Source of the DNA: Acidobacteriota bacterium
GTDB taxonomy: Bacteria; Acidobacteriota; UBA6911
Reading direction: 5' to 3'
NCBI GenBank assembly: GCA_016929335.1
Contig: JAFGIY010000216.1
Span: 1-64,000, forward strand
DNA length: 64,000 bases
Made by a program: the position numbers and the translations under genes
Notes under the pieces: model-generated
Database searches by the model: none
What the model was told of the DNA's origin: nothing
What the model saw: only the letters and a program-made list of their open reading frames with translations
Shown here: in pieces, positions 1 to 64,000 of the stretch
Numbering within the stretch: position 1 is the stretch's first letter
Layout: the number at the start of each line of letters is the position of its first letter

Positions 1-358
1 CATCTCCAGATTACCGATACAAATCCTGTTCTTAGCGTGGGTCATTTTTAGAAAACATCTAGTGGAATTTTTTGCTTAGCGCCGAAGCCAGCTAAGCTAT
101 AAGTAGATAAAACAATTGAGTTTGTCTACCCCGGAGGAATCCTTTTATCAGCTGCGACTGACAATCCACTGTCGATTCCAGTTGTTATTGTTTTTCCATA
201 GCCACAGTCATCCGGAGTCGTATGAAATTCGGCCTGCATCATTGGCAGTTGTTACTCTTGACCCTCGCCAAGATTCTGAAGACATCAAAATCAGGCTGGT
301 TTACGTCGCCATGTCCGGTGTCTGGTTCCCGGTCGGTAACCTGAAATAGCTGGTCACG
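1..358. other. Left-edge stretch without a supported gene
   Basis: No convincing gene is visible. Plus frame 1 is open from base 1 to a TAG at 49-51 and could be the last 16 codons of a gene entering from the left, but nothing in it is recognisable. A 77-codon plus-strand frame at 116-349 begins with TTG and has a composition unlike a protein, so it is not called. Confidence 0.4.
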
Positions 359-400
359 AAAAAAATATGGGCGGGCGACCGGCATTCCGGTTTCGGGCCC
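359..400 (-). terminator. Likely rho-independent terminator of the lexA-methyltransferase-nuclease unit
   Basis: Read on the minus strand just after the nuclease stop, an imperfect GC-rich hairpin (core ACCGG / CCGGT with an outer GGGC / GCCC pairing) is followed by a run of seven T. The position, about 25 bases past the stop codon at 424, fits transcription termination of the three-gene unit. Confidence 0.55.
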
Positions 401-423
401 TTTGTTTCAGCCTAATTGGGATT

Positions 424-1071
424 TTATACGGGTAGGAACAGGTGATAGATGACGAATACATTTCGTGCAAGGGAGTGTATTGACTCGCTGACTCCCGGTT
501 TGCCACCCAGAATAGATGATTGCTTTAAAGAGAGTGGTTTGGCGCACTTTAGTTTCTCGCGATTAACCTCGATCAATTTGTGAACGGAATTGAGTGCTCT
601 TTCAGCATCGCCGTCGAAGACATAACCGAGCATTCCGCCATTCGCCAGTCCTGTTGAGTAACGCTCTTCGATAAAACACATCATTCCTTGGTCGCCTGTC
701 ACGTACTCGGAAACAAGCGATTGCCACCCGGATGGGAATGTTACGTTTAATCGTTTTGCTTCAATTACAAAGCAAGGCCACGGCTTTTTCGCGCCGGTTG
801 AAAAAAGGAACAGTAAATCAGCTCTGCCCCGCTGCTTTTGCCGTGCTCTCCTTCGGTCATACAGGGGAATCTCCCGAAATATTTCAACTGGGCGTTCTCT
901 AAAATCCTGATCTTGGTCAAGCAGGTCGCGCAGACGGTCACTGAGGTCATTTTCGAGTTCAGTTTCATGTGATTTCTTCAGCCGCGCGCCACTTCGGAGT
1001 ACTGCCGCGAGGATGAAGTGAATCTCTTCTTCTGGGAATAGAGGGATCCATTCGGCGGCATCGTTACTCAT
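424..1071 (-). CDS. PD-(D/E)XK nuclease-like protein next to DNA methyltransferase
   Basis: A 215-residue soluble protein. Around residues 82-105 it carries the order GRADLLFLF, about 14 residues, then FVIEAKRL. That spacing of an Asp at the end of one hydrophobic strand and E-x-K in the next is the core of the PD-(D/E)XK nuclease fold. It may cut DNA as the restriction partner of the methyltransferase encoded immediately before it, or bind DNA as an accessory subunit. Its ATG overlaps the methyltransferase stop by four bases (ATGA), so the two are translationally coupled. No other domain is recognised and no close named family is assigned. The nuclease role is inferred from the motif and the neighbour. 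Confidence 0.6.
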   Translation of the reverse strand: MSNDAAEWIPLFPEEEIHFILAAVLRSGARLKKSHETELENDLSDRLRDLLDQDQDFRERPVEIFREIPLYDRRRARQKQRGRADLLFLFSTGAKKPWPCFVIEAKRLNVTFPSGWQSLVSEYVTGDQGMMCFIEERYSTGLANGGMLGYVFDGDAERALNSVHKLIEVNREKLKCAKPLSLKQSSILGGKPGVSESIHSLARNVFVIYHLFLPV

Positions 1072-4000
1072 CTTGTCTTCGCCTGTCGCCGGGCTTCCGC
1101 AATGTGAGCAGCCAGCTCAACTGCATCGTTGAGCGCCGAAGATCGCATCCAGCAGCCTCGCAGGGAGGGTTTAACGATGTAGATGTGTGGCCCATCGAAA
1201 ATCAAACCGCTGCGAGAAAACTGAAACTGCTCCAAATGCTCCTTGCTGGCATCCTGCAGCTGGCGGAGAGCGCTCGCCAGTTGATTTGAGATGTTTCGGA
1301 TTTCGAAATCGCGTGTGGTTCGGCTTTGGGTGAGCTCGACAAGAGCAATGCCGGATTCTTTATCCGCACCGCCAGTTGCATGTACGCGCACACCTCGGCT
1401 TGCCCAACCATTGAGAGTTTCAGTCAGCATTGTGGCATAAGGTTTCAGTGCGGCAGAGTCGATCGTCTGGAGTGTTGGAATCGATTTTGCAGCTTCCAGG
1501 GAAGCGGGCGTGTCGCTCTTATCGAAAATTTCACAGGTGTCTTCAACCAGCGCTTGTTCCTGTCTGCCAATGCCAAAGTACTCATACACGAGCGGTTCAA
1601 GTTCCGCCTGGAGGTTGCGAGCCTTCTCACGCTGGCCTTTTATCCAGAGCCGATTGTCCGGATCCCAATCATTCCCGAATAGTGGGCCGAGGACTTGTGA
1701 ATTTGTCCGCTTGCGTCGTTTCTCGGCATCGGCTTCCATGTCTTTCATTAACCTACGAATCCTCGCAGCGGCCTGACTCACAATGGAGCTGCTGTTGGGT
1801 TGGGCCGCTGCGCTGTTAGAAAGGAAGAATGGAAGCCGGAGGACTTCGAACATATGAACTTTGTCGCGTTCTGTGCCGATATTGGCAGCTGTGTGAAAAA
1901 CAAAGTAGCGAGCTAATTTTGACCTCAATACTACGGCAAGCCATATCAGGATGTCAGCATCTGGAAGCGGACCAGTAATGGATTGGAGCGAATGTTGGAA
2001 ACGCACTGTGTAATCAAAAAATGCTGCAGTACTGAATCCCTGATTCAGCAATACGAGCGGGCCCTCGTATATGCGCTCGTCTGGAGAGCGGTGTAATCTG
2101 TCAACTCTGTAGTTCTTCGATTCAAGATATGCGCCCAATTTGTAAGCTAATTTAGATGGCAGCACGAATAGATCATTGATCGATTCTGGAGTCACAAATG
2201 GATCGGAATGAGGCCACCCCATCTGCTTGGTTTTCTCTTTTTCCCTAATAGAATGAAGTGGCTTGAAGCCCTGACCTTTGCACCAACGTTTCTTGCCCTG
2301 CTTAAACTCAGTTACAGTTCCGACAAGATCTCCAAGTGGAGGAAGGGTAAACAGGTAATTGAGGAACTTCAGATCCCGTGGTGTCCCCCAAAGGCGACTT
2401 TTCCATGCGATGCTGCTGGCCTTTTGTTCGGCTGCTGCGAGGACGAACCGGAGGGGAATCCATTTCCGGTCCTGTGGAGCAACCTGGATAACCCCGTCTC
2501 GGAGGTCGGCTCGGGATACCTTCGGTGTAATATATTCGATCTCGTGGATGGCTTCATCGGGCTTGTGTGGAGTGAAGAGAACAATATTGCATGGACACAG
2601 GGATTCCTTGAACAAAATGAACCTGTAGTCAGCGAGCTGCACGACCTTTTGGAGAGTAACGCCACGAAGCCAGTTGGATTGGAAGGTATCGGTTTGGTTC
2701 AAGAAGACCTTTGATGGCAGAAGCAAGCAGGCATGACCATCATCTTTCAGCACCGTGGGAGTCTCTTCCATGAACCGATGCGCAATCTGTTTTGTGCCGC
2801 GTCCTGCCCATGGCGGATTGCCAATTACCAGGTCGAATTCGCCTTGCCACTTCGGAGCGATATCGAAGAAATCTGCTTCGTGGACGACTGGATGCTCCGG
2901 TGCTCGCTTTGCTCCCCTGGCATGGAGAAGATTTGGAAGTTTCTTGCCAGTATGGAGTTTATAAGCGCGAATGTGAGGCGGGTCGAATTGGTCCAGAAAT
3001 GCAAGATACAGACTGAAGCAGGTAATACGGCAGGCGGTAAGATTCTTATCCACACCACACAATGAGTCGAGGCGCTGCAGTAGAGCATCGGCCTTAGTCT
3101 GGGGTCGCGGTTCTCTTTGTCCGGCGCGCCACTCGGCCGCAAGCCGATTGAAAAGCATCACAAGAAAAATTCCGGAACCGCATGCTGGATCTAGGAATCG
3201 CCGCTTCTTAGCAAAGAGAGGTTTGATGCCTTCCAACGCCAGATCGAGCGCTAAATCGGCGACGAAGCGCGGTGTGTAAAATGCGCCGGCGGAATGCTTC
3301 CCTTCTTCGTCCTCATTCTCAAGAAAATTCTCATAGATGGCGCTGATGGTCTCAATGGGGATAAACTTGAAGTTGTAAGCCCAAAACCCAAGAGAGCGCT
3401 GTCCCCGCCCTTTTACCAAATCGTCTCCATTCAGGAAACGATGAACAACCTCCACATGCTCAGCCCGAATAAGTGAAAGCTCTGCACTGAGAACCTCATC
3501 AAACATGCTGCCATTAAAATCACGTTGCAGTGCAGGGAAGAGCGTGTCGTATAACGCCCCAATCGGATCCGTTGATGCGGCGAGCAGTTCATGGAGGTGC
3601 TGCCACGACTTTCCTTTGAAGTAATCGGATAATTTGATGATTCCGCGATCGCAGAGATAGCAGGTAAACAGTACTCGTCCGAGGAAAGTATGGGCGAATT
3701 GAGGTCCCAGGCCACGATCAACAAGCAAATCGCGCACGGCAGTTAAGTTATCAAGCAGATAGGCATCAACTGTTTCGCTGGGCTGGAACTTCTGCTCTCG
3801 GCCACCCGCGTAATATTGGCCAGTACCCAGTTGAACATAAAAACGCTCTGCCCAGCTTGCTTGCGCGGCCATGTCGAGTATTTCAACCAGCCGTTTCTCC
3901 ACATCTCCATCCGTCACTCGTTCTGGATCAACCGGGCTTGTCATGGAAGAGAACACGCGCACTTTTTGGGGATCGCGAAGAAGCAGAATAGTTGCGACCC

Positions 4001-4250
4001 CTTGATTCCAGAATTGGAGATGTGCATTCGCAGCATTTTGTGCAGTGACCGGCCTGGACTCATCCCGAACGTAGACGGTAGGAATGCCGTTTAGTGTGAG
4101 AATGCCGGACAGATTCATATCATCCCAAGCATGGAGCAGCATGCGCTGATAACCATAGATCTCAGCAGCATGCAGAATTTCATCTCGCGAGCGGTAAAAA
4201 CAGAATCCGCACGGAGGCTCCGGAAGTTGGGGAAGGCGCGCAGTACTCAT
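1068..4250 (-). CDS. N6-adenine DNA methyltransferase of a restriction-modification-like unit
   Basis: About 1060 residues, in the size range of type IIG/Eco57I-like and PglX-like enzymes. Residues 1-310 form a region of unknown function that ends in a helical segment. The methyltransferase core has GAFYTP (about 322), the AdoMet motif DPACGSG (354-360) and the catalytic NPPW (478-481), which marks N6-adenine methylation. The remaining 570 residues probably read the DNA target. The frame is open to 4349, but the ATG at 4250 is preferred because it overlaps the lexA stop as ATGA; upstream starts would lie inside lexA. The downstream nuclease-like gene is coupled in the same way. No helicase or separate specificity subunit is present, so this is not a classical type I system. 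Confidence 0.85.
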   Translation of the reverse strand: MSTARLPQLPEPPCGFCFYRSRDEILHAAEIYGYQRMLLHAWDDMNLSGILTLNGIPTVYVRDESRPVTAQNAANAHLQFWNQGVATILLLRDPQKVRVFSSMTSPVDPERVTDGDVEKRLVEILDMAAQASWAERFYVQLGTGQYYAGGREQKFQPSETVDAYLLDNLTAVRDLLVDRGLGPQFAHTFLGRVLFTCYLCDRGIIKLSDYFKGKSWQHLHELLAASTDPIGALYDTLFPALQRDFNGSMFDEVLSAELSLIRAEHVEVVHRFLNGDDLVKGRGQRSLGFWAYNFKFIPIETISAIYENFLENEDEEGKHSAGAFYTPRFVADLALDLALEGIKPLFAKKRRFLDPACGSGIFLVMLFNRLAAEWRAGQREPRPQTKADALLQRLDSLCGVDKNLTACRITCFSLYLAFLDQFDPPHIRAYKLHTGKKLPNLLHARGAKRAPEHPVVHEADFFDIAPKWQGEFDLVIGNPPWAGRGTKQIAHRFMEETPTVLKDDGHACLLLPSKVFLNQTDTFQSNWLRGVTLQKVVQLADYRFILFKESLCPCNIVLFTPHKPDEAIHEIEYITPKVSRADLRDGVIQVAPQDRKWIPLRFVLAAAEQKASSIAWKSRLWGTPRDLKFLNYLFTLPPLGDLVGTVTEFKQGKKRWCKGQGFKPLHSIREKEKTKQMGWPHSDPFVTPESINDLFVLPSKLAYKLGAYLESKNYRVDRLHRSPDERIYEGPLVLLNQGFSTAAFFDYTVRFQHSLQSITGPLPDADILIWLAVVLRSKLARYFVFHTAANIGTERDKVHMFEVLRLPFFLSNSAAAQPNSSSIVSQAAARIRRLMKDMEADAEKRRKRTNSQVLGPLFGNDWDPDNRLWIKGQREKARNLQAELEPLVYEYFGIGRQEQALVEDTCEIFDKSDTPASLEAAKSIPTLQTIDSAALKPYATMLTETLNGWASRGVRVHATGGADKESGIALVELTQSRTTRDFEIRNISNQLASALRQLQDASKEHLEQFQFSRSGLIFDGPHIYIVKPSLRGCWMRSSALNDAVELAAHIAEARRQAKTR

Positions 4251-4852
4251 TTGCTTATAAACCTTATTATTGCCCGAGCAACACCTTGAATTTTTAGATC
4301 TGTTACGGGAATCAGATCGGAGAAAAGGGGATTTTCGGCCTGCAACCACACTTTTCTCCCCTGGCGGATGAACGTTTTCAGGGTGGATTCGCGATCAATA
4401 AGCGCGGCCACTATATCACCGGTTCGCGGAGCAACGCCTTGCTCGATCAGAACGATATCTCCATCAAGGATCTGTCGACCTATCATCGAATTGCCTCTCA
4501 CACGAAGCGCGAAGGCTCGGGAGGGATCGTGGATGCCGTAAACAGCAGGGTCAACATTAAAGCGTTCATCGGGTACTGTCAATGCTTCCTGCGGCTGTCC
4601 CGCAACGATGCATCCAAGCAGGGGAATACCGACAACATTCTGGACGAGCCGGATGCCTCGAGCAGAACCTTTTGCCCGCGATAAAAATCCTTTTTTCCCA
4701 AGCGCAACAACGTGATCAAAAGCCGCCTTTGGACTCTTATACCCGAAGTGTCTGCAAATTTCGCGGTATGTTGGCGACGGCTCGCCCTCCTTGCTCTGTT
4801 CTTTAAGGAAATCGAGCACTTCTCGCTGCCGCGCTGTTAGATCCGATCCCAT
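4247..4852 (-). CDS. lexA: LexA-type self-cleaving repressor
   Basis: A 201-residue LexA homologue from the chosen ATG. Residues 1-65 form the winged helix (ARQREVLDFL near the start). The cleavage site is Ala84-Gly85 in CIVAGQ, and the S24 catalytic pair is Ser122 (GNSMI) and Lys159 (STLKTF). In known LexA proteins RecA filaments trigger self-cleavage and derepression after DNA damage; all needed residues are here. The frame is open for 47 codons upstream, but the ATG at 4852 starts exactly where LexA homology begins. The stop overlaps the methyltransferase ATG, so the repressor is the first gene of a restriction-modification-like unit. It could be the chromosomal LexA or an element-borne copy dedicated to this unit. 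Confidence 0.88.
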   Translation of the reverse strand: MGSDLTARQREVLDFLKEQSKEGEPSPTYREICRHFGYKSPKAAFDHVVALGKKGFLSRAKGSARGIRLVQNVVGIPLLGCIVAGQPQEALTVPDERFNVDPAVYGIHDPSRAFALRVRGNSMIGRQILDGDIVLIEQGVAPRTGDIVAALIDRESTLKTFIRQGRKVWLQAENPLFSDLIPVTDLKIQGVARAIIRFISK

Positions 4853-4862
4853 AGTAAACAAA

Positions 4863-4873
4863 TGTATAGTACA
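4863..4873 (-). promoter_or_regulatory. Candidate LexA operator
   Basis: An inverted repeat TGTA-TAG-TACA lies 11 bases upstream of the lexA ATG, where autorepression would be expected. It does not match the E. coli CTG-N10-CAG form exactly, but LexA boxes differ between phyla. Only one copy was noticed in this window. Confidence 0.35.
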
Positions 4874-5044
4874 GTGAAATTTTTCATGAAACAATAAGGA
4901 TTTCGACTGTGCCAATTTGGTCGGGATCGGTGGCTTGAATACAAAATAACGAGCAAATGGGGAGTGTCCGCCGTGCCGTCGTTCACTCTTCACGCCCTCG
5001 TTTTTGATACTGAGCGTGAGATTCAGGGGCCTGGGTTGGATATT

Positions 5045-5485
5045 CTAGAAAGAAGAGTGTCGGCTTTTGACGAATTCTGCCAGGATCCAGCCGATTCGGC
5101 CTTTCCATTCGCCTTCGAGAAGGCGGACCTTCATGCAGGTGCCTTTGTTTTCCAGGATCTCAACGGGAGTCTTCTGATAGGCGGCGAAGGCATTCCCATT
5201 TCTGGCGAGAATGCCGAGGTCGAAGATTGGTTGATTGGATGTCTCTGCTTTCATCAATTTGCTGAGGGATTCCTCGCTGACAGAAAGATAAACCAGGTTA
5301 GTGGGAGTGCCTTTTTGTTCTAGCCAAAATTCATATGAATTGTCAGTTGTCGTTGAGGAGTTCGCCGAGGATGCTGAGCCTGAATTCTGAGCTGCACCTT
5401 TTCCCCCACCGCAACCTGCTAAAATGCACCCCATAATTCCTGCAGCTGCCAATATCAATGAGCTTTTCGCGCGGATTCTATTCAT
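5045..5485 (-). CDS. Lipoprotein with SH3-like domain
   Basis: A 146-residue protein with a hydrophobic leader and lipobox LAGC (Cys25), so it should be lipidated and anchored on the outside of the inner membrane or in the outer membrane. A Ser/Thr/Asn-rich linker (about 30-50) leads to a C-terminal beta-rich part. Its ending, with EWKGRIGWILAEFV, resembles bacterial SH3 domains that bind peptidoglycan or protein partners. It is the last gene in the minus-strand run after the type IV secretion genes, 22 bases behind the previous stop. It may serve as a small envelope subunit (VirB7 is also a lipoprotein), but this is inference from position. Confidence 0.6.
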   Translation of the reverse strand: MNRIRAKSSLILAAAGIMGCILAGCGGGKGAAQNSGSASSANSSTTTDNSYEFWLEQKGTPTNLVYLSVSEESLSKLMKAETSNQPIFDLGILARNGNAFAAYQKTPVEILENKGTCMKVRLLEGEWKGRIGWILAEFVKSRHSSF

Positions 5486-5507
5486 ATGAATGTCCCTTTC
5501 TGAATAT

Positions 5508-6185
5508 CTACTTATGGTTTAGGTTGTTGCGTTTGGGGGATATAAGAGGATATTGTGCATGAGTTTGTTTGTTTTGCAATATCCTTTTTCCCTGCAACTC
5601 TGCTATCAGCATTTCTGCCGACAATCTGATAGCCGGCGTCAGGCCACGAGGGCTGCCGGCACCATAGCGGATAAAAAAGGTCTTCTTTAGTATGGAGTTT
5701 CTTAAAAAGGCCTCGATCATTATGCCGGGCAGCGTCCGTTCGGTTTCGCGTTCCTCTATCCCAACAATGCAGATGCCAATCTCGCATGAAGCCTTAGGGT
5801 TGATAGTGAGCCCTGCAGCGGAAAGGGCATTTTCGAGAGCCATTCGATAAGCTGATGAGCATCGTTTCCCATCCGTTATATCCTTGAAAACCGCAATTTG
5901 AACGTCATTGCCTTCAGGAGAAAACCCCTCATCGTAGCGGTATCCGAAATAGCCGTTCCCCTCGAGTTTTCTATAAATGGGCGTTGTGAAAAACTTGTTC
6001 AAACTATTCGACTCCAGGTAAATATCGGGAGAATCTTTTAGGAAGGGCTTTTTTGCACCAACTCGCGAGATCAAAGCCAAAGCCTCTCGCTGATCAACTT
6101 TATCGGGTGTTTCCGCGACAATTACGGAAGTAAAGATCATCCCAATCGTGATTGTGTATGCAGCAAGCCGCCTAGCGAGTTGCAT
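5508..6185 (-). CDS. Secreted protein of unknown function, last part of secretion operon
   Basis: A 225-residue protein with an N-terminal signal sequence (hydrophobic stretch about 8-24, followed by VAE). I do not recognise the mature domain. It has a pair of cysteines near 134-138 (SCEIGIC) that could form a disulfide. Its start overlaps the end of the virB10-like gene by 14 bases, so it is probably translated with the secretion genes and acts in the periplasm with them. No enzyme motif is visible. Confidence 0.6.
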   Translation of the reverse strand: MQLARRLAAYTITIGMIFTSVIVAETPDKVDQREALALISRVGAKKPFLKDSPDIYLESNSLNKFFTTPIYRKLEGNGYFGYRYDEGFSPEGNDVQIAVFKDITDGKRCSSAYRMALENALSAAGLTINPKASCEIGICIVGIEERETERTLPGIMIEAFLRNSILKKTFFIRYGAGSPRGLTPAIRLSAEMLIAELQGKRILQNKQTHAQYPLISPKRNNLNHK

Positions 6186-7500
6186 AGTAGCTCCGATCTT
6201 TGATCCTGGCGAAAGGTGAGACCAGGATATCGTCAGAAAGATAAATCTTCATGGTTTTTCCCTGGTCGACGCGGATCGTGGGAACGACTGAGGAATACTG
6301 ATCCATAATCTTGTCGAGAATCTTCTGGAAATTATCTGACGTGCGGCCAAGCACGAGTGAACGAGTCGAATAAATGTCGCTACTGCGCTGGGCAGCACCT
6401 GATAACCCATCCAGAACGCCGAAGAAGATCGCGGTACCAAACTGTAGAAACCAATGCCGATCAACATGAGATGTCACCCCCATGGCTCCGGTTTCGTCAA
6501 GCGCCTTGAGAGCTTTCTGGCTCACCGGTAAATCAATTGAGGGACCATTCGGCAGAATGATCCGGTGGAAATTGATGAAGAGCCGGTGCGCGCCCTTATA
6601 ATTGACGACCTGCGACACGCCGACAATTCGAGAACTGGCCGGAATTACCACATAGCCGGCGCCATGGTCAAAAACATCCTTGGAGATCTGGCAAACAACG
6701 GGCGCCGGTTCCGTATCGGCGATTATGCGGTTGACGAGAACCGCCTCCAGCATTTCCCCTTCATAGAGGGTAACCGGAGGGTAGTCCGTATAGATCAATT
6801 CGGTCTTTTTATCTTCAGCATTGCCGGCGGATTCCGTTGCCTTCTTAAAGTTGTCTGCAGATCCCGCTTTGGTTTGGATTGTTTCACCTGGATCGGCATT
6901 TTTGCCGATGGGATCCTGCTTTTTAGGGGAGTCATAATAGGTGGCCCCACCGAAACTTCGTGAATAGATAAACATAGGAACCTGTTTCCCATTTGCGGCC
7001 GGCTTCTGAGATTGCGTTTCAGGTTGAACAGCTTTTGGAGGGACAGCGTAACCAGGCTCGTTCTTCCTGGCAGGGGGAGCCGGCTTCATCAGAACATGCT
7101 GAATGGCTTCTTCCTCAACGGCAGCCTGAGTTTTGGCCGGAGTCGGGAGCGTAGAATCCTGGCTTCTATCAAAATCCAGGTCCTTAAATAATGAATTGAG
7201 CTGTGCCTGGTTGTCTTCTCCTTTGCGGATCAGAAATGACTGGTCCCGGATCTGATCGGCTTTCTGTTGTTCTCTCCGGCTCTCGTCCTGGTCAAGTTTC
7301 TGTTGTTCAAGCTCTTCGGCTGTGGGTTTGTAGCCCAACTGTTGCGGTTGTTTGAAGGCATAAAACATTGCGCCGGAAATAGTTACAAGAATGGCCACCC
7401 CGATGCCGATGAGCAGACCAGACCGGCGCTTATTCTTCTTGGGAGCAGTTTCCTGCTCCTCCATGATTTCAGTTCCTGTTGTTTCAGTGTTTGATTCCAT
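6172..7500 (-). CDS. TrbI/VirB10-like type IV secretion protein
   Basis: A 442-residue bitopic membrane protein. It has a short charged cytoplasmic N-terminus, one transmembrane helix (about 28-48), a long Gln/Pro/Lys-rich linker to about 230, and a C-terminal beta-barrel domain from LYEGEMLEAVLVNRI onward with the run AGYVVIPASSRIVG typical of VirB10/TrbI. VirB10 spans both membranes and links the cytoplasmic ATPases to the outer-membrane pore. The segment FGTAIFFGVLDGLSG near 350-365 corresponds to the antenna helices that form the outer-membrane channel. It lies between the virB9-like gene and the secreted unknown protein, in usual trb order. Confidence 0.88.
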   Translation of the reverse strand: MESNTETTGTEIMEEQETAPKKNKRRSGLLIGIGVAILVTISGAMFYAFKQPQQLGYKPTAEELEQQKLDQDESRREQQKADQIRDQSFLIRKGEDNQAQLNSLFKDLDFDRSQDSTLPTPAKTQAAVEEEAIQHVLMKPAPPARKNEPGYAVPPKAVQPETQSQKPAANGKQVPMFIYSRSFGGATYYDSPKKQDPIGKNADPGETIQTKAGSADNFKKATESAGNAEDKKTELIYTDYPPVTLYEGEMLEAVLVNRIIADTEPAPVVCQISKDVFDHGAGYVVIPASSRIVGVSQVVNYKGAHRLFINFHRIILPNGPSIDLPVSQKALKALDETGAMGVTSHVDRHWFLQFGTAIFFGVLDGLSGAAQRSSDIYSTRSLVLGRTSDNFQKILDKIMDQYSSVVPTIRVDQGKTMKIYLSDDILVSPFARIKDRSYYATR

Positions 7501-7545
7501 TGCTGCTCCTCCCTTTTACATGGTTTCCGCACGCATTCGGCCGGG

Positions 7546-8295
7546 TCAGTTCGAACGGCTGATTTCGCTCACCGTATTCCCGAGCTTCAGAAAGAAACGC
7601 TTATTGCCTCTCGGCAAAACTTTGTGGACAACGTAGTGCTCGCCCTCGTCGGTGTATTTCACGGGCTCAAGATGTTTCTGGTCATTCTTTTCGCTGATGT
7701 AGACGATCGGGCGCTCCTGGGATCTTGGAAGGCGGATATATGTGAAGATTCCATCGTCTACGACTTTGTCGATCGAGAAGGCGCGATCACTGATTTGGTA
7801 GCTGCTGTTGACTGTAAACAGCATTTGCTGCGCTTTCTGTTCTATCGTGGCATTACAGCGCTGTTCAGCATCCTGGACTACCCGCATTGCTTCAGTTTGG
7901 ACTTTGTTCTTAAACAGCTGGAGGTTGCTGCATTTGACAATGACGAGCTGATCGGCGGACGGAGCATTCTCGCTGCTGATGTTGAAGACGAAGAGCTTAT
8001 CGGTATCAGTAAAGATGGTGACCGAAGTGCTTTTATTCGGTTGCAATGCTGTGACGATACCGATTGTGCCATTGGATTCAGCATGAAAGGATTCGGTGTC
8101 GGTTACAACGAAATCAGTGATTTTCCACCCTTCGGGAAGACGGAATGTGGTTCCCACCTTTGGCACTGTCGTGACAGCATAAACTTTATCTGCATTGTCG
8201 CCATTGAAATCACAAATCAGCGTGCGGCCTTCAATGCCGGCCATCGCATAAAGCAAACAGGAAAACAGTGCAATTGCTAAGCAAATAACTCTCAT
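7546..8295 (-). CDS. TrbG/VirB9-like type IV secretion protein
   Basis: A 249-residue periplasmic protein with a cleavable signal peptide (about 1-20, ending YAMAG). It is beta-rich. The pattern PSVT-like SVTIFTDTDKLFVFNI near 90-105 and IFTYIRLPRSQERPIVY near 185-200 are hallmarks of VirB9/TrbG. The protein forms the outer-membrane core complex with VirB10 and VirB7. Its ATG overlaps the preceding virB8-like stop as ATGA. It is slightly shorter than many TrbG proteins but keeps both characteristic segments. Confidence 0.85.
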   Translation of the reverse strand: MRVICLAIALFSCLLYAMAGIEGRTLICDFNGDNADKVYAVTTVPKVGTTFRLPEGWKITDFVVTDTESFHAESNGTIGIVTALQPNKSTSVTIFTDTDKLFVFNISSENAPSADQLVIVKCSNLQLFKNKVQTEAMRVVQDAEQRCNATIEQKAQQMLFTVNSSYQISDRAFSIDKVVDDGIFTYIRLPRSQERPIVYISEKNDQKHLEPVKYTDEGEHYVVHKVLPRGNKRFFLKLGNTVSEISRSN

Positions 8296-8942
8296 TGGAC
8301 CTCCGATTTGTTTTGAAATGGACTCTGCCGGTAATCGATTATGATTAAACCGTGCGGATTCCGGGTTGACCGCTTAACAGGCTTAATGACAAATGCTCCA
8401 AGGGAACTATCCTCTTCCATGATTTCATCCAATTGAGACAGGACCTTGGTTGTGAAGTAGAGCTGTACCTTCAGAAGCGGCTTGGATTCGGTAATCATGT
8501 AGCTGGTGACTTCGGCCAAGCCTTGGGCATTCCTTCCAAGAAGCTCTGAACGATGCGCCAGCTTTAAGGCTTCGCGGACCTGATGAAGTGCTTCAGGTGA
8601 TGTCGAGCGGGATAACGATTCCAATTTTGTTTTGACCGTGTATTTATTGTAGGTGTAAGCATCGGCCAGGAAATCTTCACAGAATTTGCGCACTTCAAAT
8701 GGCGATCTTTCCTCGCCGGCAGCATCCACCACGCGGTAATCGACGGCGATGGCATCGCCGGTCCTTTCGTTTATCACGATGGGAACAACATGCTCCACCC
8801 TGCTATCCATGATCTTGACCAGTAACGCTCCCCCGAGCATCAGGCATACCAGAAGCAAAACCAGAGAAATCAGCTTCAGCCAGGTGTTTACATACGACAA
8901 GTTCCCGTGAACACGAATGAAATCATCGGTTGCATTAGACAC
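8292..8942 (-). CDS. TrbF/VirB8-like inner-membrane assembly factor
   Basis: A 216-residue protein with one transmembrane helix near the N-terminus (about 22-46) followed by a periplasmic alpha/beta domain, the topology and length of VirB8/TrbF. VirB8 nucleates the inner-membrane complex and contacts VirB10 and VirB5. The order between the virB6-like gene (13 bases upstream) and the virB9-like gene (four-base overlap downstream) supports the call. No catalytic motif is expected. Confidence 0.8.
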   Translation of the reverse strand: MSNATDDFIRVHGNLSYVNTWLKLISLVLLLVCLMLGGALLVKIMDSRVEHVVPIVINERTGDAIAVDYRVVDAAGEERSPFEVRKFCEDFLADAYTYNKYTVKTKLESLSRSTSPEALHQVREALKLAHRSELLGRNAQGLAEVTSYMITESKPLLKVQLYFTTKVLSQLDEIMEEDSSLGAFVIKPVKRSTRNPHGLIIIDYRQSPFQNKSEVQ

Positions 8943-8955
8943 GGATCCTCCTCAA

Positions 8956-9939
8956 CTATTTTCGAAAGCCTTTAACAGCGGCCGTTGCCGTGGAACTGAG
9001 CCGCGAAGTGACAGATTTGGCCGCGCCGGAAGCTGCTTTGGCCGCAGCGCCACCAGCCGCTCCTGTTGCGCGGATCATGGAACCGCCAGGAATCAGAGTG
9101 AGAGCAGTGCCGGCAAGGCCCAAAGTAATCTGTCCCAGTCCCGCGCCGGCAGCGCCGCCCACGAGTGCATTGATAATTTTGTTGGTGCTCAAAACGATTC
9201 CAAGCGATAGTACCGGCCCAAGCAGCTGTGCTGCCACTTGGCCGCTTGTGGCCGATCCAAAGGGATTGGCTGCAGCAACAGCTAAAATAGCCACCCCGAT
9301 TGCCAACGCCGCACCGTAAAGTGGAATCAGCATGAAATAGGACAGCACCGCCATAAACCATCTCAATGCATGTGGCCGGAATTCACGGTCGAAGGCCATT
9401 GCGAAAAAGACCGGGCCGAGAACAAGATTCATTGCTAAAACGCATAGCGAGCCTCCCATGCAAACCAGGATGATTCCGTAGCAGATGAACAACACAATTG
9501 CCCCGATCCCAAACAGGAGGCTTCCCATGGTCACGTTGTAAAGCGTTCCAAGAATAGTGCTGACCAAGCCCTGCGAATTGTTGCTGGCGTTCATTGCTTG
9601 ATCCATTATTACGGTTTGATCCATGAAGGACGTGGTAAGCGATTGAAGAGAAGGGTAGAAATTCGTCGCAAGTATTTTTACTGCACTAAATATCTGGTCT
9701 GAGGCTATTGGCCAGATTGCAAACATGCCGGCAATAAACAAATACTTAATGAGTATCCGGTGAAGCTCGGTGCGGTTGCCCGATGCGACCTGAATCCCTT
9801 CCTGAAGGAAAACCTTAAACAGGAGAAAAGCCCAGAGGATAGCGCCGAGTGTCGTATAGACGACCACATAATCCCACCCACCATTGAGGCGTCCCCGCAA
9901 GGCATCCCAAATTACATCCATCAATTGAGCCAGATTCAT
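8956..9939 (-). CDS. TrbL/VirB6-like polytopic inner-membrane protein
   Basis: A 327-residue protein with about six hydrophobic helices between residues 25 and 270 and a Gly/Ala/Ser-rich C-terminal tail ending in basic residues. This matches TrbL/VirB6, the inner-membrane channel component. VirB6 proteins diverge strongly in sequence, so the call rests on topology, length and its place between the virB5- and virB8-like genes. The Ala-rich tail (about 280-320) is typical of TrbL. Confidence 0.8.
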   Translation of the reverse strand: MNLAQLMDVIWDALRGRLNGGWDYVVVYTTLGAILWAFLLFKVFLQEGIQVASGNRTELHRILIKYLFIAGMFAIWPIASDQIFSAVKILATNFYPSLQSLTTSFMDQTVIMDQAMNASNNSQGLVSTILGTLYNVTMGSLLFGIGAIVLFICYGIILVCMGGSLCVLAMNLVLGPVFFAMAFDREFRPHALRWFMAVLSYFMLIPLYGAALAIGVAILAVAAANPFGSATSGQVAAQLLGPVLSLGIVLSTNKIINALVGGAAGAGLGQITLGLAGTALTLIPGGSMIRATGAAGGAAAKAASGAAKSVTSRLSSTATAAVKGFRK

Positions 9940-9965
9940 TTCTGCCCTCTTTCGCGGTTTCCCGT

Positions 9966-10733
9966 TTACGGCAGCCGCAGCATGTCCTTTATTGTTTCCT
10001 GATTCCGGAAGTCACCCTGCTGTGCTTCTGTTTCCAACTGCTTCATTCGAGTGATCAAATTGCGTTGTTCCTTCTGATCTGTCAGCAGCCGTTGCTCAAC
10101 AACCTTGGTTTCCGCCTGGATTTGCGCAATTTCGATCAGAATGGCGTTTGTTAATGCCGTCAGCTGAGGAAGAAAGACTTCATTCCCAGGTCCGGAGGGG
10201 CCTGTAATCAAAGCTTGGTTTTGAGCCTTATAGCGTTCTAAGGTTTCACTATGGGTTTTATCCTGCCCTTGGAGGTCAATCAGATGAGCCTCTTCCTGTT
10301 TCAAACGATCAACCTGTTCTTCGGAAAGACCGATGAGACTGTCCGCATAAGCTCGATAGTCAGGATTAACTCTGTATTGACGGGTAGTTCGCAATCCCAT
10401 AATTTGGGCTTGCCATGCCTGTTCATCGAAGGTTTTCCAGATTGTTATAAAGTGATCTCGGAGCCGAACCCATTCAGTCGGAACGTAGTATCGCCAATCG
10501 GCTGCGGAAAGCCGGCGATAGACGCTCTGGAATGTTGAAAAATAATTATCAAACTCTGCTTTGTATTTGTTGAATTCAGAAATGTACGATGTCATCTGTT
10601 TGATTTGCTCTATTTGTCGCGCGAGTTGAACAACTCGTTGCGCGTGAGCAACAGGATCTGTGAAGACAAATGCATTCGCATGACCGACGACAAACAGCAG
10701 CATTACTGCCATCAATACAATTCCCTTTTTCAT
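9966..10733 (-). CDS. TrbJ/VirB5-like pilus-associated protein
   Basis: A 255-residue secreted protein: signal peptide MKKGIVLMAVMLLFVVGHANA, then a largely helical coiled-coil body (VVQLARQIEQIKQMTSYISE near the start; long helices near the end). TrbJ/VirB5 proteins are minor pilus-tip components and have exactly this makeup. The frame is open upstream to 10811, but the ATG at 10733 is followed directly by the signal peptide and overlaps the virB4 stop as ATGA, which decides the start. Confidence 0.82.
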   Translation of the reverse strand: MKKGIVLMAVMLLFVVGHANAFVFTDPVAHAQRVVQLARQIEQIKQMTSYISEFNKYKAEFDNYFSTFQSVYRRLSAADWRYYVPTEWVRLRDHFITIWKTFDEQAWQAQIMGLRTTRQYRVNPDYRAYADSLIGLSEEQVDRLKQEEAHLIDLQGQDKTHSETLERYKAQNQALITGPSGPGNEVFLPQLTALTNAILIEIAQIQAETKVVEQRLLTDQKEQRNLITRMKQLETEAQQGDFRNQETIKDMLRLP

Positions 10734-13246
10734 ATTTCTTTCTCCTGCATTGTGGATTGTTGAATGAGATAGGGTTCGAGAATCGCCAGGCGCTCCGGCG
10801 TATTCCGGCAATGGCCTGTCAGCCGTACCAATTCATCGATCGCCTGGCGCACATTTCCGTTATAGCGTTCTTTCATTTTCTTTTTGATGGTTCGTTCTCG
10901 GGCGTCAGTGCTGGCCAGCCAATAAGTGTGCGGATCGGCAACTGTCCGTAAAATTCGCCGCAAACCGGATGCAGACCAATAGAGAACTTCATAGCGGGAA
11001 GGATCGAGCTGCTTGTATTGCTCGATGTGATATTCCGTGAGATTGAGCGCTCGAAAGGAATCCTCGACCCTTTTCTGCCCGCCGAAAAAGAAAGCCTGCA
11101 TGAGATTCGTTATGATCGCTTTGGACCAGGGTTGTTCCGGACTGTCCAAATCAGCAAGAGACTGAGTGATCAGGTCCAACATGATGTTCCAATGCCGGCC
11201 AGTTCGGGCAAGCAACGTAATCCAATAGGAGAAAGCTGGATCGGTGATGTAGCGATGCGCTTCATCCAGGACGAAACGCTTCTCAACACTTCGAAGGTTC
11301 TCATCTGCAATGTCGCGGTAGACCTTGGAGAAGATTACATAGACGATTGCCGTCATCAGTTCGGGCTCGCCGTCCAAATCACGTAAATCGAAATAGCAAT
11401 ATCGGGCTCTTTGGAGCGTATCTCTTCCCGTATTGAAAAGTTCTCCTCGACGGCCCACGGTCCAAAGACTGAAAGCGCTGGCGAGATCCTTATTCTGAAC
11501 CTCCATCTCCATGATGTTTGCGAGCAGAGTTATCGGAGGGATCGGTTTCCGATCGCCATGCTCCGATTGATTGCGAAGAAGGATCCGATAGGAGTTAAAG
11601 AATTCCGTCAGCCCCTTGCGCATCGCCATTTCATTGGGCGGATTAACCAGCGCTGGGCCGGCCATTAATTTCACCATCCCCATGCAGAATTCAAACTGCT
11701 CGTCGGAGACCGGCAGATTTGGATCGGAAACATGAAAAGGATTGAATCGGAAATTGCTCTCTCGCTTGGAAACACGCATGATCGCCGTCTGGGACGGCAT
11801 TTCTTCCCGTAGCAATTCGAACAAATCCAAGTATGAGGCAGATAGATCTACAACCCAAATCATGGGATTGACCACAAGGTGGGAGAGAAGATCTTTGATG
11901 ACGAAAAAACTCTTTCCGCCGGATGTCGGGCCGCAGATCGCGCGATGATGTGCTTTCAGCTGACTTGTAAATGGATTGTAGGCATAGACACCCTGGAGCC
12001 GGTCTTGGAGGTAATCAACAGGATCTTTATCGCCTTGAAAAAGAATATATGCGCTGAGCAGATCCCCAACATTGGCGGTCCCGAGCAACGATTTGCGAAG
12101 GTAGAACCTGTCATGCCCAGGCAGCATTGAGAAGAAGGCTGCCTTCAGGTTTCGCTTTTCGGTGATTCCAAAGGAACCGATTTCCTTGAGGAGTGAAATG
12201 ACTTCCGCACGCCGATTCCGCAGTGTCTCCTTATCCTCTGCCCGGACCGCGACAGATAAATGCCACCATACCGGGAGTTCTTTCTCGTTGTCGATACGAG
12301 ACCGGAAGGACTGAACTTCCTCCACATATTTGAGATTTTTCGGATCCATTGTGGAAAGAGCAGTTGCGATCGGCAGATTAAAATCCTGCTCTTTAAAAAG
12401 GTGTTGTTTATTTGCAAAACCGATTGATTGCCGCAGGATCAGCGGAAATCCCAGCTCATAAAATCGCCGGAGATACATTGCGACGGAGCTTGGCGGAGGG
12501 TATTTCATGCCAATAATCGAAATGTATTGGCTGTTATTAATGACCAGATACTCTTCATCTGCCCGAAAAACATAGCTACTGTGGGCAAGCTGGGCGTTAA
12601 GAGAGAGGTCCGAGCGATAAGCCGGTGCCGGCGAGAAGTTAATAAGCTCATAAAGAGCTTCAAATGATCGCTTCCGATCCGGAATTCGGAATCCAAAACG
12701 GCCCAAGCCGCTGGAAAGAGAAAAGATGCCTTGTTCAATCTGGTTGATGCTCTCTTTGAGCTGATCCCTGAAAAAGCGGAGCACCTTGGTTTCCTGGATA
12801 AGCATCCCCCAGTTGGGATCTTTCTTCTTTGGTGGAAAATAGCGCAAGGCGCAAAGAATCCGGTTCCCGAAGCTTTTTAGAATCAGATCGTCCCAAAATT
12901 CCTGCTTTTTTGATTGGACGAACTGAATTAGCTGAGGCGCATTGGGATTCCTTTTCAGCGGCAAGGGTTGAGGCGTATCCCGCATCAGGAGGTTCGATAT
13001 CATGAAGCCGGCCCCCTCTTCCGGCAGTTGCTCGATTGCAGAGCGGGCAAAATGAGAGAATTGTTCCTTCACTTCTTCTGCCAGACCCTCATAATCCAGT
13101 CCCGCAAGCTGAAAAAGGATTAACAGCGAGCCATCCTTCATCAAAATGATGGGCAGCTCATTGCTAAGAAAATCAACGTAGAGCAGAGCGTTTTCCAGCT
13201 TTTGTTCCTGCCGGTTTACGTTTCGCAGCAGATCGCGATACCGCAT
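10730..13246 (-). CDS. TrbE/VirB4-like type IV secretion ATPase
   Basis: An 838-residue ATPase, the usual VirB4/TrbE length. The N-terminal half is the VirB4-specific region that binds the inner-membrane complex. The C-terminal RecA-like domain has Walker A GPTSGGKS (about residue 440) and Walker B RFVLDEAHRY (about 660). It energises pilus assembly and substrate transfer. The start at 13246 has a strong ribosome site (AGGAGG seven bases before ATG) although it lies 74 bases inside the preceding virB3-like gene. The stop overlaps the virB5-like ATG. It is the most securely identified member of the operon. Confidence 0.93.
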   Translation of the reverse strand: MRYRDLLRNVNRQEQKLENALLYVDFLSNELPIILMKDGSLLILFQLAGLDYEGLAEEVKEQFSHFARSAIEQLPEEGAGFMISNLLMRDTPQPLPLKRNPNAPQLIQFVQSKKQEFWDDLILKSFGNRILCALRYFPPKKKDPNWGMLIQETKVLRFFRDQLKESINQIEQGIFSLSSGLGRFGFRIPDRKRSFEALYELINFSPAPAYRSDLSLNAQLAHSSYVFRADEEYLVINNSQYISIIGMKYPPPSSVAMYLRRFYELGFPLILRQSIGFANKQHLFKEQDFNLPIATALSTMDPKNLKYVEEVQSFRSRIDNEKELPVWWHLSVAVRAEDKETLRNRRAEVISLLKEIGSFGITEKRNLKAAFFSMLPGHDRFYLRKSLLGTANVGDLLSAYILFQGDKDPVDYLQDRLQGVYAYNPFTSQLKAHHRAICGPTSGGKSFFVIKDLLSHLVVNPMIWVVDLSASYLDLFELLREEMPSQTAIMRVSKRESNFRFNPFHVSDPNLPVSDEQFEFCMGMVKLMAGPALVNPPNEMAMRKGLTEFFNSYRILLRNQSEHGDRKPIPPITLLANIMEMEVQNKDLASAFSLWTVGRRGELFNTGRDTLQRARYCYFDLRDLDGEPELMTAIVYVIFSKVYRDIADENLRSVEKRFVLDEAHRYITDPAFSYWITLLARTGRHWNIMLDLITQSLADLDSPEQPWSKAIITNLMQAFFFGGQKRVEDSFRALNLTEYHIEQYKQLDPSRYEVLYWSASGLRRILRTVADPHTYWLASTDARERTIKKKMKERYNGNVRQAIDELVRLTGHCRNTPERLAILEPYLIQQSTMQEKEI

Positions 13247-13568
13247 TGACAGCCTCCTGGTTTATAAACTGTATGCGCTGGAGAGAGAGCGACTGTGAGT
13301 TCAGGTTCGCCTTTAGGAAGCAGGCCGAATCCTTTTCAAGATGATCCGTGTTGTCCAGCCAGAAACAGATTGCAAAGATTATCCCTGTGACAGCGATGCC
13401 CAATCCGATCATCATCACCTTCACTACAGTGTTTGCACCGGATGTGAGTGAAAAGCCTACTGTGGTAAAAAGCAGCCCGGCGCCCAGCGTGGCAAACAGC
13501 TTGATATAGGTAACTCCCCACACTTTGGGGATATGCTGGATGTTTCTGAAAATGTCTCTTTCTTTCAT
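13173..13568 (-). CDS. TrbD/VirB3-like membrane protein
   Basis: A 131-residue protein with two closely spaced hydrophobic helices (about 22-42 and 48-70). This is the VirB3/TrbD layout, and the gene sits directly before the virB4-like gene, its invariant neighbour. The last 25 codons overlap virB4 in another frame. The C-terminal tail beyond residue 80 is longer and more basic than in many VirB3 proteins. VirB3 anchors VirB4 to the membrane. Confidence 0.72.
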   Translation of the reverse strand: MKERDIFRNIQHIPKVWGVTYIKLFATLGAGLLFTTVGFSLTSGANTVVKVMMIGLGIAVTGIIFAICFWLDNTDHLEKDSACFLKANLNSQSLSLQRIQFINQEAVNAVSRSAAKRKPAGTKAGKRSALR

Positions 13569-13627
13569 GGCCTTTTTCGATGGGTTTGCAGGCGCTCAGC
13601 CCAGCTGAGCGCCTTGGCAGTGATTAT

Positions 13628-13939
13628 TTAGGTGATGAACGTATTTGCCAAAAAGCCGAGAACAATTCCGACGATGGCAAAGATGAGCGAAGTCATAGAG
13701 TCGTTATCGCCCTGGCTCAGTTTATAGGCAGTACGGCCCAGCCCTATGAGGCCTACCATGCCGGCAACCAAAGTACCGGCGGCAATAGCAATGGTGCGGA
13801 TATCGGTCACTGCTCCCAGGAATGTGGGCGCAACCGCTTGCTGGGCATGAAGCAGGTATGGCTGGCCGACCAACCATCCTGCAAGAATCATAAACAAGGT
13901 TTTCATCGACTTTCGTAAATTTGGTATCCTTAGCTGCAT
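13628..13939 (-). CDS. TrbC/VirB2-like pilin precursor
   Basis: A 103-residue small protein with a signal peptide ending near LLHAQQA and two hydrophobic helices separated by a short polar loop (GLGRTAYKLSQGD), the structure of VirB2/TrbC major pilins. The ATG at 13939 has the ribosome site AAGGAGAT. A start at 13906 (MKTLF) would give a more usual leader but lacks that site. It heads the pilus part of the operon just before the virB3-like gene. Confidence 0.82.
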   Translation of the reverse strand: MQLRIPNLRKSMKTLFMILAGWLVGQPYLLHAQQAVAPTFLGAVTDIRTIAIAAGTLVAGMVGLIGLGRTAYKLSQGDNDSMTSLIFAIVGIVLGFLANTFIT

Positions 13940-13984
13940 GGATTGATCTCCTTTTTGTTCGGCTGAATTAGTTGCGATCTCGGC

Positions 13985-14092
13985 TTATTCGTTGCCTTCC
14001 TTCCGTTTCTTGAAAAACCAGAATCCAATTCCGCCGGCTACCAGCACCAGCAGAACAAAGAAGTAGTTCATTACCTTTTGGAAAATCTCCAT
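13985..14092 (-). CDS. 35-residue single-span membrane protein, first gene of secretion operon
   Basis: A very short gene: ATG at 14092 with ribosome site AGGAGA six bases upstream, 35 codons and a stop. The product is one hydrophobic helix (about residues 9-28) followed by a basic tail (FFKKRKEGNE). The frame is open to 14215, but only the 14092 start has a ribosome site. It lies 45 bases before the pilin gene and is the first translated product downstream of the shared 39-bp element. The function is unknown; it could be a small inner-membrane accessory protein. Confidence 0.6.
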   Translation of the reverse strand: MEIFQKVMNYFFVLLVLVAGGIGFWFFKKRKEGNE

Positions 14093-14165
14093 ATAGTGTC
14101 TCCTGTGCAGGTTGGAGCTCAACCAGGCATAGTTTTTCCTGGGAAGTAGCCCGTGTTGAAAGCGC

Positions 14166-14191
14166 TGCAGAATGCTATAATTCGTTCTGCA
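14166..14191 (-). promoter_or_regulatory. Inverted repeat in the secretion-operon leader
   Basis: TGCAGAA and its complement TTCTGCA are separated by 12 bases, directly downstream of the shared 39-bp element and about 75 bases before the first gene of the secretion operon. It could be an operator or an RNA hairpin in the leader. No copy lies beside the second 39-bp element. Confidence 0.35.
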
Positions 14192-14195
14192 ATTA

Positions 14196-14234
14196 GAAGA
14201 GTCACGAAACGCCAAAAAACTTATAAACTTTTTT
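14196..14234 (-). promoter_or_regulatory. Shared 39-bp element, copy 1 (upstream of type IV secretion operon)
   Basis: This 39-base sequence is repeated without a mismatch, in inverted orientation, at 29252-29290. In both places it points the same way relative to the genes it precedes: here the secretion operon on the minus strand, there the xis/int genes on the plus strand. It contains GTTTATAAG and, about 16 bases on, CGTGAC, and follows an A-rich tract in both places. A promoter with two recognition boxes or a common operator is the simplest reading. The divergent sigma gene begins 49 bases to the right. Confidence 0.65.
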
Positions 14235-14282
14235 CATTTTCTTGCTTTTTTTGTCAGCGGCTCCCCAAAATGGAGGATTTTT

Positions 14283-15131
14283 ATGAGGGCCAGCGAAAAG
14301 GAATGCATGTTGGCGGGAAGCGAATTTGAAGAACAGGCTTGCGAGCTGATTGAAGAGCTAAAGCCGTTATTGGTTGAACATGGCGTGGAAGCTGCTGCGT
14401 TATCGGAAGCTTGCAGGGAATCTTTCCTTGAAATGGCAAAAAATGACGCCGCGAATTCTTCGGAGGCTCTTCAGCCATTTTTTTTGGAACTGGTTTTGTG
14501 GAATCTCTTCGCCCGTGGGAGCTCACTTTGGATCAATTCCAGAACCAATGCAGGGAATACGGTCCCGCTGGAGATCATGACGATGGCTTATGTGTTATGG
14601 AAAGATGGATTGAGCCTGGCAGAGCATTACAATGTGGACTCGGCGGCGGCCGCAGAAATCATGGCGCTGGTTACTCACAAAGCCGCCGATAGGATGAGCA
14701 ATTATGATGAGGATCCTGAAAGCGAACCCGTTCGGGATATCCGCAAGTATATTTTTACTGCCTTCAGGTATGCAATCTACGTGATTGCCAAAAAACAATC
14801 CTCACCTCCAAGGGATTTTCTTGAGATGAATAGTCTGGGCAAGAATTGGGAATCAGGTTTAACCGGAATCGAGAAACAAATATTTTGTGAGGAGCTGTTG
14901 AAAGCCATGCCTCAGAAGGACCAGAGGATATTCATGGCCTACTACATCTCTGAATACAGTTGGAAGGAAACAGCGCAGAAGTTGGGGCTTACTGTGGGTG
15001 CAGCTCAAAGAAGTCTTAGCGATGCGATGATGAAAACGTTCGGGATACGCATGCAGGAACTGCGAAGGATAGGCTATCAGCAGGTGACTGAAATTGAGAG
15101 CTACTTGAAGAAGAGACAGAAGATTCATTAA
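14283..15131 (+). CDS. RNA polymerase sigma factor-like protein (ECF-like)
   Basis: A 282-residue protein. The C-terminal third contains a region-4 type helix-turn-helix: LKAMPQKDQRIFMAYYI, then YSWKETAQKLGLT and a recognition helix around AAQRSLSDAMM (about 205-255). This is the pattern of ECF/sigma-70 region 4. The N-terminal part is helical and longer than in typical ECF factors (about 170-200 residues), so region 2 is weak by eye. A zinc-finger membrane protein follows after 19 bases, as expected of an anti-sigma partner. The gene diverges from the type IV secretion operon and probably controls element genes. The ribosome site is GGAGG before the ATG. Confidence 0.7.
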   Translation: MRASEKECMLAGSEFEEQACELIEELKPLLVEHGVEAAALSEACRESFLEMAKNDAANSSEALQPFFLELVLWNLFARGSSLWINSRTNAGNTVPLEIMTMAYVLWKDGLSLAEHYNVDSAAAAEIMALVTHKAADRMSNYDEDPESEPVRDIRKYIFTAFRYAIYVIAKKQSSPPRDFLEMNSLGKNWESGLTGIEKQIFCEELLKAMPQKDQRIFMAYYISEYSWKETAQKLGLTVGAAQRSLSDAMMKTFGIRMQELRRIGYQQVTEIESYLKKRQKIH

Positions 15132-15150
15132 TACATAAGTTGAGAATTTC

Positions 15151-15906
15151 ATGTCGAAGAGCGAAGAAAAGCAGCAGGTTGAAATTCTGAAAAAAGCCTA
15201 TATGACCGTCCATCCCAATCCTGAACGCAAGGACTGTCCCGAACCCAAGGTACTTCGAGATGTTGCTTTTCACCGAAATATTGGCACCCAGGAACAGTTT
15301 GAAGCGATCATGGATCACCTCACGCAATGCTCTGCATGCGTGCGCGATCACATGGCATTTGTTGAAGAGTACAAGGAAGAGAAAAGGTGGAATCAACAAA
15401 TCATGCGAGCTTTACTGGGACTCGCGGCGGTTCTTGTGATTTCCTTGGCGATTTGGGCTGTGTGGCGCACTCAGCCCAAGCAAGAGTTAGCCATCCAGCC
15501 GCCGGAACCGAAACATCAGGAATCCGCCAATCCAGCTGCACCGGATACAAGCAATCATGAAAACATTCCTCCCCAAATCGCGCAGTTGGAATCAGTCACA
15601 ATTGAGATTCCTCCGAAATTGAGAGGCTCAGCCGAAAATGAGCATCCAATCATCCTTAGCCGGGGAAGGTTGAATATTGAGATTCGCATGCCGATCGGCA
15701 GCCCGGAGGGAAGATATAAATTGCGAATTTTGGACAATTCCGGGAAAGCGCATTCAGCGGTGGAGAGAACTGCCTCGAAAGTAAATGGAATTACCAGCGT
15801 TAGGTCCACTTTGGATACTTCAAATCTGCCACCAGGCGATTACAAATTCAGCATCCAGGAATCCGGTTTTGAGGAATGGACGGATTATCCGCTCCTAATT
15901 AACTAA
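15151..15906 (+). CDS. Membrane-bound zinc-finger anti-sigma factor-like protein
   Basis: A 251-residue protein whose N-terminal cytosolic part has the anti-sigma zinc-finger signature H-x3-C-x2-C (HLTQCSAC, about 53-60). One transmembrane helix (about 90-108) and a periplasmic, beta-rich C-terminal domain of about 140 residues follow. This is the build of ECF anti-sigma factors that hold the sigma factor until an envelope signal arrives. It starts 19 bases after the sigma-like gene, so both are co-expressed. The signal sensed by the outer domain is unknown. Confidence 0.72.
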   Translation: MSKSEEKQQVEILKKAYMTVHPNPERKDCPEPKVLRDVAFHRNIGTQEQFEAIMDHLTQCSACVRDHMAFVEEYKEEKRWNQQIMRALLGLAAVLVISLAIWAVWRTQPKQELAIQPPEPKHQESANPAAPDTSNHENIPPQIAQLESVTIEIPPKLRGSAENEHPIILSRGRLNIEIRMPIGSPEGRYKLRILDNSGKAHSAVERTASKVNGITSVRSTLDTSNLPPGDYKFSIQESGFEEWTDYPLLIN

Positions 15907-15971
15907 ATCCGTTCGATATCCTTTTGGCAGAATGAAAACTCAGTTTCCGGGCCCAACAAGTCACTTTCCGA

Positions 15972-16097
15972 TTACGCGACATAATTCGTCCAGTTTGCAG
16001 CATTGCAGCACAGTTTCTCATAAGCGTGTTTATAGTTCCTTACTCCACCAAGGCCCGGTTCTGAATTTGTATCGTCATTATTATTAGATTGTTGCGG
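15972..16097 (-). pseudogene. Probable C-terminal gene fragment (unidentified)
   Basis: The minus strand reads 41 open codons ending in TAA with protein-like composition (for example RNYKHAYEKLCCNAANWTNYV), bounded upstream by a stop and with no start. It looks like the tail of a decayed gene. I cannot name the family. It lies in a 750-base stretch without intact genes between the anti-sigma gene and the chimeric DUF4062 gene. Confidence 0.3.
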
Positions 16098-16252
16098 CTA
16101 TTCGGAGGGAGAAATTTGAAAAATGGTGGTGGGGCTGAATATCGGTAAGGGGAGCATAAAGTTTGGAGATAGCTGGTGCCGTTCTGAAATTTAAATCTAG
16201 CCACCACTCGCTATTCGGTTAGATTGGGTGTAGGAGGGTAGAAAGAGGGGGC

Positions 16253-16272
16253 GCACACCGTACGTGGTGTGC
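16253..16272. repeat. Perfect hairpin in gene-poor stretch
   Basis: GCACACC and GGTGTGC flank a six-base loop. There is no T-run after it on either strand, so it is not an ordinary terminator. The surrounding bases hold only gene fragments. Confidence 0.5.
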
Positions 16273-16429
16273 TCTATGGCACTTGGAATCATGGCATCCG
16301 ACTATTTACTGCCCTGGAATCTCGGGAGTTATCAAAATATTCCCTTATCTCTTCCCTATTTCAGTGCAGAAAGCGGAGCGATAAATAAAAATAGGGAGTA
16401 GAGGGCAGTAGCCGTTTCACTGCAACCTC

Positions 16430-16549
16430 CTACTTGGTCCAATTGCTAATCGCCCTCAAATACGGCTCAAAATCAGAAGCGATGCAGTCGATTGTTTTTG
16501 AATCAAGAGCCTTAGCCGTAGCCTTTTCGGGACCTTTCTCAGAGCATAT
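16430..16549 (-). pseudogene. Probable C-terminal gene fragment next to chimeric DUF4062 gene
   Basis: Thirty-nine open minus-strand codons end in TAG with protein-like composition (including IASDFEPYLRAISNW) and no start codon. It lies downstream of and on the same strand as the DUF4062 chimera. It could be the original tail of that gene, cut off when foreign sequence replaced its middle; this is only a guess from position. An overlapping plus-strand stretch (about 16550-16670) also looks protein-like. Confidence 0.3.
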
Positions 16550-16659
16550 CTACAAGACGAGAATTCTATCAGCCTGCCATAAATGTTAAATATCTTGGTG
16601 AAAAAGTGGAACGTGTTTTAACTAAATTTCCAGGCGATTCTGGATCTGCATGGATAATA

Positions 16660-18222
16660 TCAGGTCCTATTGACGACCGGCATCAGCGCGCCATAGGTGA
16701 AGAACTCAAAGTTGCTGATGAAGTACTCCCCATAAGCGTTTGTGAAGTTCGTGGTGATGAAGATATAACCATTGAACTCCGCAGGCGCTCCAGAAATGAC
16801 GCCGAGCAACTCGGATAACAGCACAACGTACGTTCGCCCTTGAGCGAGCGATCCGTCTGCCGCCAATCCGCTGCCGGGAGAGCCGGCCTGGGTCGTGTAG
16901 GTGAACGTGTCGCCTGTCTGCGGGAAGAAGTCGAACCTTATGGTACCGGCCTGACGAACCGCCTGGGTGAATCCCATGACCTGCGTGCCCGGATCCAACG
17001 TGGTGTTTGCAACAGTGATTCCGGTGTCATAGCCTACGCCCGTTGTTGCGTATGGAACCAGGAGGGACGTGCTGGCACCTGTAATCGAGAGGATCGTCAC
17101 CGCTCCGGTCTCGCACGCCGGGTCATCAAACGGGGCCATGTGGGCGCTCACTGTTACTGAACCGCCAGGAAGCGGAAAAGTGGCACCAGCTACCAAGCCG
17201 ACTGAGATGGGAACCACCAACGATTCCAGCTTCGTCGGATCGGAGTTCGTCGTCAGCCTGTAATAGACGGCTCCCGGCGTGGTGGCACCGGTAAGGGTTG
17301 CAGCGGCTGTCGCCAACGCGCCATTGGCGGCAGTAAGTGTGAAGAGCCCGCTGGAGTCGCTGACTGGGAAATTCAGGGTAACGTCGGCTGGAATCTTCGA
17401 CACTGTCAAGCGGATCATCTTGGAGATATTGGCATTGGTATCCCCTGTTCCGACAAATTTGCCGAAGGCATCCAGGAAATTTTCCTGCACGTTGACAGTA
17501 ACAGGAGCCTTTCGTCGGCTGACAGGCGCATTGGTGATCGCTCCAGTTACGGCATTGATCGACGCTGCGGCATTCACGGTGGGGGTACGGATAGCTTGGG
17601 CAACATCGAAGATCACATCGACGTTCTTGGCTGGCTTCTCTGGAGAGTACCCCCCTCCTTCTCGTTGACCACCAAACAGTTGCCGAGCCTTCCGCTTACC
17701 AGAAGCTCTCTGCACAAGCATATTTTGAAATAGGCCCGCCCACTGTTTTTTAAGAAAATCAATAATGTCATGCGATATCTTGAAGCTCTCCACGACAGAT
17801 AATGGAAGGACCTCCTCCAAAAAAGCAAAAATGCGAAGGTCGTTCACTGTTATTGGAATGAATCCCGCTACGTTTTTGTTAGCTGTGTAGGTGCGATATT
17901 CGGCTAAGACAGCGGTTTCGACGAAAACGTAGATCAATTTTCCCTGCTCATAAGCTATCCGCAACTCATTTTGAGAGATGGAGTGCTGGGCATCTTTGGA
18001 TTCGGTGCCAAATCTACCTCCCACGATGTTTACTAGAATGTCGCAGGCAGAAATCTCCTGATAGCAATCATGTTCGAGTGTATCCTCAGCCCCATACGCA
18101 ACGTGTCCTTTTTCAAAAAGTACCGGCTCATACCCGTGTTCTACGATGAATTCTTCCAAATCAGCACGAACTGTCTGCAAATCGTAATATGTGCTGCTAA
18201 TGAAAACTCTGGGTTTTGCCAT
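16660..18222 (-). CDS. Chimeric protein: N-terminal DUF4062 domain, C-terminal surface-protein-like region
   Basis: About 520 residues from the ATG at 18222. Residues 1-110 are a DUF4062 domain: RVFISSTYYDLQTVRADLEEF at the start, then ACDILVNIVGGRFG, then KLIYVFVE, a TIR-like fold known as the N-terminal part of STAND-type signalling and defence proteins. After a basic linker (about 175-200) the protein turns into Thr/Ala/Gly-rich beta-strand sequence without charged helices. It is like secreted repeat or surface proteins and ends in NGYIFITTNFTNAYG and ALMPVV. It has no signal peptide, so the second half is out of its normal setting. The gene may be a fusion created by recombination and may not function. 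Confidence 0.6.
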   Translation of the reverse strand: MAKPRVFISSTYYDLQTVRADLEEFIVEHGYEPVLFEKGHVAYGAEDTLEHDCYQEISACDILVNIVGGRFGTESKDAQHSISQNELRIAYEQGKLIYVFVETAVLAEYRTYTANKNVAGFIPITVNDLRIFAFLEEVLPLSVVESFKISHDIIDFLKKQWAGLFQNMLVQRASGKRKARQLFGGQREGGGYSPEKPAKNVDVIFDVAQAIRTPTVNAAASINAVTGAITNAPVSRRKAPVTVNVQENFLDAFGKFVGTGDTNANISKMIRLTVSKIPADVTLNFPVSDSSGLFTLTAANGALATAAATLTGATTPGAVYYRLTTNSDPTKLESLVVPISVGLVAGATFPLPGGSVTVSAHMAPFDDPACETGAVTILSITGASTSLLVPYATTGVGYDTGITVANTTLDPGTQVMGFTQAVRQAGTIRFDFFPQTGDTFTYTTQAGSPGSGLAADGSLAQGRTYVVLLSELLGVISGAPAEFNGYIFITTNFTNAYGEYFISNFEFFTYGALMPVVNRT

Positions 18223-18234
18223 AATCCTCACCAC

Positions 18235-18558
18235 TGAAAAGAGGCACTGTGTTCTAACTTTGAAATGTATGAAACTATGTTACTACTGTAACGTATGCGG
18301 AATTAAGAGTTTTTCGCTTTCAGTCCTCCATCAAGCAGGGAGGGGTGATCCACCTAGGCACTTTGTAATACTGTTGTCGGCAACAGGGGGCCATTTAATG
18401 CAGGAACAGATCGCACTTTTAATGTAGAATCACGGCGAACTGCTTTTTCATCTTGGACGACGGCGAATCCTTGTTGTGGATCGGTCAAAACCCGCATGCT
18501 TCATTTTAGTTGATGGTTTGCGCCTTTTGATGACTCTTCCAGTCGACGATATTCGGTC
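18235..18558. other. Intergenic stretch, nothing recognised
   Basis: About 320 bases between the chimeric gene's start and the lipoprotein gene's end. Short frames on both strands lack ribosome sites and protein-like sequence. No repeat or clear promoter was found beyond what is needed for the divergent minus-strand gene. Confidence 0.4.
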
Positions 18559-19305
18559 TTAATCGGCTTGAATAGTATCTTTCGGAAGGGTGGTTCCGTC
18601 AGAGAAAATTATTTTCTCTGGAACCCATACAATCTTCATATCTTTCAGGTCTGTATTTCTCATTTTTTTATCTTCATCATCAAATTGATTATATTTTGAC
18701 GTTCCACTCCACTCTGCTTTTGCTCCAGCTTTAATGGGATCTGAAATTTTGAGGCCAAGCCCCATTATTTTGTCACCGAAAAGATCCTGGAAAACGACAT
18801 GACCTTGAAATGCCCTGATATCCTTTGAGGAAGTATTTTGATAGACCATCCTATAGGTCAAATAGTCTTCATAACGGCCTGCCTGATAATTTGAGTCAAC
18901 AAACCCTTTGTCATACACTGCTAGCGTTATGGCTTTTCGTAACTCTGCAGCAATCGCATCTTCCTTTGCCTTAGCTTCAGCAGCAATTGCCTTAGCATTT
19001 TCTTCTGATTTCTTCTGTTCCTCGATCCACTGTTTTTGAAGGGCAATAATTTCCCCAATGCTTTTCCCAACTAGAGGGAGATTGTTCTTTCCGTTGTTTA
19101 GTCCCTTGAATCCCTCAGCCAGTTCGTACCGGACCATATAGGCACTCAGTAGTTGAGCCTCCTCAACAGTGAGGCCTCTTGCGTCTTTTATATCATTCAA
19201 AATCGTATCCTTGTTTTTCTCTGTAATTGTCATACTCTTGGGATTGGAGCATCCTTGGGACATCATGAGAAGAGCCATAAATAGGGTGCAGATTGGTGGC
19301 CTCAT
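18559..19305 (-). CDS. Lipoprotein with coiled-coil segment, unknown function
   Basis: About 248 residues from the ATG at 19305, which has a GGAGG ribosome site. A hydrophobic leader ends in a lipobox (SQGC), so the protein should be lipid-anchored. Residues about 75-125 are an Ala/Lys/Glu-rich coiled coil (AIAAEAKAKEDAIAAELRK). A beta-rich C-terminal domain with YRMVYQNTSSKDIRAFQG resembles domains that judge transport or envelope state, but no family is assigned. It is followed upstream by the secreted nuclease gene on the same strand. Confidence 0.6.
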   Translation of the reverse strand: MRPPICTLFMALLMMSQGCSNPKSMTITEKNKDTILNDIKDARGLTVEEAQLLSAYMVRYELAEGFKGLNNGKNNLPLVGKSIGEIIALQKQWIEEQKKSEENAKAIAAEAKAKEDAIAAELRKAITLAVYDKGFVDSNYQAGRYEDYLTYRMVYQNTSSKDIRAFQGHVVFQDLFGDKIMGLGLKISDPIKAGAKAEWSGTSKYNQFDDEDKKMRNTDLKDMKIVWVPEKIIFSDGTTLPKDTIQAD

Positions 19306-19365
19306 TGTTTCCTCCAATTGAGTCAATTGTTTCAATATATTTGATCATTGTGCCCACAAAAGCCG

Positions 19366-20028
19366 TTACGGCCTGCAAATTCCACACGGTCTGAATCCCG
19401 CCGCCAATGCCTCCTCCCTCGACCTTAGCTCCCGCGTGCAGTTCTTGCAGTTGTAGTTTCTACAGGACGGCGCGTGAAAGACTCTACTGTTGGTGTTGCC
19501 GTGGTATGTAATTTGGTCGGTCTCACCGGGCGCACCTGCGGACCCACTTGCAACCCTAGCTGGAATGGGGACTGGTTTCTCAACTGGGAGAATAGCAGTT
19601 AGGGAAGCCCACATTCCCACCCGATTTGCCTTCGCTTCTTCCTCTAAGGCAGCGAGCAGCCAATCGGAATTGTACTTTTTGTAATGAGTGCCAAGACCGG
19701 CCTTCAAGAGTTCCACGGAAACGTCCCGTCCATCCGCAAAAATCCTTGCGACTGTCCGCCCGTATTCATCCTTTTCCTTCTCAATAACAGTGACCGTTTT
19801 TCCGCTGATAAGGTTTGAGGTGAAGGCTTTTGCCTGTTCCGCGAATGGTTGATCCTTCTCAGGACAGTCAATGCCCTCCAAGCGGACCCGCATGGTATTT
19901 CCATTTCTGGAAACGTCAATCGTATCCCCGTCCAGAACGGCGAAGCACTTTCCGACAAAGATATGTGATGCTTCGATGGAGTTCAGGGAAAAGCTGAGGA
20001 ACAGCGGCAATATCGAAAACCAATTCAT
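19366..20028 (-). CDS. Secreted staphylococcal-nuclease-type protein with Ada-like zinc tail
   Basis: A 220-residue protein with a signal peptide (about 1-20). Residues 24-140 are an SNase/thermonuclease domain: VLDGDTIDV, MRVRLEGIDCPEKDQPF with catalytic Arg and acidic residue, and YGRTVARIF with the second catalytic Arg. It should cleave DNA or RNA using calcium in the periplasm or outside the cell. After a Pro/Ala/Gly linker, the last 40 residues hold CRNYNCKNC and CGIC, like the zinc-binding N-terminal domain of Ada. Such fusions are known for exported nucleases. It may degrade extracellular or incoming DNA; no immunity gene is evident. Confidence 0.85.
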   Translation of the reverse strand: MNWFSILPLFLSFSLNSIEASHIFVGKCFAVLDGDTIDVSRNGNTMRVRLEGIDCPEKDQPFAEQAKAFTSNLISGKTVTVIEKEKDEYGRTVARIFADGRDVSVELLKAGLGTHYKKYNSDWLLAALEEEAKANRVGMWASLTAILPVEKPVPIPARVASGSAGAPGETDQITYHGNTNSRVFHAPSCRNYNCKNCTRELRSREEALAAGFRPCGICRP

Positions 20029-20099
20029 GACAACCTCGGGCTAAAGATGGAATTACAGGCCTAGAAAAAGTGTGGCACGTCACGCTAGAATTTTGGTCG

Positions 20100-20153
20100 C
20101 CCCTTGTCATGACAAGGGGTGACAGGCGTGACTGTCATGGCTGTCATGCCTGT
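20100..20153. repeat. Twin TGAC-rich palindromes
   Basis: A perfect 20-base palindrome (CCCCTTGTCATGACAAGGGG, 20100-20119) is followed two bases later by a second hairpin with 11-base arms and one G-T pair (20122-20132 with 20143-20153). Both are built from iterated TGACAGGC/TGTCATG motifs. They lie between two minus-strand genes for secreted proteins and may end transcription or form an RNA structure. Confidence 0.6.
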
Positions 20154-20176
20154 TATCCGATTTCCTGACAGCATAC

Positions 20177-20590
20177 TTATTTTTTCTTAGAATACTTCCC
20201 AAGAATCCCACCTGGCCCATACCGCTGTTTTTCGGTTTCAATTTTCTTCGTTTTCGGTGAGTACAGAAGGAATCCAGAGCCGTCGGAGAACCGAATTTTT
20301 TCTCCAAGGCTGTCGTTATTGGGATAATAGCTGGCTAATGCTTGTAGCCCGTCGCTTGCTGGCGGAAAGAACTTGACGATCCGCTCAATTTCAGACCTCG
20401 TGATTTCCTCTGCGATCTGGGAAGAAACCTTCACGAAAAACGATAGCTGAAGAGTTGTCATGTTGGTTCCCTTAATCACGGGCCGAAGGTATTCAATTGC
20501 GTAGATGTGCTTCTTTGCTGATAGATAATAATCCTCCGCAAATCCCTGAACCGGGAGGCACAGGGCAATCAGAATCATCAGTTTTCGCAT
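20177..20590 (-). CDS. Small secreted protein, unknown function
   Basis: A 137-residue protein with a clear signal peptide (MRKLMILIALCLPVQGFA). The mature part starts with EDYYLSAKKH and has no recognised domain; it is mixed alpha/beta with a basic C-terminus. It belongs to a run of minus-strand genes for small exported proteins (20177-21721) and lies 51 bases after the next one upstream. I do not recognise it. Confidence 0.5.
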   Translation of the reverse strand: MRKLMILIALCLPVQGFAEDYYLSAKKHIYAIEYLRPVIKGTNMTTLQLSFFVKVSSQIAEEITRSEIERIVKFFPPASDGLQALASYYPNNDSLGEKIRFSDGSGFLLYSPKTKKIETEKQRYGPGGILGKYSKKK

Positions 20591-20641
20591 TTCTCCTCCT
20601 CACAGCTTTTGAATGAATGCTTCGAGATCGGTGTGATAACT

Positions 20642-21058
20642 CTATATCCGATGGCCGGGATCGGCCGAAGCTGGCGAGAGAGATTTGGGAGCCTTTTGTT
20701 TTTCAATTGCCTCCATATGCACCAGCGAAAATTTGTGCTTCTTTCCCTTTGAGTCCAGCACAATAAAATTATCCTTGTCCTGATAAAACTCAATCTCTCC
20801 ATTGACCGCCAGAACGATGAATTTTTCCCCCTTCTCATGCCACTCCATGCGGTGTTTTTCAGTCTCAACTAATACTATATTCCACGTGTCCCGAAGCGGA
20901 ATTCCTATAATTCCTGAACCTATCGGAGCAGCATAAACTCCACGATCCCTAGAGCCAATATCCTGAGAGATTACTTTTGCCTTCTGCATTACAGGTTTTT
21001 CTTTGGCAAGGGTAGGAATACAAACAAACAACAGCATCAATAGTGCTAGTCTTCGCAT
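20642..21058 (-). CDS. Small secreted protein, unknown function
   Basis: A 138-residue protein with signal peptide MRRLALLMLLFVCIPTLA. The mature domain is probably beta-rich, with KGEKFIVLAVNGEIEFYQ and LDSKGKKHKFSLVHME, and no catalytic motif. It has a GGAGGAATA ribosome site. Like its neighbour it is exported and of unknown role; the two may be co-transcribed. Confidence 0.5.
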   Translation of the reverse strand: MRRLALLMLLFVCIPTLAKEKPVMQKAKVISQDIGSRDRGVYAAPIGSGIIGIPLRDTWNIVLVETEKHRMEWHEKGEKFIVLAVNGEIEFYQDKDNFIVLDSKGKKHKFSLVHMEAIEKQKAPKSLSPASADPGHRI

Positions 21059-21155
21059 TATTCCTCCTGATATTCCAAATTAAATCCTGCTCATAAGTTC
21101 TTAACGAACAATTCAAGATCGGTACGTTTCACTTCCCCGTCACTTTCATAACCCA

Positions 21156-21192
21156 TGACACCTATGACGTCATACCTTTGTCAAATGTGTCA
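21156..21192. repeat. Nested TGAC-rich palindrome
   Basis: A perfect 12-base palindrome TATGACGTCATA (21163-21174) lies inside outer arms TGACAC (21156-21161) and GTGTCA (21187-21192). It uses the same TGAC/GTCA words as the palindromes at 20100-20153 and again sits in the gap between two small-protein genes. Confidence 0.55.
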
Positions 21193-21214
21193 CCCCTAGC
21201 GAATTGCAGAATCA

Positions 21215-21721
21215 TCACAATGCGCTTGGATCGAAATATTCCGCAAATGTAGCAGAGCCAGATGGTGTCTTGGCATAGATCCGCAACTTCTGAATCTTCG
21301 TGTTGAACGGATTAAATCTGGTGCCATCTTTTTTAGCAAATTCAAAGCCACCAACCTGTGTCATTTCTCCCGATTTCAATTTGGGCAGATATGCAAAATA
21401 TCCCTCCGTCCGCAAACCCCAGTGATTCAGCTCCAGTTCCACAGAATTCCAATCAAAGGCATCGTTGTTGGTAATAAAGAATGTTGCTCCCTCCCGGGTA
21501 ACAGTGGCTTTGAGATTAGAGGAATCCTGCGTGTTTTGAGACCTATTGGCCATGAAATAGCTGAATATGATGGCCAGCACGATCAGGCCCAAGCAGCCGA
21601 GCATGAACTTCCCTTTACTCCCGGTCTTCTTTGCAGTCAGCGGCGGCTGCGGAACAACGGAAGTGCCGCAATTGGGACAGAAATTTCCCACAATTTCAGT
21701 CCCGCATTTTGAGCAGAACAT
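21215..21721 (-). CDS. Zinc-ribbon membrane-anchored protein
   Basis: A 168-residue protein that opens with a zinc ribbon (MFCSKCG, then FCPNCG, residues 1-19) in the cytosol. A transmembrane helix (about 39-58) follows, then an extracytoplasmic beta-rich domain with ATVTREGATFFITNNDAFDW. Zinc-ribbon plus single-span proteins of this design are common and mostly uncharacterised. The AGGAGG ribosome site supports the start. It may join a membrane scaffold through its zinc ribbon. Confidence 0.65.
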   Translation of the reverse strand: MFCSKCGTEIVGNFCPNCGTSVVPQPPLTAKKTGSKGKFMLGCLGLIVLAIIFSYFMANRSQNTQDSSNLKATVTREGATFFITNNDAFDWNSVELELNHWGLRTEGYFAYLPKLKSGEMTQVGGFEFAKKDGTRFNPFNTKIQKLRIYAKTPSGSATFAEYFDPSAL

Positions 21722-21847
21722 TAGATCCTCCCTGTTGCTATATTGGCATAAAGAATTTACTCATTATAGCAGCTGTCAACAAAAAATCCTTGTGATCAAG
21801 TGATAACTTTCGCTGTAATATAAAGATTCGCCAAAAGAGGAGTATGG

Positions 21848-22174
21848 ATGACTTTCATATGGGTGGATGTCCGTGGTATTCGTTTTTCAAACGATCGCGA
21901 TCCGCGGACATGTCCCATCTGTCACTATGCCGTGGAGCCGATCGAAGAAACCTGGAAACTCGCTGAAGATGAGCATATCCTGGAGATCGCTTTCTGATGC
22001 CCGCGAAGAGAATGCGGCCACCTCTTCATTGCTCGCTATAGGGGCGAAATAGAGAAACCATTACGTCCAGGCTTCCCCGGCGGTGGGATTTTCCGCCTAT
22101 ACGAGTCAGTTCCAGCGACGACGCCCCTATTCCGGTTCCGACAGAAGTCGCAAGCACATTGCCTTCGTTTGTGA
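21848..22174 (+). pseudogene. Zinc-ribbon protein gene interrupted by an in-frame TGA
   Basis: From the ATG at 21848, the frame reads 49 codons with CPIC at about residues 25-28 and IEETWKLAEDEHILEIAF. It then meets TGA at 21995-21997 and continues in the same frame with CPRRECGHLFIARYRG and IFRLYES to a TGA at 22172-22174. The protein-like sequence on both sides, and the second Cys pair just after the stop, show one gene whose zinc ribbon (CxxC...CxxxxC) is split by a nonsense codon. A glutamine or similar residue would fit the interrupted position. Selenocysteine is less likely. Confidence 0.6.
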
Positions 22175-22921
22175 AAAAGAATCTATCTCCTTCCACCATC
22201 AATGTTCGCCTCACGGCTGTTCGCCGTCTTGCCTATGAAGCGTCAGATCCCGGGCTGCTGAGTCCGGAATTGGCGGCCGCCATTGCCAGAGTCAAAGGTG
22301 CCAAACGATTGCGCAGTCGGGTTGGCAATTGGCTGACAGCTGATCAAGGAAGCGCTCTTCTCCAAGGTTCACGATCGGAAACTCTGCGCGGCAAACGGGA
22401 TCATGCAATCCTGGCCGTGCTTCTCGGCTGCGGACTTCGTCGCGCGGAAACCGTCACAATTCGAATGGAAGATCTGCAACTTCGGGAAAAACACTGGGTT
22501 ATTGCTGATATGGTCGGAAAAGGCAGGCATGTCCGGACTGTGCCAATGCCTGCTTGGGTTAAGAAAGCTGTCGATGAATGGACCACTGCGGCTGGTATCT
22601 CTGAAGGAAATATCTTCCGCAGAATTGACAAAGATGGAAAAGTATGGGGGCCCGGGATTACCTCAAAATCAGTATGGCATGTGGTCAAGGCAGCTGCAAA
22701 GCGTGGTGGATTTCAACATCTTGCCCCTCATGATCTTCGCCGGACCCGCGCTCGCCTGTGTCATCTTGCCGGCGGCGAACTGGAACAGATTCAATTTTTA
22801 CTGGGGCATGTTTCTATCCAAACTACAGATATACCTGGGCCGTAAACAGAAACTCAGACACGCTGTGAATGATAACTTGGGATTGAATGGATTGCCCGAG
22901 GTTGCTTCAAGTCCTAATTAA
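22159..22921 (+). pseudogene. Tyrosine recombinase remnant, frameshifted at the catalytic tyrosine
   Basis: The frame from about 22159 encodes most of a tyrosine recombinase. It begins inside the core-binding domain (SPSTINVRLTAVRRLAYEA) and has the catalytic Arg in GCGLRRAETV, then HDLRRTRA and LLGHVSIQTTD. It stops at once with IPGP. In another frame the sequence continues YLGRKQKLRHAVND and stops at 22919-22921. Missing bases between TTD and the tyrosine (near 22830) therefore remove the nucleophile from the frame. About 40 N-terminal residues are also absent. It is a dead integrase, different from the intact one at 30052. Confidence 0.8.
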
Positions 22922-23129
22922 TAAATTGCTCTCTGGATCTCCTCTCGCCGTGCGACAATATGGCTGAATCGGAGGATTGTAAGGTTGTGTCGATTCCAAT
23001 GCCCAGTAGCGCATGAATGCACACTTCCTCGAACCGGACTTATTGGGATCATGACAAGAAACTGCTTGCCATTGAGCAAGTTCGGGAATTGAATGGCTAC
23101 TGCGATAGACTCGGATTAGGTTTGAGGTG

Positions 23130-23672
23130 ATGGGCCTTATGGTCGCACTTTTGATTGCGCTTTTTATGCAAACGAACCTTACACAGTGGAAGCAATGGCA
23201 ATGCGGGGGCTCTCCAGTCTCCGGACGATACTTCAATCATGCTGTTGGATTTTCTGTTGCAGCTCCTCCCGGCGTTCAGGGCCGACGAGGTCAATCAAGT
23301 GGACCTGAGCGAGGCGTAGCTTTTCCGCTTTCGCCAGATTGCAGTCGCGTTGTCGTGGTGTTTGGGGAACCAAATGCCTTGGAATGGCCCACTCCTGCAG
23401 CTGCAATCGACTGGACCGTTCAGGCCAGTACCCAAGGCGACCCACAAGCCGAAATCAAGCGATATGCAAGCATGATGGGCAAACTCAAAGCAGCCGGGGC
23501 AACCATCCGACATAAAGCGACGCCCGATATCGAGGATGTCGTTATTGTATTCCGTCCCGATGGCGGACTTGTTTACCAGGCATGGCTGGTTTCTGTCCCG
23601 AACCTGCATAATCAAGACTCCAAAGCTTTTGCAAAAATCCTTGGTGAGTTTCGGATTGAAGATTGGCGGTGA
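23130..23672 (+). CDS. Exported protein of unknown function
   Basis: About 180 residues. The N-terminus (MVALLIALFMQTNLTQW) is a short signal or anchor, and GAGGTG lies before the start codons at 23130 and 23139. The mature protein contains NHAVGFSVAAPPGVQG, VVVVFGEPNALEWPT and DVVIVFRPDGGLVYQAWLVSV, a mixed alpha/beta fold I cannot name. The repeated pattern of a sensed value and its error is seen in some bacterial secreted PsbP-like proteins, but the resemblance is weak. Confidence 0.5.
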   Translation: MGLMVALLIALFMQTNLTQWKQWQCGGSPVSGRYFNHAVGFSVAAPPGVQGRRGQSSGPERGVAFPLSPDCSRVVVVFGEPNALEWPTPAAAIDWTVQASTQGDPQAEIKRYASMMGKLKAAGATIRHKATPDIEDVVIVFRPDGGLVYQAWLVSVPNLHNQDSKAFAKILGEFRIEDWR

Positions 23673-23738
23673 CTACGGAAGGTTAGTTCCTCGATCCGGA
23701 CTTCGCAGGAGTAATCTCAAAAAAGCGGCATGCTTTAA

Positions 23739-24047
23739 TCAAATATTGAAACGGTCTTGTTCCCTACGCATTTGTTTTAGCCGCCGACGATCATACAACC
23801 TATATGAAGCTCTTCCGAATTCGCGTGTGATTTGAATCGGTCCTAAAGCCGGCTCAGTCTTAACCTTGAAAATATATGGGAAATGACAAGGCCTGCAATA
23901 AGCCAGTAGCTGAATCCCAACACTATGAACGCTGTGGAAAACTACGCTTGGGAGCCTCTCACCACACTTTGTGCAGTAAAATTCAAAATAGTCAGTAGTC
24001 AACTCTCCTTTAAGCCCCTGTGCAACTCCTATATCTGATTTATCCAT
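23739..24047 (-). CDS. Small zinc-binding protein, unknown function
   Basis: A 102-residue protein with two Cys pairs, YCTKCGERLP (about 24-33) and YCRPCH (about 50-55), that probably bind one zinc. A basic helical C-terminus follows (RRRLKQMRREQDR). The start has a GGAG ribosome site nine bases upstream. It may bind nucleic acid, but no known family is recognised. It is convergent with the preceding plus-strand gene. Confidence 0.5.
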   Translation of the reverse strand: MDKSDIGVAQGLKGELTTDYFEFYCTKCGERLPSVVFHSVHSVGIQLLAYCRPCHFPYIFKVKTEPALGPIQITREFGRASYRLYDRRRLKQMRREQDRFNI

Positions 24048-24181
24048 AGGTTACTCCATGGCATTATCTTTTCTCATTGGCTTTCTATTACAGCGCCGCA
24101 ATATATCATAAAGGGCTTTGAGACGCTTTCTCACCATTACTAGATTGTGATAGGCTGGTAGTAAATTAGGAGCCCTAAATA

Positions 24182-25615
24182 ATGAAAATAAGCACATTCC
24201 TTGGCCGTTTCTTCCATTCCACGAATCCCAATTACGCTGCAGTTTGTGGTCAGATTCATGATTCGGTATGCGATGGAGAATTGCAAAAGGTCAAGACGCT
24301 GCTTAAGGATAATCCTTACATAATTACCAACAAGAACGACAAAGGCCAGACGCCTTTGTACGTGGCAACAGTTGCTGGCAAAAACGACGTGATGGAATTG
24401 CTTCTGACCCACAAGGCTGATGCCAATGTCAAATCCAACGATGGATATACGCCTTTATACGCAGCAGCGGTTGCTGGGCGCAAGGATTTGGCGGAATTAC
24501 TGCTGGCATATAAAGCTGAGGTCAATACAAAGGACAATCACGCTATGACTCCCTTGCACTTTGCCGCACTTATGGGCAAAAACGATGTAGCGGAATTGTT
24601 GCTAGCCCACGGAGCCGAAGTCAATGCCAAGGACAACGATGGCCAGACACCTTTGCACTTAGCGGCGGCGCAAGGGCATAGGGATGAAGTTGAATTGTTG
24701 TTAGCCTACGGAACCGAGATCAACGTCAAAGCCAAGCAAGGCAGGACTCCCTTGCACGCGGCGGCAGCTATGGGTAAAAACGACGTAGTTGAATTGCTGC
24801 TGGCCCACGGAGCCGAGGTCGATGCTAAGGACAATGATGGATATACGCCTTTGCAGTCGGCGGCGTATAAAGGCCACAAGACCGTAGTGGAATCGCTATT
24901 AGCCAATAATGCCGAGGTGAATGTAAAGGCAAGGAACGGCGGGACTCCCTTGCATTCGGCTTCGCTGGAGGGCCATGAGACCGTAGCGGAATTGCTGCTG
25001 GCCCATGGAGCCGAGGTCAATGCTAAGGATAACCATGGTTTTACATGTTTATACATGGCGGCTGGCGAAGGCCAAAAGGCCGTAGCAGAATTGCTACTGA
25101 TACACAAAGCTGACGTCAATGCTGAAGCCAACAACAGATCCATGCCTTTACACATAGCGGCTGGCGAAGGCCACAAGGCCATAGCAGAATTACTGCTGAT
25201 GCACAGGGCTGAGGTCAATGCAAAGGACAACACTGGCGCGATGCCTTTGTACATGGCGGGTTGGGAAGGTCATATGGATGTAGCGGAATTGCTACTAACC
25301 CACGGAGCCGAAGTCAATGCCAAGGACAACGATGGCAATACTTCTTTGCATGTTGCGGTGGCACAGGATCATAAGGACGTGGTGGAATTGCTGCTTGCCC
25401 ACAAGGCTGAGGTTAACGCTAAGAACAACAATGATGTGATGCCTTTGCATGTAGCGGCACGTAACGGCCACAAGGACGTAGCGGAATTCCTACTGTCCCA
25501 TGGCGCTGATGTCAATGCTAAGGATAGCAACGGCGCTACGCCTTTGCTTGCAGCGGCGCAGGCGGGCCACAAGGACATAGTGGAACTAATTCGCCAACAC
25601 GGCGTCCACAACTAA
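24182..25615 (+). CDS. Ankyrin-repeat protein (13 repeats)
   Basis: A 477-residue protein. After about 45 N-terminal residues without a signal peptide come thirteen 33-residue ankyrin repeats with the consensus G-x-TPLHxAAxxGHxxVxELLLxHGAEVNAKDN, ending three residues after the last one. Ankyrin stacks bind other proteins. Without a signal peptide it should be cytosolic, or secreted by a special system. The repeats are also 99-base DNA repeats with high identity, which suggests recent expansion. No enzymatic domain is attached. It could be a type IV secretion substrate, since ankyrin proteins are frequent effectors, but nothing in the sequence proves this. Confidence 0.88.
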   Translation: MKISTFLGRFFHSTNPNYAAVCGQIHDSVCDGELQKVKTLLKDNPYIITNKNDKGQTPLYVATVAGKNDVMELLLTHKADANVKSNDGYTPLYAAAVAGRKDLAELLLAYKAEVNTKDNHAMTPLHFAALMGKNDVAELLLAHGAEVNAKDNDGQTPLHLAAAQGHRDEVELLLAYGTEINVKAKQGRTPLHAAAAMGKNDVVELLLAHGAEVDAKDNDGYTPLQSAAYKGHKTVVESLLANNAEVNVKARNGGTPLHSASLEGHETVAELLLAHGAEVNAKDNHGFTCLYMAAGEGQKAVAELLLIHKADVNAEANNRSMPLHIAAGEGHKAIAELLLMHRAEVNAKDNTGAMPLYMAGWEGHMDVAELLLTHGAEVNAKDNDGNTSLHVAVAQDHKDVVELLLAHKAEVNAKNNNDVMPLHVAARNGHKDVAEFLLSHGADVNAKDSNGATPLLAAAQAGHKDIVELIRQHGVHN

Positions 25616-25842
25616 GCACAATACCATCAACGGGCCGCGCAAAGTAGCACCGAGGTCGCGATCATTCGGTCCCTCTTAATCCTGTATTAACAGCATCTTA
25701 TAACTGAACGCAATTGAAAGGAAAGGGTAGAGCCCGAGAAACACGCTTATGGGAAGTTGACTAATTACCTGCCACCTGGACGCATAACGCAAACCGGACG
25801 GTGAAAAGATCGGCATTTTGATCCCAATAATGATCTCCCTGC

Positions 25843-28494
25843 TTATTCTTCCGCGTCATTATCCCAAGGTTCAATAAAGAGTGAATCGGAGCTTTCGCCT
25901 ATCATGAGCATTCCCGCCCAATGCTTCGGCAATGCATTGCCTTTGTACTCTTTAATAAAATCAAGTTTTGCCTGGCGGAGAGCGGACCCCTTGTCCATTC
26001 CCTTTGCCAAATATGAATAGAAGCGGCTCATCAACTCGGCCGTAGAACGATCTTCCATCGGCCAGATGCTTGCCACAACAGAACGCGCTCCAGCCCACAA
26101 AAATGCTTTAACAAGATTGGATATCCCTTCCTGTTCCAATACCTTCCCCGTGGCGGTATCGCATGCCGACAGAACCACCAAATCGGTTTTCAGCCGAAGC
26201 CTACTGATTTCCCAAGCCTGAAAGATCCCGTCATCCATTTCATCAATCTGTGGCCCGAACAGCAGCGCAGACCTGTCCGGGAAATTGGGATCCGAAACGC
26301 CATGGACGGCAAAATGAAAGATATCGTAATCTTTCAGAAGAAGGGACTTGATTGCGGATTCACCTACGCCTTCTCCCAGCAAGGTCATTGTATCGGCATC
26401 ACTCTTCATTGATTCGGCGATTGATAAAATCTCCGCAAGTGATCCCTCCAATCTGGCAGATTGAGGCTGATTATTGAAATAGCTGGATCCGGATTCATTG
26501 GAAGTGGGATACCGTACATCCCCTACGCCCAGGAGCCTGCGCTTGCCTGTCCGAATCAGCGGGTTTTTCCTGAGAATATGCGTGATTGTTGCCGACGGAC
26601 TGTAATCAATCATATGTGATTCCAGCATAAACCTTCCCGAAGGCGTTGATATCGCTTCAAAGGGTAGCAGGTGCAGCAATCCATCCGGAATAATTGTAAT
26701 CCGAGGTTTGCTGCTCAAGCCCGGGATCGAGGCAAGCAATAAATTGTGGAGCTTTTGGGCGTATTGAGCACCGTCTCGTCCTTGCTGAATCTTATTTCGA
26801 TAGCCGGCAACTGCGTCCTCAATGACACGTTTGGAGGCAAGCATGATTCCGTGAACTCCGGATCGGCTGATGACAAGACAGGTTGATGAAGGTTCCCCCA
26901 ATACATACTCGAGGATGACTTCGGCCGGATATAAGCTTTTTTGAACCTCTGACAAAGGGATCGGTGAAAATATCTGCGCCGCGATATTATGCCGTCCTGC
27001 TTCCCTGCTGGATCCCAGATGCTGTTCCAAATCAAATATTTCGCTTTGAATTCGGCGGTACTCCTGCGGGGGGTTTTTTACCCACAACTTCGCTTGCAGA
27101 CGAGAGAGGGATTTTTCATATTTCTCAGAAGGATTTTCGCTATTTTCTCCTCCAGCCCATGTTGAATCTATCCGGCGTCCACGCAGCGTATCCGAAAGGC
27201 TCCTTCCGCGGGCCTGTTCCAGAATCATGAAGGCTTTCGCCGGATCGTTAAGTTTATGAAGGCAAAGCGAGAAGTAATCAGTGTACAGACTGCTCATCCT
27301 GGCGGTCATAGAGGCACGAGAATGGGCGCTCGTAAACTTCCGCAATTGTCCATTCAGGGATTGTAGCGCTTCGCTGTAGAGACGATCGGCTTCGATGAAA
27401 CGGCCCTGACCTGCCCGGATTGCTGCCTTATTCTGGAGATGGAGAATGGCCTCCATTGGATCTCCAATCTTCAGGCTTGACTGCAAACCAACGTCTGCAC
27501 AATTCAGTGATTTCCACAGCTCATTACGTATGCGATATATTTGTGAGAGGTCCAGAGAAATCCTGGAAACAAGCCGGTGATAGCCAATTTCAGAAGCCAA
27601 ATTCAATGCTTGTTTCAGCAGGATCACGGATTCGCTAATCCGACCATTCCTGTAATGGAAGCTTCCCCGTAGATATAGAGCCTGGGCATTGTTGGCGGCA
27701 GAGCCGGTAATGCTGGCCTGGCTTGCACAATATTCAACAAGAGGCACGGCTTCCTGAAGTCTATTGGATGTCAGAAGAATTATCGCCTTTTCAAAAAAGG
27801 TCGGGAAATAGGAGAGTGCTTGTTCCCGTTCTGCCAATTCGATGGCACGATCTAGGTGCCCGAGGGCATCATCACTTCTCCCCGCACTGTTATATAGATT
27901 GGCAATGGCAGTCCTGAATCGCAGTTCATTCATCGCATCGTCATTCTCAACCGTTCGCCAAAGGACCGCAGATACTTCGTCGGAGCCAATGGCTTCGCCA
28001 TCTAAAATCTTCAATATTCCAAGCTCCCCTTGAGCGCGGATTTCCAGATGACTGTCGCCGAGTTTCTGAGATAAGGCGAGAATTTCTTGCCATTCCCGGC
28101 GGCGTTGAGATGCGCTAAATGTGCCTGCGCAAAGGGCATCAACGTCAGACTCGACATCGGCTTTTATGAATAAGGCTTTGAGATATACTTCCGCATCTTT
28201 TCTTCCCGGGTAATTCGCAATCTCCTTTTTTAATGCATCATACATTTTTTGTGGATGATGCTCCTTGACCGAGGCTCGAATGCCCCCAAGTCGGGCAAGC
28301 CATGCTTGAGTAATATCACCAGCCACAAGAAGCTGTCTTTCGGCTTCTTTGTAGAGGGGCAATGCCTTCCCCCACTGAGAGCGTTCTGCAAGGAAATCGG
28401 CCTGCCGGAGCGCTTCGGTTGCCGTTTCCGATGGCCAGGACATTCGTGAACAGCCGATGAGCGCGAATAATAATAACCAATAGGTTGATTTCAT
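25843..28494 (-). CDS. TPR-CHAT lipoprotein (caspase-like protease domain)
   Basis: An 883-residue protein with a lipobox (LIGC, Cys15). Residues about 20-430 form tetratricopeptide repeats. The C-terminal third is a CHAT domain: FHFAVHG holds the catalytic His (about 725) and VVLSACDTATG the catalytic Cys (about 774), followed by the CHAT landmark FLWAGARSVVASIWPM. CHAT proteins are caspase/separase-like peptidases; in gasdermin and type III-E CRISPR systems they cut partners after activation. Here the lipid anchor puts the domain outside the cytoplasm. The gene starts nine bases after a small exported regulatory-like-domain protein, so the two are probably co-expressed. The substrate is unknown. 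Confidence 0.85.
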   Translation of the reverse strand: MKSTYWLLLFALIGCSRMSWPSETATEALRQADFLAERSQWGKALPLYKEAERQLLVAGDITQAWLARLGGIRASVKEHHPQKMYDALKKEIANYPGRKDAEVYLKALFIKADVESDVDALCAGTFSASQRRREWQEILALSQKLGDSHLEIRAQGELGILKILDGEAIGSDEVSAVLWRTVENDDAMNELRFRTAIANLYNSAGRSDDALGHLDRAIELAEREQALSYFPTFFEKAIILLTSNRLQEAVPLVEYCASQASITGSAANNAQALYLRGSFHYRNGRISESVILLKQALNLASEIGYHRLVSRISLDLSQIYRIRNELWKSLNCADVGLQSSLKIGDPMEAILHLQNKAAIRAGQGRFIEADRLYSEALQSLNGQLRKFTSAHSRASMTARMSSLYTDYFSLCLHKLNDPAKAFMILEQARGRSLSDTLRGRRIDSTWAGGENSENPSEKYEKSLSRLQAKLWVKNPPQEYRRIQSEIFDLEQHLGSSREAGRHNIAAQIFSPIPLSEVQKSLYPAEVILEYVLGEPSSTCLVISRSGVHGIMLASKRVIEDAVAGYRNKIQQGRDGAQYAQKLHNLLLASIPGLSSKPRITIIPDGLLHLLPFEAISTPSGRFMLESHMIDYSPSATITHILRKNPLIRTGKRRLLGVGDVRYPTSNESGSSYFNNQPQSARLEGSLAEILSIAESMKSDADTMTLLGEGVGESAIKSLLLKDYDIFHFAVHGVSDPNFPDRSALLFGPQIDEMDDGIFQAWEISRLRLKTDLVVLSACDTATGKVLEQEGISNLVKAFLWAGARSVVASIWPMEDRSTAELMSRFYSYLAKGMDKGSALRQAKLDFIKEYKGNALPKHWAGMLMIGESSDSLFIEPWDNDAEE

Positions 28495-28503
28495 ATTGGG
28501 CCG

Positions 28504-28980
28504 CTAAATTAGATATTTCAAAGCGGCCTGAAGCTGAAATGACACTCCGGCATATAGTCGATTGGTGCTGCTTTCCTGCCGGCGAAGAATGCCCAATAAG
28601 GGATTTGTAACGGATGCGCCGGCCTGGACTTCGATGATTTCCGAAATGGATGCAGGCCGCATTGTCACATCAAGAGAGCGGGTCTGACCATTATGTACCG
28701 TGATGTCTGTGATCCTCACATCGGCGAGGCTCGTTCGATGCGCCGTAATCTCATAAGTACCTACCGGGAGTAGGGCAACTGTGAAAAAACCTTCGGCGGA
28801 AGCACGGCAAGTACGCGTGATACCTATCCCAAGATGTTTGGCCATAATGAGCGTCTCAGGAAGAACACCGCCCGTTACATCACGGACAACACCCTGGATT
28901 ATTCCGGTATTGATTTTGGACTGAGCACAAATGGGGGAACAAAACCAAATAATCGCCGCGATAATCCTGCATGGCTTCAT
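28504..28980 (-). CDS. Exported carboxypeptidase-regulatory-like domain protein
   Basis: A 158-residue protein: signal peptide (MKPCRIIAAIIWFCSPICAQ), then one beta-sandwich domain from about 27 to 112 with IIQGVVRDVTGGVLPETLI, SAEGFFTVALLPVGTYEIT and QTRSLDVTMRPA. This is the CarboxypepD_reg-like domain found before TonB-dependent receptors of the Oar type. The receptor barrel is absent: the protein ends about 45 residues later with LQAALKYLI. It is either a stand-alone surface domain or a receptor cut short. It precedes the TPR-CHAT lipoprotein by nine bases and may act with it at the envelope. Confidence 0.7.
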   Translation of the reverse strand: MKPCRIIAAIIWFCSPICAQSKINTGIIQGVVRDVTGGVLPETLIMAKHLGIGITRTCRASAEGFFTVALLPVGTYEITAHRTSLADVRITDITVHNGQTRSLDVTMRPASISEIIEVQAGASVTNPLLGILRRQESSTNRLYAGVSFQLQAALKYLI

Positions 28981-29251
28981 AACTATTTTCTCCTTCTCCT
29001 GTCTCGGTATCGATGCGGCCCATATCCTGCAATTTGCCGTCCACCCCCATATGGCTAGGCTTAATTACATATATTGCAGCACTTAGAAGTATTTTATGGA
29101 TTTGCGGCTGTGATCACAAATGGCCATAAATAGTGGAAATTGATCAAAACAAATGACGTTTTGCGCTCACTTTTCTTGCTGTGCTCTGCACGTATGCAGA
29201 GAGATCATGGACGTGAGAAATTCCTAAAAGCTCAAAAAAATGCATTTTTGA
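28981..29251. other. Divergent intergenic region upstream of xis/int genes
   Basis: This region separates the minus-strand exported protein gene from the recombination genes. It contains a palindrome AAAAATGCATTTTT (29236-29249) just left of the shared 39-bp element. No gene is seen. It probably holds the promoter of the CHAT unit on the minus strand. Confidence 0.5.
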
Positions 29252-29290
29252 AAAAAAGTTTATAAGTTTTTTGGCGTTTCGTGACTCTTC
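29252..29290 (+). promoter_or_regulatory. Shared 39-bp element, copy 2 (upstream of xis/int)
   Basis: This is the exact inverted copy of 14196-14234. Read on the plus strand it starts in an A-tract, passes GTTTATAAG and ends with TTTCGTGACTCTTC. It stops 72 bases before the preferred start of the first excisionase-like gene. Identity over 39 bases at 15 kb distance, in the same orientation to transcription, points to a common promoter or operator for transfer and excision. Confidence 0.65.
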
Positions 29291-29362
29291 ATGTCAGGAA
29301 GAAAAGGAAGAAACGGGAAAAGCTGGATATGGTTCAAGAAAAGAGGGGGAGTGAAAAGGTCG

Positions 29363-29605
29363 ATGAAACCGCAACCTTTATGGAAAATTGCAGATGTCGC
29401 CCTATATCTGGGTATTCCGCTGAAAAGCGTTTACAGCATGACCGGCCCCAGGGCCGTGATCCGGATTCCCCATATCCGGATTGCCGGCAAAGTGAGGTTT
29501 CGGAAAGCGGATATTGACCTGTGGTTGGATCAATGTATGGTTGTAACCAACAGTTTTCTTGCAAATATTCCTTTTGAAATCGGCGGAAGGTTTAACCGGA
29601 ATTGA
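29363..29605 (+). CDS. Excisionase-like helix-turn-helix protein
   Basis: About 80 residues from the ATG at 29363, which has purine-rich sequence upstream; the frame is open from 29291. The protein is one winged-helix domain of the AlpA/Xis type: LWKIADVALYLGIPLKSVYS, then IRIAGKVRFRKADIDLWLDQ. Such proteins bend DNA at attachment sites to promote excision, or regulate the integrase. It is the first gene after the shared 39-bp element and is followed by a second protein of the same fold and the integrase. Confidence 0.75.
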   Translation: MKPQPLWKIADVALYLGIPLKSVYSMTGPRAVIRIPHIRIAGKVRFRKADIDLWLDQCMVVTNSFLANIPFEIGGRFNRN

Positions 29606-29678
29606 TTCCATCTACAGCCGGGGAATGAAAAATGATCCACTTGATAACGCTCATGTCATTCTATCGGGCTAAATTGAT

Positions 29679-30017
29679 ATGCCAGATTGGAGAGGTGCAA
29701 AATTGAATAAGGAGAAGATCGTTATTCCTGATCTAGGCGCAATTGCTCCAGAGAATATTGCGTCCGTCATGGCTCAAATGGCGGCAATCCAAATGAGCTT
29801 GGCGACACGGCTTGTAACAGAAAACACGGAGCGTGCGCAAAGTGAAGCAGATAGCCTGCTTACAGTAGGTGAAGCTGCCATAAAGCTAAAATGCTCAGAA
29901 GATTGGCTGTATAAAAGAGCAAAACGCCTGCCATTTACGGTTCGGGTGGGCCGAAACCTGCGATTTAGCGAGCGCGGAATTGAAGAAGCAATCCGCGCAG
30001 GGATACAATTCGCCTGA
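29679..30017 (+). CDS. Second helix-turn-helix (excisionase-family) protein
   Basis: About 112 residues. A helical N-terminal part (about 20-60) precedes a MerR/Xis-like HTH: LLTVGEAAIKLKCSEDWLYK, then LPFTVRVGRNLRFSERGIEE. The C-terminal wing is standard for HTH_17 proteins that help the integrase. The ATG at 29679 has no ribosome site. A TTG at 29703 follows GGAGAGG and may be the true start. It lies 34 bases before the integrase start, so it is probably co-transcribed. Confidence 0.7.
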   Translation: MPDWRGAKLNKEKIVIPDLGAIAPENIASVMAQMAAIQMSLATRLVTENTERAQSEADSLLTVGEAAIKLKCSEDWLYKRAKRLPFTVRVGRNLRFSERGIEEAIRAGIQFA

Positions 30018-30051
30018 TCCTTTAATATCGCAGCCATAATTGGAGTGTGAC

Positions 30052-31254
30052 ATGAAATACGGTGAAGGAAGTTTGTTTAAAAAGCCCAATAGCCCCTATT
30101 GGTACATGTCATATTGGCTACGCGGCGAGCAGCGACACGAGAGTACCAAGGAAACCGATTATAAAAAGGCGCGCAGGAGACTAAAGCAGCGAATACGCCA
30201 GGTGGGAGCGGATCTCATTGGTGCAAAAAAATTTATCGGCTCTAGAGCTGAAAAGCTAACAGTAGGTGAAATGCTCGATTTCCTGGTAAAGGACCTTGAT
30301 ATTCGCGAAAAGCTCTCCAAACAAGCTACATCGAAGATGAAACCACTTCGGGAGGTTCTTGGGCGTTACCCGGCGATCAGCGTAACGGACGATGTGATCC
30401 GAGATTATATGAATTTCCGCCTGAAAGGACCTGGGAAGAAACCAAACCATCCTATGGCACGGGCGCTTGTTCGGATCGGACGAACAAGGCCGATTGCAAA
30501 TGCAACATTAAACCGGGAGCTTGAATATCTCAGACATGCTTACAACCTCAAGGTCAAGGACTTCATCTACGGTCCCGCTATCCCGAGACTTGAAGAGCGT
30601 GTTAGAGAGGGCTTCTATGAAAGGTCCGATTTCGAAGAGATTGCAGCCTATTTGCCGGCAGACTTGGAGGATTTTGCTCGCTGGGGATATTTTACGGGTT
30701 GGCGGAAAGGCGAAATTGCCTCTCTACGCTGGAGTGAACTAAATATGGAAAACCGACAGCTGCGCCTGCGAGGTCAGTTTTCTAAAAATGGAGAACAACG
30801 CACCGTCCCGCTTGTAGGAGATTTGTGGGAAATAATACAGCGTCGATGGAAGGCGCGGAGATACAAGGGAGAGAACGGCGAAGTGATAATTTCGCAGTTT
30901 GTGTTCTCGCGCAAAAGAGGCCGGGGAGTTTTAAAAAGCGGCAGCCCTATAGCTGAGTTCCGAAAAACCTGGAAGGCTGCCTGCCTAGAGGCCGAAAAGC
31001 CGGACGCCCTGTTTCACGATTTCCGGCGGACTGCCATCAGAAATATGGTTCGTGCCGGAGTTCCCCGGAAAGTTGCGATGCTTATTTCGGGGCATAAGAC
31101 CGAATCCGTATTTGAGAGATACAACATTACGGATGACAACGACCTTGAGGAAGCTGTCCGCAAAACTCAAGCATACGTCGAGCAATTGCCTAAGAAACGT
31201 GAAGAAGTTGTCCGCATTAGCAGCGGCAAAAAGCGTGCGGGGCGCTCAAAATGA
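30052..31254 (+). CDS. int: Tyrosine recombinase (integrase) beside tRNA-Met
   Basis: About 400 residues from the ATG at 30052 (GGAG eight bases upstream). An N-terminal SPYWYMSYW stretch resembles arm-binding domains; the core-binding domain is at about 65-160. The catalytic domain has Arg in TGWRKGEIASLRW, His-x-x-Arg in FHDFRRTAIRNMV, His in ISGHKTESV and the nucleophile Tyr in FERYNI. All key residues are present, so the enzyme should be active. It should integrate the element at the 3' end of the tRNA-Met gene 142 bases away. No second copy of the tRNA tail was found to the left, so the far end is probably outside the window. Confidence 0.92.
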   Translation: MKYGEGSLFKKPNSPYWYMSYWLRGEQRHESTKETDYKKARRRLKQRIRQVGADLIGAKKFIGSRAEKLTVGEMLDFLVKDLDIREKLSKQATSKMKPLREVLGRYPAISVTDDVIRDYMNFRLKGPGKKPNHPMARALVRIGRTRPIANATLNRELEYLRHAYNLKVKDFIYGPAIPRLEERVREGFYERSDFEEIAAYLPADLEDFARWGYFTGWRKGEIASLRWSELNMENRQLRLRGQFSKNGEQRTVPLVGDLWEIIQRRWKARRYKGENGEVIISQFVFSRKRGRGVLKSGSPIAEFRKTWKAACLEAEKPDALFHDFRRTAIRNMVRAGVPRKVAMLISGHKTESVFERYNITDDNDLEEAVRKTQAYVEQLPKKREEVVRISSGKKRAGRSK

Positions 31255-31396
31255 ATCGGTTTTATCTCAAACCGTTGCACAACCGTTGCACTTTCAATTT
31301 TGGGGCTGTTTTTTGCTCGAAAAAATCGTTAGGTTTTTCAAATCTGAAGTGGTTGGAAATTACTGATCTATTTAAAGTTGTTGGTGAGTGGATAAT

Positions 31397-31473
31397 TGGT
31401 AGCGACGGGTGGAATCGAACCACCGACCTTGGGGTTATGAATCCCACGCTCTAACCGACTGAGCTACGTCGCC
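31397..31473 (-). tRNA. tRNA-Met (CAT anticodon)
   Basis: A 77-base cloverleaf on the minus strand. The acceptor stem is GGCGACG/CGTCGCT with discriminator A and encoded CCA. The D stem is GCTC/GAGC, the anticodon loop TTCATAA has CAT at its centre, and the T arm is GGTGG TTCGATT CCACC. The anticodon stem has one A-C mismatch at its inner end. CAT may read methionine or, if modified to lysidine, isoleucine; the overall form fits elongator Met. The intact 3' end faces the integrase, which is typical of a tRNA used as an integration site. Confidence 0.93.
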
Positions 31474-31695
31474 CCATATCAAGCAGTATACGCCAACAGG
31501 CTCATCATTTTGCTGACTTCCCTCCTGCATTTCAAGAGCAAATCTCGCGTGATGCGCTCAAACAACTCAAAGGCTCCAGGGCTTGAAGGTTCCAGGGGAA
31601 AATAATCGGGCTCGGCTGTAGCCTTCGCCTCCGCAAAAACGTAATAGGCATTTGGACATAAATCGAGCTTCAAAGCCGTCAGGGGAAAAGAGAAT

Positions 31696-34143
31696 ATGGC
31701 AGATAAACCGTGGACATGGGGAATTCCCGAAGCCAGCGAAACCATTAAGCAAAATATGAGCCGCCAGGATGCGCCGGAAAGAGTATCCGGGCAGGCCGCC
31801 TATACCCGCGACATCTGCCTCCCGGGCATGCTTTACGCAAAAATCCTGACTTCTCCCTATGCCCATGCAAAAATCATCAGCATGGATACAAGCCAGGCGG
31901 AAGCTCTCGTGGGTGTAAGAGATATTCTGAAGTTCGATGATCCGGATATCTCCAAGGACTACCAGGCCGGCGCAGATATTTCCGGCATGTACAGTATTCC
32001 CACTCTTCCGGGAACAAGCGATTTCTATCAGCATCCCATGGGCGTCGTGGTGGTTGCCGACAGCGAAGAAATCTGCGACGAGGCACTCAGACTGATCAAA
32101 ATTCAGTGGGAAGAACATCCCTTCATTCTTGAAATGGAAGACGCCGCCAAACCGGATGCGGCAAAAATCATGACAGAAGTAAGGCGAATGAATTTCATGA
32201 ATTTCGGCGGCACAGCCAGGCAGACCGGTCCCAATATCATTATGACGGAATCAAGGGAGATCGGCAGCATTGAGAAGGGATTTGCAGAAGCGGACAAGCT
32301 GATTGAATACTCCATAAAAAGAGGCACAAACTCGCCGGCCGGCGTTGAAGCGATGGCCTGCGTCGCTCAATGGCGGGGCGATTTCCTAGACCTGTGGGTG
32401 CATCATCAATCCAATCCTCAAAGCAACCTCAGTTCCAACGGAATGATGGGCATGCCGCCATTCGGAGGCGGCAGTCAGCAGCCTTCTCCTTTTACGCACT
32501 GGTCTAAAATAAAAGTTGTTTTCCCCTATCAGGGTTCCTGGTTTGGAGGATTGGCATGGCTTGCCTACTCCACCTCCTTTGTCCGCCTCGCTGCAATCCT
32601 GGCCAAACGGGCGGTCAATAAACCGGTGAAATTGCTGTATGACGAAGGCAATTTTTATTGCGGCGGAGATGAAGCCGGAACCTACCAATGCAAAGTCGGA
32701 GCGAAAAAGGACGGAACCATAACCGCTTTTCACTGGCACATGATTGGAGCAAGAAATCCCGCTGTTGATAAGACTTATGAATGCACAAAAATACCCAACA
32801 TCCGCGGGACGCAGGTGTGGCCGTTTTCCAACAAAGGATTTCTCGAGTGCTTCAGGCATGGCGCTGCATGTTGCGTTCCCCACAACGTCATGTTCGATCT
32901 GGTAGCCGCCGAATTCGGGCTCGATCCTACGGAAGTTGCGATGAAAAACGACGGATGCCAGGGCCACGACTGGGAATGGATTACCCAATATCAGAAGGAA
33001 AATGGATTCCCTCAGCGGCACAGCCTCAAGGAAATCATCGAAATCGGCAAGAAAGCAATCGACTGGGACAGGAAATGGCATGCGCCGGGCTCAAGGAAAC
33101 TGGCCAACGGAAAGATGCACGGCATGGGATTCACCTCGATTAATGAATGGCATTGGGGCGCCGGAGCGATGTCGTTCGTCTCCAATTCCTACGCATGCCT
33201 GATGCTTCAGGACGGGAAAGTTACAATCATAGGGACGCGATGCGATATGGGCGTCGATACCGAGTCGGCATACCGCCATTGTGTGGCGGCCGAACTGGGC
33301 ATGAAATACGAGGATGTTCTGCTTCAGGAACGAACATCCGACAACAGCGCCTATAGCCTGGCCCAGCCCGCCGGCTCCAGCGGGACAGTGAACGCCACCC
33401 CGCAACTGGTGCACGCCGCGCGGGAGCTCAAGCAGAAAATCCTTGAGCGCGCCGCGACGCCTTCCCCGGGATTCATGTTCGCCATGAACGAATCTTCACG
33501 CCCTGCCTCAAACAAAAAGCCGGAAGACTTCGACATCAGGGACAGCATGGTTTTCGAAAAAGCCAATCCCGACAGGAAAAGGCCCGTGAGCCAGATCGCC
33601 GGCGGATTCATGAGCACGAACCCCATCATCGTTCACCCCGAGGTCAATACGCCCATATCAATGATGTCAAGCGGCATGATGATGCAGCGGAATTATGTAA
33701 TGGGCAGACAGGCGCATTTTATCGAGGCGGAAGTGGACGCGGAAACCGGCATGGTGCAGGTTACAAATGTAGTCTGCGTCAATGATGTCGGACACATTTT
33801 CAACCGCCAGGGCGCCGAAGCCCAGCAATACGGCGGCGCGGTTATGGGAATGGCCAAAAGCGCTACAGAGGAAAAAGTCTACTGCCCACGGACCGGTGTC
33901 GGTCTTAATTTCGACCATGTCAACTACCACCTCGGCACAATGAACGATTATCCGGAAGTCCAGTGCTTTCTCCATGAGAGCCATACCGGATACGGCACCT
34001 ACGGATCCTTCGGTATCGGAGAAAACATCGGCGCCAGCATGGCCGCCATTACTTCTTCGGCAATCCACAACGCTACAGGAAAATATATTTTGGACTACCC
34101 GATCACTCCGGATAAGGTTCTCAAAGCCCTCGGAAGCATATAG
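31696..34143 (+). CDS. Molybdopterin-binding subunit of xanthine dehydrogenase family (orphan, divergent)
   Basis: An 815-residue protein with the two-part layout of molybdenum hydroxylase large subunits. The aldehyde oxidase a/b hammerhead domain is at about 15-130, with RVSGQAAYTRDICLPGMLYAKI. The cofactor domain has GAACCVPHNV in the place of the substrate-binding loop and ends with FGIGENIGASM, whose Glu is the catalytic base. The usual glycine motif that contacts the cofactor is changed to GSWFGG, and the REE-type segment after it is DEG. No [2Fe-2S] or FAD subunit lies nearby. It may act with distant partners on an unusual substrate; the reaction cannot be predicted. Confidence 0.8.
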   Translation: MADKPWTWGIPEASETIKQNMSRQDAPERVSGQAAYTRDICLPGMLYAKILTSPYAHAKIISMDTSQAEALVGVRDILKFDDPDISKDYQAGADISGMYSIPTLPGTSDFYQHPMGVVVVADSEEICDEALRLIKIQWEEHPFILEMEDAAKPDAAKIMTEVRRMNFMNFGGTARQTGPNIIMTESREIGSIEKGFAEADKLIEYSIKRGTNSPAGVEAMACVAQWRGDFLDLWVHHQSNPQSNLSSNGMMGMPPFGGGSQQPSPFTHWSKIKVVFPYQGSWFGGLAWLAYSTSFVRLAAILAKRAVNKPVKLLYDEGNFYCGGDEAGTYQCKVGAKKDGTITAFHWHMIGARNPAVDKTYECTKIPNIRGTQVWPFSNKGFLECFRHGAACCVPHNVMFDLVAAEFGLDPTEVAMKNDGCQGHDWEWITQYQKENGFPQRHSLKEIIEIGKKAIDWDRKWHAPGSRKLANGKMHGMGFTSINEWHWGAGAMSFVSNSYACLMLQDGKVTIIGTRCDMGVDTESAYRHCVAAELGMKYEDVLLQERTSDNSAYSLAQPAGSSGTVNATPQLVHAARELKQKILERAATPSPGFMFAMNESSRPASNKKPEDFDIRDSMVFEKANPDRKRPVSQIAGGFMSTNPIIVHPEVNTPISMMSSGMMMQRNYVMGRQAHFIEAEVDAETGMVQVTNVVCVNDVGHIFNRQGAEAQQYGGAVMGMAKSATEEKVYCPRTGVGLNFDHVNYHLGTMNDYPEVQCFLHESHTGYGTYGSFGIGENIGASMAAITSSAIHNATGKYILDYPITPDKVLKALGSI

Positions 34144-34281
34144 AAAAGACAGCCGTCATCTGTCAACGGTCAGATTTCAGCATTAATCGCCGATATTATT
34201 CTGCTGCTCTCCTCCCTCTGGCTCTGTCCGGAAATAAGATATATGATTATCCGCAACGGATTCATTACAAGGAGGCGGGAT

Positions 34282-34695
34282 ATGGCTCAGAAGATTCGTA
34301 AGGTCGATTATTTCTATATTGAAGCGGCAAACAAGCCGGGCGTAGGCCTGGGATTGCTCGGCGCTCTGCGCGATGCGGACATAAACCTGCTGGCCTTTTC
34401 GGGATTTCCATCCGGCTCCAGAGCCCAGATTGATTTCGTTCCTGAGAATACTGCGGCTTTCAAGGCGGCGGCGAAAAAAGCGGGCTTTAAGCTGAGTGCG
34501 AAGAAAACCGGCTTCCTGATTGAGGGAGAAGACCGCATAGGCGCGCTGGTCAATGTTATGGAGAAGCTGGCTGCAGCCCGCATCAATATTACCGCAATCG
34601 ACGCCGTGACTGCCGGCAAGGGCCGCTATGGCGCGATATTCTGGGTAAAGGCTCCCGACATCGGCAGAGCGGCGAAAATTTTGCGGGTGAGTTAG
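34282..34695 (+). CDS. Tandem ACT-domain protein
   Basis: A 137-residue protein from the ATG at 34282 with AAGGAGG upstream. Two ACT modules are visible: FYIEAANKPGVGLGLLGALR (first) and LIEGEDRIGALVNVMEKLAAA (second), each with the G-x-L turn that binds amino-acid ligands. No catalytic domain is attached, so it is a free-standing sensor or regulator, probably of amino-acid metabolism. It lies 138 bases after the molybdenum enzyme gene and may share its transcript. Confidence 0.75.
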   Translation: MAQKIRKVDYFYIEAANKPGVGLGLLGALRDADINLLAFSGFPSGSRAQIDFVPENTAAFKAAAKKAGFKLSAKKTGFLIEGEDRIGALVNVMEKLAAARINITAIDAVTAGKGRYGAIFWVKAPDIGRAAKILRVS

Positions 34696-34868
34696 TCTCC
34701 AAAAGCTCTCAGCGATCGGTTGTCGGCATGCATCGGTTTGCGATAGATATCCGGTATTCGTGCCATGACTTCAGAACGCAACCAGGGGAGATACTGCGCT
34801 AAGCGGCTGTCACAGGGGATGTCCTTTAGCACATCCTTTCCCGAAGTGAAATATTTTGGATGTGTGTT

Positions 34869-35351
34869 TCAATCATCGGGCAGATTCTTTATAGCGGCGG
34901 CGGCAAGCCGGATCCGCTCTTGCGTTGCATAGCGTAAATCGCGGGTGAGTTGATCGACAACAAGACCTATTAAAAATATCCGGCTTCGGTTTTCGGGATA
35001 AAGCTGCCGGAACAGCTTGACCGCCAGCATCGGCGACATCTGATGAACGCTTGAAGATGCTTCGGACCAGTGCAGAAATTCCTTCTCCCGGAGCGCCACG
35101 ATCCGGCCTGGCTGTCCGAGCTTGTTGTCAGGATCGAGGATTGCATCGATCAACAAAATAAGATCGTATTCCGCAAATTCCTCCAGATGGTTCAGCAGGT
35201 CGGTGTGCGCATCAACAAGGGCAACGTCCGGCATAGATTCCATGCCTTCGTGACGGAGGAAATCCAGAACTCCGGCGCCAAAGCCATCGTCTCCGCTAAG
35301 AGGATTTCCCAGCCCCAGGATCAGCGTTTTGGGACTGCCGGTCTGCCTCAT
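34869..35351 (-). CDS. Hydrogenase maturation endopeptidase
   Basis: A 160-residue protein of the HyaD/HybD/HycI peptidase family. It has the N-terminal GLGNPLSGDDGFG (residues 13-25), whose acidic residue binds the nickel of the immature large subunit, and VDAHTDLL (about 46-53) with a second metal ligand. It removes the C-terminal tail of the large subunit after nickel insertion. Here the target is the product of hydA two genes upstream, which ends in a short tail after DPCISCSVH. Its start lies 56 bases inside the end of the sensor-kinase gene, so it is the last gene of the hydrogenase operon. Confidence 0.88.
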   Translation of the reverse strand: MRQTGSPKTLILGLGNPLSGDDGFGAGVLDFLRHEGMESMPDVALVDAHTDLLNHLEEFAEYDLILLIDAILDPDNKLGQPGRIVALREKEFLHWSEASSSVHQMSPMLAVKLFRQLYPENRSRIFLIGLVVDQLTRDLRYATQERIRLAAAAIKNLPDD

Positions 35352-37356
35352 CTGGTTCCTCCTCTTCTATGGCCATCGGCAGGCGGATAGTAAAGATTGT
35401 TCCCTTAGGGGAGGTTTCGACCTCCATTTTGCCGCCGGCGCGTGTCACAATGCCGTGCACAATCGCCAAACCCAGCCCCGTCCCCTTCCCGACTTTTTTG
35501 GTGGTGAAAAACGGCTCGAAAATGAAAGGAAGCGCATCGTCCGGAATTCCTTTGCCGGTGTCTTTGATGCGGATCAGGATTTCCTGTGTTTGGGGCGATT
35601 GGCTGGTTTCGATGGTCAGGCTGCCGTTTTCCTCCATTGCGTCGACGGCATTGATGACGATATTGACGATCACCTGCTGCAGTTCTCCCGCATCGATGAA
35701 AACGCGAGGCAGTTCCGCATCAAAATTGCGCACAGTCCGGATGTTCTGGAAAATAGCCTGATTTTCGAGCAGCAGAAGAGTCTTGTCCACGATGGAGTTG
35801 ACTTCGGTAATAGAGGGAGCAGCGCCGGACTGGCGCGCAAAGCCGAGCAATCCCTTGACCGTCTCCCTGCAGCGCAGCGTCTGCTTGACGATGACTTCAA
35901 GGCTCTCTTTCAGAGGATGGTCATCATCGCAATCTTCGAGCGCCAGCATGCTGAAAGTCAGGATGCCGGCCAGGGGATTATTGATTTCATGTGCCACGCC
36001 TGCCGCCAGACGGCCGATGGACGCCAGCTTTTCCGACTGAGCCATTTGGATCTGAACAGCAACCAGCTCCTCGGTCCGCTTATCGACTTTTTCTTCGAGA
36101 GTACGTCCCCACTCTTCCAGCTCCAGTTTCATGGTCTTGATGCTGGCAAGCATTTTATTAAAAGAATCAGCCAGAATGCCAATTTCGTCGTTGGATGTTA
36201 TTGTGACCTTTTGATCCAGATTCCCCGCTGCGATGCGGTTGGTTGCTTTCACCATTTCCTCAAGGGGGTAAATCATGCTGCGCGTGATGAAATAGGTAAT
36301 GACCAGAACAACAAGAATTCCGATTCCGGCGACCAGTAGGAACGTCATCATCATGGACGTCCGGACGTCGAGAAAAGGATTCTCCGGGATTCCCACACCC
36401 AGGATCCCCACGATCTGCCCTTGATGATCGCGGATAGGTTTGCCGGCTGTCAGATGCCAGCTGCCCGAAACAAAGGAACGGGTATAAAAGGATTTGCCTT
36501 CCAATGAAACAGCGCGATAAATGTCGGCAGGCGCGTGACCTCCCGCCAGACGTTCTCCCGAAGCGCCTCTGACATTCGTTGCAATCCGAACATTCCTTAA
36601 AAAAATCGTCGTAATTCCCGCAGTGCCTTTCCCCTCCTGTTTCGCACCGAAGACGAAGTCGTTGATCTGTTCAATCAGTTCTTCGTCTCGATTGAGAAGA
36701 ATGCCTCCATATAGCACACCCACGGAACGGTTGCCGGCAATTACCGGCGCAGCCGCAACAAGAACCATGCCCTGGCTGATTCTGTCGCCCTCCGCCGCCG
36801 TTTGAGAACCATCCGCAAGAATCGGGATATCGGCTCTTTCAGCCAGAGCGGGGTCTTCCTGCATGAGCACATCCCGACTGAGCAGACTAGTACTCGCCAC
36901 GACTTTTCCGGACATCGCCTGTCTAACGAAATACGAAATGGGTTGAGGAATTTCATCCGGTTGACGCGCGCTCGGCTCCAATGCGCGGACAATGCGCCGG
37001 TCCCGAGCGCTGACGTAGGCAAGGAACTGGAGACGATTTTTGTCTCGAAGCTGTGAAAGAACGAGCGGGAGGGTTCCCTCTTTGCCGGGAGTCAGAGCAG
37101 AGGCAAGCTGTGCCGTTTCAGCGGCCCCGGTTACAGATTTTCGAACGTTATCCAGCCGCGCCGCATAAACCATTTCCGCCACGTTCAGTCCATGGCGAAC
37201 CTGCTTGAGCGCTTCGTTAAGCATCGATCTGGTGATGATTTTGGAACCGAGGAAAGTCGAAATGGCGGTACCGCAAATTACAATCAGCACGAAGCTGATG
37301 GTAACTTTGGCGCGCAGTGAAATATCACTAAGACGGCTGATCATTGTATTAAGCAT
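35296..37356 (-). CDS. Membrane sensor histidine kinase with double-Cache domain
   Basis: A 686-residue kinase. A transmembrane helix (about 16-37) precedes an extracytoplasmic dCache-like sensor to about 325 (AGKPIRDHQGQIVGILGVGIPE near its end), then a second transmembrane helix. HAMP (about 350-402), a coiled coil, HisKA with phospho-accepting His in AAGVAHEINNPLAGIL (about 455), and HATPase with NVIVNAVDA, DTGKGIP and GKGTGLGLAIV follow. It should autophosphorylate in answer to a periplasmic ligand. It lies between hydA and the maturation protease (overlapping the latter), so it probably regulates hydrogenase with the response regulators at the head of the operon. Confidence 0.9.
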   Translation of the reverse strand: MLNTMISRLSDISLRAKVTISFVLIVICGTAISTFLGSKIITRSMLNEALKQVRHGLNVAEMVYAARLDNVRKSVTGAAETAQLASALTPGKEGTLPLVLSQLRDKNRLQFLAYVSARDRRIVRALEPSARQPDEIPQPISYFVRQAMSGKVVASTSLLSRDVLMQEDPALAERADIPILADGSQTAAEGDRISQGMVLVAAAPVIAGNRSVGVLYGGILLNRDEELIEQINDFVFGAKQEGKGTAGITTIFLRNVRIATNVRGASGERLAGGHAPADIYRAVSLEGKSFYTRSFVSGSWHLTAGKPIRDHQGQIVGILGVGIPENPFLDVRTSMMMTFLLVAGIGILVVLVITYFITRSMIYPLEEMVKATNRIAAGNLDQKVTITSNDEIGILADSFNKMLASIKTMKLELEEWGRTLEEKVDKRTEELVAVQIQMAQSEKLASIGRLAAGVAHEINNPLAGILTFSMLALEDCDDDHPLKESLEVIVKQTLRCRETVKGLLGFARQSGAAPSITEVNSIVDKTLLLLENQAIFQNIRTVRNFDAELPRVFIDAGELQQVIVNIVINAVDAMEENGSLTIETSQSPQTQEILIRIKDTGKGIPDDALPFIFEPFFTTKKVGKGTGLGLAIVHGIVTRAGGKMEVETSPKGTIFTIRLPMAIEEEEPDEADRQSQNADPGAGKSS

Positions 37357-37433
37357 GCCGTAAACCGGGCGGATCTTGCAGCATTGAATGCAATTTCCGC
37401 CCGATATGGAAAAGGCAGCTCTGAGCCGGCTTG

Positions 37434-38729
37434 CTAAACCCGCGCTACATGCACAGAACAGCTGATGCAGGGATCATAGGCGCGCCCCACCATGGCGAGC
37501 CGTTGCTCGAGCGTGCTGTCCGATGCTCCCGCATCCAATCCCTGCCGCACCGTCGCTCGAAGTTGATCCTCGGCATTGCTGAGATTCTGAGCCGTCGGCG
37601 TGATAACATCCGCGGCCGCGATGCGCCCATTCGCATCAATCTCGTAGGAATAGTAAAGCGTTCCGCGGGGCACCTCTGTTGCCGCCGCGCCGGCACAGGC
37701 ATGAACCTTGTATGGAGCCGGGCTTTCCTGAACAATCCCGGCATCGAGCATCTGATCGAGAAGGCGCAAAGACTCCTCGACCGAAAAGATCATCTCCACC
37801 ACCTGGGCGATGTTATTCATGATAATGTTGGAAGAAGGAGTTGTAAGCCCCAGTTCCTTCCAGGCTTTTCGTGCCAATCCGCCGATCCTGTCGCCGTTGA
37901 TTGTCAGCCTTGCGAGGGCGCCGACCATATAGGACTGGCCTTTGTACCGGCTGTGCTTGGCATGCGAATGCGGCACAATGCTTTCGTTGGTGATTTTCCG
38001 GTAATCGCGGACAGGGATGCGCGTCCTGCCTTTGCCGTCCATAATCTCCACTTCATTCCCGAAGAAGAAGGCTTCATCTTCAGGAATAAGGGCGGCGCAG
38101 TGGATCGGCGCGCTGACGAAATCGGGGATTGGAACGGTGCGCAACACCTCAAGGGCGCTCTCGCAATCACGGAGACCCAGCCGGACCTGGTCCCTGAGGT
38201 GAATAAGCTCGTCGGTCGTAGGAACCCGGCCAAATCCGCCGATAATGTGGTTAATGGGATGAACCGCCCGCCCCCCGACTACTTCCTGAATTAAGTTCCC
38301 CAGCTTTTTCAGGCGCAAGGCTATCTTTACAGCATCCGGTATCACGCCTGCAAGGCTGATAACACTGGAGTGCCCCATGAAATCAGGCAGGTCCAGGACG
38401 AACACATGCAGCGAATGGCTTTCGATGTTGGCGCCCTGAACTGCAAGATCGCGCAGCCTGCGGGTTTGAGGCGTCACCGTGATTCCAAGAGCATTCTCCA
38501 GACAGTGCAAAGAAGTGACGGTATGATTTGTGGAGCAGATGGCGCAAATTCGGGACACGATCTGCGTCACATCCTCGATGGTTCTTCCGCGGACAAGGCC
38601 TTCAAACAGACGGATGCCTTCGAAAATGTTGAAATCGACCTTGCTGATCTCATTCCCGTCGAGAAACACGGTGATGCCGCCGTGCCCTTCCACTCTAGCT
38701 AGATGATCTACTGAAATTTTACGTGTCAT
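37434..38729 (-). CDS. hydA: [NiFe] hydrogenase large subunit, group 3b-like
   Basis: A 431-residue large subunit. The N-terminal nickel-binding motif is RICAICSTNHT (Cys62, Cys65) and the C-terminal one DPCISCSVH (Cys421, Cys424, His427), followed by a four-residue tail VARV that the maturation protease would remove after His427. It carries the NiFe(CN)2CO centre and splits or makes H2. Together with hydB, hydG and hydD it makes the alpha subunit of a cytosolic NAD(P)-linked bidirectional hydrogenase (sulfhydrogenase type). The RBS GGGGATAGG lies just before the ATG. The very short tail is typical of this group. Confidence 0.9.
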   Translation of the reverse strand: MTRKISVDHLARVEGHGGITVFLDGNEISKVDFNIFEGIRLFEGLVRGRTIEDVTQIVSRICAICSTNHTVTSLHCLENALGITVTPQTRRLRDLAVQGANIESHSLHVFVLDLPDFMGHSSVISLAGVIPDAVKIALRLKKLGNLIQEVVGGRAVHPINHIIGGFGRVPTTDELIHLRDQVRLGLRDCESALEVLRTVPIPDFVSAPIHCAALIPEDEAFFFGNEVEIMDGKGRTRIPVRDYRKITNESIVPHSHAKHSRYKGQSYMVGALARLTINGDRIGGLARKAWKELGLTTPSSNIIMNNIAQVVEMIFSVEESLRLLDQMLDAGIVQESPAPYKVHACAGAAATEVPRGTLYYSYEIDANGRIAAADVITPTAQNLSNAEDQLRATVRQGLDAGASDSTLEQRLAMVGRAYDPCISCSVHVARV

Positions 38730-38731
38730 TC

Positions 38732-39493
38732 CTATCCCCTATTCTCCATCTTGTCCATAACCGGTGCGGCGAATGTTCTGAGCTTGCGTTTGATTTCATC
38801 CAAAGTGAATTTCTTCTGTTGGAGGACGTTTTCAAGCGAGCTCATGTTTGCCTCTTCTACGGGGCCGCGGCAACCGACGCAGGCTATATTGTAGCTTGGG
38901 CATCTGGCATCGCACCCGGCTCTTGTAACGGGACCGGCACAAGGCAATCCGCGCAGCAGGAGGCACTCGTTCTCCTTCATCTTGCATTCAACGCAAACAG
39001 GGTATTCAGGCATTACGGGGGCGTCGCCGTTCAGCAAACTGGAGACGACTCGAAGGAATTCGGTTTTTTCAATGGGACAGCCCGGAATACACAGATCTAC
39101 CTTGACGAAATCGGAAAGAGGCCGGTGCGGGCCGATATCCCAGGATCCCGCCGGTCCGTTCATACCGTAGACTTGTTTAATAACCTCAGCTCTTGGAGCC
39201 CGGGCATCCATGGCGGCGACGCCGCCGAAGCATGCGCAGCTTCCGCAGGCGATGAGAAGATCGGTTCGTTCGCGGATTTTCCGGAGCGAAGCTTCTTCCC
39301 TTGCGTTGGCGATCGAGCCTTCCACAAAGGCGATGAGGAGACGGCTTTCCGTGTCATTGACGGAGGAACCGCCCAGGAAGTCCACGATATCGACAGCTCC
39401 GAAGATATCCAGAAGCTCGTCCTCACAATTCAGAATCACGATCTGTTCGCCCCAACAGCCGCTAAATCCGTATATACCAATTTTGGGTTTCAC
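38732..39493 (-). CDS. hydD: [NiFe] hydrogenase small subunit
   Basis: A 253-residue subunit of the 20-kDa NuoB/hydrogenase small subunit fold. Cys ligands for the proximal [4Fe-4S] are in YGFSGCWGEQ (residues 8-17), ACGSCACFGG and CIPGCPIEK; the C-terminal part has more Cys clusters (VCVECKMKENEC, GCDARCPSYNIACVGC) for extra centres. It passes electrons from the NiFe site to the beta and gamma subunits. It sits two bases before hydA and eight after hydG. The length fits HydD of group 3b enzymes. Confidence 0.88.
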   Translation of the reverse strand: MKPKIGIYGFSGCWGEQIVILNCEDELLDIFGAVDIVDFLGGSSVNDTESRLLIAFVEGSIANAREEASLRKIRERTDLLIACGSCACFGGVAAMDARAPRAEVIKQVYGMNGPAGSWDIGPHRPLSDFVKVDLCIPGCPIEKTEFLRVVSSLLNGDAPVMPEYPVCVECKMKENECLLLRGLPCAGPVTRAGCDARCPSYNIACVGCRGPVEEANMSSLENVLQQKKFTLDEIKRKLRTFAAPVMDKMENRG

Positions 39494-39501
39494 AGGTCAC
39501 C

Positions 39502-40371
39502 TCATACAATTTCCGGAAGGTTAATCGCATCCCAGTAGGTAAACACCGGTCCGTGGATGCACGTGTATTTGTAGCCGACACTGCAATGGCCACACTTGCC
39601 CACGCCGCACTTCATACGGCGTTCCAGGCTCATCAGGATACGGTCCTTATGGAAGTTGAGTTTCAGCAGCTCCGCGAGGACAAATTTATAGACAATGGGC
39701 GGACCGACAACGGCAGCGTAGGTCTTGTTAGGATCGAAAGTCATCTTCTTGAAAAGAGACGGAAGCAAACCGACGTTTTGTTTCCATGTCCCCGTAGGAT
39801 CTCTATCCACGGTCAGGAGGCAGTTAAAGTCCTCGACTTCGGCCAGCGACAACAGCTCTTCCCGGAACAGCATTTCCGCCGGGCTGCGCGCGCCGTACAT
39901 CAATGTGACGGTTCCGAATTTTTCCCTGTTATCGAGCGCATACCAGAGAAGCGACCGGAGGGGCGCCATTCCCAAACCTCCTGCAATGATCAGCAAATCG
40001 TTCCCTGCCATTTCTTCCACGGGAAAACCGTTTCCATAAGGCCCGCGAATGCCAACCATGGAATTGGTCGGCAGTCGATACAGAGCAGAGGTCACCCTGC
40101 CTACGCGCCGGACGCAGAGCTCCAGGATTCCTTTTCGCGTCGGAGACGAAGAGATGGAGATCGGCGCTTCTCCGGTCCCAATGATAGAGAGCTCGACAAA
40201 CTGTCCCGGACGATGATCCCATTTCTGTAGAACTGCATCATCTGCGAAGCGCAACTGGAACAGGTAGTTGTCCGGAACCATCCGGTGAATACGGACGATC
40301 CGAGCCAAATGCGGCAAATATGGATTATTTAAATGCTCAGGCGGATGCGGGTGCACTGCTTGCAATTCCAT
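39502..40371 (-). CDS. hydG: Hydrogenase NAD(P)H-ferredoxin reductase subunit
   Basis: A 289-residue flavoprotein from the ATG at 40371, which has GAGGTGA upstream and lies inside the last codons of hydB; a longer start at 40395 is possible. The FAD-binding half has the ferredoxin-reductase R-x-Y/S-x-[ST] type segment APISISSSPT, and the NAD-binding half has IIAGGLGMAPLRSL. Four Cys in RMKCGVGKCGHCSVGYKYTC near the C-terminus bind a [2Fe-2S]. It links the hydrogenase to NAD(P)+/NAD(P)H. It is the gamma subunit in group 3b order B-G-D-A. Confidence 0.88.
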   Translation of the reverse strand: MELQAVHPHPPEHLNNPYLPHLARIVRIHRMVPDNYLFQLRFADDAVLQKWDHRPGQFVELSIIGTGEAPISISSSPTRKGILELCVRRVGRVTSALYRLPTNSMVGIRGPYGNGFPVEEMAGNDLLIIAGGLGMAPLRSLLWYALDNREKFGTVTLMYGARSPAEMLFREELLSLAEVEDFNCLLTVDRDPTGTWKQNVGLLPSLFKKMTFDPNKTYAAVVGPPIVYKFVLAELLKLNFHKDRILMSLERRMKCGVGKCGHCSVGYKYTCIHGPVFTYWDAINLPEIV

Positions 40372-41392
40372 CTCGCTCACCTCGAATAGTTTCAATTACC
40401 GAAATAATGTTGATATCGACCGGGCAGACTTCGACGCACCGGCCACAGCCTACGCAACTGGGGCGGCCGTATTCGGCGACAAAGCCCCGCTGCTTGTGAT
40501 AAAAGCGGTGTTTGACTCTTGAAGCGCGATCTTCCCGGAAATTCTCTCCACCTGCAACCAGCGCATGAGTCCTGAGCAGGCAGGAATCCCATGTGCGAAT
40601 CCTTTTCCCGGTACGCCCCCCTAAATCCACTTCGTCCTTGACATCAAAACAGTAGCAGGTCGGGCAAACCATACTACAGGAACCGCAGGACAGGCAGCGT
40701 TTGCCAAAATCGTCCCAAGCCTTGCTGTGATATTCCATTTCGAGTATTTCAGGCAACCCTTCAAGGTCCAGCTGGACTTTGTAGGATTCGTGGCGATTCT
40801 TGGAACGTCTCTTATATTCGGCGAAATCATCCTGGGTCGGCGTCTGCAGGAGACAGCCGCTCATTACAACGATATCATCACCCCGGCTGGTTCCTACGAG
40901 CACCAGGTATTCATCCCCGATGTCGCTCAGGAAAAGATCGAAACCCTGATCCACAAAATCTGCATTCATGGACCCGGCAGCGTGCTTGTCGTCAGGCACA
41001 AAATCCACTCCGATGATCGTGGTTGCCCGCCTTCGAGCGATATAGTACGGATCCGGATATTTCCCTTGTACAAACACGCGGTCCAGTATGTTCAAGCCGT
41101 AAATGTCATAGGCGTGTACCCCGAACAGGACCATCGGCTTTGAAGCTTCGTTCAGCAGATCCTGGTACCCCTTATTCGGGTCGAAAGTGAATGTCGCTTC
41201 GCATGGAGGCAACAGGAGCTTCTTCGGGGGCAGGATGGTGCGCGTGTAATTCATCTGTACATCCGACCACAGCCCCGGCTTGTCAAAAACAAAGCTATTG
41301 CCGCGCTTAATGGGAGCGTACACTTCGCCAAACGCCGGCAGAACCGAAACAAAGAGATCCAGATTCTTCTTCGCTAATTTCAATATCTTCAT
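40337..41392 (-). CDS. hydB: Hydrogenase iron-sulfur subunit
   Basis: A 351-residue beta subunit. The first 230 residues form the HydB/Shyb-type domain with no Cys ligands (for example LPPCEATFTFDPNKG). The C-terminal part binds two [4Fe-4S] clusters through CLSCGSCSMVCPTCYC (about 232-247) and CVGCGRCVEVCPVD (about 315-328). It links small and reductase subunits electronically. Its ATG overlaps the stop of the receiver protein gene (ATGA), so hydrogenase synthesis is translationally coupled to the regulators upstream. Confidence 0.88.
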   Translation of the reverse strand: MKILKLAKKNLDLFVSVLPAFGEVYAPIKRGNSFVFDKPGLWSDVQMNYTRTILPPKKLLLPPCEATFTFDPNKGYQDLLNEASKPMVLFGVHAYDIYGLNILDRVFVQGKYPDPYYIARRRATTIIGVDFVPDDKHAAGSMNADFVDQGFDLFLSDIGDEYLVLVGTSRGDDIVVMSGCLLQTPTQDDFAEYKRRSKNRHESYKVQLDLEGLPEILEMEYHSKAWDDFGKRCLSCGSCSMVCPTCYCFDVKDEVDLGGRTGKRIRTWDSCLLRTHALVAGGENFREDRASRVKHRFYHKQRGFVAEYGRPSCVGCGRCVEVCPVDINIISVIETIRGERDGIASSAPASA

Positions 41393-41832
41393 TGTTGCCT
41401 CCTATCCGCCGCAACGATGTCTGCCGGTGAAGGAGACTCGCTCGTCAACCGTATCGCCTCGGCTAATAGACGCGCCGGCTCTACAGGCTTTGCAAGGAAA
41501 AGATTGGCGGGGAGCCACCCTGCTTCAGGATCGACTCGGAAAGACGGTAAATCCGTATAAATACTGGATACCACAATCACGGGCGTCCGGCTTAACGCCG
41601 GCATCCGCCGCATCTCCTGAAGAACGAAAAAACCCTCGGTCCTCTCCGACATCATGACGTCGAGAAGAATCAGATCCGGTTCTATGGCTTTGGCCAGCTC
41701 GATTCCTTCCCGACCGCTCGCTGCGCTTCGAACCTTAAAACCGGAAGATTCCAGAAGGGTTTGAATTGCTCTTACAAAGTCCCTGTCATCATCGATGATC
41801 AGTACTGTTTTGGATTCACTCATTGTTTTCAC
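41389..41832 (-). CDS. Single-domain response regulator, coupled to hydrogenase genes
   Basis: About 145 residues made of a receiver domain and a short tail. It has the acidic pair IDDDRDF (near 14-18), the phospho-accepting Asp in LILLDVMM (about 57), Ser in VVVSS and Lys in LFLAKPVEP. No DNA-binding or enzymatic output follows. The start may be GTG at 41832, preceded by GAGG, or ATG at 41823. It overlaps the end of the preceding kinase gene by 8-17 bases and its stop overlaps the hydB ATG, an arrangement tying signalling to hydrogenase expression. It may act by binding a partner protein. Confidence 0.85.
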   Translation of the reverse strand: MKTMSESKTVLIIDDDRDFVRAIQTLLESSGFKVRSAASGREGIELAKAIEPDLILLDVMMSERTEGFFVLQEMRRMPALSRTPVIVVSSIYTDLPSFRVDPEAGWLPANLFLAKPVEPARLLAEAIRLTSESPSPADIVAADRRQQ

Positions 41833-43000
41833 CAGATATAGCCTCTGTTAAATGACTGCCTGCCGTTTCTTCGGCGGACCCCACTTCCTTCTTTGGCTCG
41901 GCAACCGGAAGCTTGACAATAAAAGTTGTGTATTCCCCCTCTTTGCTGTCCAATTCAATGGAACCGCCCAATTCATCGACGATTTTCTTGCAGATGACCA
42001 AGCCAAGTCCTGTCCCTGGAATATTTTGAGTTTCCTGGCTTCTCACTCGAGAAAACTCCTCAAACAGATGCGGCCGGAACGATTCGGGTATCCCCAGTCC
42101 CGTATCACTCACCTCGACATGAACCCATTTGTCGTCGCCGGCGGCACGCACCATAACTGTTCCCCCGGCGATGTTGTATTTGACCGCATTGCTTACAAGA
42201 TTGCCGAACAGCATGCTGAGGCTGACGGCATCACCGCACACGGGCTTAAGCCCCGGCGCTATCTCGAAGCTCAGGCTCAAATTCTTGGAGGAAGGCAGTT
42301 GCTGATATTCCTCCACGATATTCTCTATGATCATTCCAATATCCGCTGACGCATTTCGATCGCAAAGAGACCCCCGATCCAGCTTGGCCATCATCAGCCA
42401 GTCGTGGATCAGGTTGAGCATTTCGCTGATGCGGGCCTGGGAACGGGAAATCCATTCCAGGGTCTCTCCATGGAATTGATCCTTGCAGGTATAGAGCAAA
42501 ACATCCAGGTACTGCTTAACCGCAGCCAGAGGACCCTTGAGCTGATGGGAAACGAGAGTGACGAACTTCCGTTCGACTTCCTCCTTCTGCTTGCGCAGAA
42601 GCTGGGCTTCTCGAGCCAGATGCCAGCGCTCGAAACCGCGCTCGATGATCAACCGGAGTTCACTCGGGGTGAAGGGCTTGGGCAGGAAATCGTAAGCCCC
42701 CATTTTCATGGCATCGACGGCCGTTTCAATTGTCGCGTAGCCCGTGATTACCACAATCACCACATCCGGATCGATCTTCCGAACGATTTTAATAACTTCG
42801 AAACCATCAAGCTCCGGCATTTTTATATCGACGACCAGGAGCGGAGGGCTGACTTGCTTCAGACGCTCGATGCCGTTTATGCCGCTCGCGAAGGTCTCGA
42901 CTTCATAACCCGACTTTTTAAGAATCTGCTCACAGGATAGCCGTATTATCTCGTCGTCATCGATTACGAAGACAGTATTCTCTTGAATGGTTTTCGCCAT
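41816..43000 (-). CDS. Receiver-histidine kinase hybrid (REC at N-terminus), first gene of hydrogenase operon
   Basis: A 394-residue cytosolic protein. An N-terminal receiver domain has FVIDDDEII, LLVVDIKMPELDG with the phospho-accepting Asp (about 56) and FLPKPFTP. A coiled coil leads to HisKA with LVSHQLKGPLAAVK (His about 152) and a HATPase with GNLVSNAVKYN, DTGLGIP and GTGLGLVICK. There are no membrane segments or sensor domains, so its input must come from another protein, perhaps the membrane kinase further down the operon. It is a reversed hybrid kinase that could pass phosphate to the small receiver protein that follows. Confidence 0.87.
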   Translation of the reverse strand: MAKTIQENTVFVIDDDEIIRLSCEQILKKSGYEVETFASGINGIERLKQVSPPLLVVDIKMPELDGFEVIKIVRKIDPDVVIVVITGYATIETAVDAMKMGAYDFLPKPFTPSELRLIIERGFERWHLAREAQLLRKQKEEVERKFVTLVSHQLKGPLAAVKQYLDVLLYTCKDQFHGETLEWISRSQARISEMLNLIHDWLMMAKLDRGSLCDRNASADIGMIIENIVEEYQQLPSSKNLSLSFEIAPGLKPVCGDAVSLSMLFGNLVSNAVKYNIAGGTVMVRAAGDDKWVHVEVSDTGLGIPESFRPHLFEEFSRVRSQETQNIPGTGLGLVICKKIVDELGGSIELDSKEGEYTTFIVKLPVAEPKKEVGSAEETAGSHLTEAISGENNE

Positions 43001-43623
43001 ATTAGCCTTTGAAGAATACTCCGGATCTATCCTCTATTCTGCCCTCCAGTGGGGATTCACCTGACAGTCCTCGCTCACCCGGTGCCCATTCGCCGGCTTC
43101 AAGAGACGCTGTTCATACTCCGGGCATTCATTAAGCCCACACAGGTTCTTCACTCTCTACTTTAAGGAGCATTTTGAACCTGCCTGACGAACATAACAGA
43201 ATTTCAGGTATTTTCGTCAGGTTAGTAATCCGTAGCGCGCATCTCAACTCTGAAATCCCGATGGTAGTGGAGATACGGCACAAGCGGAATCAAGGACGTC
43301 CTCGCCCGTCCTTCCTGCATTGCCAATCGCTCTTGGTGCTGAGGATTGCACTTCGGAGGGCATCGCTTGTAATGCAAATTCATCAACAGCGACACTATTA
43401 CAATTAAACCTAAAAACAGGACTGAGTCAAGACCTTACTGATGACAAATCCATATGAATTTTCAGGGCTAAAATCATGGATTTCGCACTGTTACGCATCC
43501 CAAGTCACCGCGACTTTTACCCTCTCCATCCCTGCATCAGGCCATACTGAATTCTCCGCAGCAGAGATTCTCTGTGTCGGTTGAATTCCGGCGATTTATC
43601 GGCACCTATTCCCCGGATTTCCT
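43001..43623. other. Upstream region of the hydrogenase operon
   Basis: No gene is supported. It should contain the promoter for the minus-strand hydrogenase operon. The only clear structure is the hairpin at 43183-43221. No -24/-12 (sigma-54) promoter was recognised. Confidence 0.5.
43183..43221 (-). promoter_or_regulatory. Inverted repeat upstream of the hydrogenase operon
   Basis: CCTGACGAA and TTCGTCAGG form nine-base perfect arms around a 21-base loop, about 185 bases before the first operon gene. It could be a regulator's binding site or a hairpin. No second copy was noticed in the window. Confidence 0.4.
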
Positions 43624-43963
43624 GGACACCCAACGCTTCTTTCCAACTGATTCGGATTGAGCCCTCTGCCGTGGAAGCTTTGGTGGGTGTCCCCGATTAT
43701 CATTTCTTGAACACCCAACGATTCTTTCCAACTGATTCGGATTGAGCCCTCTGCCGTGGGAGCTTTGGTGGGTGTCCCCGATTGTCATTTCCCGGACACC
43801 CAACGATTCTTTCCAACTGATTCGGATTGGGCCCTCTGCCGTGGAAGCTTTGGTGGGTGTCTCCGATTGTCATTTCCCGGACACCCAACGATTCTTTCCA
43901 ACTGATTCGGATTGGGCCCTCTGCCGTGGAAGCTTTGGTGGGTGTCCAGAATTGTCCTTATTT
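43624..43963. repeat. Four tandem copies of an 85-bp palindromic unit
   Basis: Units begin at 43624, 43709, 43794 and 43879 with a constant 85-base period; the last unit is cut short after GGTGTCC. Copies differ at only a few positions. Each starts with GGACACCCA (GAACACCCA in unit 2) and ends with its complement TGGGTGTCC, about 70 bases apart, so each unit can fold into a long hairpin. An inner CTTTCCA...TGGAAG pairing adds to the stem. The period is not a multiple of three and open frames across it have no ribosome sites, so it is non-coding. It lies between the hydrogenase operon promoter region and a small zinc-ribbon gene. Confidence 0.9.
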
Positions 43964-44079
43964 CTAGCCGCCCGTATTCACAAATTCGGGAAATCGTCTT
44001 CTGAATCCTGTATTCTGTGTTCTGTATCCGATGTAGTTTGCTCAGTGAGTTACCAAACAGGCGATATTAAGGAAGAATT

Positions 44080-44388
44080 ATGGCACAACCAAAGAACAGC
44101 GACATTTCGATTGATTGTCCGTGCTGTGGTGCGCATTTGTCCATCGATGCAAAGCTGCGCAAAGTCATAAGCTATGAAGCCCCGCCTCCGAAACGCAGCT
44201 CTCTCGACTTGGATCAAGCGGCCTCGCTTCTCAAGGAGCAGGCAGCAAGGCGAGAGGCGATATTCCAGCAGAGCTCGGAGGATATAAAAATTCAGTCCCA
44301 GTTGCTTGAGCGCAAGTTCGAGGCGGCATTGGAGAAAAGCAAGGATGAACCCATTCGCAAACCTACGCGGGACATTGACTTAGACTAA
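44080..44388 (+). CDS. Small zinc-ribbon protein
   Basis: A 102-residue protein. The N-terminal half contains IDCPCCGAHLSIDAKLRKV, one CxxC pair of a zinc-ribbon-like knuckle. The C-terminal half is a charged helical stretch (DLDQAASLLKEQAARREAIF onward), probably a coiled coil. It has AGGAAGAATT as a ribosome site. No known function; such small proteins are widespread in Acidobacteria-like genomes. It is the only gene between the 85-bp repeat array and the ferredoxin gene. Confidence 0.6.
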   Translation: MAQPKNSDISIDCPCCGAHLSIDAKLRKVISYEAPPPKRSSLDLDQAASLLKEQAARREAIFQQSSEDIKIQSQLLERKFEAALEKSKDEPIRKPTRDIDLD

Positions 44389-44428
44389 GCCTCCGGGAGT
44401 GTTTTAACATGATATTTTCGGGACCAGG

Positions 44429-44478
44429 ATCGGCATCGGGGTTGAGATAGAGTCTTGAGAACTCGCTCCGATGCCGAT
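44429..44478 (+). repeat. Eleven-base inverted repeat after the zinc-ribbon gene
   Basis: ATCGGCATCGG (44429-44439) and CCGATGCCGAT (44468-44478) are exact complements around a 28-base loop, 40 bases past the zinc-ribbon gene stop. There is no T-run after it. It may help stop transcription or stabilise the RNA. Confidence 0.5.
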
Positions 44479-44608
44479 TTCGATCCCGCCCCCGATAATT
44501 GCCTCCGCAGCTATTTTCCGAACAGGTATTGCCTCAATAGTGAAACCGGATTACATTTAAGGCGCTCTTTTTCAGAATCAGTAAGGTATTTTTAAACCAG
44601 GAGGGGAT

Positions 44609-44857
44609 GTGGGCAACTCTGACCGTGGCGATGTTCAAATCGCCATTCATTTGTGTAAGGGGTGCTCCCTTTGCATTGCGGCGTGTCCAAAGGGCGTTTT
44701 AACCCAGGGCACAACACTAAACCGCCAGGGCTATCACGCTGTTACCTATAGCGGATCCGGATGTACGGGCTGCGGCATCTGTTTTTATGTCTGTCCGGAA
44801 CCCGGTGCTATAACGGTTCGTGTTCGCAAAGAGGACAAAGACAAACCCGCGGCCTAG
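44609..44857 (+). CDS. korD: Ferredoxin-like delta subunit of 2-oxoacid:ferredoxin oxidoreductase
   Basis: An 82-residue protein with a GTG start preceded by AGGAGGGG. Two [4Fe-4S] binding motifs are present: [14 protein letters not shown] (about 16-29) and [15 protein letters not shown] (about 52-66). KorD-type subunits accept electrons inside four-subunit 2-oxoacid oxidoreductases. The alpha and beta-gamma genes follow within the same transcription direction after 153 bases, so it is the first gene of the cluster. Confidence 0.85.
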
Positions 44858-45010
44858 ACTGCAGGGCGGATCAGCGTATAACGTCCCGGTGGCGGGACGG
44901 AAAAACTGAATTAATTCGAAGCTATAATCCAGCGTGAATCCGGACAATAGAGTTAATATTAAGGCGGATACGAGGCAGGCTTTATATATGTAGAATCTTG
45001 GAGGCGATTC

Positions 45011-46075
45011 ATGCGCCAGCTGGTCAAGGGGAATGAAGCAGTAATTCGAGGGGCGGTCGCGGCAGGATGCAAGGCCTATTTTGGTTATCCAATCACGCCG
45101 GCGAGCGAGATTGCTGAAACCGCATCGGTGCTTTTGCCTGAAAACGGAGGCGTCTTTATCCCTGCTGAAAGCGAGCTTGGGGCTATTCAAATGGTTTATG
45201 GAGCATCATCCGCCGGTATGAGGGCAATGACGGCGTCTTCAGGGCCGGGAATCAGCCTCATGCAGGAAGGGGTCTCCTACATGGCAGGGGCAGAGCTTCC
45301 CGGAGTCATTGTGGATGTAATGCGCGCCGGACCGGGACTCGGGAACCTGGGTGTCGAGCAGGGCGACTATCTTCAGTTGACAAAGGGCGGAGGGCATGGC
45401 AATTACCACACCCCTGTTTTCGCACCCAATTGCGTTCAGGAAATGTGCGACCTGACTATCCATGCTTTTGAGGTGGCGGATCGCTATCGAAATCCTGTCT
45501 ATGTGCTGGCCGACGGCGCCCTCGGTCAGATGATGGAGCCCCTGGAAATACCCAAAAACGTTCAAAGCGAGCCGGAGAAGCCCTGGGCGATTGCCGGCAC
45601 GGCAGCTACCCGGAAGAACCTCATCACTTCCATCTTTCTCGAACATGCGTTGCAGGAAATTCTCATCACCAGGCTTGAGGAAAAGTACCGGGAAATTGAG
45701 GAAAAGGAAGTTCTATGGGAAGAGGTTTTTACCGAAGATGCAGAACTCCTCATCGTCGCCTACGGCATCAGCAGCCGGATTGCCCGTGCCGCATTGGAGA
45801 TCGCCCGCGCAGATGGCGTTAAGCTGGGACTTCTTCGCCCAATCAGCCTTTATCCCTTTCCTATGAAGCGCTTGCGTCAATTGGCCGGCAAAGCCTATGC
45901 CATAATGGTTTTTGAGCTCAGCAGCGGCCAGATGGTCCAGGATGTCCGCTTGTCGGTAGGCGGAATAACTCCTATAGAGCTTCTCAGACGAACCGGCGGA
46001 ATGATGCCGACAGCCGAAGAGGTCGTCCAGGCTGTTAAAAAATTGGAGAAAGAGTGTGTGGGAAATCAAGCATAG
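45011..46075 (+). CDS. korA: 2-oxoacid:ferredoxin oxidoreductase alpha subunit
   Basis: A 354-residue alpha subunit of the KorA/VorB type. It has GNEAVIRGAVAAGCKAYFGYPITPASEIAE split between the start and about residue 35, which is the pyrimidine-binding part of the TPP site, then TASSGPGISLMQEG and the domain that ends near residue 350. It shares the active site with the beta subunit. The enzyme decarboxylates a 2-oxoacid to an acyl-CoA and reduces ferredoxin, or the reverse. Substrate (2-oxoglutarate, branched-chain or other oxoacids) cannot be read from the sequence. The end overlaps the next gene by 20 bases. Confidence 0.9.
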   Translation: MRQLVKGNEAVIRGAVAAGCKAYFGYPITPASEIAETASVLLPENGGVFIPAESELGAIQMVYGASSAGMRAMTASSGPGISLMQEGVSYMAGAELPGVIVDVMRAGPGLGNLGVEQGDYLQLTKGGGHGNYHTPVFAPNCVQEMCDLTIHAFEVADRYRNPVYVLADGALGQMMEPLEIPKNVQSEPEKPWAIAGTAATRKNLITSIFLEHALQEILITRLEEKYREIEEKEVLWEEVFTEDAELLIVAYGISSRIARAALEIARADGVKLGLLRPISLYPFPMKRLRQLAGKAYAIMVFELSSGQMVQDVRLSVGGITPIELLRRTGGMMPTAEEVVQAVKKLEKECVGNQA

Positions 46076-47498
46076 CAAATCCGCAGCTTTTTATGACCGG
46101 TATGAACGCAAAGGCGGCAATACCGAGATAACTCATTACTGCCCGGGATGCGGTCATGGCGTCCTTCATAAGCTGATCGCCGAAGCAATTGACGATCTGG
46201 GCATTCAGGACCGCAGCATCCTGGTGGGTCCGGTCGGATGCTCCATATTTATGTACTATTATATGGATGTCGGCAACATTTCCGCCTCTCACGGAAGAGC
46301 CCCTGCCGTTGCTACCGGCGTCAAACGGATGCGCCCTGATGCCATCGTTTTCTGCTATCAGGGAGACGGGGATCTTGCGGCAATCGGCGGGAATGAGATC
46401 CTGCACGCAGCGAACCGTGGCGAAGACATCACGGTTTTTTTCATCAATAATGGGATCTATGGCATGACAGGCGGGCAGATGGCTCCCACGACACCGATCG
46501 GGCAGAAAACCACGACCTCTCCGCGGGGGCGCGCCTATGAGGTCGAGGGCCCGCCCTTGCGCGTTTGCGAGCTTCTGGCAACATTGGACGGCCCTTCCTA
46601 CATCGAGCGGGTTGCGTTAACGGATGCCAAGAATCATATGCGCGCCAGAAAAGCCGTCCGTAAAGCATTTCAGAATCAGATAGAAAAGCGCGGTTTCTCT
46701 TTTGTAGAGGTTCTGACTGCCTGCCCAAGCGGCTGGAAGGTGTCGCCCACGGAAGCGATTCATTGGGTTGAAAAGAACATGATCCCGGTCTTCCCACTAA
46801 ATGTTTTTAGGGATCGCGACTCGAAGCTGGCAACTCCATCCGCCCCTCCGAAGGAAAAAGCCTCATCAAAGCCTCAAGCTTCCCCTGAAATTGCAGCGCA
46901 GGCGCCTCCTGCTCAGGGAGCCGTCGCTAAAGGCGAAATCCGGGAAGTGGCAATGACCTTAAGCGGATTTGGCGGCCAGGGCGTTCTCTTTGCAGGCTTG
47001 GCACTGGCGGAAGGCGCGTTACGCGAGAATCTTCAGGTATCATGGATTCCGTCCTATGGGCCCGAGATGAGAGGCGGCACTGCTCATTGTCATGTGCGCG
47101 TTTCGAAGCATCCCATCCCTTCTCCCTGGATCAGCCGTCCCTCAAGTCTCCTGGCTTTTAACCAGCCCTCCATTGAAAAGTTCGCTCATGAGGTCCTGCC
47201 GGGCGGTCTGATTCTTGCAAACTCATCGATGATAGATGCTCTCCCGGACCGTTCGGACGTTCAGATAGTTGGCGTCCCTGCCTACGAGACGGCCACAAAC
47301 CTGGGAAATGCAAAAAACGCGAACCTGATTATGCTGGGAGCGTACCTTGAAATTACAGGCGCAATCGACCAGGATGCAATTCTATCCGCCTTTGTCGAAA
47401 AAGGAGTGAAGCCCGCGGTATTGAAGGGCAACCGTGAAGCAATCGAGGCTGGCCGCCGTCTTGTAAGCGGCACCCGACTCAACTCCAATCTCGCATAG
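46056..47498 (+). CDS. 2-oxoacid:ferredoxin oxidoreductase, fused beta and gamma subunits
   Basis: A 480-residue fusion with a GTG start preceded by GGAGAAAG. Residues 1-270 form the beta subunit: THYCPGCGHGVLHKLIAEA and the TPP-magnesium motif GDGDLAAIGGNE, GTPP partner NNGIYGMTGGQ. Residues about 275-305 are a Pro/Ala/Lys-rich linker (KPQASPEIAAQAPPAQG). Residues 305-480 form the gamma subunit: SGFGGQGVLFAGLALAEGA and YGPEMRGGTAHCHV. Beta and gamma are separate genes in most bacteria, so this is a natural KorB-KorC fusion. It overlaps korA by 20 bases, giving coupled translation. Confidence 0.88.
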   Translation: MWEIKHSKSAAFYDRYERKGGNTEITHYCPGCGHGVLHKLIAEAIDDLGIQDRSILVGPVGCSIFMYYYMDVGNISASHGRAPAVATGVKRMRPDAIVFCYQGDGDLAAIGGNEILHAANRGEDITVFFINNGIYGMTGGQMAPTTPIGQKTTTSPRGRAYEVEGPPLRVCELLATLDGPSYIERVALTDAKNHMRARKAVRKAFQNQIEKRGFSFVEVLTACPSGWKVSPTEAIHWVEKNMIPVFPLNVFRDRDSKLATPSAPPKEKASSKPQASPEIAAQAPPAQGAVAKGEIREVAMTLSGFGGQGVLFAGLALAEGALRENLQVSWIPSYGPEMRGGTAHCHVRVSKHPIPSPWISRPSSLLAFNQPSIEKFAHEVLPGGLILANSSMIDALPDRSDVQIVGVPAYETATNLGNAKNANLIMLGAYLEITGAIDQDAILSAFVEKGVKPAVLKGNREAIEAGRRLVSGTRLNSNLA

Positions 47499-47710
47499 AC
47501 CTTTGAGGTCTGGAGCCTTTAAGTCTTCGAGTTAATTGCCGGTTTTTTGCTCAAAGGCTATAAGAAACGGGGATAAAGTAGCCGAAAATAGCCTTTGGCC
47601 AGGAGCCGTTTGTTGCTCTAGAATGGTCGTTCTGCCTGGAGCGATATCAGGTTTCGAGCAGGGATATCAGCAAAGGTCAGTTTTTTACCTTTTATCATCA
47701 GTGGGGAATT

Positions 47711-50700
47711 ATGACTAGACGGACGGTAACCATCGATGGGAACGAAGCCGCAGCGTATGTGGCCTACAACACTAATGAAGTAATCGCGATATATCCGATT
47801 ACTCCTTCCTCGCCTATGGGTGAATGGGCCGATGCCTGGGCAGCCGAAGGGATTAAAAATATCTGGGGGATGGTTCCATCGGTGACAGAAATGCAGAGCG
47901 AGGGGGGAGCGGCCGGAGCGGTCCATGGGGCGCTTCAAGCCGGCGCCTTAACTACTACCTTCACCGCTTCGCAAGGCCTTCTGCTGATGATCCCCAATAT
48001 GTTCAAAATTGCGGGCGAATTGACTCCTACGGTATTTAATGTAACAGCCAGGACGGTAGCCACCCACGCTTTATCCATTTATGGAGACCACAGCGATGTG
48101 ATGGCGGTCCGATCTACGGGATGGGGGATGCTGGCCTCCAATTCGGTTCAGGAAGTCATGGATACTGCGCTTATAGCCCAGGCCGCCACGCTCGAAGCGC
48201 GCGTTCCGTTTGTGCATTTCTTCGACGGCTTCCGCACATCGCATGAAGTCATGAAAATCGAGCAGCTCACCCTGGACGACATGCGGGCTATGATCGACGA
48301 TAAGCTGGTCCGCGAGCACCGCCTGCGCCGGCTCACGCCGGATAAGCCCGTTCTGAGAGGCAGCGCGCAAAATCCCGATGTCTTCTTCCAGGCAAGAGAA
48401 GCCTGCAATCCTTTCTACATCTCGGCGGCCGCCATCGTTCAAAAAGCCATGGATAAATTCGCTTCCGTCGTCGGCCGGCAGTACCACCTGTTCGACTATG
48501 CCGGAGCTCCTGACGCTGAGCGGGTAATCGTGCTGATGGGATCGGGCGCAGAAGCTGCCGAAGAAACCGTCCACTATCTCAATGCCCGCGGAGAGAAGGT
48601 GGGACTGATTAAGGTCCGCCTATATCGGCCTTTCTCCGGGGAAGCCTTGATTCAAGCCTTCCCCAAGACAACGCGCACCATCGCGGTACTCGATCGAACC
48701 AAAGAACCCGGCGCTTCCGGCGAGCCGCTCTATAAAGATGTAGTAACAGCCATGGCGGAATCGTTCAGCTCCGGCCGCCTGCCCTTCAAAAATTTCCCAA
48801 AGATTATCGGAGGCCGGTACGGCCTTTCTTCAAAGGAATTCACTCCCGCCATGATCAATGGCGTCTATGAGGAAATGAAGAAGAGCAATCCTAAGAATTA
48901 CTTCAGCGTGGGAATCAACGACGATGTCACGAACAATTCAATCGAATATGATCCCAATTTTGCATTGGGCGGAAGCGTTACCAGCTGCCTTTTCTACGGC
49001 CTGGGAGCCGACGGAACGGTCGGGGCGAACAAAAACTCCATCAAAATCATCGGCGAAGATACCCCCAACAGTGCCCAGGGCTATTTTTCTTACGATTCCC
49101 GCAAGTCCGGGACAGTCACGGTCTCGCATTTGCGCTTCGGCGCCAAACCGATCCAGTCCATCTATCTGGTGGATAAAGCCAATTTCGTTGCCTGCCATCA
49201 GTTTGTCTTTCTGGAAAGATACGACATGCTGAAGAGCGCGCTTCCGGGAGCCACATTCCTATTGAACAGCCCCTATGGCCCCGAAGAAGTATGGGACAAA
49301 ATTCCTCGCAGCGTGCAAAAGCAGATAATCGACAAAAAAATCCGTTTCTACGTCATCGATGGATATAAGGTCGCAAAAATGACCGGGATGGGCGCAAGAG
49401 TCAACACAATCATGCAGACCTGTTTCTTTGCTATTTCCGGAGTTCTGCCGAGAGATGAAGCCATTGAAGCCATCAAGCAGTCTATCAAGAAAACCTACGG
49501 AGCCAAGGGAGAGGAAGTCGTAAAGAAGAACTACAAGGCAGTCGAGCAAACGCTCGCCAACCTGTTCGAAGTAAAAGTACCGGCAGAAGCTTCCAGCATT
49601 GTTGAGAAACCTCCCGCGGTCCCTGTTGAAGCCCCCGAATTTGTACAGAAATTTACGGCACGCATCATCGCCGGCGAGGGAGACAGCCTGCCTGTCAGCG
49701 CCTTCTCGGTCGACGGCACCTTCCCGACCGGAACAGCCCAATGGGAAAAACGCAACATCGCTCTCGAAATACCCTCCTGGGATCCCGATGTCTGCATCCA
49801 GTGCGGGAAATGCTCGATCTCCTGCCCGCATGCAACCATTCGCATCAAAGTATATGACGCAAAACTCCTTGAAAAAGCGCCGCCGACATTCAAGCACATG
49901 GAGGCTAAAGGCGGTGAATTCAAGCCGGGGATGAGATACACCATCCAGATCGCGCCGGAAGACTGCACCGGTTGCGGTGTCTGCGTGGATGTCTGTCCCG
50001 CACGGAATAAAAAGGAACCCCGCCGTAAGGCTATAAATATGATCCCGCAAAGCCCTGTCCGGATGCAGGAACGGGAAAATTGGGAATTCTTCCTCAATCT
50101 GCCCGAATACGACCGCCGTTTACTCCGGCTGAGCAGCGTTAAAACCAATCAGATTCTGCAGCCGCTCTTTGAATTCTCGGGAGCTTGCTCCGGTTGCGGG
50201 GAGACTCCTTATATCAAGCTTTTAACCCAGTTGTTCGGCGACCGCGCCCTCATCGCCAACGCCACTGGCTGCTCCTCAATCTATGGCGGTAATCTGCCGA
50301 CCACTCCATACACCTTCAACAGAGACGGCCGCGGCCCGGCATGGAATAATTCTCTTTTCGAAGATAACGCAGAATTCGGCTTGGGGTACCGCTTGACGAT
50401 CGATCAGCAAGCCAGGACGGCGCGCACTCTGATACAGAAGATGACTCCGGAAATCGGCGAGAAACTGGCTTCCGCTTTGCTGAATGCCGAGCAAAATGAC
50501 GAAGCCGGGATCCACGATCAAAGAGGAAGAGTAAAAGAACTGAAGGAGCGGCTGAGCAATATCAAGTCGGAAGACGCAAAAAACCTGGTCAGCATTGCGG
50601 ATTCCCTGATCAAAAGAAGTGTCTGGATTATCGGTGGTGACGGTTGGGCTTACGATATAGGCTATGGCGGATTGGATCACGTTCTGGCTTCCGGCCGCAA

Positions 50701-51277
50701 CGTGAATGTCCTCGTCCTGGATTCTGAGGTTTATTCCAATACCGGCGGTCAGATGTCCAAATCAACGCCGCGTGCCGCCGTAGCCAAGTTCGCCGCAGGA
50801 GGGAAACCCGCCTCCAAAAAAGATCTGGGACTGCATGCCATGAATTACGGCAGCGTGTATGTTGCAGCGATAGCTCTGGGGGCAAATGATGCACAAGCGA
50901 TTCGCGCTTTCATGGATGCCGAGTCCTTTGACGGCCCATCGATTATCATCGCTTACAGCCACTGCATTGCTCACGGAATTGATATGAGCCGCGGTATGCA
51001 GCAACAAAAAGCGGCGGTGAACAGCGGCCACTGGCTCCTCTATCGCTATGATCCGCGCCTGACCGCGCAGGGTAAAAATCCGCTGTCGCTGGATTCCAAG
51101 GCGCCTTCTATTCCAATTAAGGACTACGCCTATGCCGAGACTCGTTACAAGATGCTGACACTGAGCAATCCTGAAGAAGCAAAACGGCTGCTGCAACTGG
51201 CGCAGGGAGACGTCAACTCTCGCTATCAGTATTATCAGCAGCTTGCAGGTCTGGATTTTGAGAAGAACGGGAATTGA
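47711..51277 (+). CDS. nifJ: Pyruvate:ferredoxin (flavodoxin) oxidoreductase
   Basis: An 1188-residue single-chain enzyme, the usual length. Domain I has the pyrimidine-binding start with AAYVAYNTNEVIAIYPITPSSPMGE and the EMQSEGGAAGA stretch; the gamma-like domain III has GGQG-type sequence in FGLSSKEFTP region. The two [4Fe-4S] motifs are CIQCGKCSISCPH (about 697) and CTGCGVCVDVCP (about 755); the proximal cluster Cys and TPP motif GDGWAYDIGYGG are near 970-985. It makes acetyl-CoA, CO2 and reduced ferredoxin from pyruvate and CoA. It is the main link between carbon metabolism and the ferredoxin pool used by the hydrogenase. Promoter region is 212 bases long. Confidence 0.95.
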   Translation: MTRRTVTIDGNEAAAYVAYNTNEVIAIYPITPSSPMGEWADAWAAEGIKNIWGMVPSVTEMQSEGGAAGAVHGALQAGALTTTFTASQGLLLMIPNMFKIAGELTPTVFNVTARTVATHALSIYGDHSDVMAVRSTGWGMLASNSVQEVMDTALIAQAATLEARVPFVHFFDGFRTSHEVMKIEQLTLDDMRAMIDDKLVREHRLRRLTPDKPVLRGSAQNPDVFFQAREACNPFYISAAAIVQKAMDKFASVVGRQYHLFDYAGAPDAERVIVLMGSGAEAAEETVHYLNARGEKVGLIKVRLYRPFSGEALIQAFPKTTRTIAVLDRTKEPGASGEPLYKDVVTAMAESFSSGRLPFKNFPKIIGGRYGLSSKEFTPAMINGVYEEMKKSNPKNYFSVGINDDVTNNSIEYDPNFALGGSVTSCLFYGLGADGTVGANKNSIKIIGEDTPNSAQGYFSYDSRKSGTVTVSHLRFGAKPIQSIYLVDKANFVACHQFVFLERYDMLKSALPGATFLLNSPYGPEEVWDKIPRSVQKQIIDKKIRFYVIDGYKVAKMTGMGARVNTIMQTCFFAISGVLPRDEAIEAIKQSIKKTYGAKGEEVVKKNYKAVEQTLANLFEVKVPAEASSIVEKPPAVPVEAPEFVQKFTARIIAGEGDSLPVSAFSVDGTFPTGTAQWEKRNIALEIPSWDPDVCIQCGKCSISCPHATIRIKVYDAKLLEKAPPTFKHMEAKGGEFKPGMRYTIQIAPEDCTGCGVCVDVCPARNKKEPRRKAINMIPQSPVRMQERENWEFFLNLPEYDRRLLRLSSVKTNQILQPLFEFSGACSGCGETPYIKLLTQLFGDRALIANATGCSSIYGGNLPTTPYTFNRDGRGPAWNNSLFEDNAEFGLGYRLTIDQQARTARTLIQKMTPEIGEKLASALLNAEQNDEAGIHDQRGRVKELKERLSNIKSEDAKNLVSIADSLIKRSVWIIGGDGWAYDIGYGGLDHVLASGRNVNVLVLDSEVYSNTGGQMSKSTPRAAVAKFAAGGKPASKKDLGLHAMNYGSVYVAAIALGANDAQAIRAFMDAESFDGPSIIIAYSHCIAHGIDMSRGMQQQKAAVNSGHWLLYRYDPRLTAQGKNPLSLDSKAPSIPIKDYAYAETRYKMLTLSNPEEAKRLLQLAQGDVNSRYQYYQQLAGLDFEKNGN

Positions 51278-51339
51278 CCATTCTTTGAGCTTTGGAGCCT
51301 TCGGCTCCCGGAGTCGATGCTGGCCCTGGATAATTGATC

Positions 51340-51732
51340 ATGAAAAGAAAAATGCTTCTGTCTTTGTCTGTTTTGATACCGGCGCTGCTGCTTGGAATCT
51401 TCATTCTACCGGCAACCGCAGAGCTGCAGAATGGCGCCAGGAAGGAAGAGGCTAAGACAGCCGCCCAAAAGTGTCTCGCCTGTCATGGGCCCTATGAAAA
51501 GCTTGCTGAAAAAACCGCCAATTTCAGGACATCAAGCGGGGAAACAGCAACGCCACATCAGTATGTCCCTCACGATGAGAAAAAGGATATGCCTGAATGC
51601 ATAGAATGTCATATGCCGCATCCTGTACCCCTTGAGGATAAATCACAGGTTGTGAAACCTGACAGCGTGGGCTGGTGTTATTCGAATTGCCATCACGCAT
51701 CCAACCTTAAACCCTGTAAAGCCTGCCACTAG
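51340..51732 (+). CDS. Small periplasmic multiheme cytochrome c
   Basis: About 130 residues with a signal peptide. It has four heme c sites: CLACH, CIECH, CYSNCH and CKACH. The third is C-x3-C-H instead of C-x2-C-H, a rare form known from only some multiheme cytochromes. Extra His residues (about ten) can serve as distal ligands. It resembles small tetraheme carriers that move electrons across the periplasm. It lies 62 bases after nifJ and before a strong terminator, so it is probably cotranscribed with it. The start at 51340 is chosen because the leader begins there. Confidence 0.82.
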   Translation: MKRKMLLSLSVLIPALLLGIFILPATAELQNGARKEEAKTAAQKCLACHGPYEKLAEKTANFRTSSGETATPHQYVPHDEKKDMPECIECHMPHPVPLEDKSQVVKPDSVGWCYSNCHHASNLKPCKACH

Positions 51733-51818
51733 CCCGCATTTTCCCGAATGCGCCGGCCGTGCTAATGCGTGGCCTCTATTATCTCCGAAATGGCCTGGTT
51801 GCCGCCGATTCGGGGGGC

Positions 51819-51869
51819 GGGGAAAAATTCCCAGCCTCCCGGCCATGAGGGAAATTTTCCCCTGATTTT
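51819..51869 (+). terminator. Rho-independent terminator after nifJ and cytochrome genes
   Basis: Arms of 14 bases, GGGGAAAAATTCCC (51819-51832) and GGGAAATTTTCCCC (51849-51862), differ at one position and are followed by TGATTTTTT. The spacing, 87 bases past the cytochrome stop, fits a terminator for this transcription unit. Confidence 0.7.
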
Positions 51870-52271
51870 TTGACTGTTTCCCCTGCCTTTTTCAGCCGGC
51901 AACAAATGGGTGTCCGCACTTTATTTGAATTTTTGAACGATAATTCCGGGAAATATGGACAGCGTCCTGTATTTTGGAATTTCCGTCCTTCCCGTGTGTA
52001 GGTCCACTCTTTTCATGATATTCCGGGCTGTCTTCCACAGAGTACCCACAGGATTTCCACAACTTATCCTCAATTGCCCATGGCAATTCCTAGGTATGTC
52101 AGGACTAATTACTAATTTCTTCAACACTTTTCGGGAACGGTACTTGCATAAATAAGCCTGGGAAAGGAATCCGTTCTCTATCACCCCCCCGGGGATTCTG
52201 TTCCTGAGGTATTGCTGCGACTGGCAACATCAGCTTCCTTACATGTCGTCGTATGATTATGAGGTCATCAT
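51870..52271. other. Intergenic region before the second maturation protease
   Basis: No gene is supported. It contains TTCCACAG and TTATCC words that resemble DnaA boxes, but they are not arranged as an origin. The promoter of the protease gene is presumably near 52200. Confidence 0.4.
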
Positions 52272-52832
52272 ATGAACAACACATCCAAATCAAAGGCTTC
52301 GTGGAACAGGAAGCCCCGAATTATCGCCATAGGTCTGGGCGATTACACATTCAGGGACGATGGGGTGGGGGTGCATGCCTTACGTCGTTTTCAGCAACTG
52401 AAACCGGCGCCATGTCTTGCAGTTGAGGTCGGGACCTCGATTCCCGACACTGTCCGAATGATCGAGAGCGCCGAGCGGATTCTGGCATTTGATGCAATTG
52501 AGGTGGGAGGACCGCCGGGTTCTGTCTATGTACTTCGCGTTCAAGACATAATGAGGAAAGACAAGTACAACATGCTGCGCGACATGAGGCTGATCGGGAT
52601 CTTGCAGTCTATTCTCCATCCACCAACAGAGGTGGTGATAGTCGGCGCTGAACCCCAGACAATCGAGTGGGGGACTCAGCTGTCTCCAACCCTTGATTTT
52701 GCAGCGACGGTGATGGTGTCAACGGCGCGAAAAGTAATTGCCAAATGGAACAGCCTGGAATCCTCGCAGAGACAAGTTGATCTTGCATCGATTATCAAGG
52801 ATTCCAGGTTCGAGATTCGACAGGTTCAGTAG
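52272..52832 (+). CDS. Second hydrogenase maturation protease-like protein
   Basis: A 186-residue protein of the HycI/HyaD family: IAIGLGDYTFRDDGVGVHALRRF near residues 19-39 and AFDAIEVGG near 75-83. The family's Asn in GLGN is Asp here (GLGD), while the metal-binding DDG is kept. It starts with GAGGTCATCAT before the ATG. The only hydrogenase in the window already has a protease at 34869, so this one may serve another hydrogenase elsewhere, or a related enzyme. The C-terminal end overlaps the convergent lhgO gene by 38 bases. Confidence 0.78.
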   Translation: MNNTSKSKASWNRKPRIIAIGLGDYTFRDDGVGVHALRRFQQLKPAPCLAVEVGTSIPDTVRMIESAERILAFDAIEVGGPPGSVYVLRVQDIMRKDKYNMLRDMRLIGILQSILHPPTEVVIVGAEPQTIEWGTQLSPTLDFAATVMVSTARKVIAKWNSLESSQRQVDLASIIKDSRFEIRQVQ

Positions 52833-54042
52833 CAGCCAGATCAAAGGATTCGGGAACCAGGCCGGCGATATACCTGCCGATCGCGATTGAAGCGGTCGCA
52901 GCCGGAGATGGCGCATTCAGGACGTTGATTGCGTTGGGCGCTTTGATAATCAGAAAATCGTCCACGAGGGAACCCTCCGCCGTTACGATCTGCGCCCGCA
53001 CGCCGGATCCTCCCGGCCACATATCGCTGTTCCGGGTTTCCGGCACCAGCTCCTGGAGTGCACGCAGGAATGCGGCTCTGCTCAGCGACCGGTAAAGCTC
53101 GTAAACCTCGGTCCTCCAGTACCGCCTTGCCATTGCCCAAAATCCTGCAAAACCCAGCAACTCGAACAAGTCCCTCAAATTGACATTCCAGAATTTGTAT
53201 CCTTCACGCGCAAAAGCCAGCACCGCATTCGGTCCCGCCTCGTATTCCCCATTGATCTTCCTGGTAAAATGGACTCCGAGAAACGGGAACTGCGGATCCG
53301 GGACGGGATAGATAAGGGCTCGTACCAGGCCGCGCTTCGGGTTTAATGAATAATACTCTCCACGAAAAGGTATAAGGCGGACATCGGGTCGCAGCCCCAT
53401 CATGCGTGCCATCCGGTCTGCAAAAAGTCCCGCACAGTTTATGAGATTGCGACTGCGCACAGTCATGCGCGCGGTTTTTAAATGGAAAATTCCGTCCAAA
53501 CGATCGATAGCCTGAACCTCGGCCGAAAGAAACACCTTTCCTCCCATATCAGCAACCCGCTTCGCCATCGCTTCCGCAACAAGCCTGTAATCCGTGATCG
53601 CGGTATTGGGTGAATAAAGTGCGCGCACGGCGCGTGCATGCGGCTCAATTTCTCGAACACGTTCCGGGCCGACTAATTCGAGTCCTTTTATCCCATTCGC
53701 CGTGCCGCGTTCATATAGCTTTTGAAGCCGCGGCATTTCTTCTTCGGTTGTCGCCACAATGAGCTTGCCGCAGCGCTCATAGGGAACTCCGTTTGCATCG
53801 CAAAATTCCATCAACAGACGTCCGCCTTCAACGCAGAGCTTTGCTTTTTGGGATCCCGGCCTGTAATAAATGCCGGCATGAATCACTCCGCTGTTATGGC
53901 CGGTCTGATGGCAGGCCACTCCGCCCTCTTTCTCCACTACCGCGAGCGAATGCGACGGATATTGCGATTTGACAGCAAGCGCCGTTGCAAGGCCGACGAT
54001 GCCACCACCGATTACGACTATGTCAAATTTGTCGCTATCCAT
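52795..54042 (-). CDS. lhgO: L-2-hydroxyglutarate oxidase/dehydrogenase
   Basis: A 415-residue FAD-dependent oxidoreductase of the DAO family. It has the dinucleotide-binding motif VVIGGGIVGLATA (about 9-21), ACHQTGHNSGVIHAGIYY (about 43-60), which is typical of LhgO, and RGEYYSLNP in the substrate region. It turns L-2-hydroxyglutarate, a side product of dehydrogenases, into 2-oxoglutarate, passing electrons to quinone or oxygen. That product would be a natural substrate of the KorA-type enzyme. It is convergent with the preceding gene. Confidence 0.88.
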   Translation of the reverse strand: MDSDKFDIVVIGGGIVGLATALAVKSQYPSHSLAVVEKEGGVACHQTGHNSGVIHAGIYYRPGSQKAKLCVEGGRLLMEFCDANGVPYERCGKLIVATTEEEMPRLQKLYERGTANGIKGLELVGPERVREIEPHARAVRALYSPNTAITDYRLVAEAMAKRVADMGGKVFLSAEVQAIDRLDGIFHLKTARMTVRSRNLINCAGLFADRMARMMGLRPDVRLIPFRGEYYSLNPKRGLVRALIYPVPDPQFPFLGVHFTRKINGEYEAGPNAVLAFAREGYKFWNVNLRDLFELLGFAGFWAMARRYWRTEVYELYRSLSRAAFLRALQELVPETRNSDMWPGGSGVRAQIVTAEGSLVDDFLIIKAPNAINVLNAPSPAATASIAIGRYIAGLVPESFDLAATEPVESRTWNP

Positions 54043-54065
54043 ACCCCTTCCCCAGGGAAGACAAT

Positions 54066-54147
54066 TTACGATTGACGATTTACGATTTACGATTTTAATC
54101 CAACAGAAAGTAAGGCGTTATAAATCGTCAATCGTAAATCGTCAATT
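54066..54147. repeat. Iterated TTTACGA/TCGTAAA inverted repeat
   Basis: From 54066, TTTACGATTGACGATTTACGATTTACGATT runs on one strand. Its partially complementary form (AAATCGTCAATCGTAAATCGTCAAT) ends at 54147, so the region can fold back on itself. It is built from 7-9 base words. A related piece is at 54518-54541. They bracket the decayed transporter gene. Confidence 0.75.
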
Positions 54148-54448
54148 GAGAAGCCACACTCCAACTGCAATTGTCGCGATCGTTAAAGGCAATCCTACCT
54201 TGAAATATTCCCAGAAGGATAGAGTGACATGCCGCTTGGCTCTCTGGATAACTATCAGGTTCGCAACAGATCCAAGTATGGTGAGATTCCCTGCCAATAG
54301 TGAGTATGTTGAAGGCGATCATCAGCCCCGCGCCGATAATGGCAGCGCCCGTGCGGTCCACCCGGAGACCGGGCAAACGTCCGACAGCCAGTACGAGATA
54401 AGTACCGAGGAATATTAGTGCCGCTGTAAGCATGTGACTATTGTCCAT
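54142..54448 (-). pseudogene. Decayed ArsB/CitMHS-type anion transporter (large internal deletion and frameshift)
   Basis: The minus strand begins with MLTAALIFLGTYLVLAVGRLPG and GAAIIGAGLMIAFNILT, the start of an ArsB/NhaD/CitMHS-type transporter. Then, in another frame, it reads LAGNLTILGSVANLIVI and SFWEYFKVGLPLTIATIAVGVW up to its stop, which is the C-terminal end of the same family. About 300 residues in the middle are missing, and the two ends are joined out of frame. It is flanked by iterated repeats on both sides. The gene cannot work. Confidence 0.8.
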
Positions 54449-54517
54449 GAATTTCTGCGGCAGTCACTGGGAAATTGATAATTGAAGATTTAAGCCCCCA
54501 ACCTCCTCTATGAGTGC

Positions 54518-54541
54518 AATCGTAAATCGTAAATCGTCAAT
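54518..54541. repeat. Further copy of the TCGTAAA repeat
   Basis: CAATCGTAAATCGTAAATCGTCAAT-type sequence, the same words as at 54066-54147, lies about 47 bases before the saccharopine dehydrogenase-like gene. Confidence 0.65.
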
Positions 54542-54587
54542 CCGATCTCGTGGTAACATGCAGAATGGATGAGGCAAGGAGGCAAGC

Positions 54588-55673
54588 ATGAAAAGAATAC
54601 TGATGCTGGGCGCTGGGAAAGTGGGATCTTTGATAGCCTGTCTTCTATCTGAAATCGGAGATTACCGGCTTTTCATCGGCGACTCCAACAGCGATTCAAT
54701 CCGGCGGGCCGGGGAATTGAACTGCAAAAACGTGAGCATTCATTCCATCGATGCGTTGAATCGAGCCGATCTGGAGCGGTTTCTGGAATCACACGAGGTT
54801 GATGCCGTTATCTCCTGCCTGCCGTATTACTGCAATTTTACGGTTGCGGAAATGGCGCTCAAATTTCACCTGCACTATTTCGATCTGACGGAAGACGTGG
54901 AAGTGGCCCACCATATTGCCAAGATCAGTGCCGACGCCGAAACAGCCTTCGTTCCGCAATGCGGCCTGGCGCCCGGATTTATCAGCGTCGTGGCGAACGA
55001 ACTGATGACCCACTTCGAAGAACTCGATACGGTCAAACTGCGCGTCGGCGCTCTGCCCATCAATCCCAGCAATGCACTCAAATATTCACTTACCTGGTCG
55101 ACAGACGGCCTCATCAATGAATACGGCAATCTTTGCTACGGCGTCGAGAATGGCGAACCTGCCGTTCTACTGCCGCTGGAAGGCTATGAAACGATCGAGG
55201 TGGACGGCCTGCTCTACGAGGGATTCAATACTTCCGGAGGGATCGGGACTCTTGCCGAAACCTACCGCGGCAAAGTAAGAACGCTGAATTATAAGACTTT
55301 GCGCTATCCCGGCCATTGCGAAAAGGTGCATTTCCTGATGCAGGATCTGAAATTGAATCAGGACCGCGGAACTCTGAAACGAATTCTTGAAAACGCAATT
55401 CCAAAAACGATGCAGGATGTCGTCCTCATCTACGTCTCGGTGACAGGAAGGCAAAACCAATCTTTATTTGAAGAAAACTATGTAAAGAAGTTTTATCACA
55501 GGGAAATCAGCGGCCGGTTGTGGTCCGCCATCCAGGTGACTACAGCTTCCGGCTTATGCGCGGTTGCGGACATGATCCTTCAATCCTCTTCCCCGCCCGT
55601 CGGTTTTGTGAAACAGGAAAGCATCAAGTTTGAAAGCTTCATCGAGAATCGGTTCGGCAAATATTACGAATGA
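54588..55673 (+). CDS. Saccharopine dehydrogenase / lysine 6-dehydrogenase-like enzyme
   Basis: A 361-residue protein with a Rossmann fold: MLGAGKVGSLIACLLSE (about 5-21). The catalytic and substrate domain begins with FVPQCGLAPGFISVVANEL (about 120-138). This pattern fits saccharopine reductase/Lys dehydrogenase relatives (Lys9-like), which act in lysine or related amino-acid metabolism. Without neighbours from a lysine pathway the reaction is uncertain. Strong AGGAGG ribosome site. A gene for a DUF6485-like protein follows after a palindromic stretch. Confidence 0.82.
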   Translation: MKRILMLGAGKVGSLIACLLSEIGDYRLFIGDSNSDSIRRAGELNCKNVSIHSIDALNRADLERFLESHEVDAVISCLPYYCNFTVAEMALKFHLHYFDLTEDVEVAHHIAKISADAETAFVPQCGLAPGFISVVANELMTHFEELDTVKLRVGALPINPSNALKYSLTWSTDGLINEYGNLCYGVENGEPAVLLPLEGYETIEVDGLLYEGFNTSGGIGTLAETYRGKVRTLNYKTLRYPGHCEKVHFLMQDLKLNQDRGTLKRILENAIPKTMQDVVLIYVSVTGRQNQSLFEENYVKKFYHREISGRLWSAIQVTTASGLCAVADMILQSSSPPVGFVKQESIKFESFIENRFGKYYE

Positions 55674-55777
55674 TTCGAGATTCGAAATTCGAAATTCGAG
55701 ATTGGTTGTAAGGAGGGCGTGAACTTTTTAGGGATGACGGGAAATACATTCCAATCTCGAATCTCGAATTTCGAATC
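55672..55777. repeat. Iterated ATTCGAAATTCGAG inverted repeat
   Basis: The left arm GATTCGAGATTCGAAATTCG (from 55672, ending with GAGATTGG at 55705) is matched by a right arm CCAATCTCGAATCTCGAATT (from 55751, ending in CGAATC at 55777). The arms flank 45 bases and are built from iterated ATTCGA words. This element and the TTTACGA set at 54066 belong to one style of short intergenic repeats. Similar words (GATTCGA) occur at 52812. Confidence 0.75.
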
Positions 55778-55793
55778 CATCCAGGGAGCAGCT

Positions 55794-55997
55794 ATGGATT
55801 GTAAGCAGGAACGGAATATGAAACATTGCAATTGCACCTATGAACCCTGTTCGCGCAAAGGAATATGCTGCGACTGTCTAACCTATCATTTAAGCAGCAG
55901 AGAGCTGCCTGCCTGCTGCTTTCCGGCGGATGCCGAGCGCACCTATGACCGCTCTTTTGAGCATTTTGCCCGGCTGGTCACACAGCGCAAGGTTTAA
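55794..55997 (+). CDS. DUF6485-like cysteine-rich protein
   Basis: A 67-residue protein from the ATG at 55794 (GGGAGC upstream). It contains [21 protein letters not shown] (residues about 11-31) and [15 protein letters not shown], a cysteine cluster that resembles DUF6485 small proteins. It likely binds zinc or a cluster, with no known function. The frame is open upstream but the earlier starts lie inside the palindromic repeat. Confidence 0.68.
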
Positions 55998-56032
55998 CTC
56001 GAGGACTCCGAGGCTCGAAAACTCCAAGAAGG

Positions 56033-57433
56033 ATGAATATGCTTGAAGCACTCATTATTGGCGGCGGGATTTCCGGATTAACCGTGGCGTACCTCTCGGG
56101 ATTCCTTGAGCGGCAGGGAAGTTGTGAGCTATGGGAAGCCTCGCACCGTTTGGGCGGAACCATCGGGACCGATCGTGCGGAGGGATATTCAGTGGACTGG
56201 GGGCCGAACGGCTTTCTGGACCGCGAGCCGCTGACTCTGCGTCTGGCCGGCGAGCTTGGCCTGAAGGAACTCCTGGAACCGGCCAATTCAAAGAGCGAAG
56301 AACGGTTCATCGTCAAACATGGCAGGCTTCACCCTGTGCCTTTTTCTCCGGCAAAAATGCTGACGACGGGATTATTGAGGCCGATTGAAAAAGCCCGCGT
56401 TTTTTGCGAGCCGCTTATTCCAGGCCGCCGGGATGACGGGGATGAATCCGTATTTGACTTCGCGGCCCGCCGGATCGGCCGGGCGGCCGCAGAAACTTTC
56501 GTGGACCCTATGGTTTCCGGAATTCATGGAGGGCTTGCGCGGGAATTATCTCTCCCATCCTGTTTCCCCATCATGCGGGAAATGGAACTTCGTTACGGTT
56601 GCCTGGTCAGAGCGCTGATTGCACGGCAGCGCGAAAAAAGACGATCCCGGAACGCGGGAAATGCAATTGCAAAGAAGTCCGGCGGCCCCGCCGGACCCGG
56701 CGGCCATCTGACTTCCTTCAAAAGCGGTTTCGATCTCATTATCCGGCGGCTTGAAGACCGCCTTCAGCCCATCATCAAAAAGAATCGCCCGGTTGTACGG
56801 ATGAGCCGAACGGAACAAGGATGGGAAATTACCGATCAGACGGGATCGAAGGCCCGGGCGAAAAAGGTGGTCATTGCCTGCCCGACATACGCAGCCGCGG
56901 AGTTCCTCAAAGATTTTGATCCGGAACTCTCGGAAGCCTTCGGCTCCATTCCCTACGCCCCGATTATCGTTTTGGCAACCGGGCACAGGAGAGAGGACAT
57001 AGGGCATCCGCTGGACGGCTTTGGATTTCTTATTCCCCGCACCCAGGGGATGAGGACGCTGGGATCCATATGGACCTCCTCCATTTTTACGGAACGAGCG
57101 CCGGAAGGATTCGTCCAGTTCCGCTCCATGCTTGGAGGCGCCGGAGATCCGGCGGTTTTGGAGCTCTCCGACGAGCAGCTGTGCACTACTCTCCGGAATG
57201 AATTGGATCCGCTTATCGGCATAAAAAACGATCCTTCCTTCATGCGAATATACCGATGGGAACGCGGCATACCGCAGTATAAAATCGGCCACCGGGAACG
57301 TCGCTCAAGGATCGAGCAGTTGGTGTCGCGACACCCCGGTCTCTACATAAGCGGCAATGCCTACTATGGCGTAGGGTTGAACGATTGCGTCAAGATGGCT
57401 TACCGGATCGCCGAACAGGTCGGGAAGCCTTGA
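56033..57433 (+). CDS. hemG: Protoporphyrinogen oxidase
   Basis: A 466-residue FAD enzyme: ALIIGGGISGLTVAYLSG (residues 6-23) binds FAD; DWGPNGFLDREP and the C-terminal GNAYYGVGLNDCV are family marks of HemG/HemY-type coproporphyrinogen or protoporphyrinogen oxidases. It oxidises the porphyrinogen to porphyrin in the last steps of heme synthesis. Two start codons (56033 and 56039) are possible; the second has AAGGATG at better distance. A heme-rich cytochrome gene follows 80 bases later, so demand for heme may be met locally. Confidence 0.88.
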   Translation: MNMLEALIIGGGISGLTVAYLSGFLERQGSCELWEASHRLGGTIGTDRAEGYSVDWGPNGFLDREPLTLRLAGELGLKELLEPANSKSEERFIVKHGRLHPVPFSPAKMLTTGLLRPIEKARVFCEPLIPGRRDDGDESVFDFAARRIGRAAAETFVDPMVSGIHGGLARELSLPSCFPIMREMELRYGCLVRALIARQREKRRSRNAGNAIAKKSGGPAGPGGHLTSFKSGFDLIIRRLEDRLQPIIKKNRPVVRMSRTEQGWEITDQTGSKARAKKVVIACPTYAAAEFLKDFDPELSEAFGSIPYAPIIVLATGHRREDIGHPLDGFGFLIPRTQGMRTLGSIWTSSIFTERAPEGFVQFRSMLGGAGDPAVLELSDEQLCTTLRNELDPLIGIKNDPSFMRIYRWERGIPQYKIGHRERRSRIEQLVSRHPGLYISGNAYYGVGLNDCVKMAYRIAEQVGKP

Positions 57434-57561
57434 AATCCACTCCGGCGCTACGGATCATCTTCTCTTACAACTGAACCCCAAATGCCTTATAATGCGCCCA
57501 TAAAGCGAACTCGAGTGTGATGTTGAATTTGGATGTAAAAGCAAACCAGAAAGGCCGCACT

Positions 57562-58839
57562 ATGAAAAAGCCGAGTTTACTCTTATTGCTGATCCTGTCG
57601 ATTGCAGCGATAGTCGCGAATCAGCATGCCGGATTCGCGGCGCCTTGTGTGGATTGTCATAAAGTCAGCAATCCCAGTATTGTTTCGGATCATCAGTTAA
57701 GCAAGCATGGCAAAGCCGGATTCAAATGCTCGGTTTGCCACGGCGATCAGCACTCATCGGCAAGCGATGTTGCAAATGCCAAAATCCCGACACCGGATAC
57801 CTGCGCGGTCTGCCATGACGAAAGGGTGAAGCAGTACAAAGCAGGAAAGCACGGTTTCGCCTGGGCAGCCATGAAAGCAATGCCCACCATGCATTGGCAG
57901 CCTTCGGTTCTTATCGACGAAATGAAAGGCTGCGGTGGATGTCACAAGATCGGGATGAAAACCGACGAGGAGATCAAGGCTCTTAGAAAGACCAGTCCGG
58001 GATTCGGTATTGCTTCCTGCGATGCCTGCCATACGCGTCATACTTTCTCAGCAGAAGAAGCCAGGCAGCCGCAAGCTTGCCAGACATGCCACATGGGCTT
58101 CGATCATCCCCAATGGGAAATGTACTCGTCCTCCAAACACGGGGTGCGATACATGCTGAAACAAAACAAGGTCCTTCCGCCGGACACCGCCGCGCCGACC
58201 TGCCAGAACTGCCACATGCAGAATGGCAACCATGAAGTCCGCACAGCATGGGGATTCCTGGCTGTCCGGCTGCCAATGCCGGATGACATAATCTGGAAAC
58301 AGGACCGGACTACGATTCTTCAGGCGCTTGGAGTACTGGATCCCGCCGGGAACGCTACCAAACGCCTCGACGTGGTCAAAGGCGCTCAACTCGCACGCCT
58401 GACTCAGGAAGATTGGCAAAAGGAGCGGGACAAGATGTCTGCAACCTGCAAACAATGCCATTCGGCTAATTTTGTCAAAAGCGAACTTGGAAAAGGCGAC
58501 CGGATTATCAAAGACGCAGATCATGCGATAGCCGAGGCCATTCGCATTGTTGCCGGATTATATAAGGACAAAATCCTTGCGAAACCCCAAAATTACAACT
58601 ACGACTTCCCCGATCTGCTGACTTTCAATGATGCGCCGACTCCGATCGAGCAGCGATTGTTCAAGATGTTCCTGGAACAGCGGAACAGGACGTTCATGGG
58701 GACATTCCATAACAGTCCGGATTATGCCTGGTGGTATGGGTGGAGCGCCATGCAGGAATCTTTGACTGAAATCAAATTTATGGCGGAAGACATGCGCCGG
58801 GCCGCAGGCAAAGCTCCTGCTAAAGCCGCAGCAAAGTAA
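57562..58839 (+). CDS. Octaheme cytochrome c, hydroxylamine oxidoreductase-like
   Basis: About 425 residues from the ATG at 57562 with a signal peptide. Eight C-x2-C-H heme sites occur in order: CVDCH, CSVCH, CAVCH, CGGCH, CDACH, CQTCH, CQNCH, CKQCH. Eight hemes and the C-terminal aromatic stretch YAWWYGW fit the HAO/octaheme nitrite reductase family. Whether it oxidises hydroxylamine or reduces nitrogen compounds depends on a cross-linking tyrosine that I cannot assign by eye. It should work in the periplasm, perhaps with the small tetraheme protein at 51340. A terminator follows. Confidence 0.85.
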   Translation: MKKPSLLLLLILSIAAIVANQHAGFAAPCVDCHKVSNPSIVSDHQLSKHGKAGFKCSVCHGDQHSSASDVANAKIPTPDTCAVCHDERVKQYKAGKHGFAWAAMKAMPTMHWQPSVLIDEMKGCGGCHKIGMKTDEEIKALRKTSPGFGIASCDACHTRHTFSAEEARQPQACQTCHMGFDHPQWEMYSSSKHGVRYMLKQNKVLPPDTAAPTCQNCHMQNGNHEVRTAWGFLAVRLPMPDDIIWKQDRTTILQALGVLDPAGNATKRLDVVKGAQLARLTQEDWQKERDKMSATCKQCHSANFVKSELGKGDRIIKDADHAIAEAIRIVAGLYKDKILAKPQNYNYDFPDLLTFNDAPTPIEQRLFKMFLEQRNRTFMGTFHNSPDYAWWYGWSAMQESLTEIKFMAEDMRRAAGKAPAKAAAK

Positions 58840-58865
58840 TCCGCAAAATAACAGCACTCAAGGAC

Positions 58866-58905
58866 AGGCGCCCATTCAGAATCAAATGGGCGCCTCCCTT
58901 TTTTT
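58866..58905 (+). terminator. Rho-independent terminator after octaheme cytochrome gene
   Basis: Perfect 11-base arms AGGCGCCCATT (58866-58876) and AATGGGCGCCT (58885-58895) are followed by CCC and a run of seven T. It lies between two convergent genes and can serve the plus-strand cytochrome gene. Confidence 0.85.
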
Positions 58906-58909
58906 CTTC

Positions 58910-59494
58910 CTATTTCTTCAGCTTCAATGGAGTCGTGTATAAGCTCAGTGTGTGGCTGGCGTTGTCTTCGTTGGAAATAATGGTGACGCTTTTATCCGCC
59001 ACAATTTCTTCCAGATCGTAATTATGGCAGACAATGCGGGAACCCGGCTTCATCTTCTCAAATTGAGGCAAAAGCTTCCGGTTCATCTCGGGAAGCAGGT
59101 AGATCGGAATCACATCCGCCTCGCTCAGGTCGAGAGTAAAGATGTCTGCCTGAAAAATTTGGACCAGATTTTCCACCTTGTTCCTTTTCACGTTCTCCCT
59201 TGAAGCCCCGACGCGTTCCGGATCGATGTCATAGCCCATACCCCGGCAGCCGTATTTTTGAGCGGCCAAGACAAGAATTCTGGCATCACCGCAGCCCAGG
59301 TCATATACGACGTCCCCTTTTTTAGGCTGCGCCATATGAAGCATCTTGGAGACTACGTCGTAGGCAGTCCCTACATAAACCACATCCGGATTGCGAATCC
59401 ACTTGGTATCATCCCCGTTCAGCGATACGCATGGCGCCAGCACTGCCGCAAATAAAGCCAATAATTTAATCAGCATTCCAATCTTAAAACGCAT
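58910..59494 (-). CDS. Exported methyltransferase-fold protein
   Basis: A 194-residue protein with an N-terminal signal peptide (about 1-26, MRFKIGMLIKLLALFAAVLA). The mature part is a class I AdoMet methyltransferase fold: VVYDLGCGDARILVLAAQ (motif I, about 61-78), GYDIDPER (motif II) and a VIPIYLLPEMNRKL stretch. Such signal-bearing methyltransferases are known in several phyla but their role is unclear, since AdoMet is not thought to occur in the periplasm. It may bind another ligand, or the leader may be a membrane anchor facing the cytosol. Confidence 0.78.
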   Translation of the reverse strand: MRFKIGMLIKLLALFAAVLAPCVSLNGDDTKWIRNPDVVYVGTAYDVVSKMLHMAQPKKGDVVYDLGCGDARILVLAAQKYGCRGMGYDIDPERVGASRENVKRNKVENLVQIFQADIFTLDLSEADVIPIYLLPEMNRKLLPQFEKMKPGSRIVCHNYDLEEIVADKSVTIISNEDNASHTLSLYTTPLKLKK

Positions 59495-59587
59495 AATTGC
59501 TCCCTCCAGCCGGCATACTTAAAACCGGATCCCGTTGAAAATAAGAAGTAAGCCACGAATGAACACGAATTACCACGGCCTTAATGC

Positions 59588-60358
59588 TCACTGGAAAATG
59601 GCCAGCATCGGAAACCGGCTGACAACACTGTGGATAGCCATGCCGCTTATGCTGCATCCCTCCGCATAGACGATGCGAAGATTCGGCATTGTAAGAAAAC
59701 TCTCGATATCGATATCGTATATGCTGCAGCGCATGATGTTCAGTTCGTTGAGGCTTCTCATGCCTTCCAGCCTGGCGATTCCCTCGCCGGTGATTTTGGT
59801 GTCTGCAAGAGCGAGGACTTCCAGTCCTTTGAACTTCGCGATCTGCTCCATGTCTTCATTCCTGATATCGTTACCGCTTAAATTCAATACCGTCAGGGTA
59901 TCCAGGGATTTCAGATTTTTCAGGACCTTGCCGTCAATCTTCGTGCGCTGAAGCGACAGCGCTTCCAGTTTGCTCAGGCTTGCCAGCCACGCCAGTTCGT
60001 CGCCATTCAACTGGATGTCATGGATGTACAATCGCCTTAGCTCTGAACATCCCTTCAAATGCGCCATGCCTGCAGGAGTCACGGAACCGCTGCCGATCTC
60101 GAGCCATTCCAGTTTGGGCAGTTTGGGCAAAAAGGCCAAAGCCTCATCGCTGAACTCTCCATTCGATGCCTCGATCCATCTCACAACTCCCCGGCCGTCC
60201 TGCTGCAAAGGTATCTTCAGTTTTGTCAGCTCCGCGATCGCCTTTAATTCAGCCTTATTCTGATTCCTGCTGCTTTGAGCAGGGACGGCGCTCGTGAAGC
60301 TGATCGATGAAATCACGGAAGACGCTATGATAATTGCTTTAAGCAAAACACACTTCAT
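59588..60358 (-). CDS. Exported leucine-rich-repeat protein
   Basis: About 256 residues from the ATG at 60358 (GAGAGGTGG upstream). A signal peptide (to about residue 28) is followed by about seven leucine-rich repeats of 24 residues, such as LPKLEWLEIGSGSVTPAGMAHLKG-like and LTVLNLSGNDIRNEDMEQIA units, from 75 to the end. LRR sheets bind proteins. The family of exported LRR proteins is common in Planctomycetes and Acidobacteria-like genomes. No catalytic residue is visible. Confidence 0.78.
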   Translation of the reverse strand: MKCVLLKAIIIASSVISSISFTSAVPAQSSRNQNKAELKAIAELTKLKIPLQQDGRGVVRWIEASNGEFSDEALAFLPKLPKLEWLEIGSGSVTPAGMAHLKGCSELRRLYIHDIQLNGDELAWLASLSKLEALSLQRTKIDGKVLKNLKSLDTLTVLNLSGNDIRNEDMEQIAKFKGLEVLALADTKITGEGIARLEGMRSLNELNIMRCSIYDIDIESFLTMPNLRIVYAEGCSISGMAIHSVVSRFPMLAIFQ

Positions 60359-60492
60359 GGCCACCTCTCTATAAACAGACTCTCTCATTCCCAAATTCCC
60401 CTGAATTTTCTACCACGAAAGAGGCTCAAAACACGAAGAAAGATTTTGCCCCCGGCAACAGTGTGGCCGAACGGCTCCCTTTCTCCCGTTCC

Positions 60493-61650
60493 TCAATCCA
60501 GATTCTTGTGGAAGCGGAGGGCGCTGAGGCTGAGAATCGCGATCCCGAAAATGAACAATGCAGCCATCTGCGGCCAGAGAGATTCCACGCCTGCTCCCTT
60601 AAGGAAAAGGTTCCGGACAATCCGCATGAAATAGCGCAGCGGATTGAGGTAGGTCAGATATTGAACGACAGAAGGCATATTGCGGATCGGGAAGGAAAAA
60701 TCGCTCAGCAGCAAAGCGGGCAAAAAGAAAAAAAACGAGGACATCATGGCCTGCTGCTGTGTCCTGGATATTGTGGAAATGAAAAGCCCGACGCCCAGAG
60801 TGGAGAGCAGAAACAGCAAAGTGCTGCAAAAGAGCAGCGGTATGTTGCCGCGTATTGGGACATGAAAGATCAGTATCGCGGCGATTATCACCAGGACGAC
60901 CTCGAATACTCCGACGATCGCAAACGGCAGGAGTTTACCCATGATCAACTCAATCGGCCTGACGGGAGTAACCATCATCTGTTCCATCGTCCCGAGTTCC
61001 TTCTCCCGTACGATGCTCATCGATGTCAGCATAATCGTTACCAGGGCGATGATATTAACGATTACACCCGGCACGAAATACACCCGGCTGCGCAGAGCGG
61101 GATTGAACCAGATTCGCGACTGCGCCGTGAGAATAGGAATGACGGAAGGGACCGATCCGCCTGTTTTGCCCGGAAGTGAGACGCGGCGCGCGCTTTGTTG
61201 ATCACCGAGGACTCTGCCTGCCTGAGCAAGAATAATCTGCGTGGCGTAGCTTCCTACGATGGCTGCCGTGTTGGAATTGGTGCCGTCAACCAGAATCTGA
61301 ACGGAGGAATTATTGCCGCGCAGCAAATCGCGCGAATAGCCGGGCAGGACACGGACGACGATCTGCGCCTTTCCATGATCCATGAGGCTCCGGACTTCGC
61401 TTTCACTCGCGGGAAGCGCGGTAACGCGAAAATAGCCCGAACTCTGAAACGAGTCCAGCAGATCCCGGCTTGCCGGGGTGCGATCCATATCCATCCAGGC
61501 CATGCGCGCATTTTCCACGTCAAGATTGACGGCATAGCCGAACAGGATCAGCTGGAGCAGCGGGGGCCCGATCAGCAGAGCAAGCATGCGCGGATCTTTT
61601 ATCGTTTGAATAATTTCCTTCCGGATTATTGAGAGAATTCTATTCCACAT
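60493..61650 (-). CDS. ABC-2 type transporter permease (first of two in tandem)
   Basis: A 385-residue protein. It starts with RKEIIQTIKDPRMLALLIGPPLLQLILFG, one helix followed by a large extracytoplasmic region (about 45-185), then five helices from 190 to 380, with the signature REKELGTMEQMMVTPVRP (about 224-241). This is the YbhR/YhhJ type of ABC-2 exporter permease that works with an ATPase and a membrane fusion protein in drug or lipid export. The gene starts four bases after the second permease gene. No ATPase gene is present here. Confidence 0.87.
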   Translation of the reverse strand: MWNRILSIIRKEIIQTIKDPRMLALLIGPPLLQLILFGYAVNLDVENARMAWMDMDRTPASRDLLDSFQSSGYFRVTALPASESEVRSLMDHGKAQIVVRVLPGYSRDLLRGNNSSVQILVDGTNSNTAAIVGSYATQIILAQAGRVLGDQQSARRVSLPGKTGGSVPSVIPILTAQSRIWFNPALRSRVYFVPGVIVNIIALVTIMLTSMSIVREKELGTMEQMMVTPVRPIELIMGKLLPFAIVGVFEVVLVIIAAILIFHVPIRGNIPLLFCSTLLFLLSTLGVGLFISTISRTQQQAMMSSFFFFLPALLLSDFSFPIRNMPSVVQYLTYLNPLRYFMRIVRNLFLKGAGVESLWPQMAALFIFGIAILSLSALRFHKNLD

Positions 61651-61654
61651 TCAA

Positions 61655-62788
61655 TCAAGCCACTTTCTGCTTCAGCCTTTTCGTAGCTATAAGAAACACC
61701 AGCGACGCATATAGAGCCAGCAGTCCCACCTCCGCATAAAGCACTTCCATTCCAACGCCGCGCAAAAAAATCCCGGTCAGTATCGTTACAAAATATCTCG
61801 TCGGGAACAAATAGGTCACGGCCTGAATAGGCAAAGGCATATTCTCAATTGCAAAAACAAAACCGGATAAGAGGAATGCAGGCAGGAACGAAGTAACCAT
61901 TGCCAGCTGATATGCGACAAGCTGGGATCGGGTCAGCGCGGAGACAAAAATCCCCCAGAAAAGAGCCCCGATCAGAAACAGGCACCCTGTCGCGACGAGG
62001 AAGATATAACTCCCGTGCTGCGGAACCCGAAAAATGCCGACCCCGACCACAATGGTCAGCACCATGTCGACAAGCCCGAGGACAAAATAGGCGCTCATTT
62101 TTCCCAAGGCAACTTCCGCGGGCCGCAGCGGCGTAGACAGCAGCTGTTCCATCGTTCCCATTTCCCATTCCCGCGCCAGGGTGAGAGAGGTGAGAAGCGC
62201 CCCGATTATCATCAAGATCAGAGCAATGAGACCGGGGACAATGTAGTTTTTGGACCTCAACTCGCTGTTGTACCAGACTCTCAGGCGGGAACCGATGGGC
62301 GCGCCGGACGCTTCTCCTCCTGATCGGTTTTGGCCCTGCGTAAGGATTTCAAAAGCCAGAGGCTGAACAATGGCATTGGCGTATCCCAAGGCAATGGATG
62401 CCGTGTTGGAATCGCTGCCGTCGAATATCAGCTGGATCTGAGGCTTCCGGCCGGACAGCAGATCCCGGGAATAGCCTTTTGGGATCACGAGACCCAGCAT
62501 GCATTCATCGGTGTCAATCTTCCGCTCGATTGATCTGTAATCGGCCGCGTCACCCAGGATCTTGAAAAAGCGCGATCCCCGGAACCGTGAAATCAGTTCG
62601 CGGCTCTCCGGACTCTGGTCCGCGTCATAAACAAGCGTCGGGATCCGATCGACATCCAGCGTAAGCGCGTAGCCGAACAGAAGAATCATCAGGAACGGAA
62701 GCGCCAGCGCCATGATCAGGCTTCTGGGATCGCGCAGGATATGCAGAAATTCTTTTTGGGCAACCGCCCGTGTACGCCGAAAATTCAT
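61655..62788 (-). CDS. ABC-2 type transporter permease (second of two in tandem)
   Basis: A 377-residue homologue of the preceding permease with the same plan: KEFLHILRDPRSLIMALALPFLMILLFGYALTL near the N-terminus, a loop domain, and REWEMGTMEQLLSTPLRP before the helix bundle. Two related permeases side by side fit a heterodimer such as YbhS-YbhR. The ATPase and any membrane fusion protein must be encoded elsewhere, since the neighbour on the other side is a cation antiporter. It starts 62 bases after that gene. Confidence 0.87.
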   Translation of the reverse strand: MNFRRTRAVAQKEFLHILRDPRSLIMALALPFLMILLFGYALTLDVDRIPTLVYDADQSPESRELISRFRGSRFFKILGDAADYRSIERKIDTDECMLGLVIPKGYSRDLLSGRKPQIQLIFDGSDSNTASIALGYANAIVQPLAFEILTQGQNRSGGEASGAPIGSRLRVWYNSELRSKNYIVPGLIALILMIIGALLTSLTLAREWEMGTMEQLLSTPLRPAEVALGKMSAYFVLGLVDMVLTIVVGVGIFRVPQHGSYIFLVATGCLFLIGALFWGIFVSALTRSQLVAYQLAMVTSFLPAFLLSGFVFAIENMPLPIQAVTYLFPTRYFVTILTGIFLRGVGMEVLYAEVGLLALYASLVFLIATKRLKQKVA

Positions 62789-62850
62789 GGATTATGCCTG
62801 ATGTATTCCCTTGATCCTGTCAATCCATCATTTTTGATTACGCAAAAGGC

Positions 62851-64000
62851 TTATGCGCTTTTGCCATTGGTCAGCATATGGATTGCATTATTCAGCTGCT
62901 CTTTCGTCCCGCTGAGCACGATCCGGTCTCCGCTGAATATCCGCTCGCCGGGATCCGGATTATTCAGAGTATGGTTTTCTCGGATGATGCCCAGAACCAT
63001 TGCGCCGGTTTCCGCTCGAAGGCGGGTATCGGCGATGGTGGTTCCATTCCAGAAGTAACTCGCCGGGGCTTGCCAGGTCTCCGTAAAGACATCCAGATCG
63101 TTGCTGAGCCGCATGCGCGGCACCGTCGTTCGCCTTTCCCGGAAAATTCCGAACCTCTGGTCGCGGATGGACTTGATTTCAGCCGCCACAAGGGAGCGCG
63201 GCGCATTGTATACGCGCAGGATACGCGTCATCAGCTCAAGCGAAGCCTCAAACTCCTCGGCAATGACTTCCGTAGATCCCTGGTCCCAGAGCATATCCAT
63301 GTCGGTAACGTATTTGGTACGCGTCAATACGACGATATCGCGCGACAATCGTCTGGCGGCCTCGATGGCCAGCCGGGTGCCCAGCGGATCGGAGATAACG
63401 AATACAATAACGCGGGATCTCTTGATGCCGGCGATCTCAAGTATGTGCGTGTTGGTGCAATCGCCGAAAATGACCGGTTCTCCTTCCTTTCTGCATTCCC
63501 TGACCCGCTGCTCATTCAAATCGATTATGACGTACGGGATCTGGTTGGCCTTCAGAACGCTGGCGATGTTCCGGCCCCCCAGTCCGAATCCGCAGATAAT
63601 CACATGATCTCTATATTTTTCATATTCGTCGAGCTCTTTGTCGGTAGCCCGGTTGAGCGCGAATCTGGGATTCCAATTCCCGGCATAGCGCATAATCAGC
63701 TTCCGCGAAAATCCGAACAGCGCCGGCGCAATCACCATACTGACTACGGAGCAGGCGAGAAATATCTGATAGGGTTCACTGCCGACGATCCCCACGCTCG
63801 CGGCCGCCTGCAGCAGAATGAAAGAAAATTCTCCGACTTGCGCCAAAGCCAGTCCGCATAGCAACGCCGTCTGAAGGGGGATCCGGCTGGCCATCACGGC
63901 AAAGGTTGTGAAAATTGTCTTGCCGACAACAATGGCGGCGGTTGTTCCCAGAATCAGTCCCATATTCGAGGCGATGAATGCCGGATTCACCAACATTCCA
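62851..64000 (-). CDS. KefB-type cation/proton antiporter with TrkA-N domain (partial)
   Basis: The 3' part of a larger gene whose 5' end lies beyond the right edge. At least 380 residues are seen. The first visible ones (GMLVNPAF) belong to the CPA2 antiporter helices. Several membrane segments follow (including LAQVGEFSFILLQAA), then a TrkA-N dinucleotide-binding domain with IICGFGLGGRNIASVLK and a TrkA-C domain ending near GDRIVLSGTKEQL. KefB-like proteins exchange K+ or Na+ for protons and are gated by their cytosolic nucleotide-binding part. The frame is open to the last base. Confidence 0.9.
   Translation of the reverse strand, partial: GMLVNPAFIASNMGLILGTTAAIVVGKTIFTTFAVMASRIPLQTALLCGLALAQVGEFSFILLQAAASVGIVGSEPYQIFLACSVVSMVIAPALFGFSRKLIMRYAGNWNPRFALNRATDKELDEYEKYRDHVIICGFGLGGRNIASVLKANQIPYVIIDLNEQRVRECRKEGEPVIFGDCTNTHILEIAGIKRSRVIVFVISDPLGTRLAIEAARRLSRDIVVLTRTKYVTDMDMLWDQGSTEVIAEEFEASLELMTRILRVYNAPRSLVAAEIKSIRDQRFGIFRERRTTVPRMRLSNDLDVFTETWQAPASYFWNGTTIADTRLRAETGAMVLGIIRENHTLNNPDPGERIFSGDRIVLSGTKEQLNNAIHMLTNGKSA

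Follow-up and report, generated by a model that had tools for sequence, protein, structure and literature searches.

The window, meaning the whole 64,000-nt stretch of DNA that was analysed (on contig C28), carries the genes of a type IV secretion system (T4SS), an ECF-like sigma factor gene, and an excision and integration operon next to a tRNA gene, together with two copies of a shared 39-nt sequence:

6172..7500, minus strand, VirB10/TrbI-like protein
7546..8295, minus strand, VirB9/CagX-like protein
8292..8942, minus strand, VirB8-like protein (21.8 bits, cut-off 23.2)
8956..9939, minus strand, VirB6/TrbL-like protein
10730..13246, minus strand, VirB4-type ATPase (CagE_TrbE_VirB, E 2.1e-12)
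13628..13939, minus strand, 103-aa small protein of the T4SS operon, aligned at the DNA level with C257 and G196
13985..14092, minus strand, 35-aa small ORF, first of the secretion operon, read from the sequence and aligned with C257 and G196
14196..14234, minus strand, copy 1 of the shared element, upstream of the T4SS (tra) operon, with the conserved bipartite core TAAGTTTT-N13-ACTCTT at 14197-14223
14283..15131, plus strand, divergent ECF-like sigma factor (282 aa) beside copy 1, candidate reader of the element
15151..15906, plus strand, putative membrane anti-sigma factor (251 aa), the next gene, co-oriented with sigma
29252..29290, plus strand, copy 2 of the shared element, upstream of xis-int, core at 29263-29289
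29363..29605, plus strand, excisionase-like HTH_17 protein (xis), longest frame beginning at 29291
29679..30017, plus strand, second HTH_17 protein of the xis-int operon
30040..31254, plus strand, tyrosine integrase (Phage_integrase, E 3.4e-21)
31396-31441, presumed attachment core of about 46 nt in the tRNA-Met 3' half, recurring on C58 after the integrase of that contig
31397..31473, minus strand, tRNA-Met, adjoining the integrase

As originally predicted, the two 39-nt arms are exactly complementary (100%, inverted, 15,017 nt apart), and they form the longest exact inverted match within the window, where four other inverted pairs were listed (24-42 nt, 81-96% complementarity). Chance identity over 39 bases had been called very unlikely, and among 40 windows simulated with Markov models, 20 each of order 1 and order 3, exact inverted matches reached at most 18 nt (mean 15.35). 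Allowing up to three mismatches, a 28-nt core occurred twice in the 6.51-Mb draft genome, both times as the window copies. The spacing of GTTTATAAG and CGTGAC had to be corrected from about 16 to 13 bases (29267-29279). Copy 1 faces, on the minus strand, the 35-aa ORF starting at 14092 with the T4SS genes after it, and copy 2 points on the plus strand at xis; the gaps to the first gene are about 103 nt and, with the start of xis taken as 29363, about 72 nt. This start appears more likely than 29291, since the conservation of four xis homologs begins there and GGGGGAG lies shortly before it. A scan for the housekeeping-type promoter consensus yielded nothing at copy 1 or copy 2, and Rfam at the gathering score matched only tRNA in the window.

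An integrase beside a tRNA gene with a repeated attachment core, a feature of integrative and conjugative elements (ICEs), is present; on the left side of the window element, no attachment site was found. Homologs of virB11, the TrwC relaxase and VirD4 lie on contig C166 and the T4SS genes in the window, and a third site of the window type (34/42) precedes virB11-relaxase-virD4. From this shared site type and the complementing gene sets, which together make up the whole link between both contigs, we infer that C166 is another piece of the window element. C28/C166 and likewise C257/C202 were grouped into common elements by sequence and not by linkage, and no contig-end overlaps were found.

The original prediction had named related elements that keep both operons and lack the shared sequence as evidence against it. 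Such a situation was found in part: the 39-mer itself is absent from relatives, and G196 has a tra site for which no second copy was found. In contrast, relatives carry their own shared xis/tra version at the corresponding places in C257/C202 and in Acidobacteria PMV_1.51. The tra operon of C257 and xis of C202, both in the window's own genome, share another sequence (37/43), with a score of 100 where the runner-up position on C202 had 23. In PMV_1.51, the best match of the region upstream of an intact xis precedes the tra operon at two loci, L012 and L013, in identical orientation. A 90-nt query from before xis, picked after seeing the alignments, had its single best place there among 996 overlapping windows of L012 (48 versus 27) and 724 of L013 (37 versus 26); with a 615-nt query the match was still top and barely distinct (48 versus 46 and 37 versus 36). 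The region upstream of a partial xis in the same genome (C420) had no match to tra regions. At the protein level, the C257 homolog of the 103-aa protein finds matches in both L012 and L013.

In the own genome, a pattern built from the known sites occurred at eight places, versus one for the reversed pattern, and seven of these eight lie directly upstream of xis or transfer operons. Together with one site in G196, the motif strand is the coding strand at all eight such sites. The sites of C257 and G196 carry GGTAAGTTTT where the window has TATAAGTTTT; the xis sites of C58 and C127 also contain GGTAAG, and no third sigma was found. A looser pattern, GGTAAGTTTTN{8,16}CTT, was uninformative: it occurred at 12 places in 7 of 15 genomes, three being next to xis or tra, and its reversed control at 27. 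Three places were treated as chance, one at the start of an unrelated ORF (C78:4454) and two among unrelated frames (C107:9359 and G250:C203); the totals still contain them, and none was taken as a site. A single-protein search with xis gave weak matches in G122 and G258, and weak profile matches in G196 and G298 were not taken as xis (open frames of 338, 307 and 474 aa).

On sequence grounds, the 39-bp element is a regulatory site specific to its lineage and common to the transfer and excision operons, and it is probably a promoter. A single trans-acting factor probably serves both operons, since in each of three lineages (the window, C257/C202 and PMV_1.51) the transfer and xis operons have a site in common, with a different sequence every time, and the third site before virB11-relaxase-virD4 likewise points to one factor at several operons. 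The idea of a single regulator for excision and transfer is thereby supported as regards a shared factor, whereas its identification with the sigma factor was strengthened only.

The sigma protein matched Pfam Sigma70_r4_2 (E 1.9e-9), with Pfam seeing region 4 alone, and TIGR02937 over residues 111-250 with 35.7 bits, below the curated cut-off of 42.9. Two of three PDB matches span region 4 only, and the AlphaFold model (pLDDT 49.3) was too poor for use. The gene that follows, at 15151..15906, was absent from the original prediction. Its product has C29, H56-x3-C60-x2-C63 and a single hydrophobic segment (87-105), and matched no Pfam or NCBIfam model above cut-off. Zinc anti-sigma factors (ZAS) of the RsrA type are laid out as a Cys, then His-x3-Cys-x2-Cys, then a hydrophobic segment. 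This motif with a membrane segment is found in all four aligned homologs, the window's among them, and the protein is by layout a putative zinc membrane anti-sigma factor. Like in ECF/ZAS pairs, the sigma gene is followed by a gene of this layout; unlike known pairs, the present one lies on an integrating conjugative element, is divergent in sequence and has transfer and excision operons as apparent targets. For the sigma beside copy 1 as regulator, the anti-sigma-like partner adds strength, whereas the ECF score below the cut-off takes some away.

Sigma and anti-sigma genes adjoin tra in C28, C257 and G196 and lie near tra in L013. The sigmas of C257 and G196 are 53% identical to each other, and each is 40-42% identical to the window's. 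A close sigma relative was present in two of 396 genomes of a phylum sample (the own genome and G196), in which six more matches were weak (E 3e-4 to 8e-4), and the anti-sigma profile matched in 2 of 38 genomes of the class. The window sigma as query had no match in the PMV_1.51 genome, where a sigma-like gene was found by way of C257 and G196; a plasmid search gave no sigma match.

We infer that the neighbouring ECF-like sigma reads the site, and it is reasonably likely that the 39-bp element is a promoter, or promoter plus operator, read by this sigma and coupling excision to conjugation. The element would stand before each operon needed for transfer, namely the T4SS, xis-int and, given the presumed membership of C166, virB11-relaxase-virD4, and the candidate reader, encoded divergently at copy 1, would bind there. 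The membrane anti-sigma-like protein would keep sigma inactive until a postulated signal sets it free, and freed sigma would transcribe tra and xis-int together, from starts expected 5-10 bases after the second core box (CTCTT), so that excision would be coupled to conjugation. Every lineage would pair a sigma of its own with a separate site sequence.

Shared tra/int promoters are already known, and the idea that the arrangement has no parallel is not supported in that form, as SetCD (SXT/R391) and BisDC (ICEclc) likewise tie tra and int/xis promoters together. In SXT/R391 (SetCD) and IncA/C (AcaCD), one element-encoded factor has sites before xis and several tra operons, and islands elsewhere (SGI1, MGIs) mimic these sites (PMC4344509, PMC4605294); AcaCD is an activator of the FlhDC family (PMC4605294). 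The window element has the same trait of a common site before xis and transfer operons, which was not found in G196. Unlike these systems, it has as its candidate regulator an ECF-like sigma paired with a membrane anti-sigma, and its xis and int run in one direction. In ICEclc, eight of nine bimodal promoters have a common sequence motif, the downstream promoters including those of traI and intB13 (PMC9286271), and the transfer-competence regulon is controlled by BisDC (with InrR) and host RpoS (PMC3395598), unlike the element-encoded ECF-like sigma proposed here. Literature searches found no report of an ICE-encoded sigma/anti-sigma switch as shared tra/int promoter control.

It is rather unlikely that the element is not a sigma promoter and serves as operator of a dimeric regulator whose gene lies at another place in the element or on the chromosome, and which would bind two half-sites and recruit the housekeeping polymerase like SetCD or BisDC. 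ICE master regulators known for such an effect are activators, SetCD included, and the dyads GGTAAGT-N19-ACTTACC in C257 and GGTAAG-N20-CTTACC in G196 would suit a dimer as well as a sigma; however, half-site spacing is off by one base between these two, the dyad is reduced to AAG...CTT in the window copies, and the regulator-like genes recurring near tra in the compared loci are sigma and its partner. No match to FlhC or FlhD was found among 30 window proteins scanned; as the assembly covers the element only in part, a missing regulator is conceivable.

Copy 2 precedes the excisionase gene, and in some elements int is under the control of small HTH proteins of the AlpA kind. That xis and tra are controlled through binding of both copies by the HTH_17 excisionase, or by the HTH_17 protein encoded next to it, is nevertheless improbable, as Xis is strongly conserved among C28, C58, C127 and C202 (of 85 alignment columns, 42 are invariant, lying within the first 60 residues), whereas the sites differ between the window and C257/C202 types. 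Exact inverted copies 15 kb apart could also act as DNA, whether in site-directed recombination, by inverting the segment between them or as a trace of gene conversion, and a recent conversion could explain the exact identity. This is very improbable: the orientation of tra and sigma is unchanged in C257 and G196, other lineages keep paired yet different sequences at the same places, and CTTCTAATTG is common to copy 1 and the C58 and C127 xis sites and absent from copy 2, so that copy 1 cannot be explained as a mere recent duplicate of copy 2. A shared RNA leader (attenuator or binding site) at the 5' ends of both transcripts would fit the distance of roughly 70-100 nt to the first genes, but is just as remote, given A-rich tracts upstream that fit a promoter, no Rfam match besides tRNA in the window and a possible C257 stem (GGUAAGU/ACUUACC) that is not kept in the window type.

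For the promoter read by the adjoining sigma, the locus offers a compact case, probably from Acidobacteriota, in which the sequence itself shows a candidate switch and two or three apparent targets. The ways in which integrated elements bring about excision and conjugation within one cell have been worked out in detail for a few elements. Three site types with diverging sigmas would make a natural test of sigma-promoter co-evolution, and the membrane anti-sigma suggests that transfer responds to an envelope signal. The site may also serve as a sequence tag for ICE pieces and possible satellite islands in fragmented genomes. It is possible, though doubtful, that sigma and membrane anti-sigma run an ICE family, probably of Acidobacteriota, with private sigma-promoter codes and at least two co-excising islands. 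The islands with xis on C58 and C127, which have a site of the window type before xis and for which the assembly yielded neither a sigma nor a VirB4 of this kind belonging to them, would then excise once the resident ICE switches on. Viral contigs contained no exact match to the C58/C127 sites and no VirB4 relative, and among plasmids VirB4 gave distant matches only (234 records, all below 60% identity). On C127, a 46-bp direct repeat (8196-8241 and 55178-55223, the second at tRNA-Thr) encloses prophage genes, and a second integrase lies at 53980-55176 (Pfam). A prophage carrying the site and xis was rejected, as xis-int and its site are located outside the repeat, on its left, and form a separate element.

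The 39-nt complementarity that the original prediction claimed for the sequences before the T4SS (tra) operon (copy 1) and the xis-int operon (copy 2) held in full, the two copies being exact reverse complements over 39 nt. No exact inverted match in the window is longer; in 40 simulated windows the longest reached 18 nt. The remaining four inverted pairs listed for the window are imperfect (24-42 nt, 81-96%). With up to three mismatches allowed, a search of the 6.51-Mb draft genome for the 28-nt core found copies 1 and 2 and no other place.

The window, bases 1-64000 of contig C28, truncates the element on the left; the right end carries, in order, an HTH_17 xis, a second HTH_17 gene, a tyrosine integrase, and tRNA-Met. 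Downstream of copy 1 lies the T4SS operon with genes of the VirB4, VirB6, VirB8, VirB9, and VirB10 types, and a sigma-like gene and its partner diverge from this operon out of the same intergenic region. The partner gene had been left out of the earlier account and is added here. Functions assigned to the site and to all genes are those we infer.

14196-14234, minus strand, copy 1, before the T4SS operon
14283-15131, plus strand, sigma-like gene; Pfam region 4 (E 1.9e-9) and ECF superfamily model TIGR02937 over residues 111-250, below cut-off
15151-15906, plus strand, partner, putative membrane anti-sigma factor; C29, H56-x3-C60-x2-C63, and a hydrophobic segment at 87-105, kept in 4/4 homologs
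29252-29290, plus strand, copy 2, before xis-int

In a PDB profile search with the sigma-like protein, the three distinct sequences found at E 0.1 or better were sigma factors; two matched in region 4 only and one, an ECF sigma, over 156-256. Its AlphaFold model is mostly helical and of low confidence. The partner matched no family above its cut-off; its Cys/His motif and hydrophobic segment correspond to what we take to be the layout of a zinc anti-sigma factor.

C28 holds the T4SS half without virB11, relaxase, or virD4, none of which was found in the window's part of the element (30 window proteins scanned, ORFs compared by BLAST with contig C257 of the same genome). Three TrwC relaxases are present in the genome, on C104, C166, and C257. 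C166, chosen as a carrier of this relaxase and examined over 15000-39549 of 39549, contains virB11, relaxase, virD4, and ArdC homologs, and directly upstream of virB11 lies a window-type site, that is, a bipartite sequence like copies 1 and 2, with the window-specific CGTGACTCTT (34/42). VirB4 was found in this genome on C28 and C257 only, not on C166, and no ORF on C166 (15000-39549) matched the T4SS proteins of C28. The simplest reading would be one element in two contigs, with the transfer genes split between two operons that each have their own site upstream. The ends of C28 and C166 showed no exact overlap that would join them. The third relaxase contig, C104, showed no such site in the 20 kb examined.

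Relatives of the tra and sigma genes were found on C257, which has T4SS genes, VirB11, TrwC relaxase, VirD4, and ArdC homologs all on one strand (VirB4 80% and sigma 41% identical to the window), and in G196, a genome of the same genus (79% and 43%). In both, the sigma gene and tra point away from each other, just as in the window, and the 39-mer is absent but a related site lies in the same place. This site is a near-symmetric dyad (L019:6090-6122 on C257; L020:12084-12115 in G196), which would also suit a dimeric activator; it could drive the sigma gene on its far side too, amounting to autoregulation. A further genome, G298, whose VirB4 is partial and sits at a contig end, was left out of the comparison.

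Homologs of xis occur at four places in the genome (C28, C58, C127, and C202). Those on C58 and C127 have an upstream window-type site with GGTAAG replacing TATAAG (38/43 to copy 1), and the changes separating them from the window copies are common to copies 1 and 2. The site upstream of the C202 xis matches the C257 tra site at 37/43, versus 27/33 (gapped) for copy 1, and the C257 tra site aligned along C202 scores 100 at the xis site and at most 23 anywhere else. From these comparisons, the C28 tra site resembles the C28 xis site more than the C257 tra site, despite the tra proteins being close homologs. Such pairing across C28 and C257/C202 would be expected if the sites diverged together with a trans-acting factor.

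An independent case comes from the Acidobacteria genome PMV_1.51, whose loci L012 and L013 encode a VirB4 of 69% identity. L013 has both a sigma-like and a partner-like gene, L012 a partner-like gene; the window sigma as lone query had no match in this genome. Of seven xis profile matches, the one used is intact (E 2.9e-34), with an integrase (Pfam E 3.4e-30) and then tRNA-Ser downstream; a partial xis on C420 was also compared, and the other five, weaker, were left out. The best place for the 615 nt upstream of the intact xis was before tra in both loci, barely (48 vs 46 in L012; 37 vs 36 in L013). A 90-nt query, the aligned part picked after this comparison, was run against all windows of L012 (996) and L013 (724) on both strands and again placed the tra upstream region on top, in the same orientation (48 vs next 27; 37 vs 26). 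When the 200 nt leading up to xis were compared with the upstream region of each tra operon, the observed score was reached by 0 and 1 of 1000 simulated pairs, and the sum of the two scores in 0 of 1000 simulations. The shared sequence differs from the window type. The region upstream of the C420 partial xis had no match to the tra regions.

The pattern TAAGTTTT-N11-15-MCWCTT, derived from the known sites, was scanned in 15 genomes of the family and occurred at 10 places versus 9 for the reversed pattern (own genome 8, reversed 1; G196 1; G250 1). Because the pattern was fitted, only the rarity of other matches in the own genome is informative: 7/8 places there, like the one in G196, are xis or tra sites already identified. 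The matches on C107 and in G250 were rejected as unrelated, and a looser pattern was no commoner than its control. G196 counts against the pairing: allowing 3 mismatches in 25, its tra site occurred just once, there was no second pattern match, and no good xis was found in that genome; its ICE may be incomplete or have been missed by the draft.

The four xis sites of the own genome stand against two sigma, two partner, and two VirB4 genes of this kind. On C58, xis-int is followed by a tRNA-Met core (L043:3373-3418, between the integrase and a ParA gene) and ParA, which may mark another element's left end; the core would then perhaps be a tandem-array junction or a captured circle junction. On C127, xis-int with its window-type site abuts a prophage at tRNA-Thr (L044:8196 to L067:1223) with terminase, portal, head, and tail genes, in tandem with the site-carrying island. 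These elements may have lost their switch, may borrow that of the ICE, or may have one absent from the draft. Borrowing by satellites is the boldest reading, a candidate only.

Coupling of transfer and excision through a shared site is already known, since SetCD has binding sites ahead of xis and of many tra promoters in SXT/R391, and ahead of rdfM in MGIs (PMC4344509), AcaCD binds the SGI1 xis promoter (PMC4605294), and in ICEclc a motif is common to 8/9 bimodal promoters, with traI and intB13 in the downstream set (PMC9286271). Among the literature titles and abstract openings listed, no ICE-encoded ECF-like sigma/anti-sigma pair in such a role was found; in Brucella, outside an ICE, an ECF system was reported to affect T4SS expression. 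Other conjugative elements with sigma-like genes may have been described.

At the position that virB11 takes in C257, following the T4SS genes and close to the truncated left end, the window encodes an Eco57I/N6-methylase-type protein (1068-4349). The cargo includes an ankyrin-repeat protein (24182-25615) with DNA repeats at 99 bp spacing; outside the element, a repeat array (43532-43956) has 85 bp spacing, 3/4 copies being 92-100% alike. A CHAT-TPR protein and a CarboxypepD/outer-membrane protein, a putative conserved cargo pair, adjoin xis in C28 (25843-28980) and C202 (L045:4226-9856), the latter protein having 158 aa in the window versus 988 aa in C202. Part of the outer-membrane protein lies beside the C58 xis, and distant homologs of the pair (33% and 26%) lie beside tra at L012:1340-8657.
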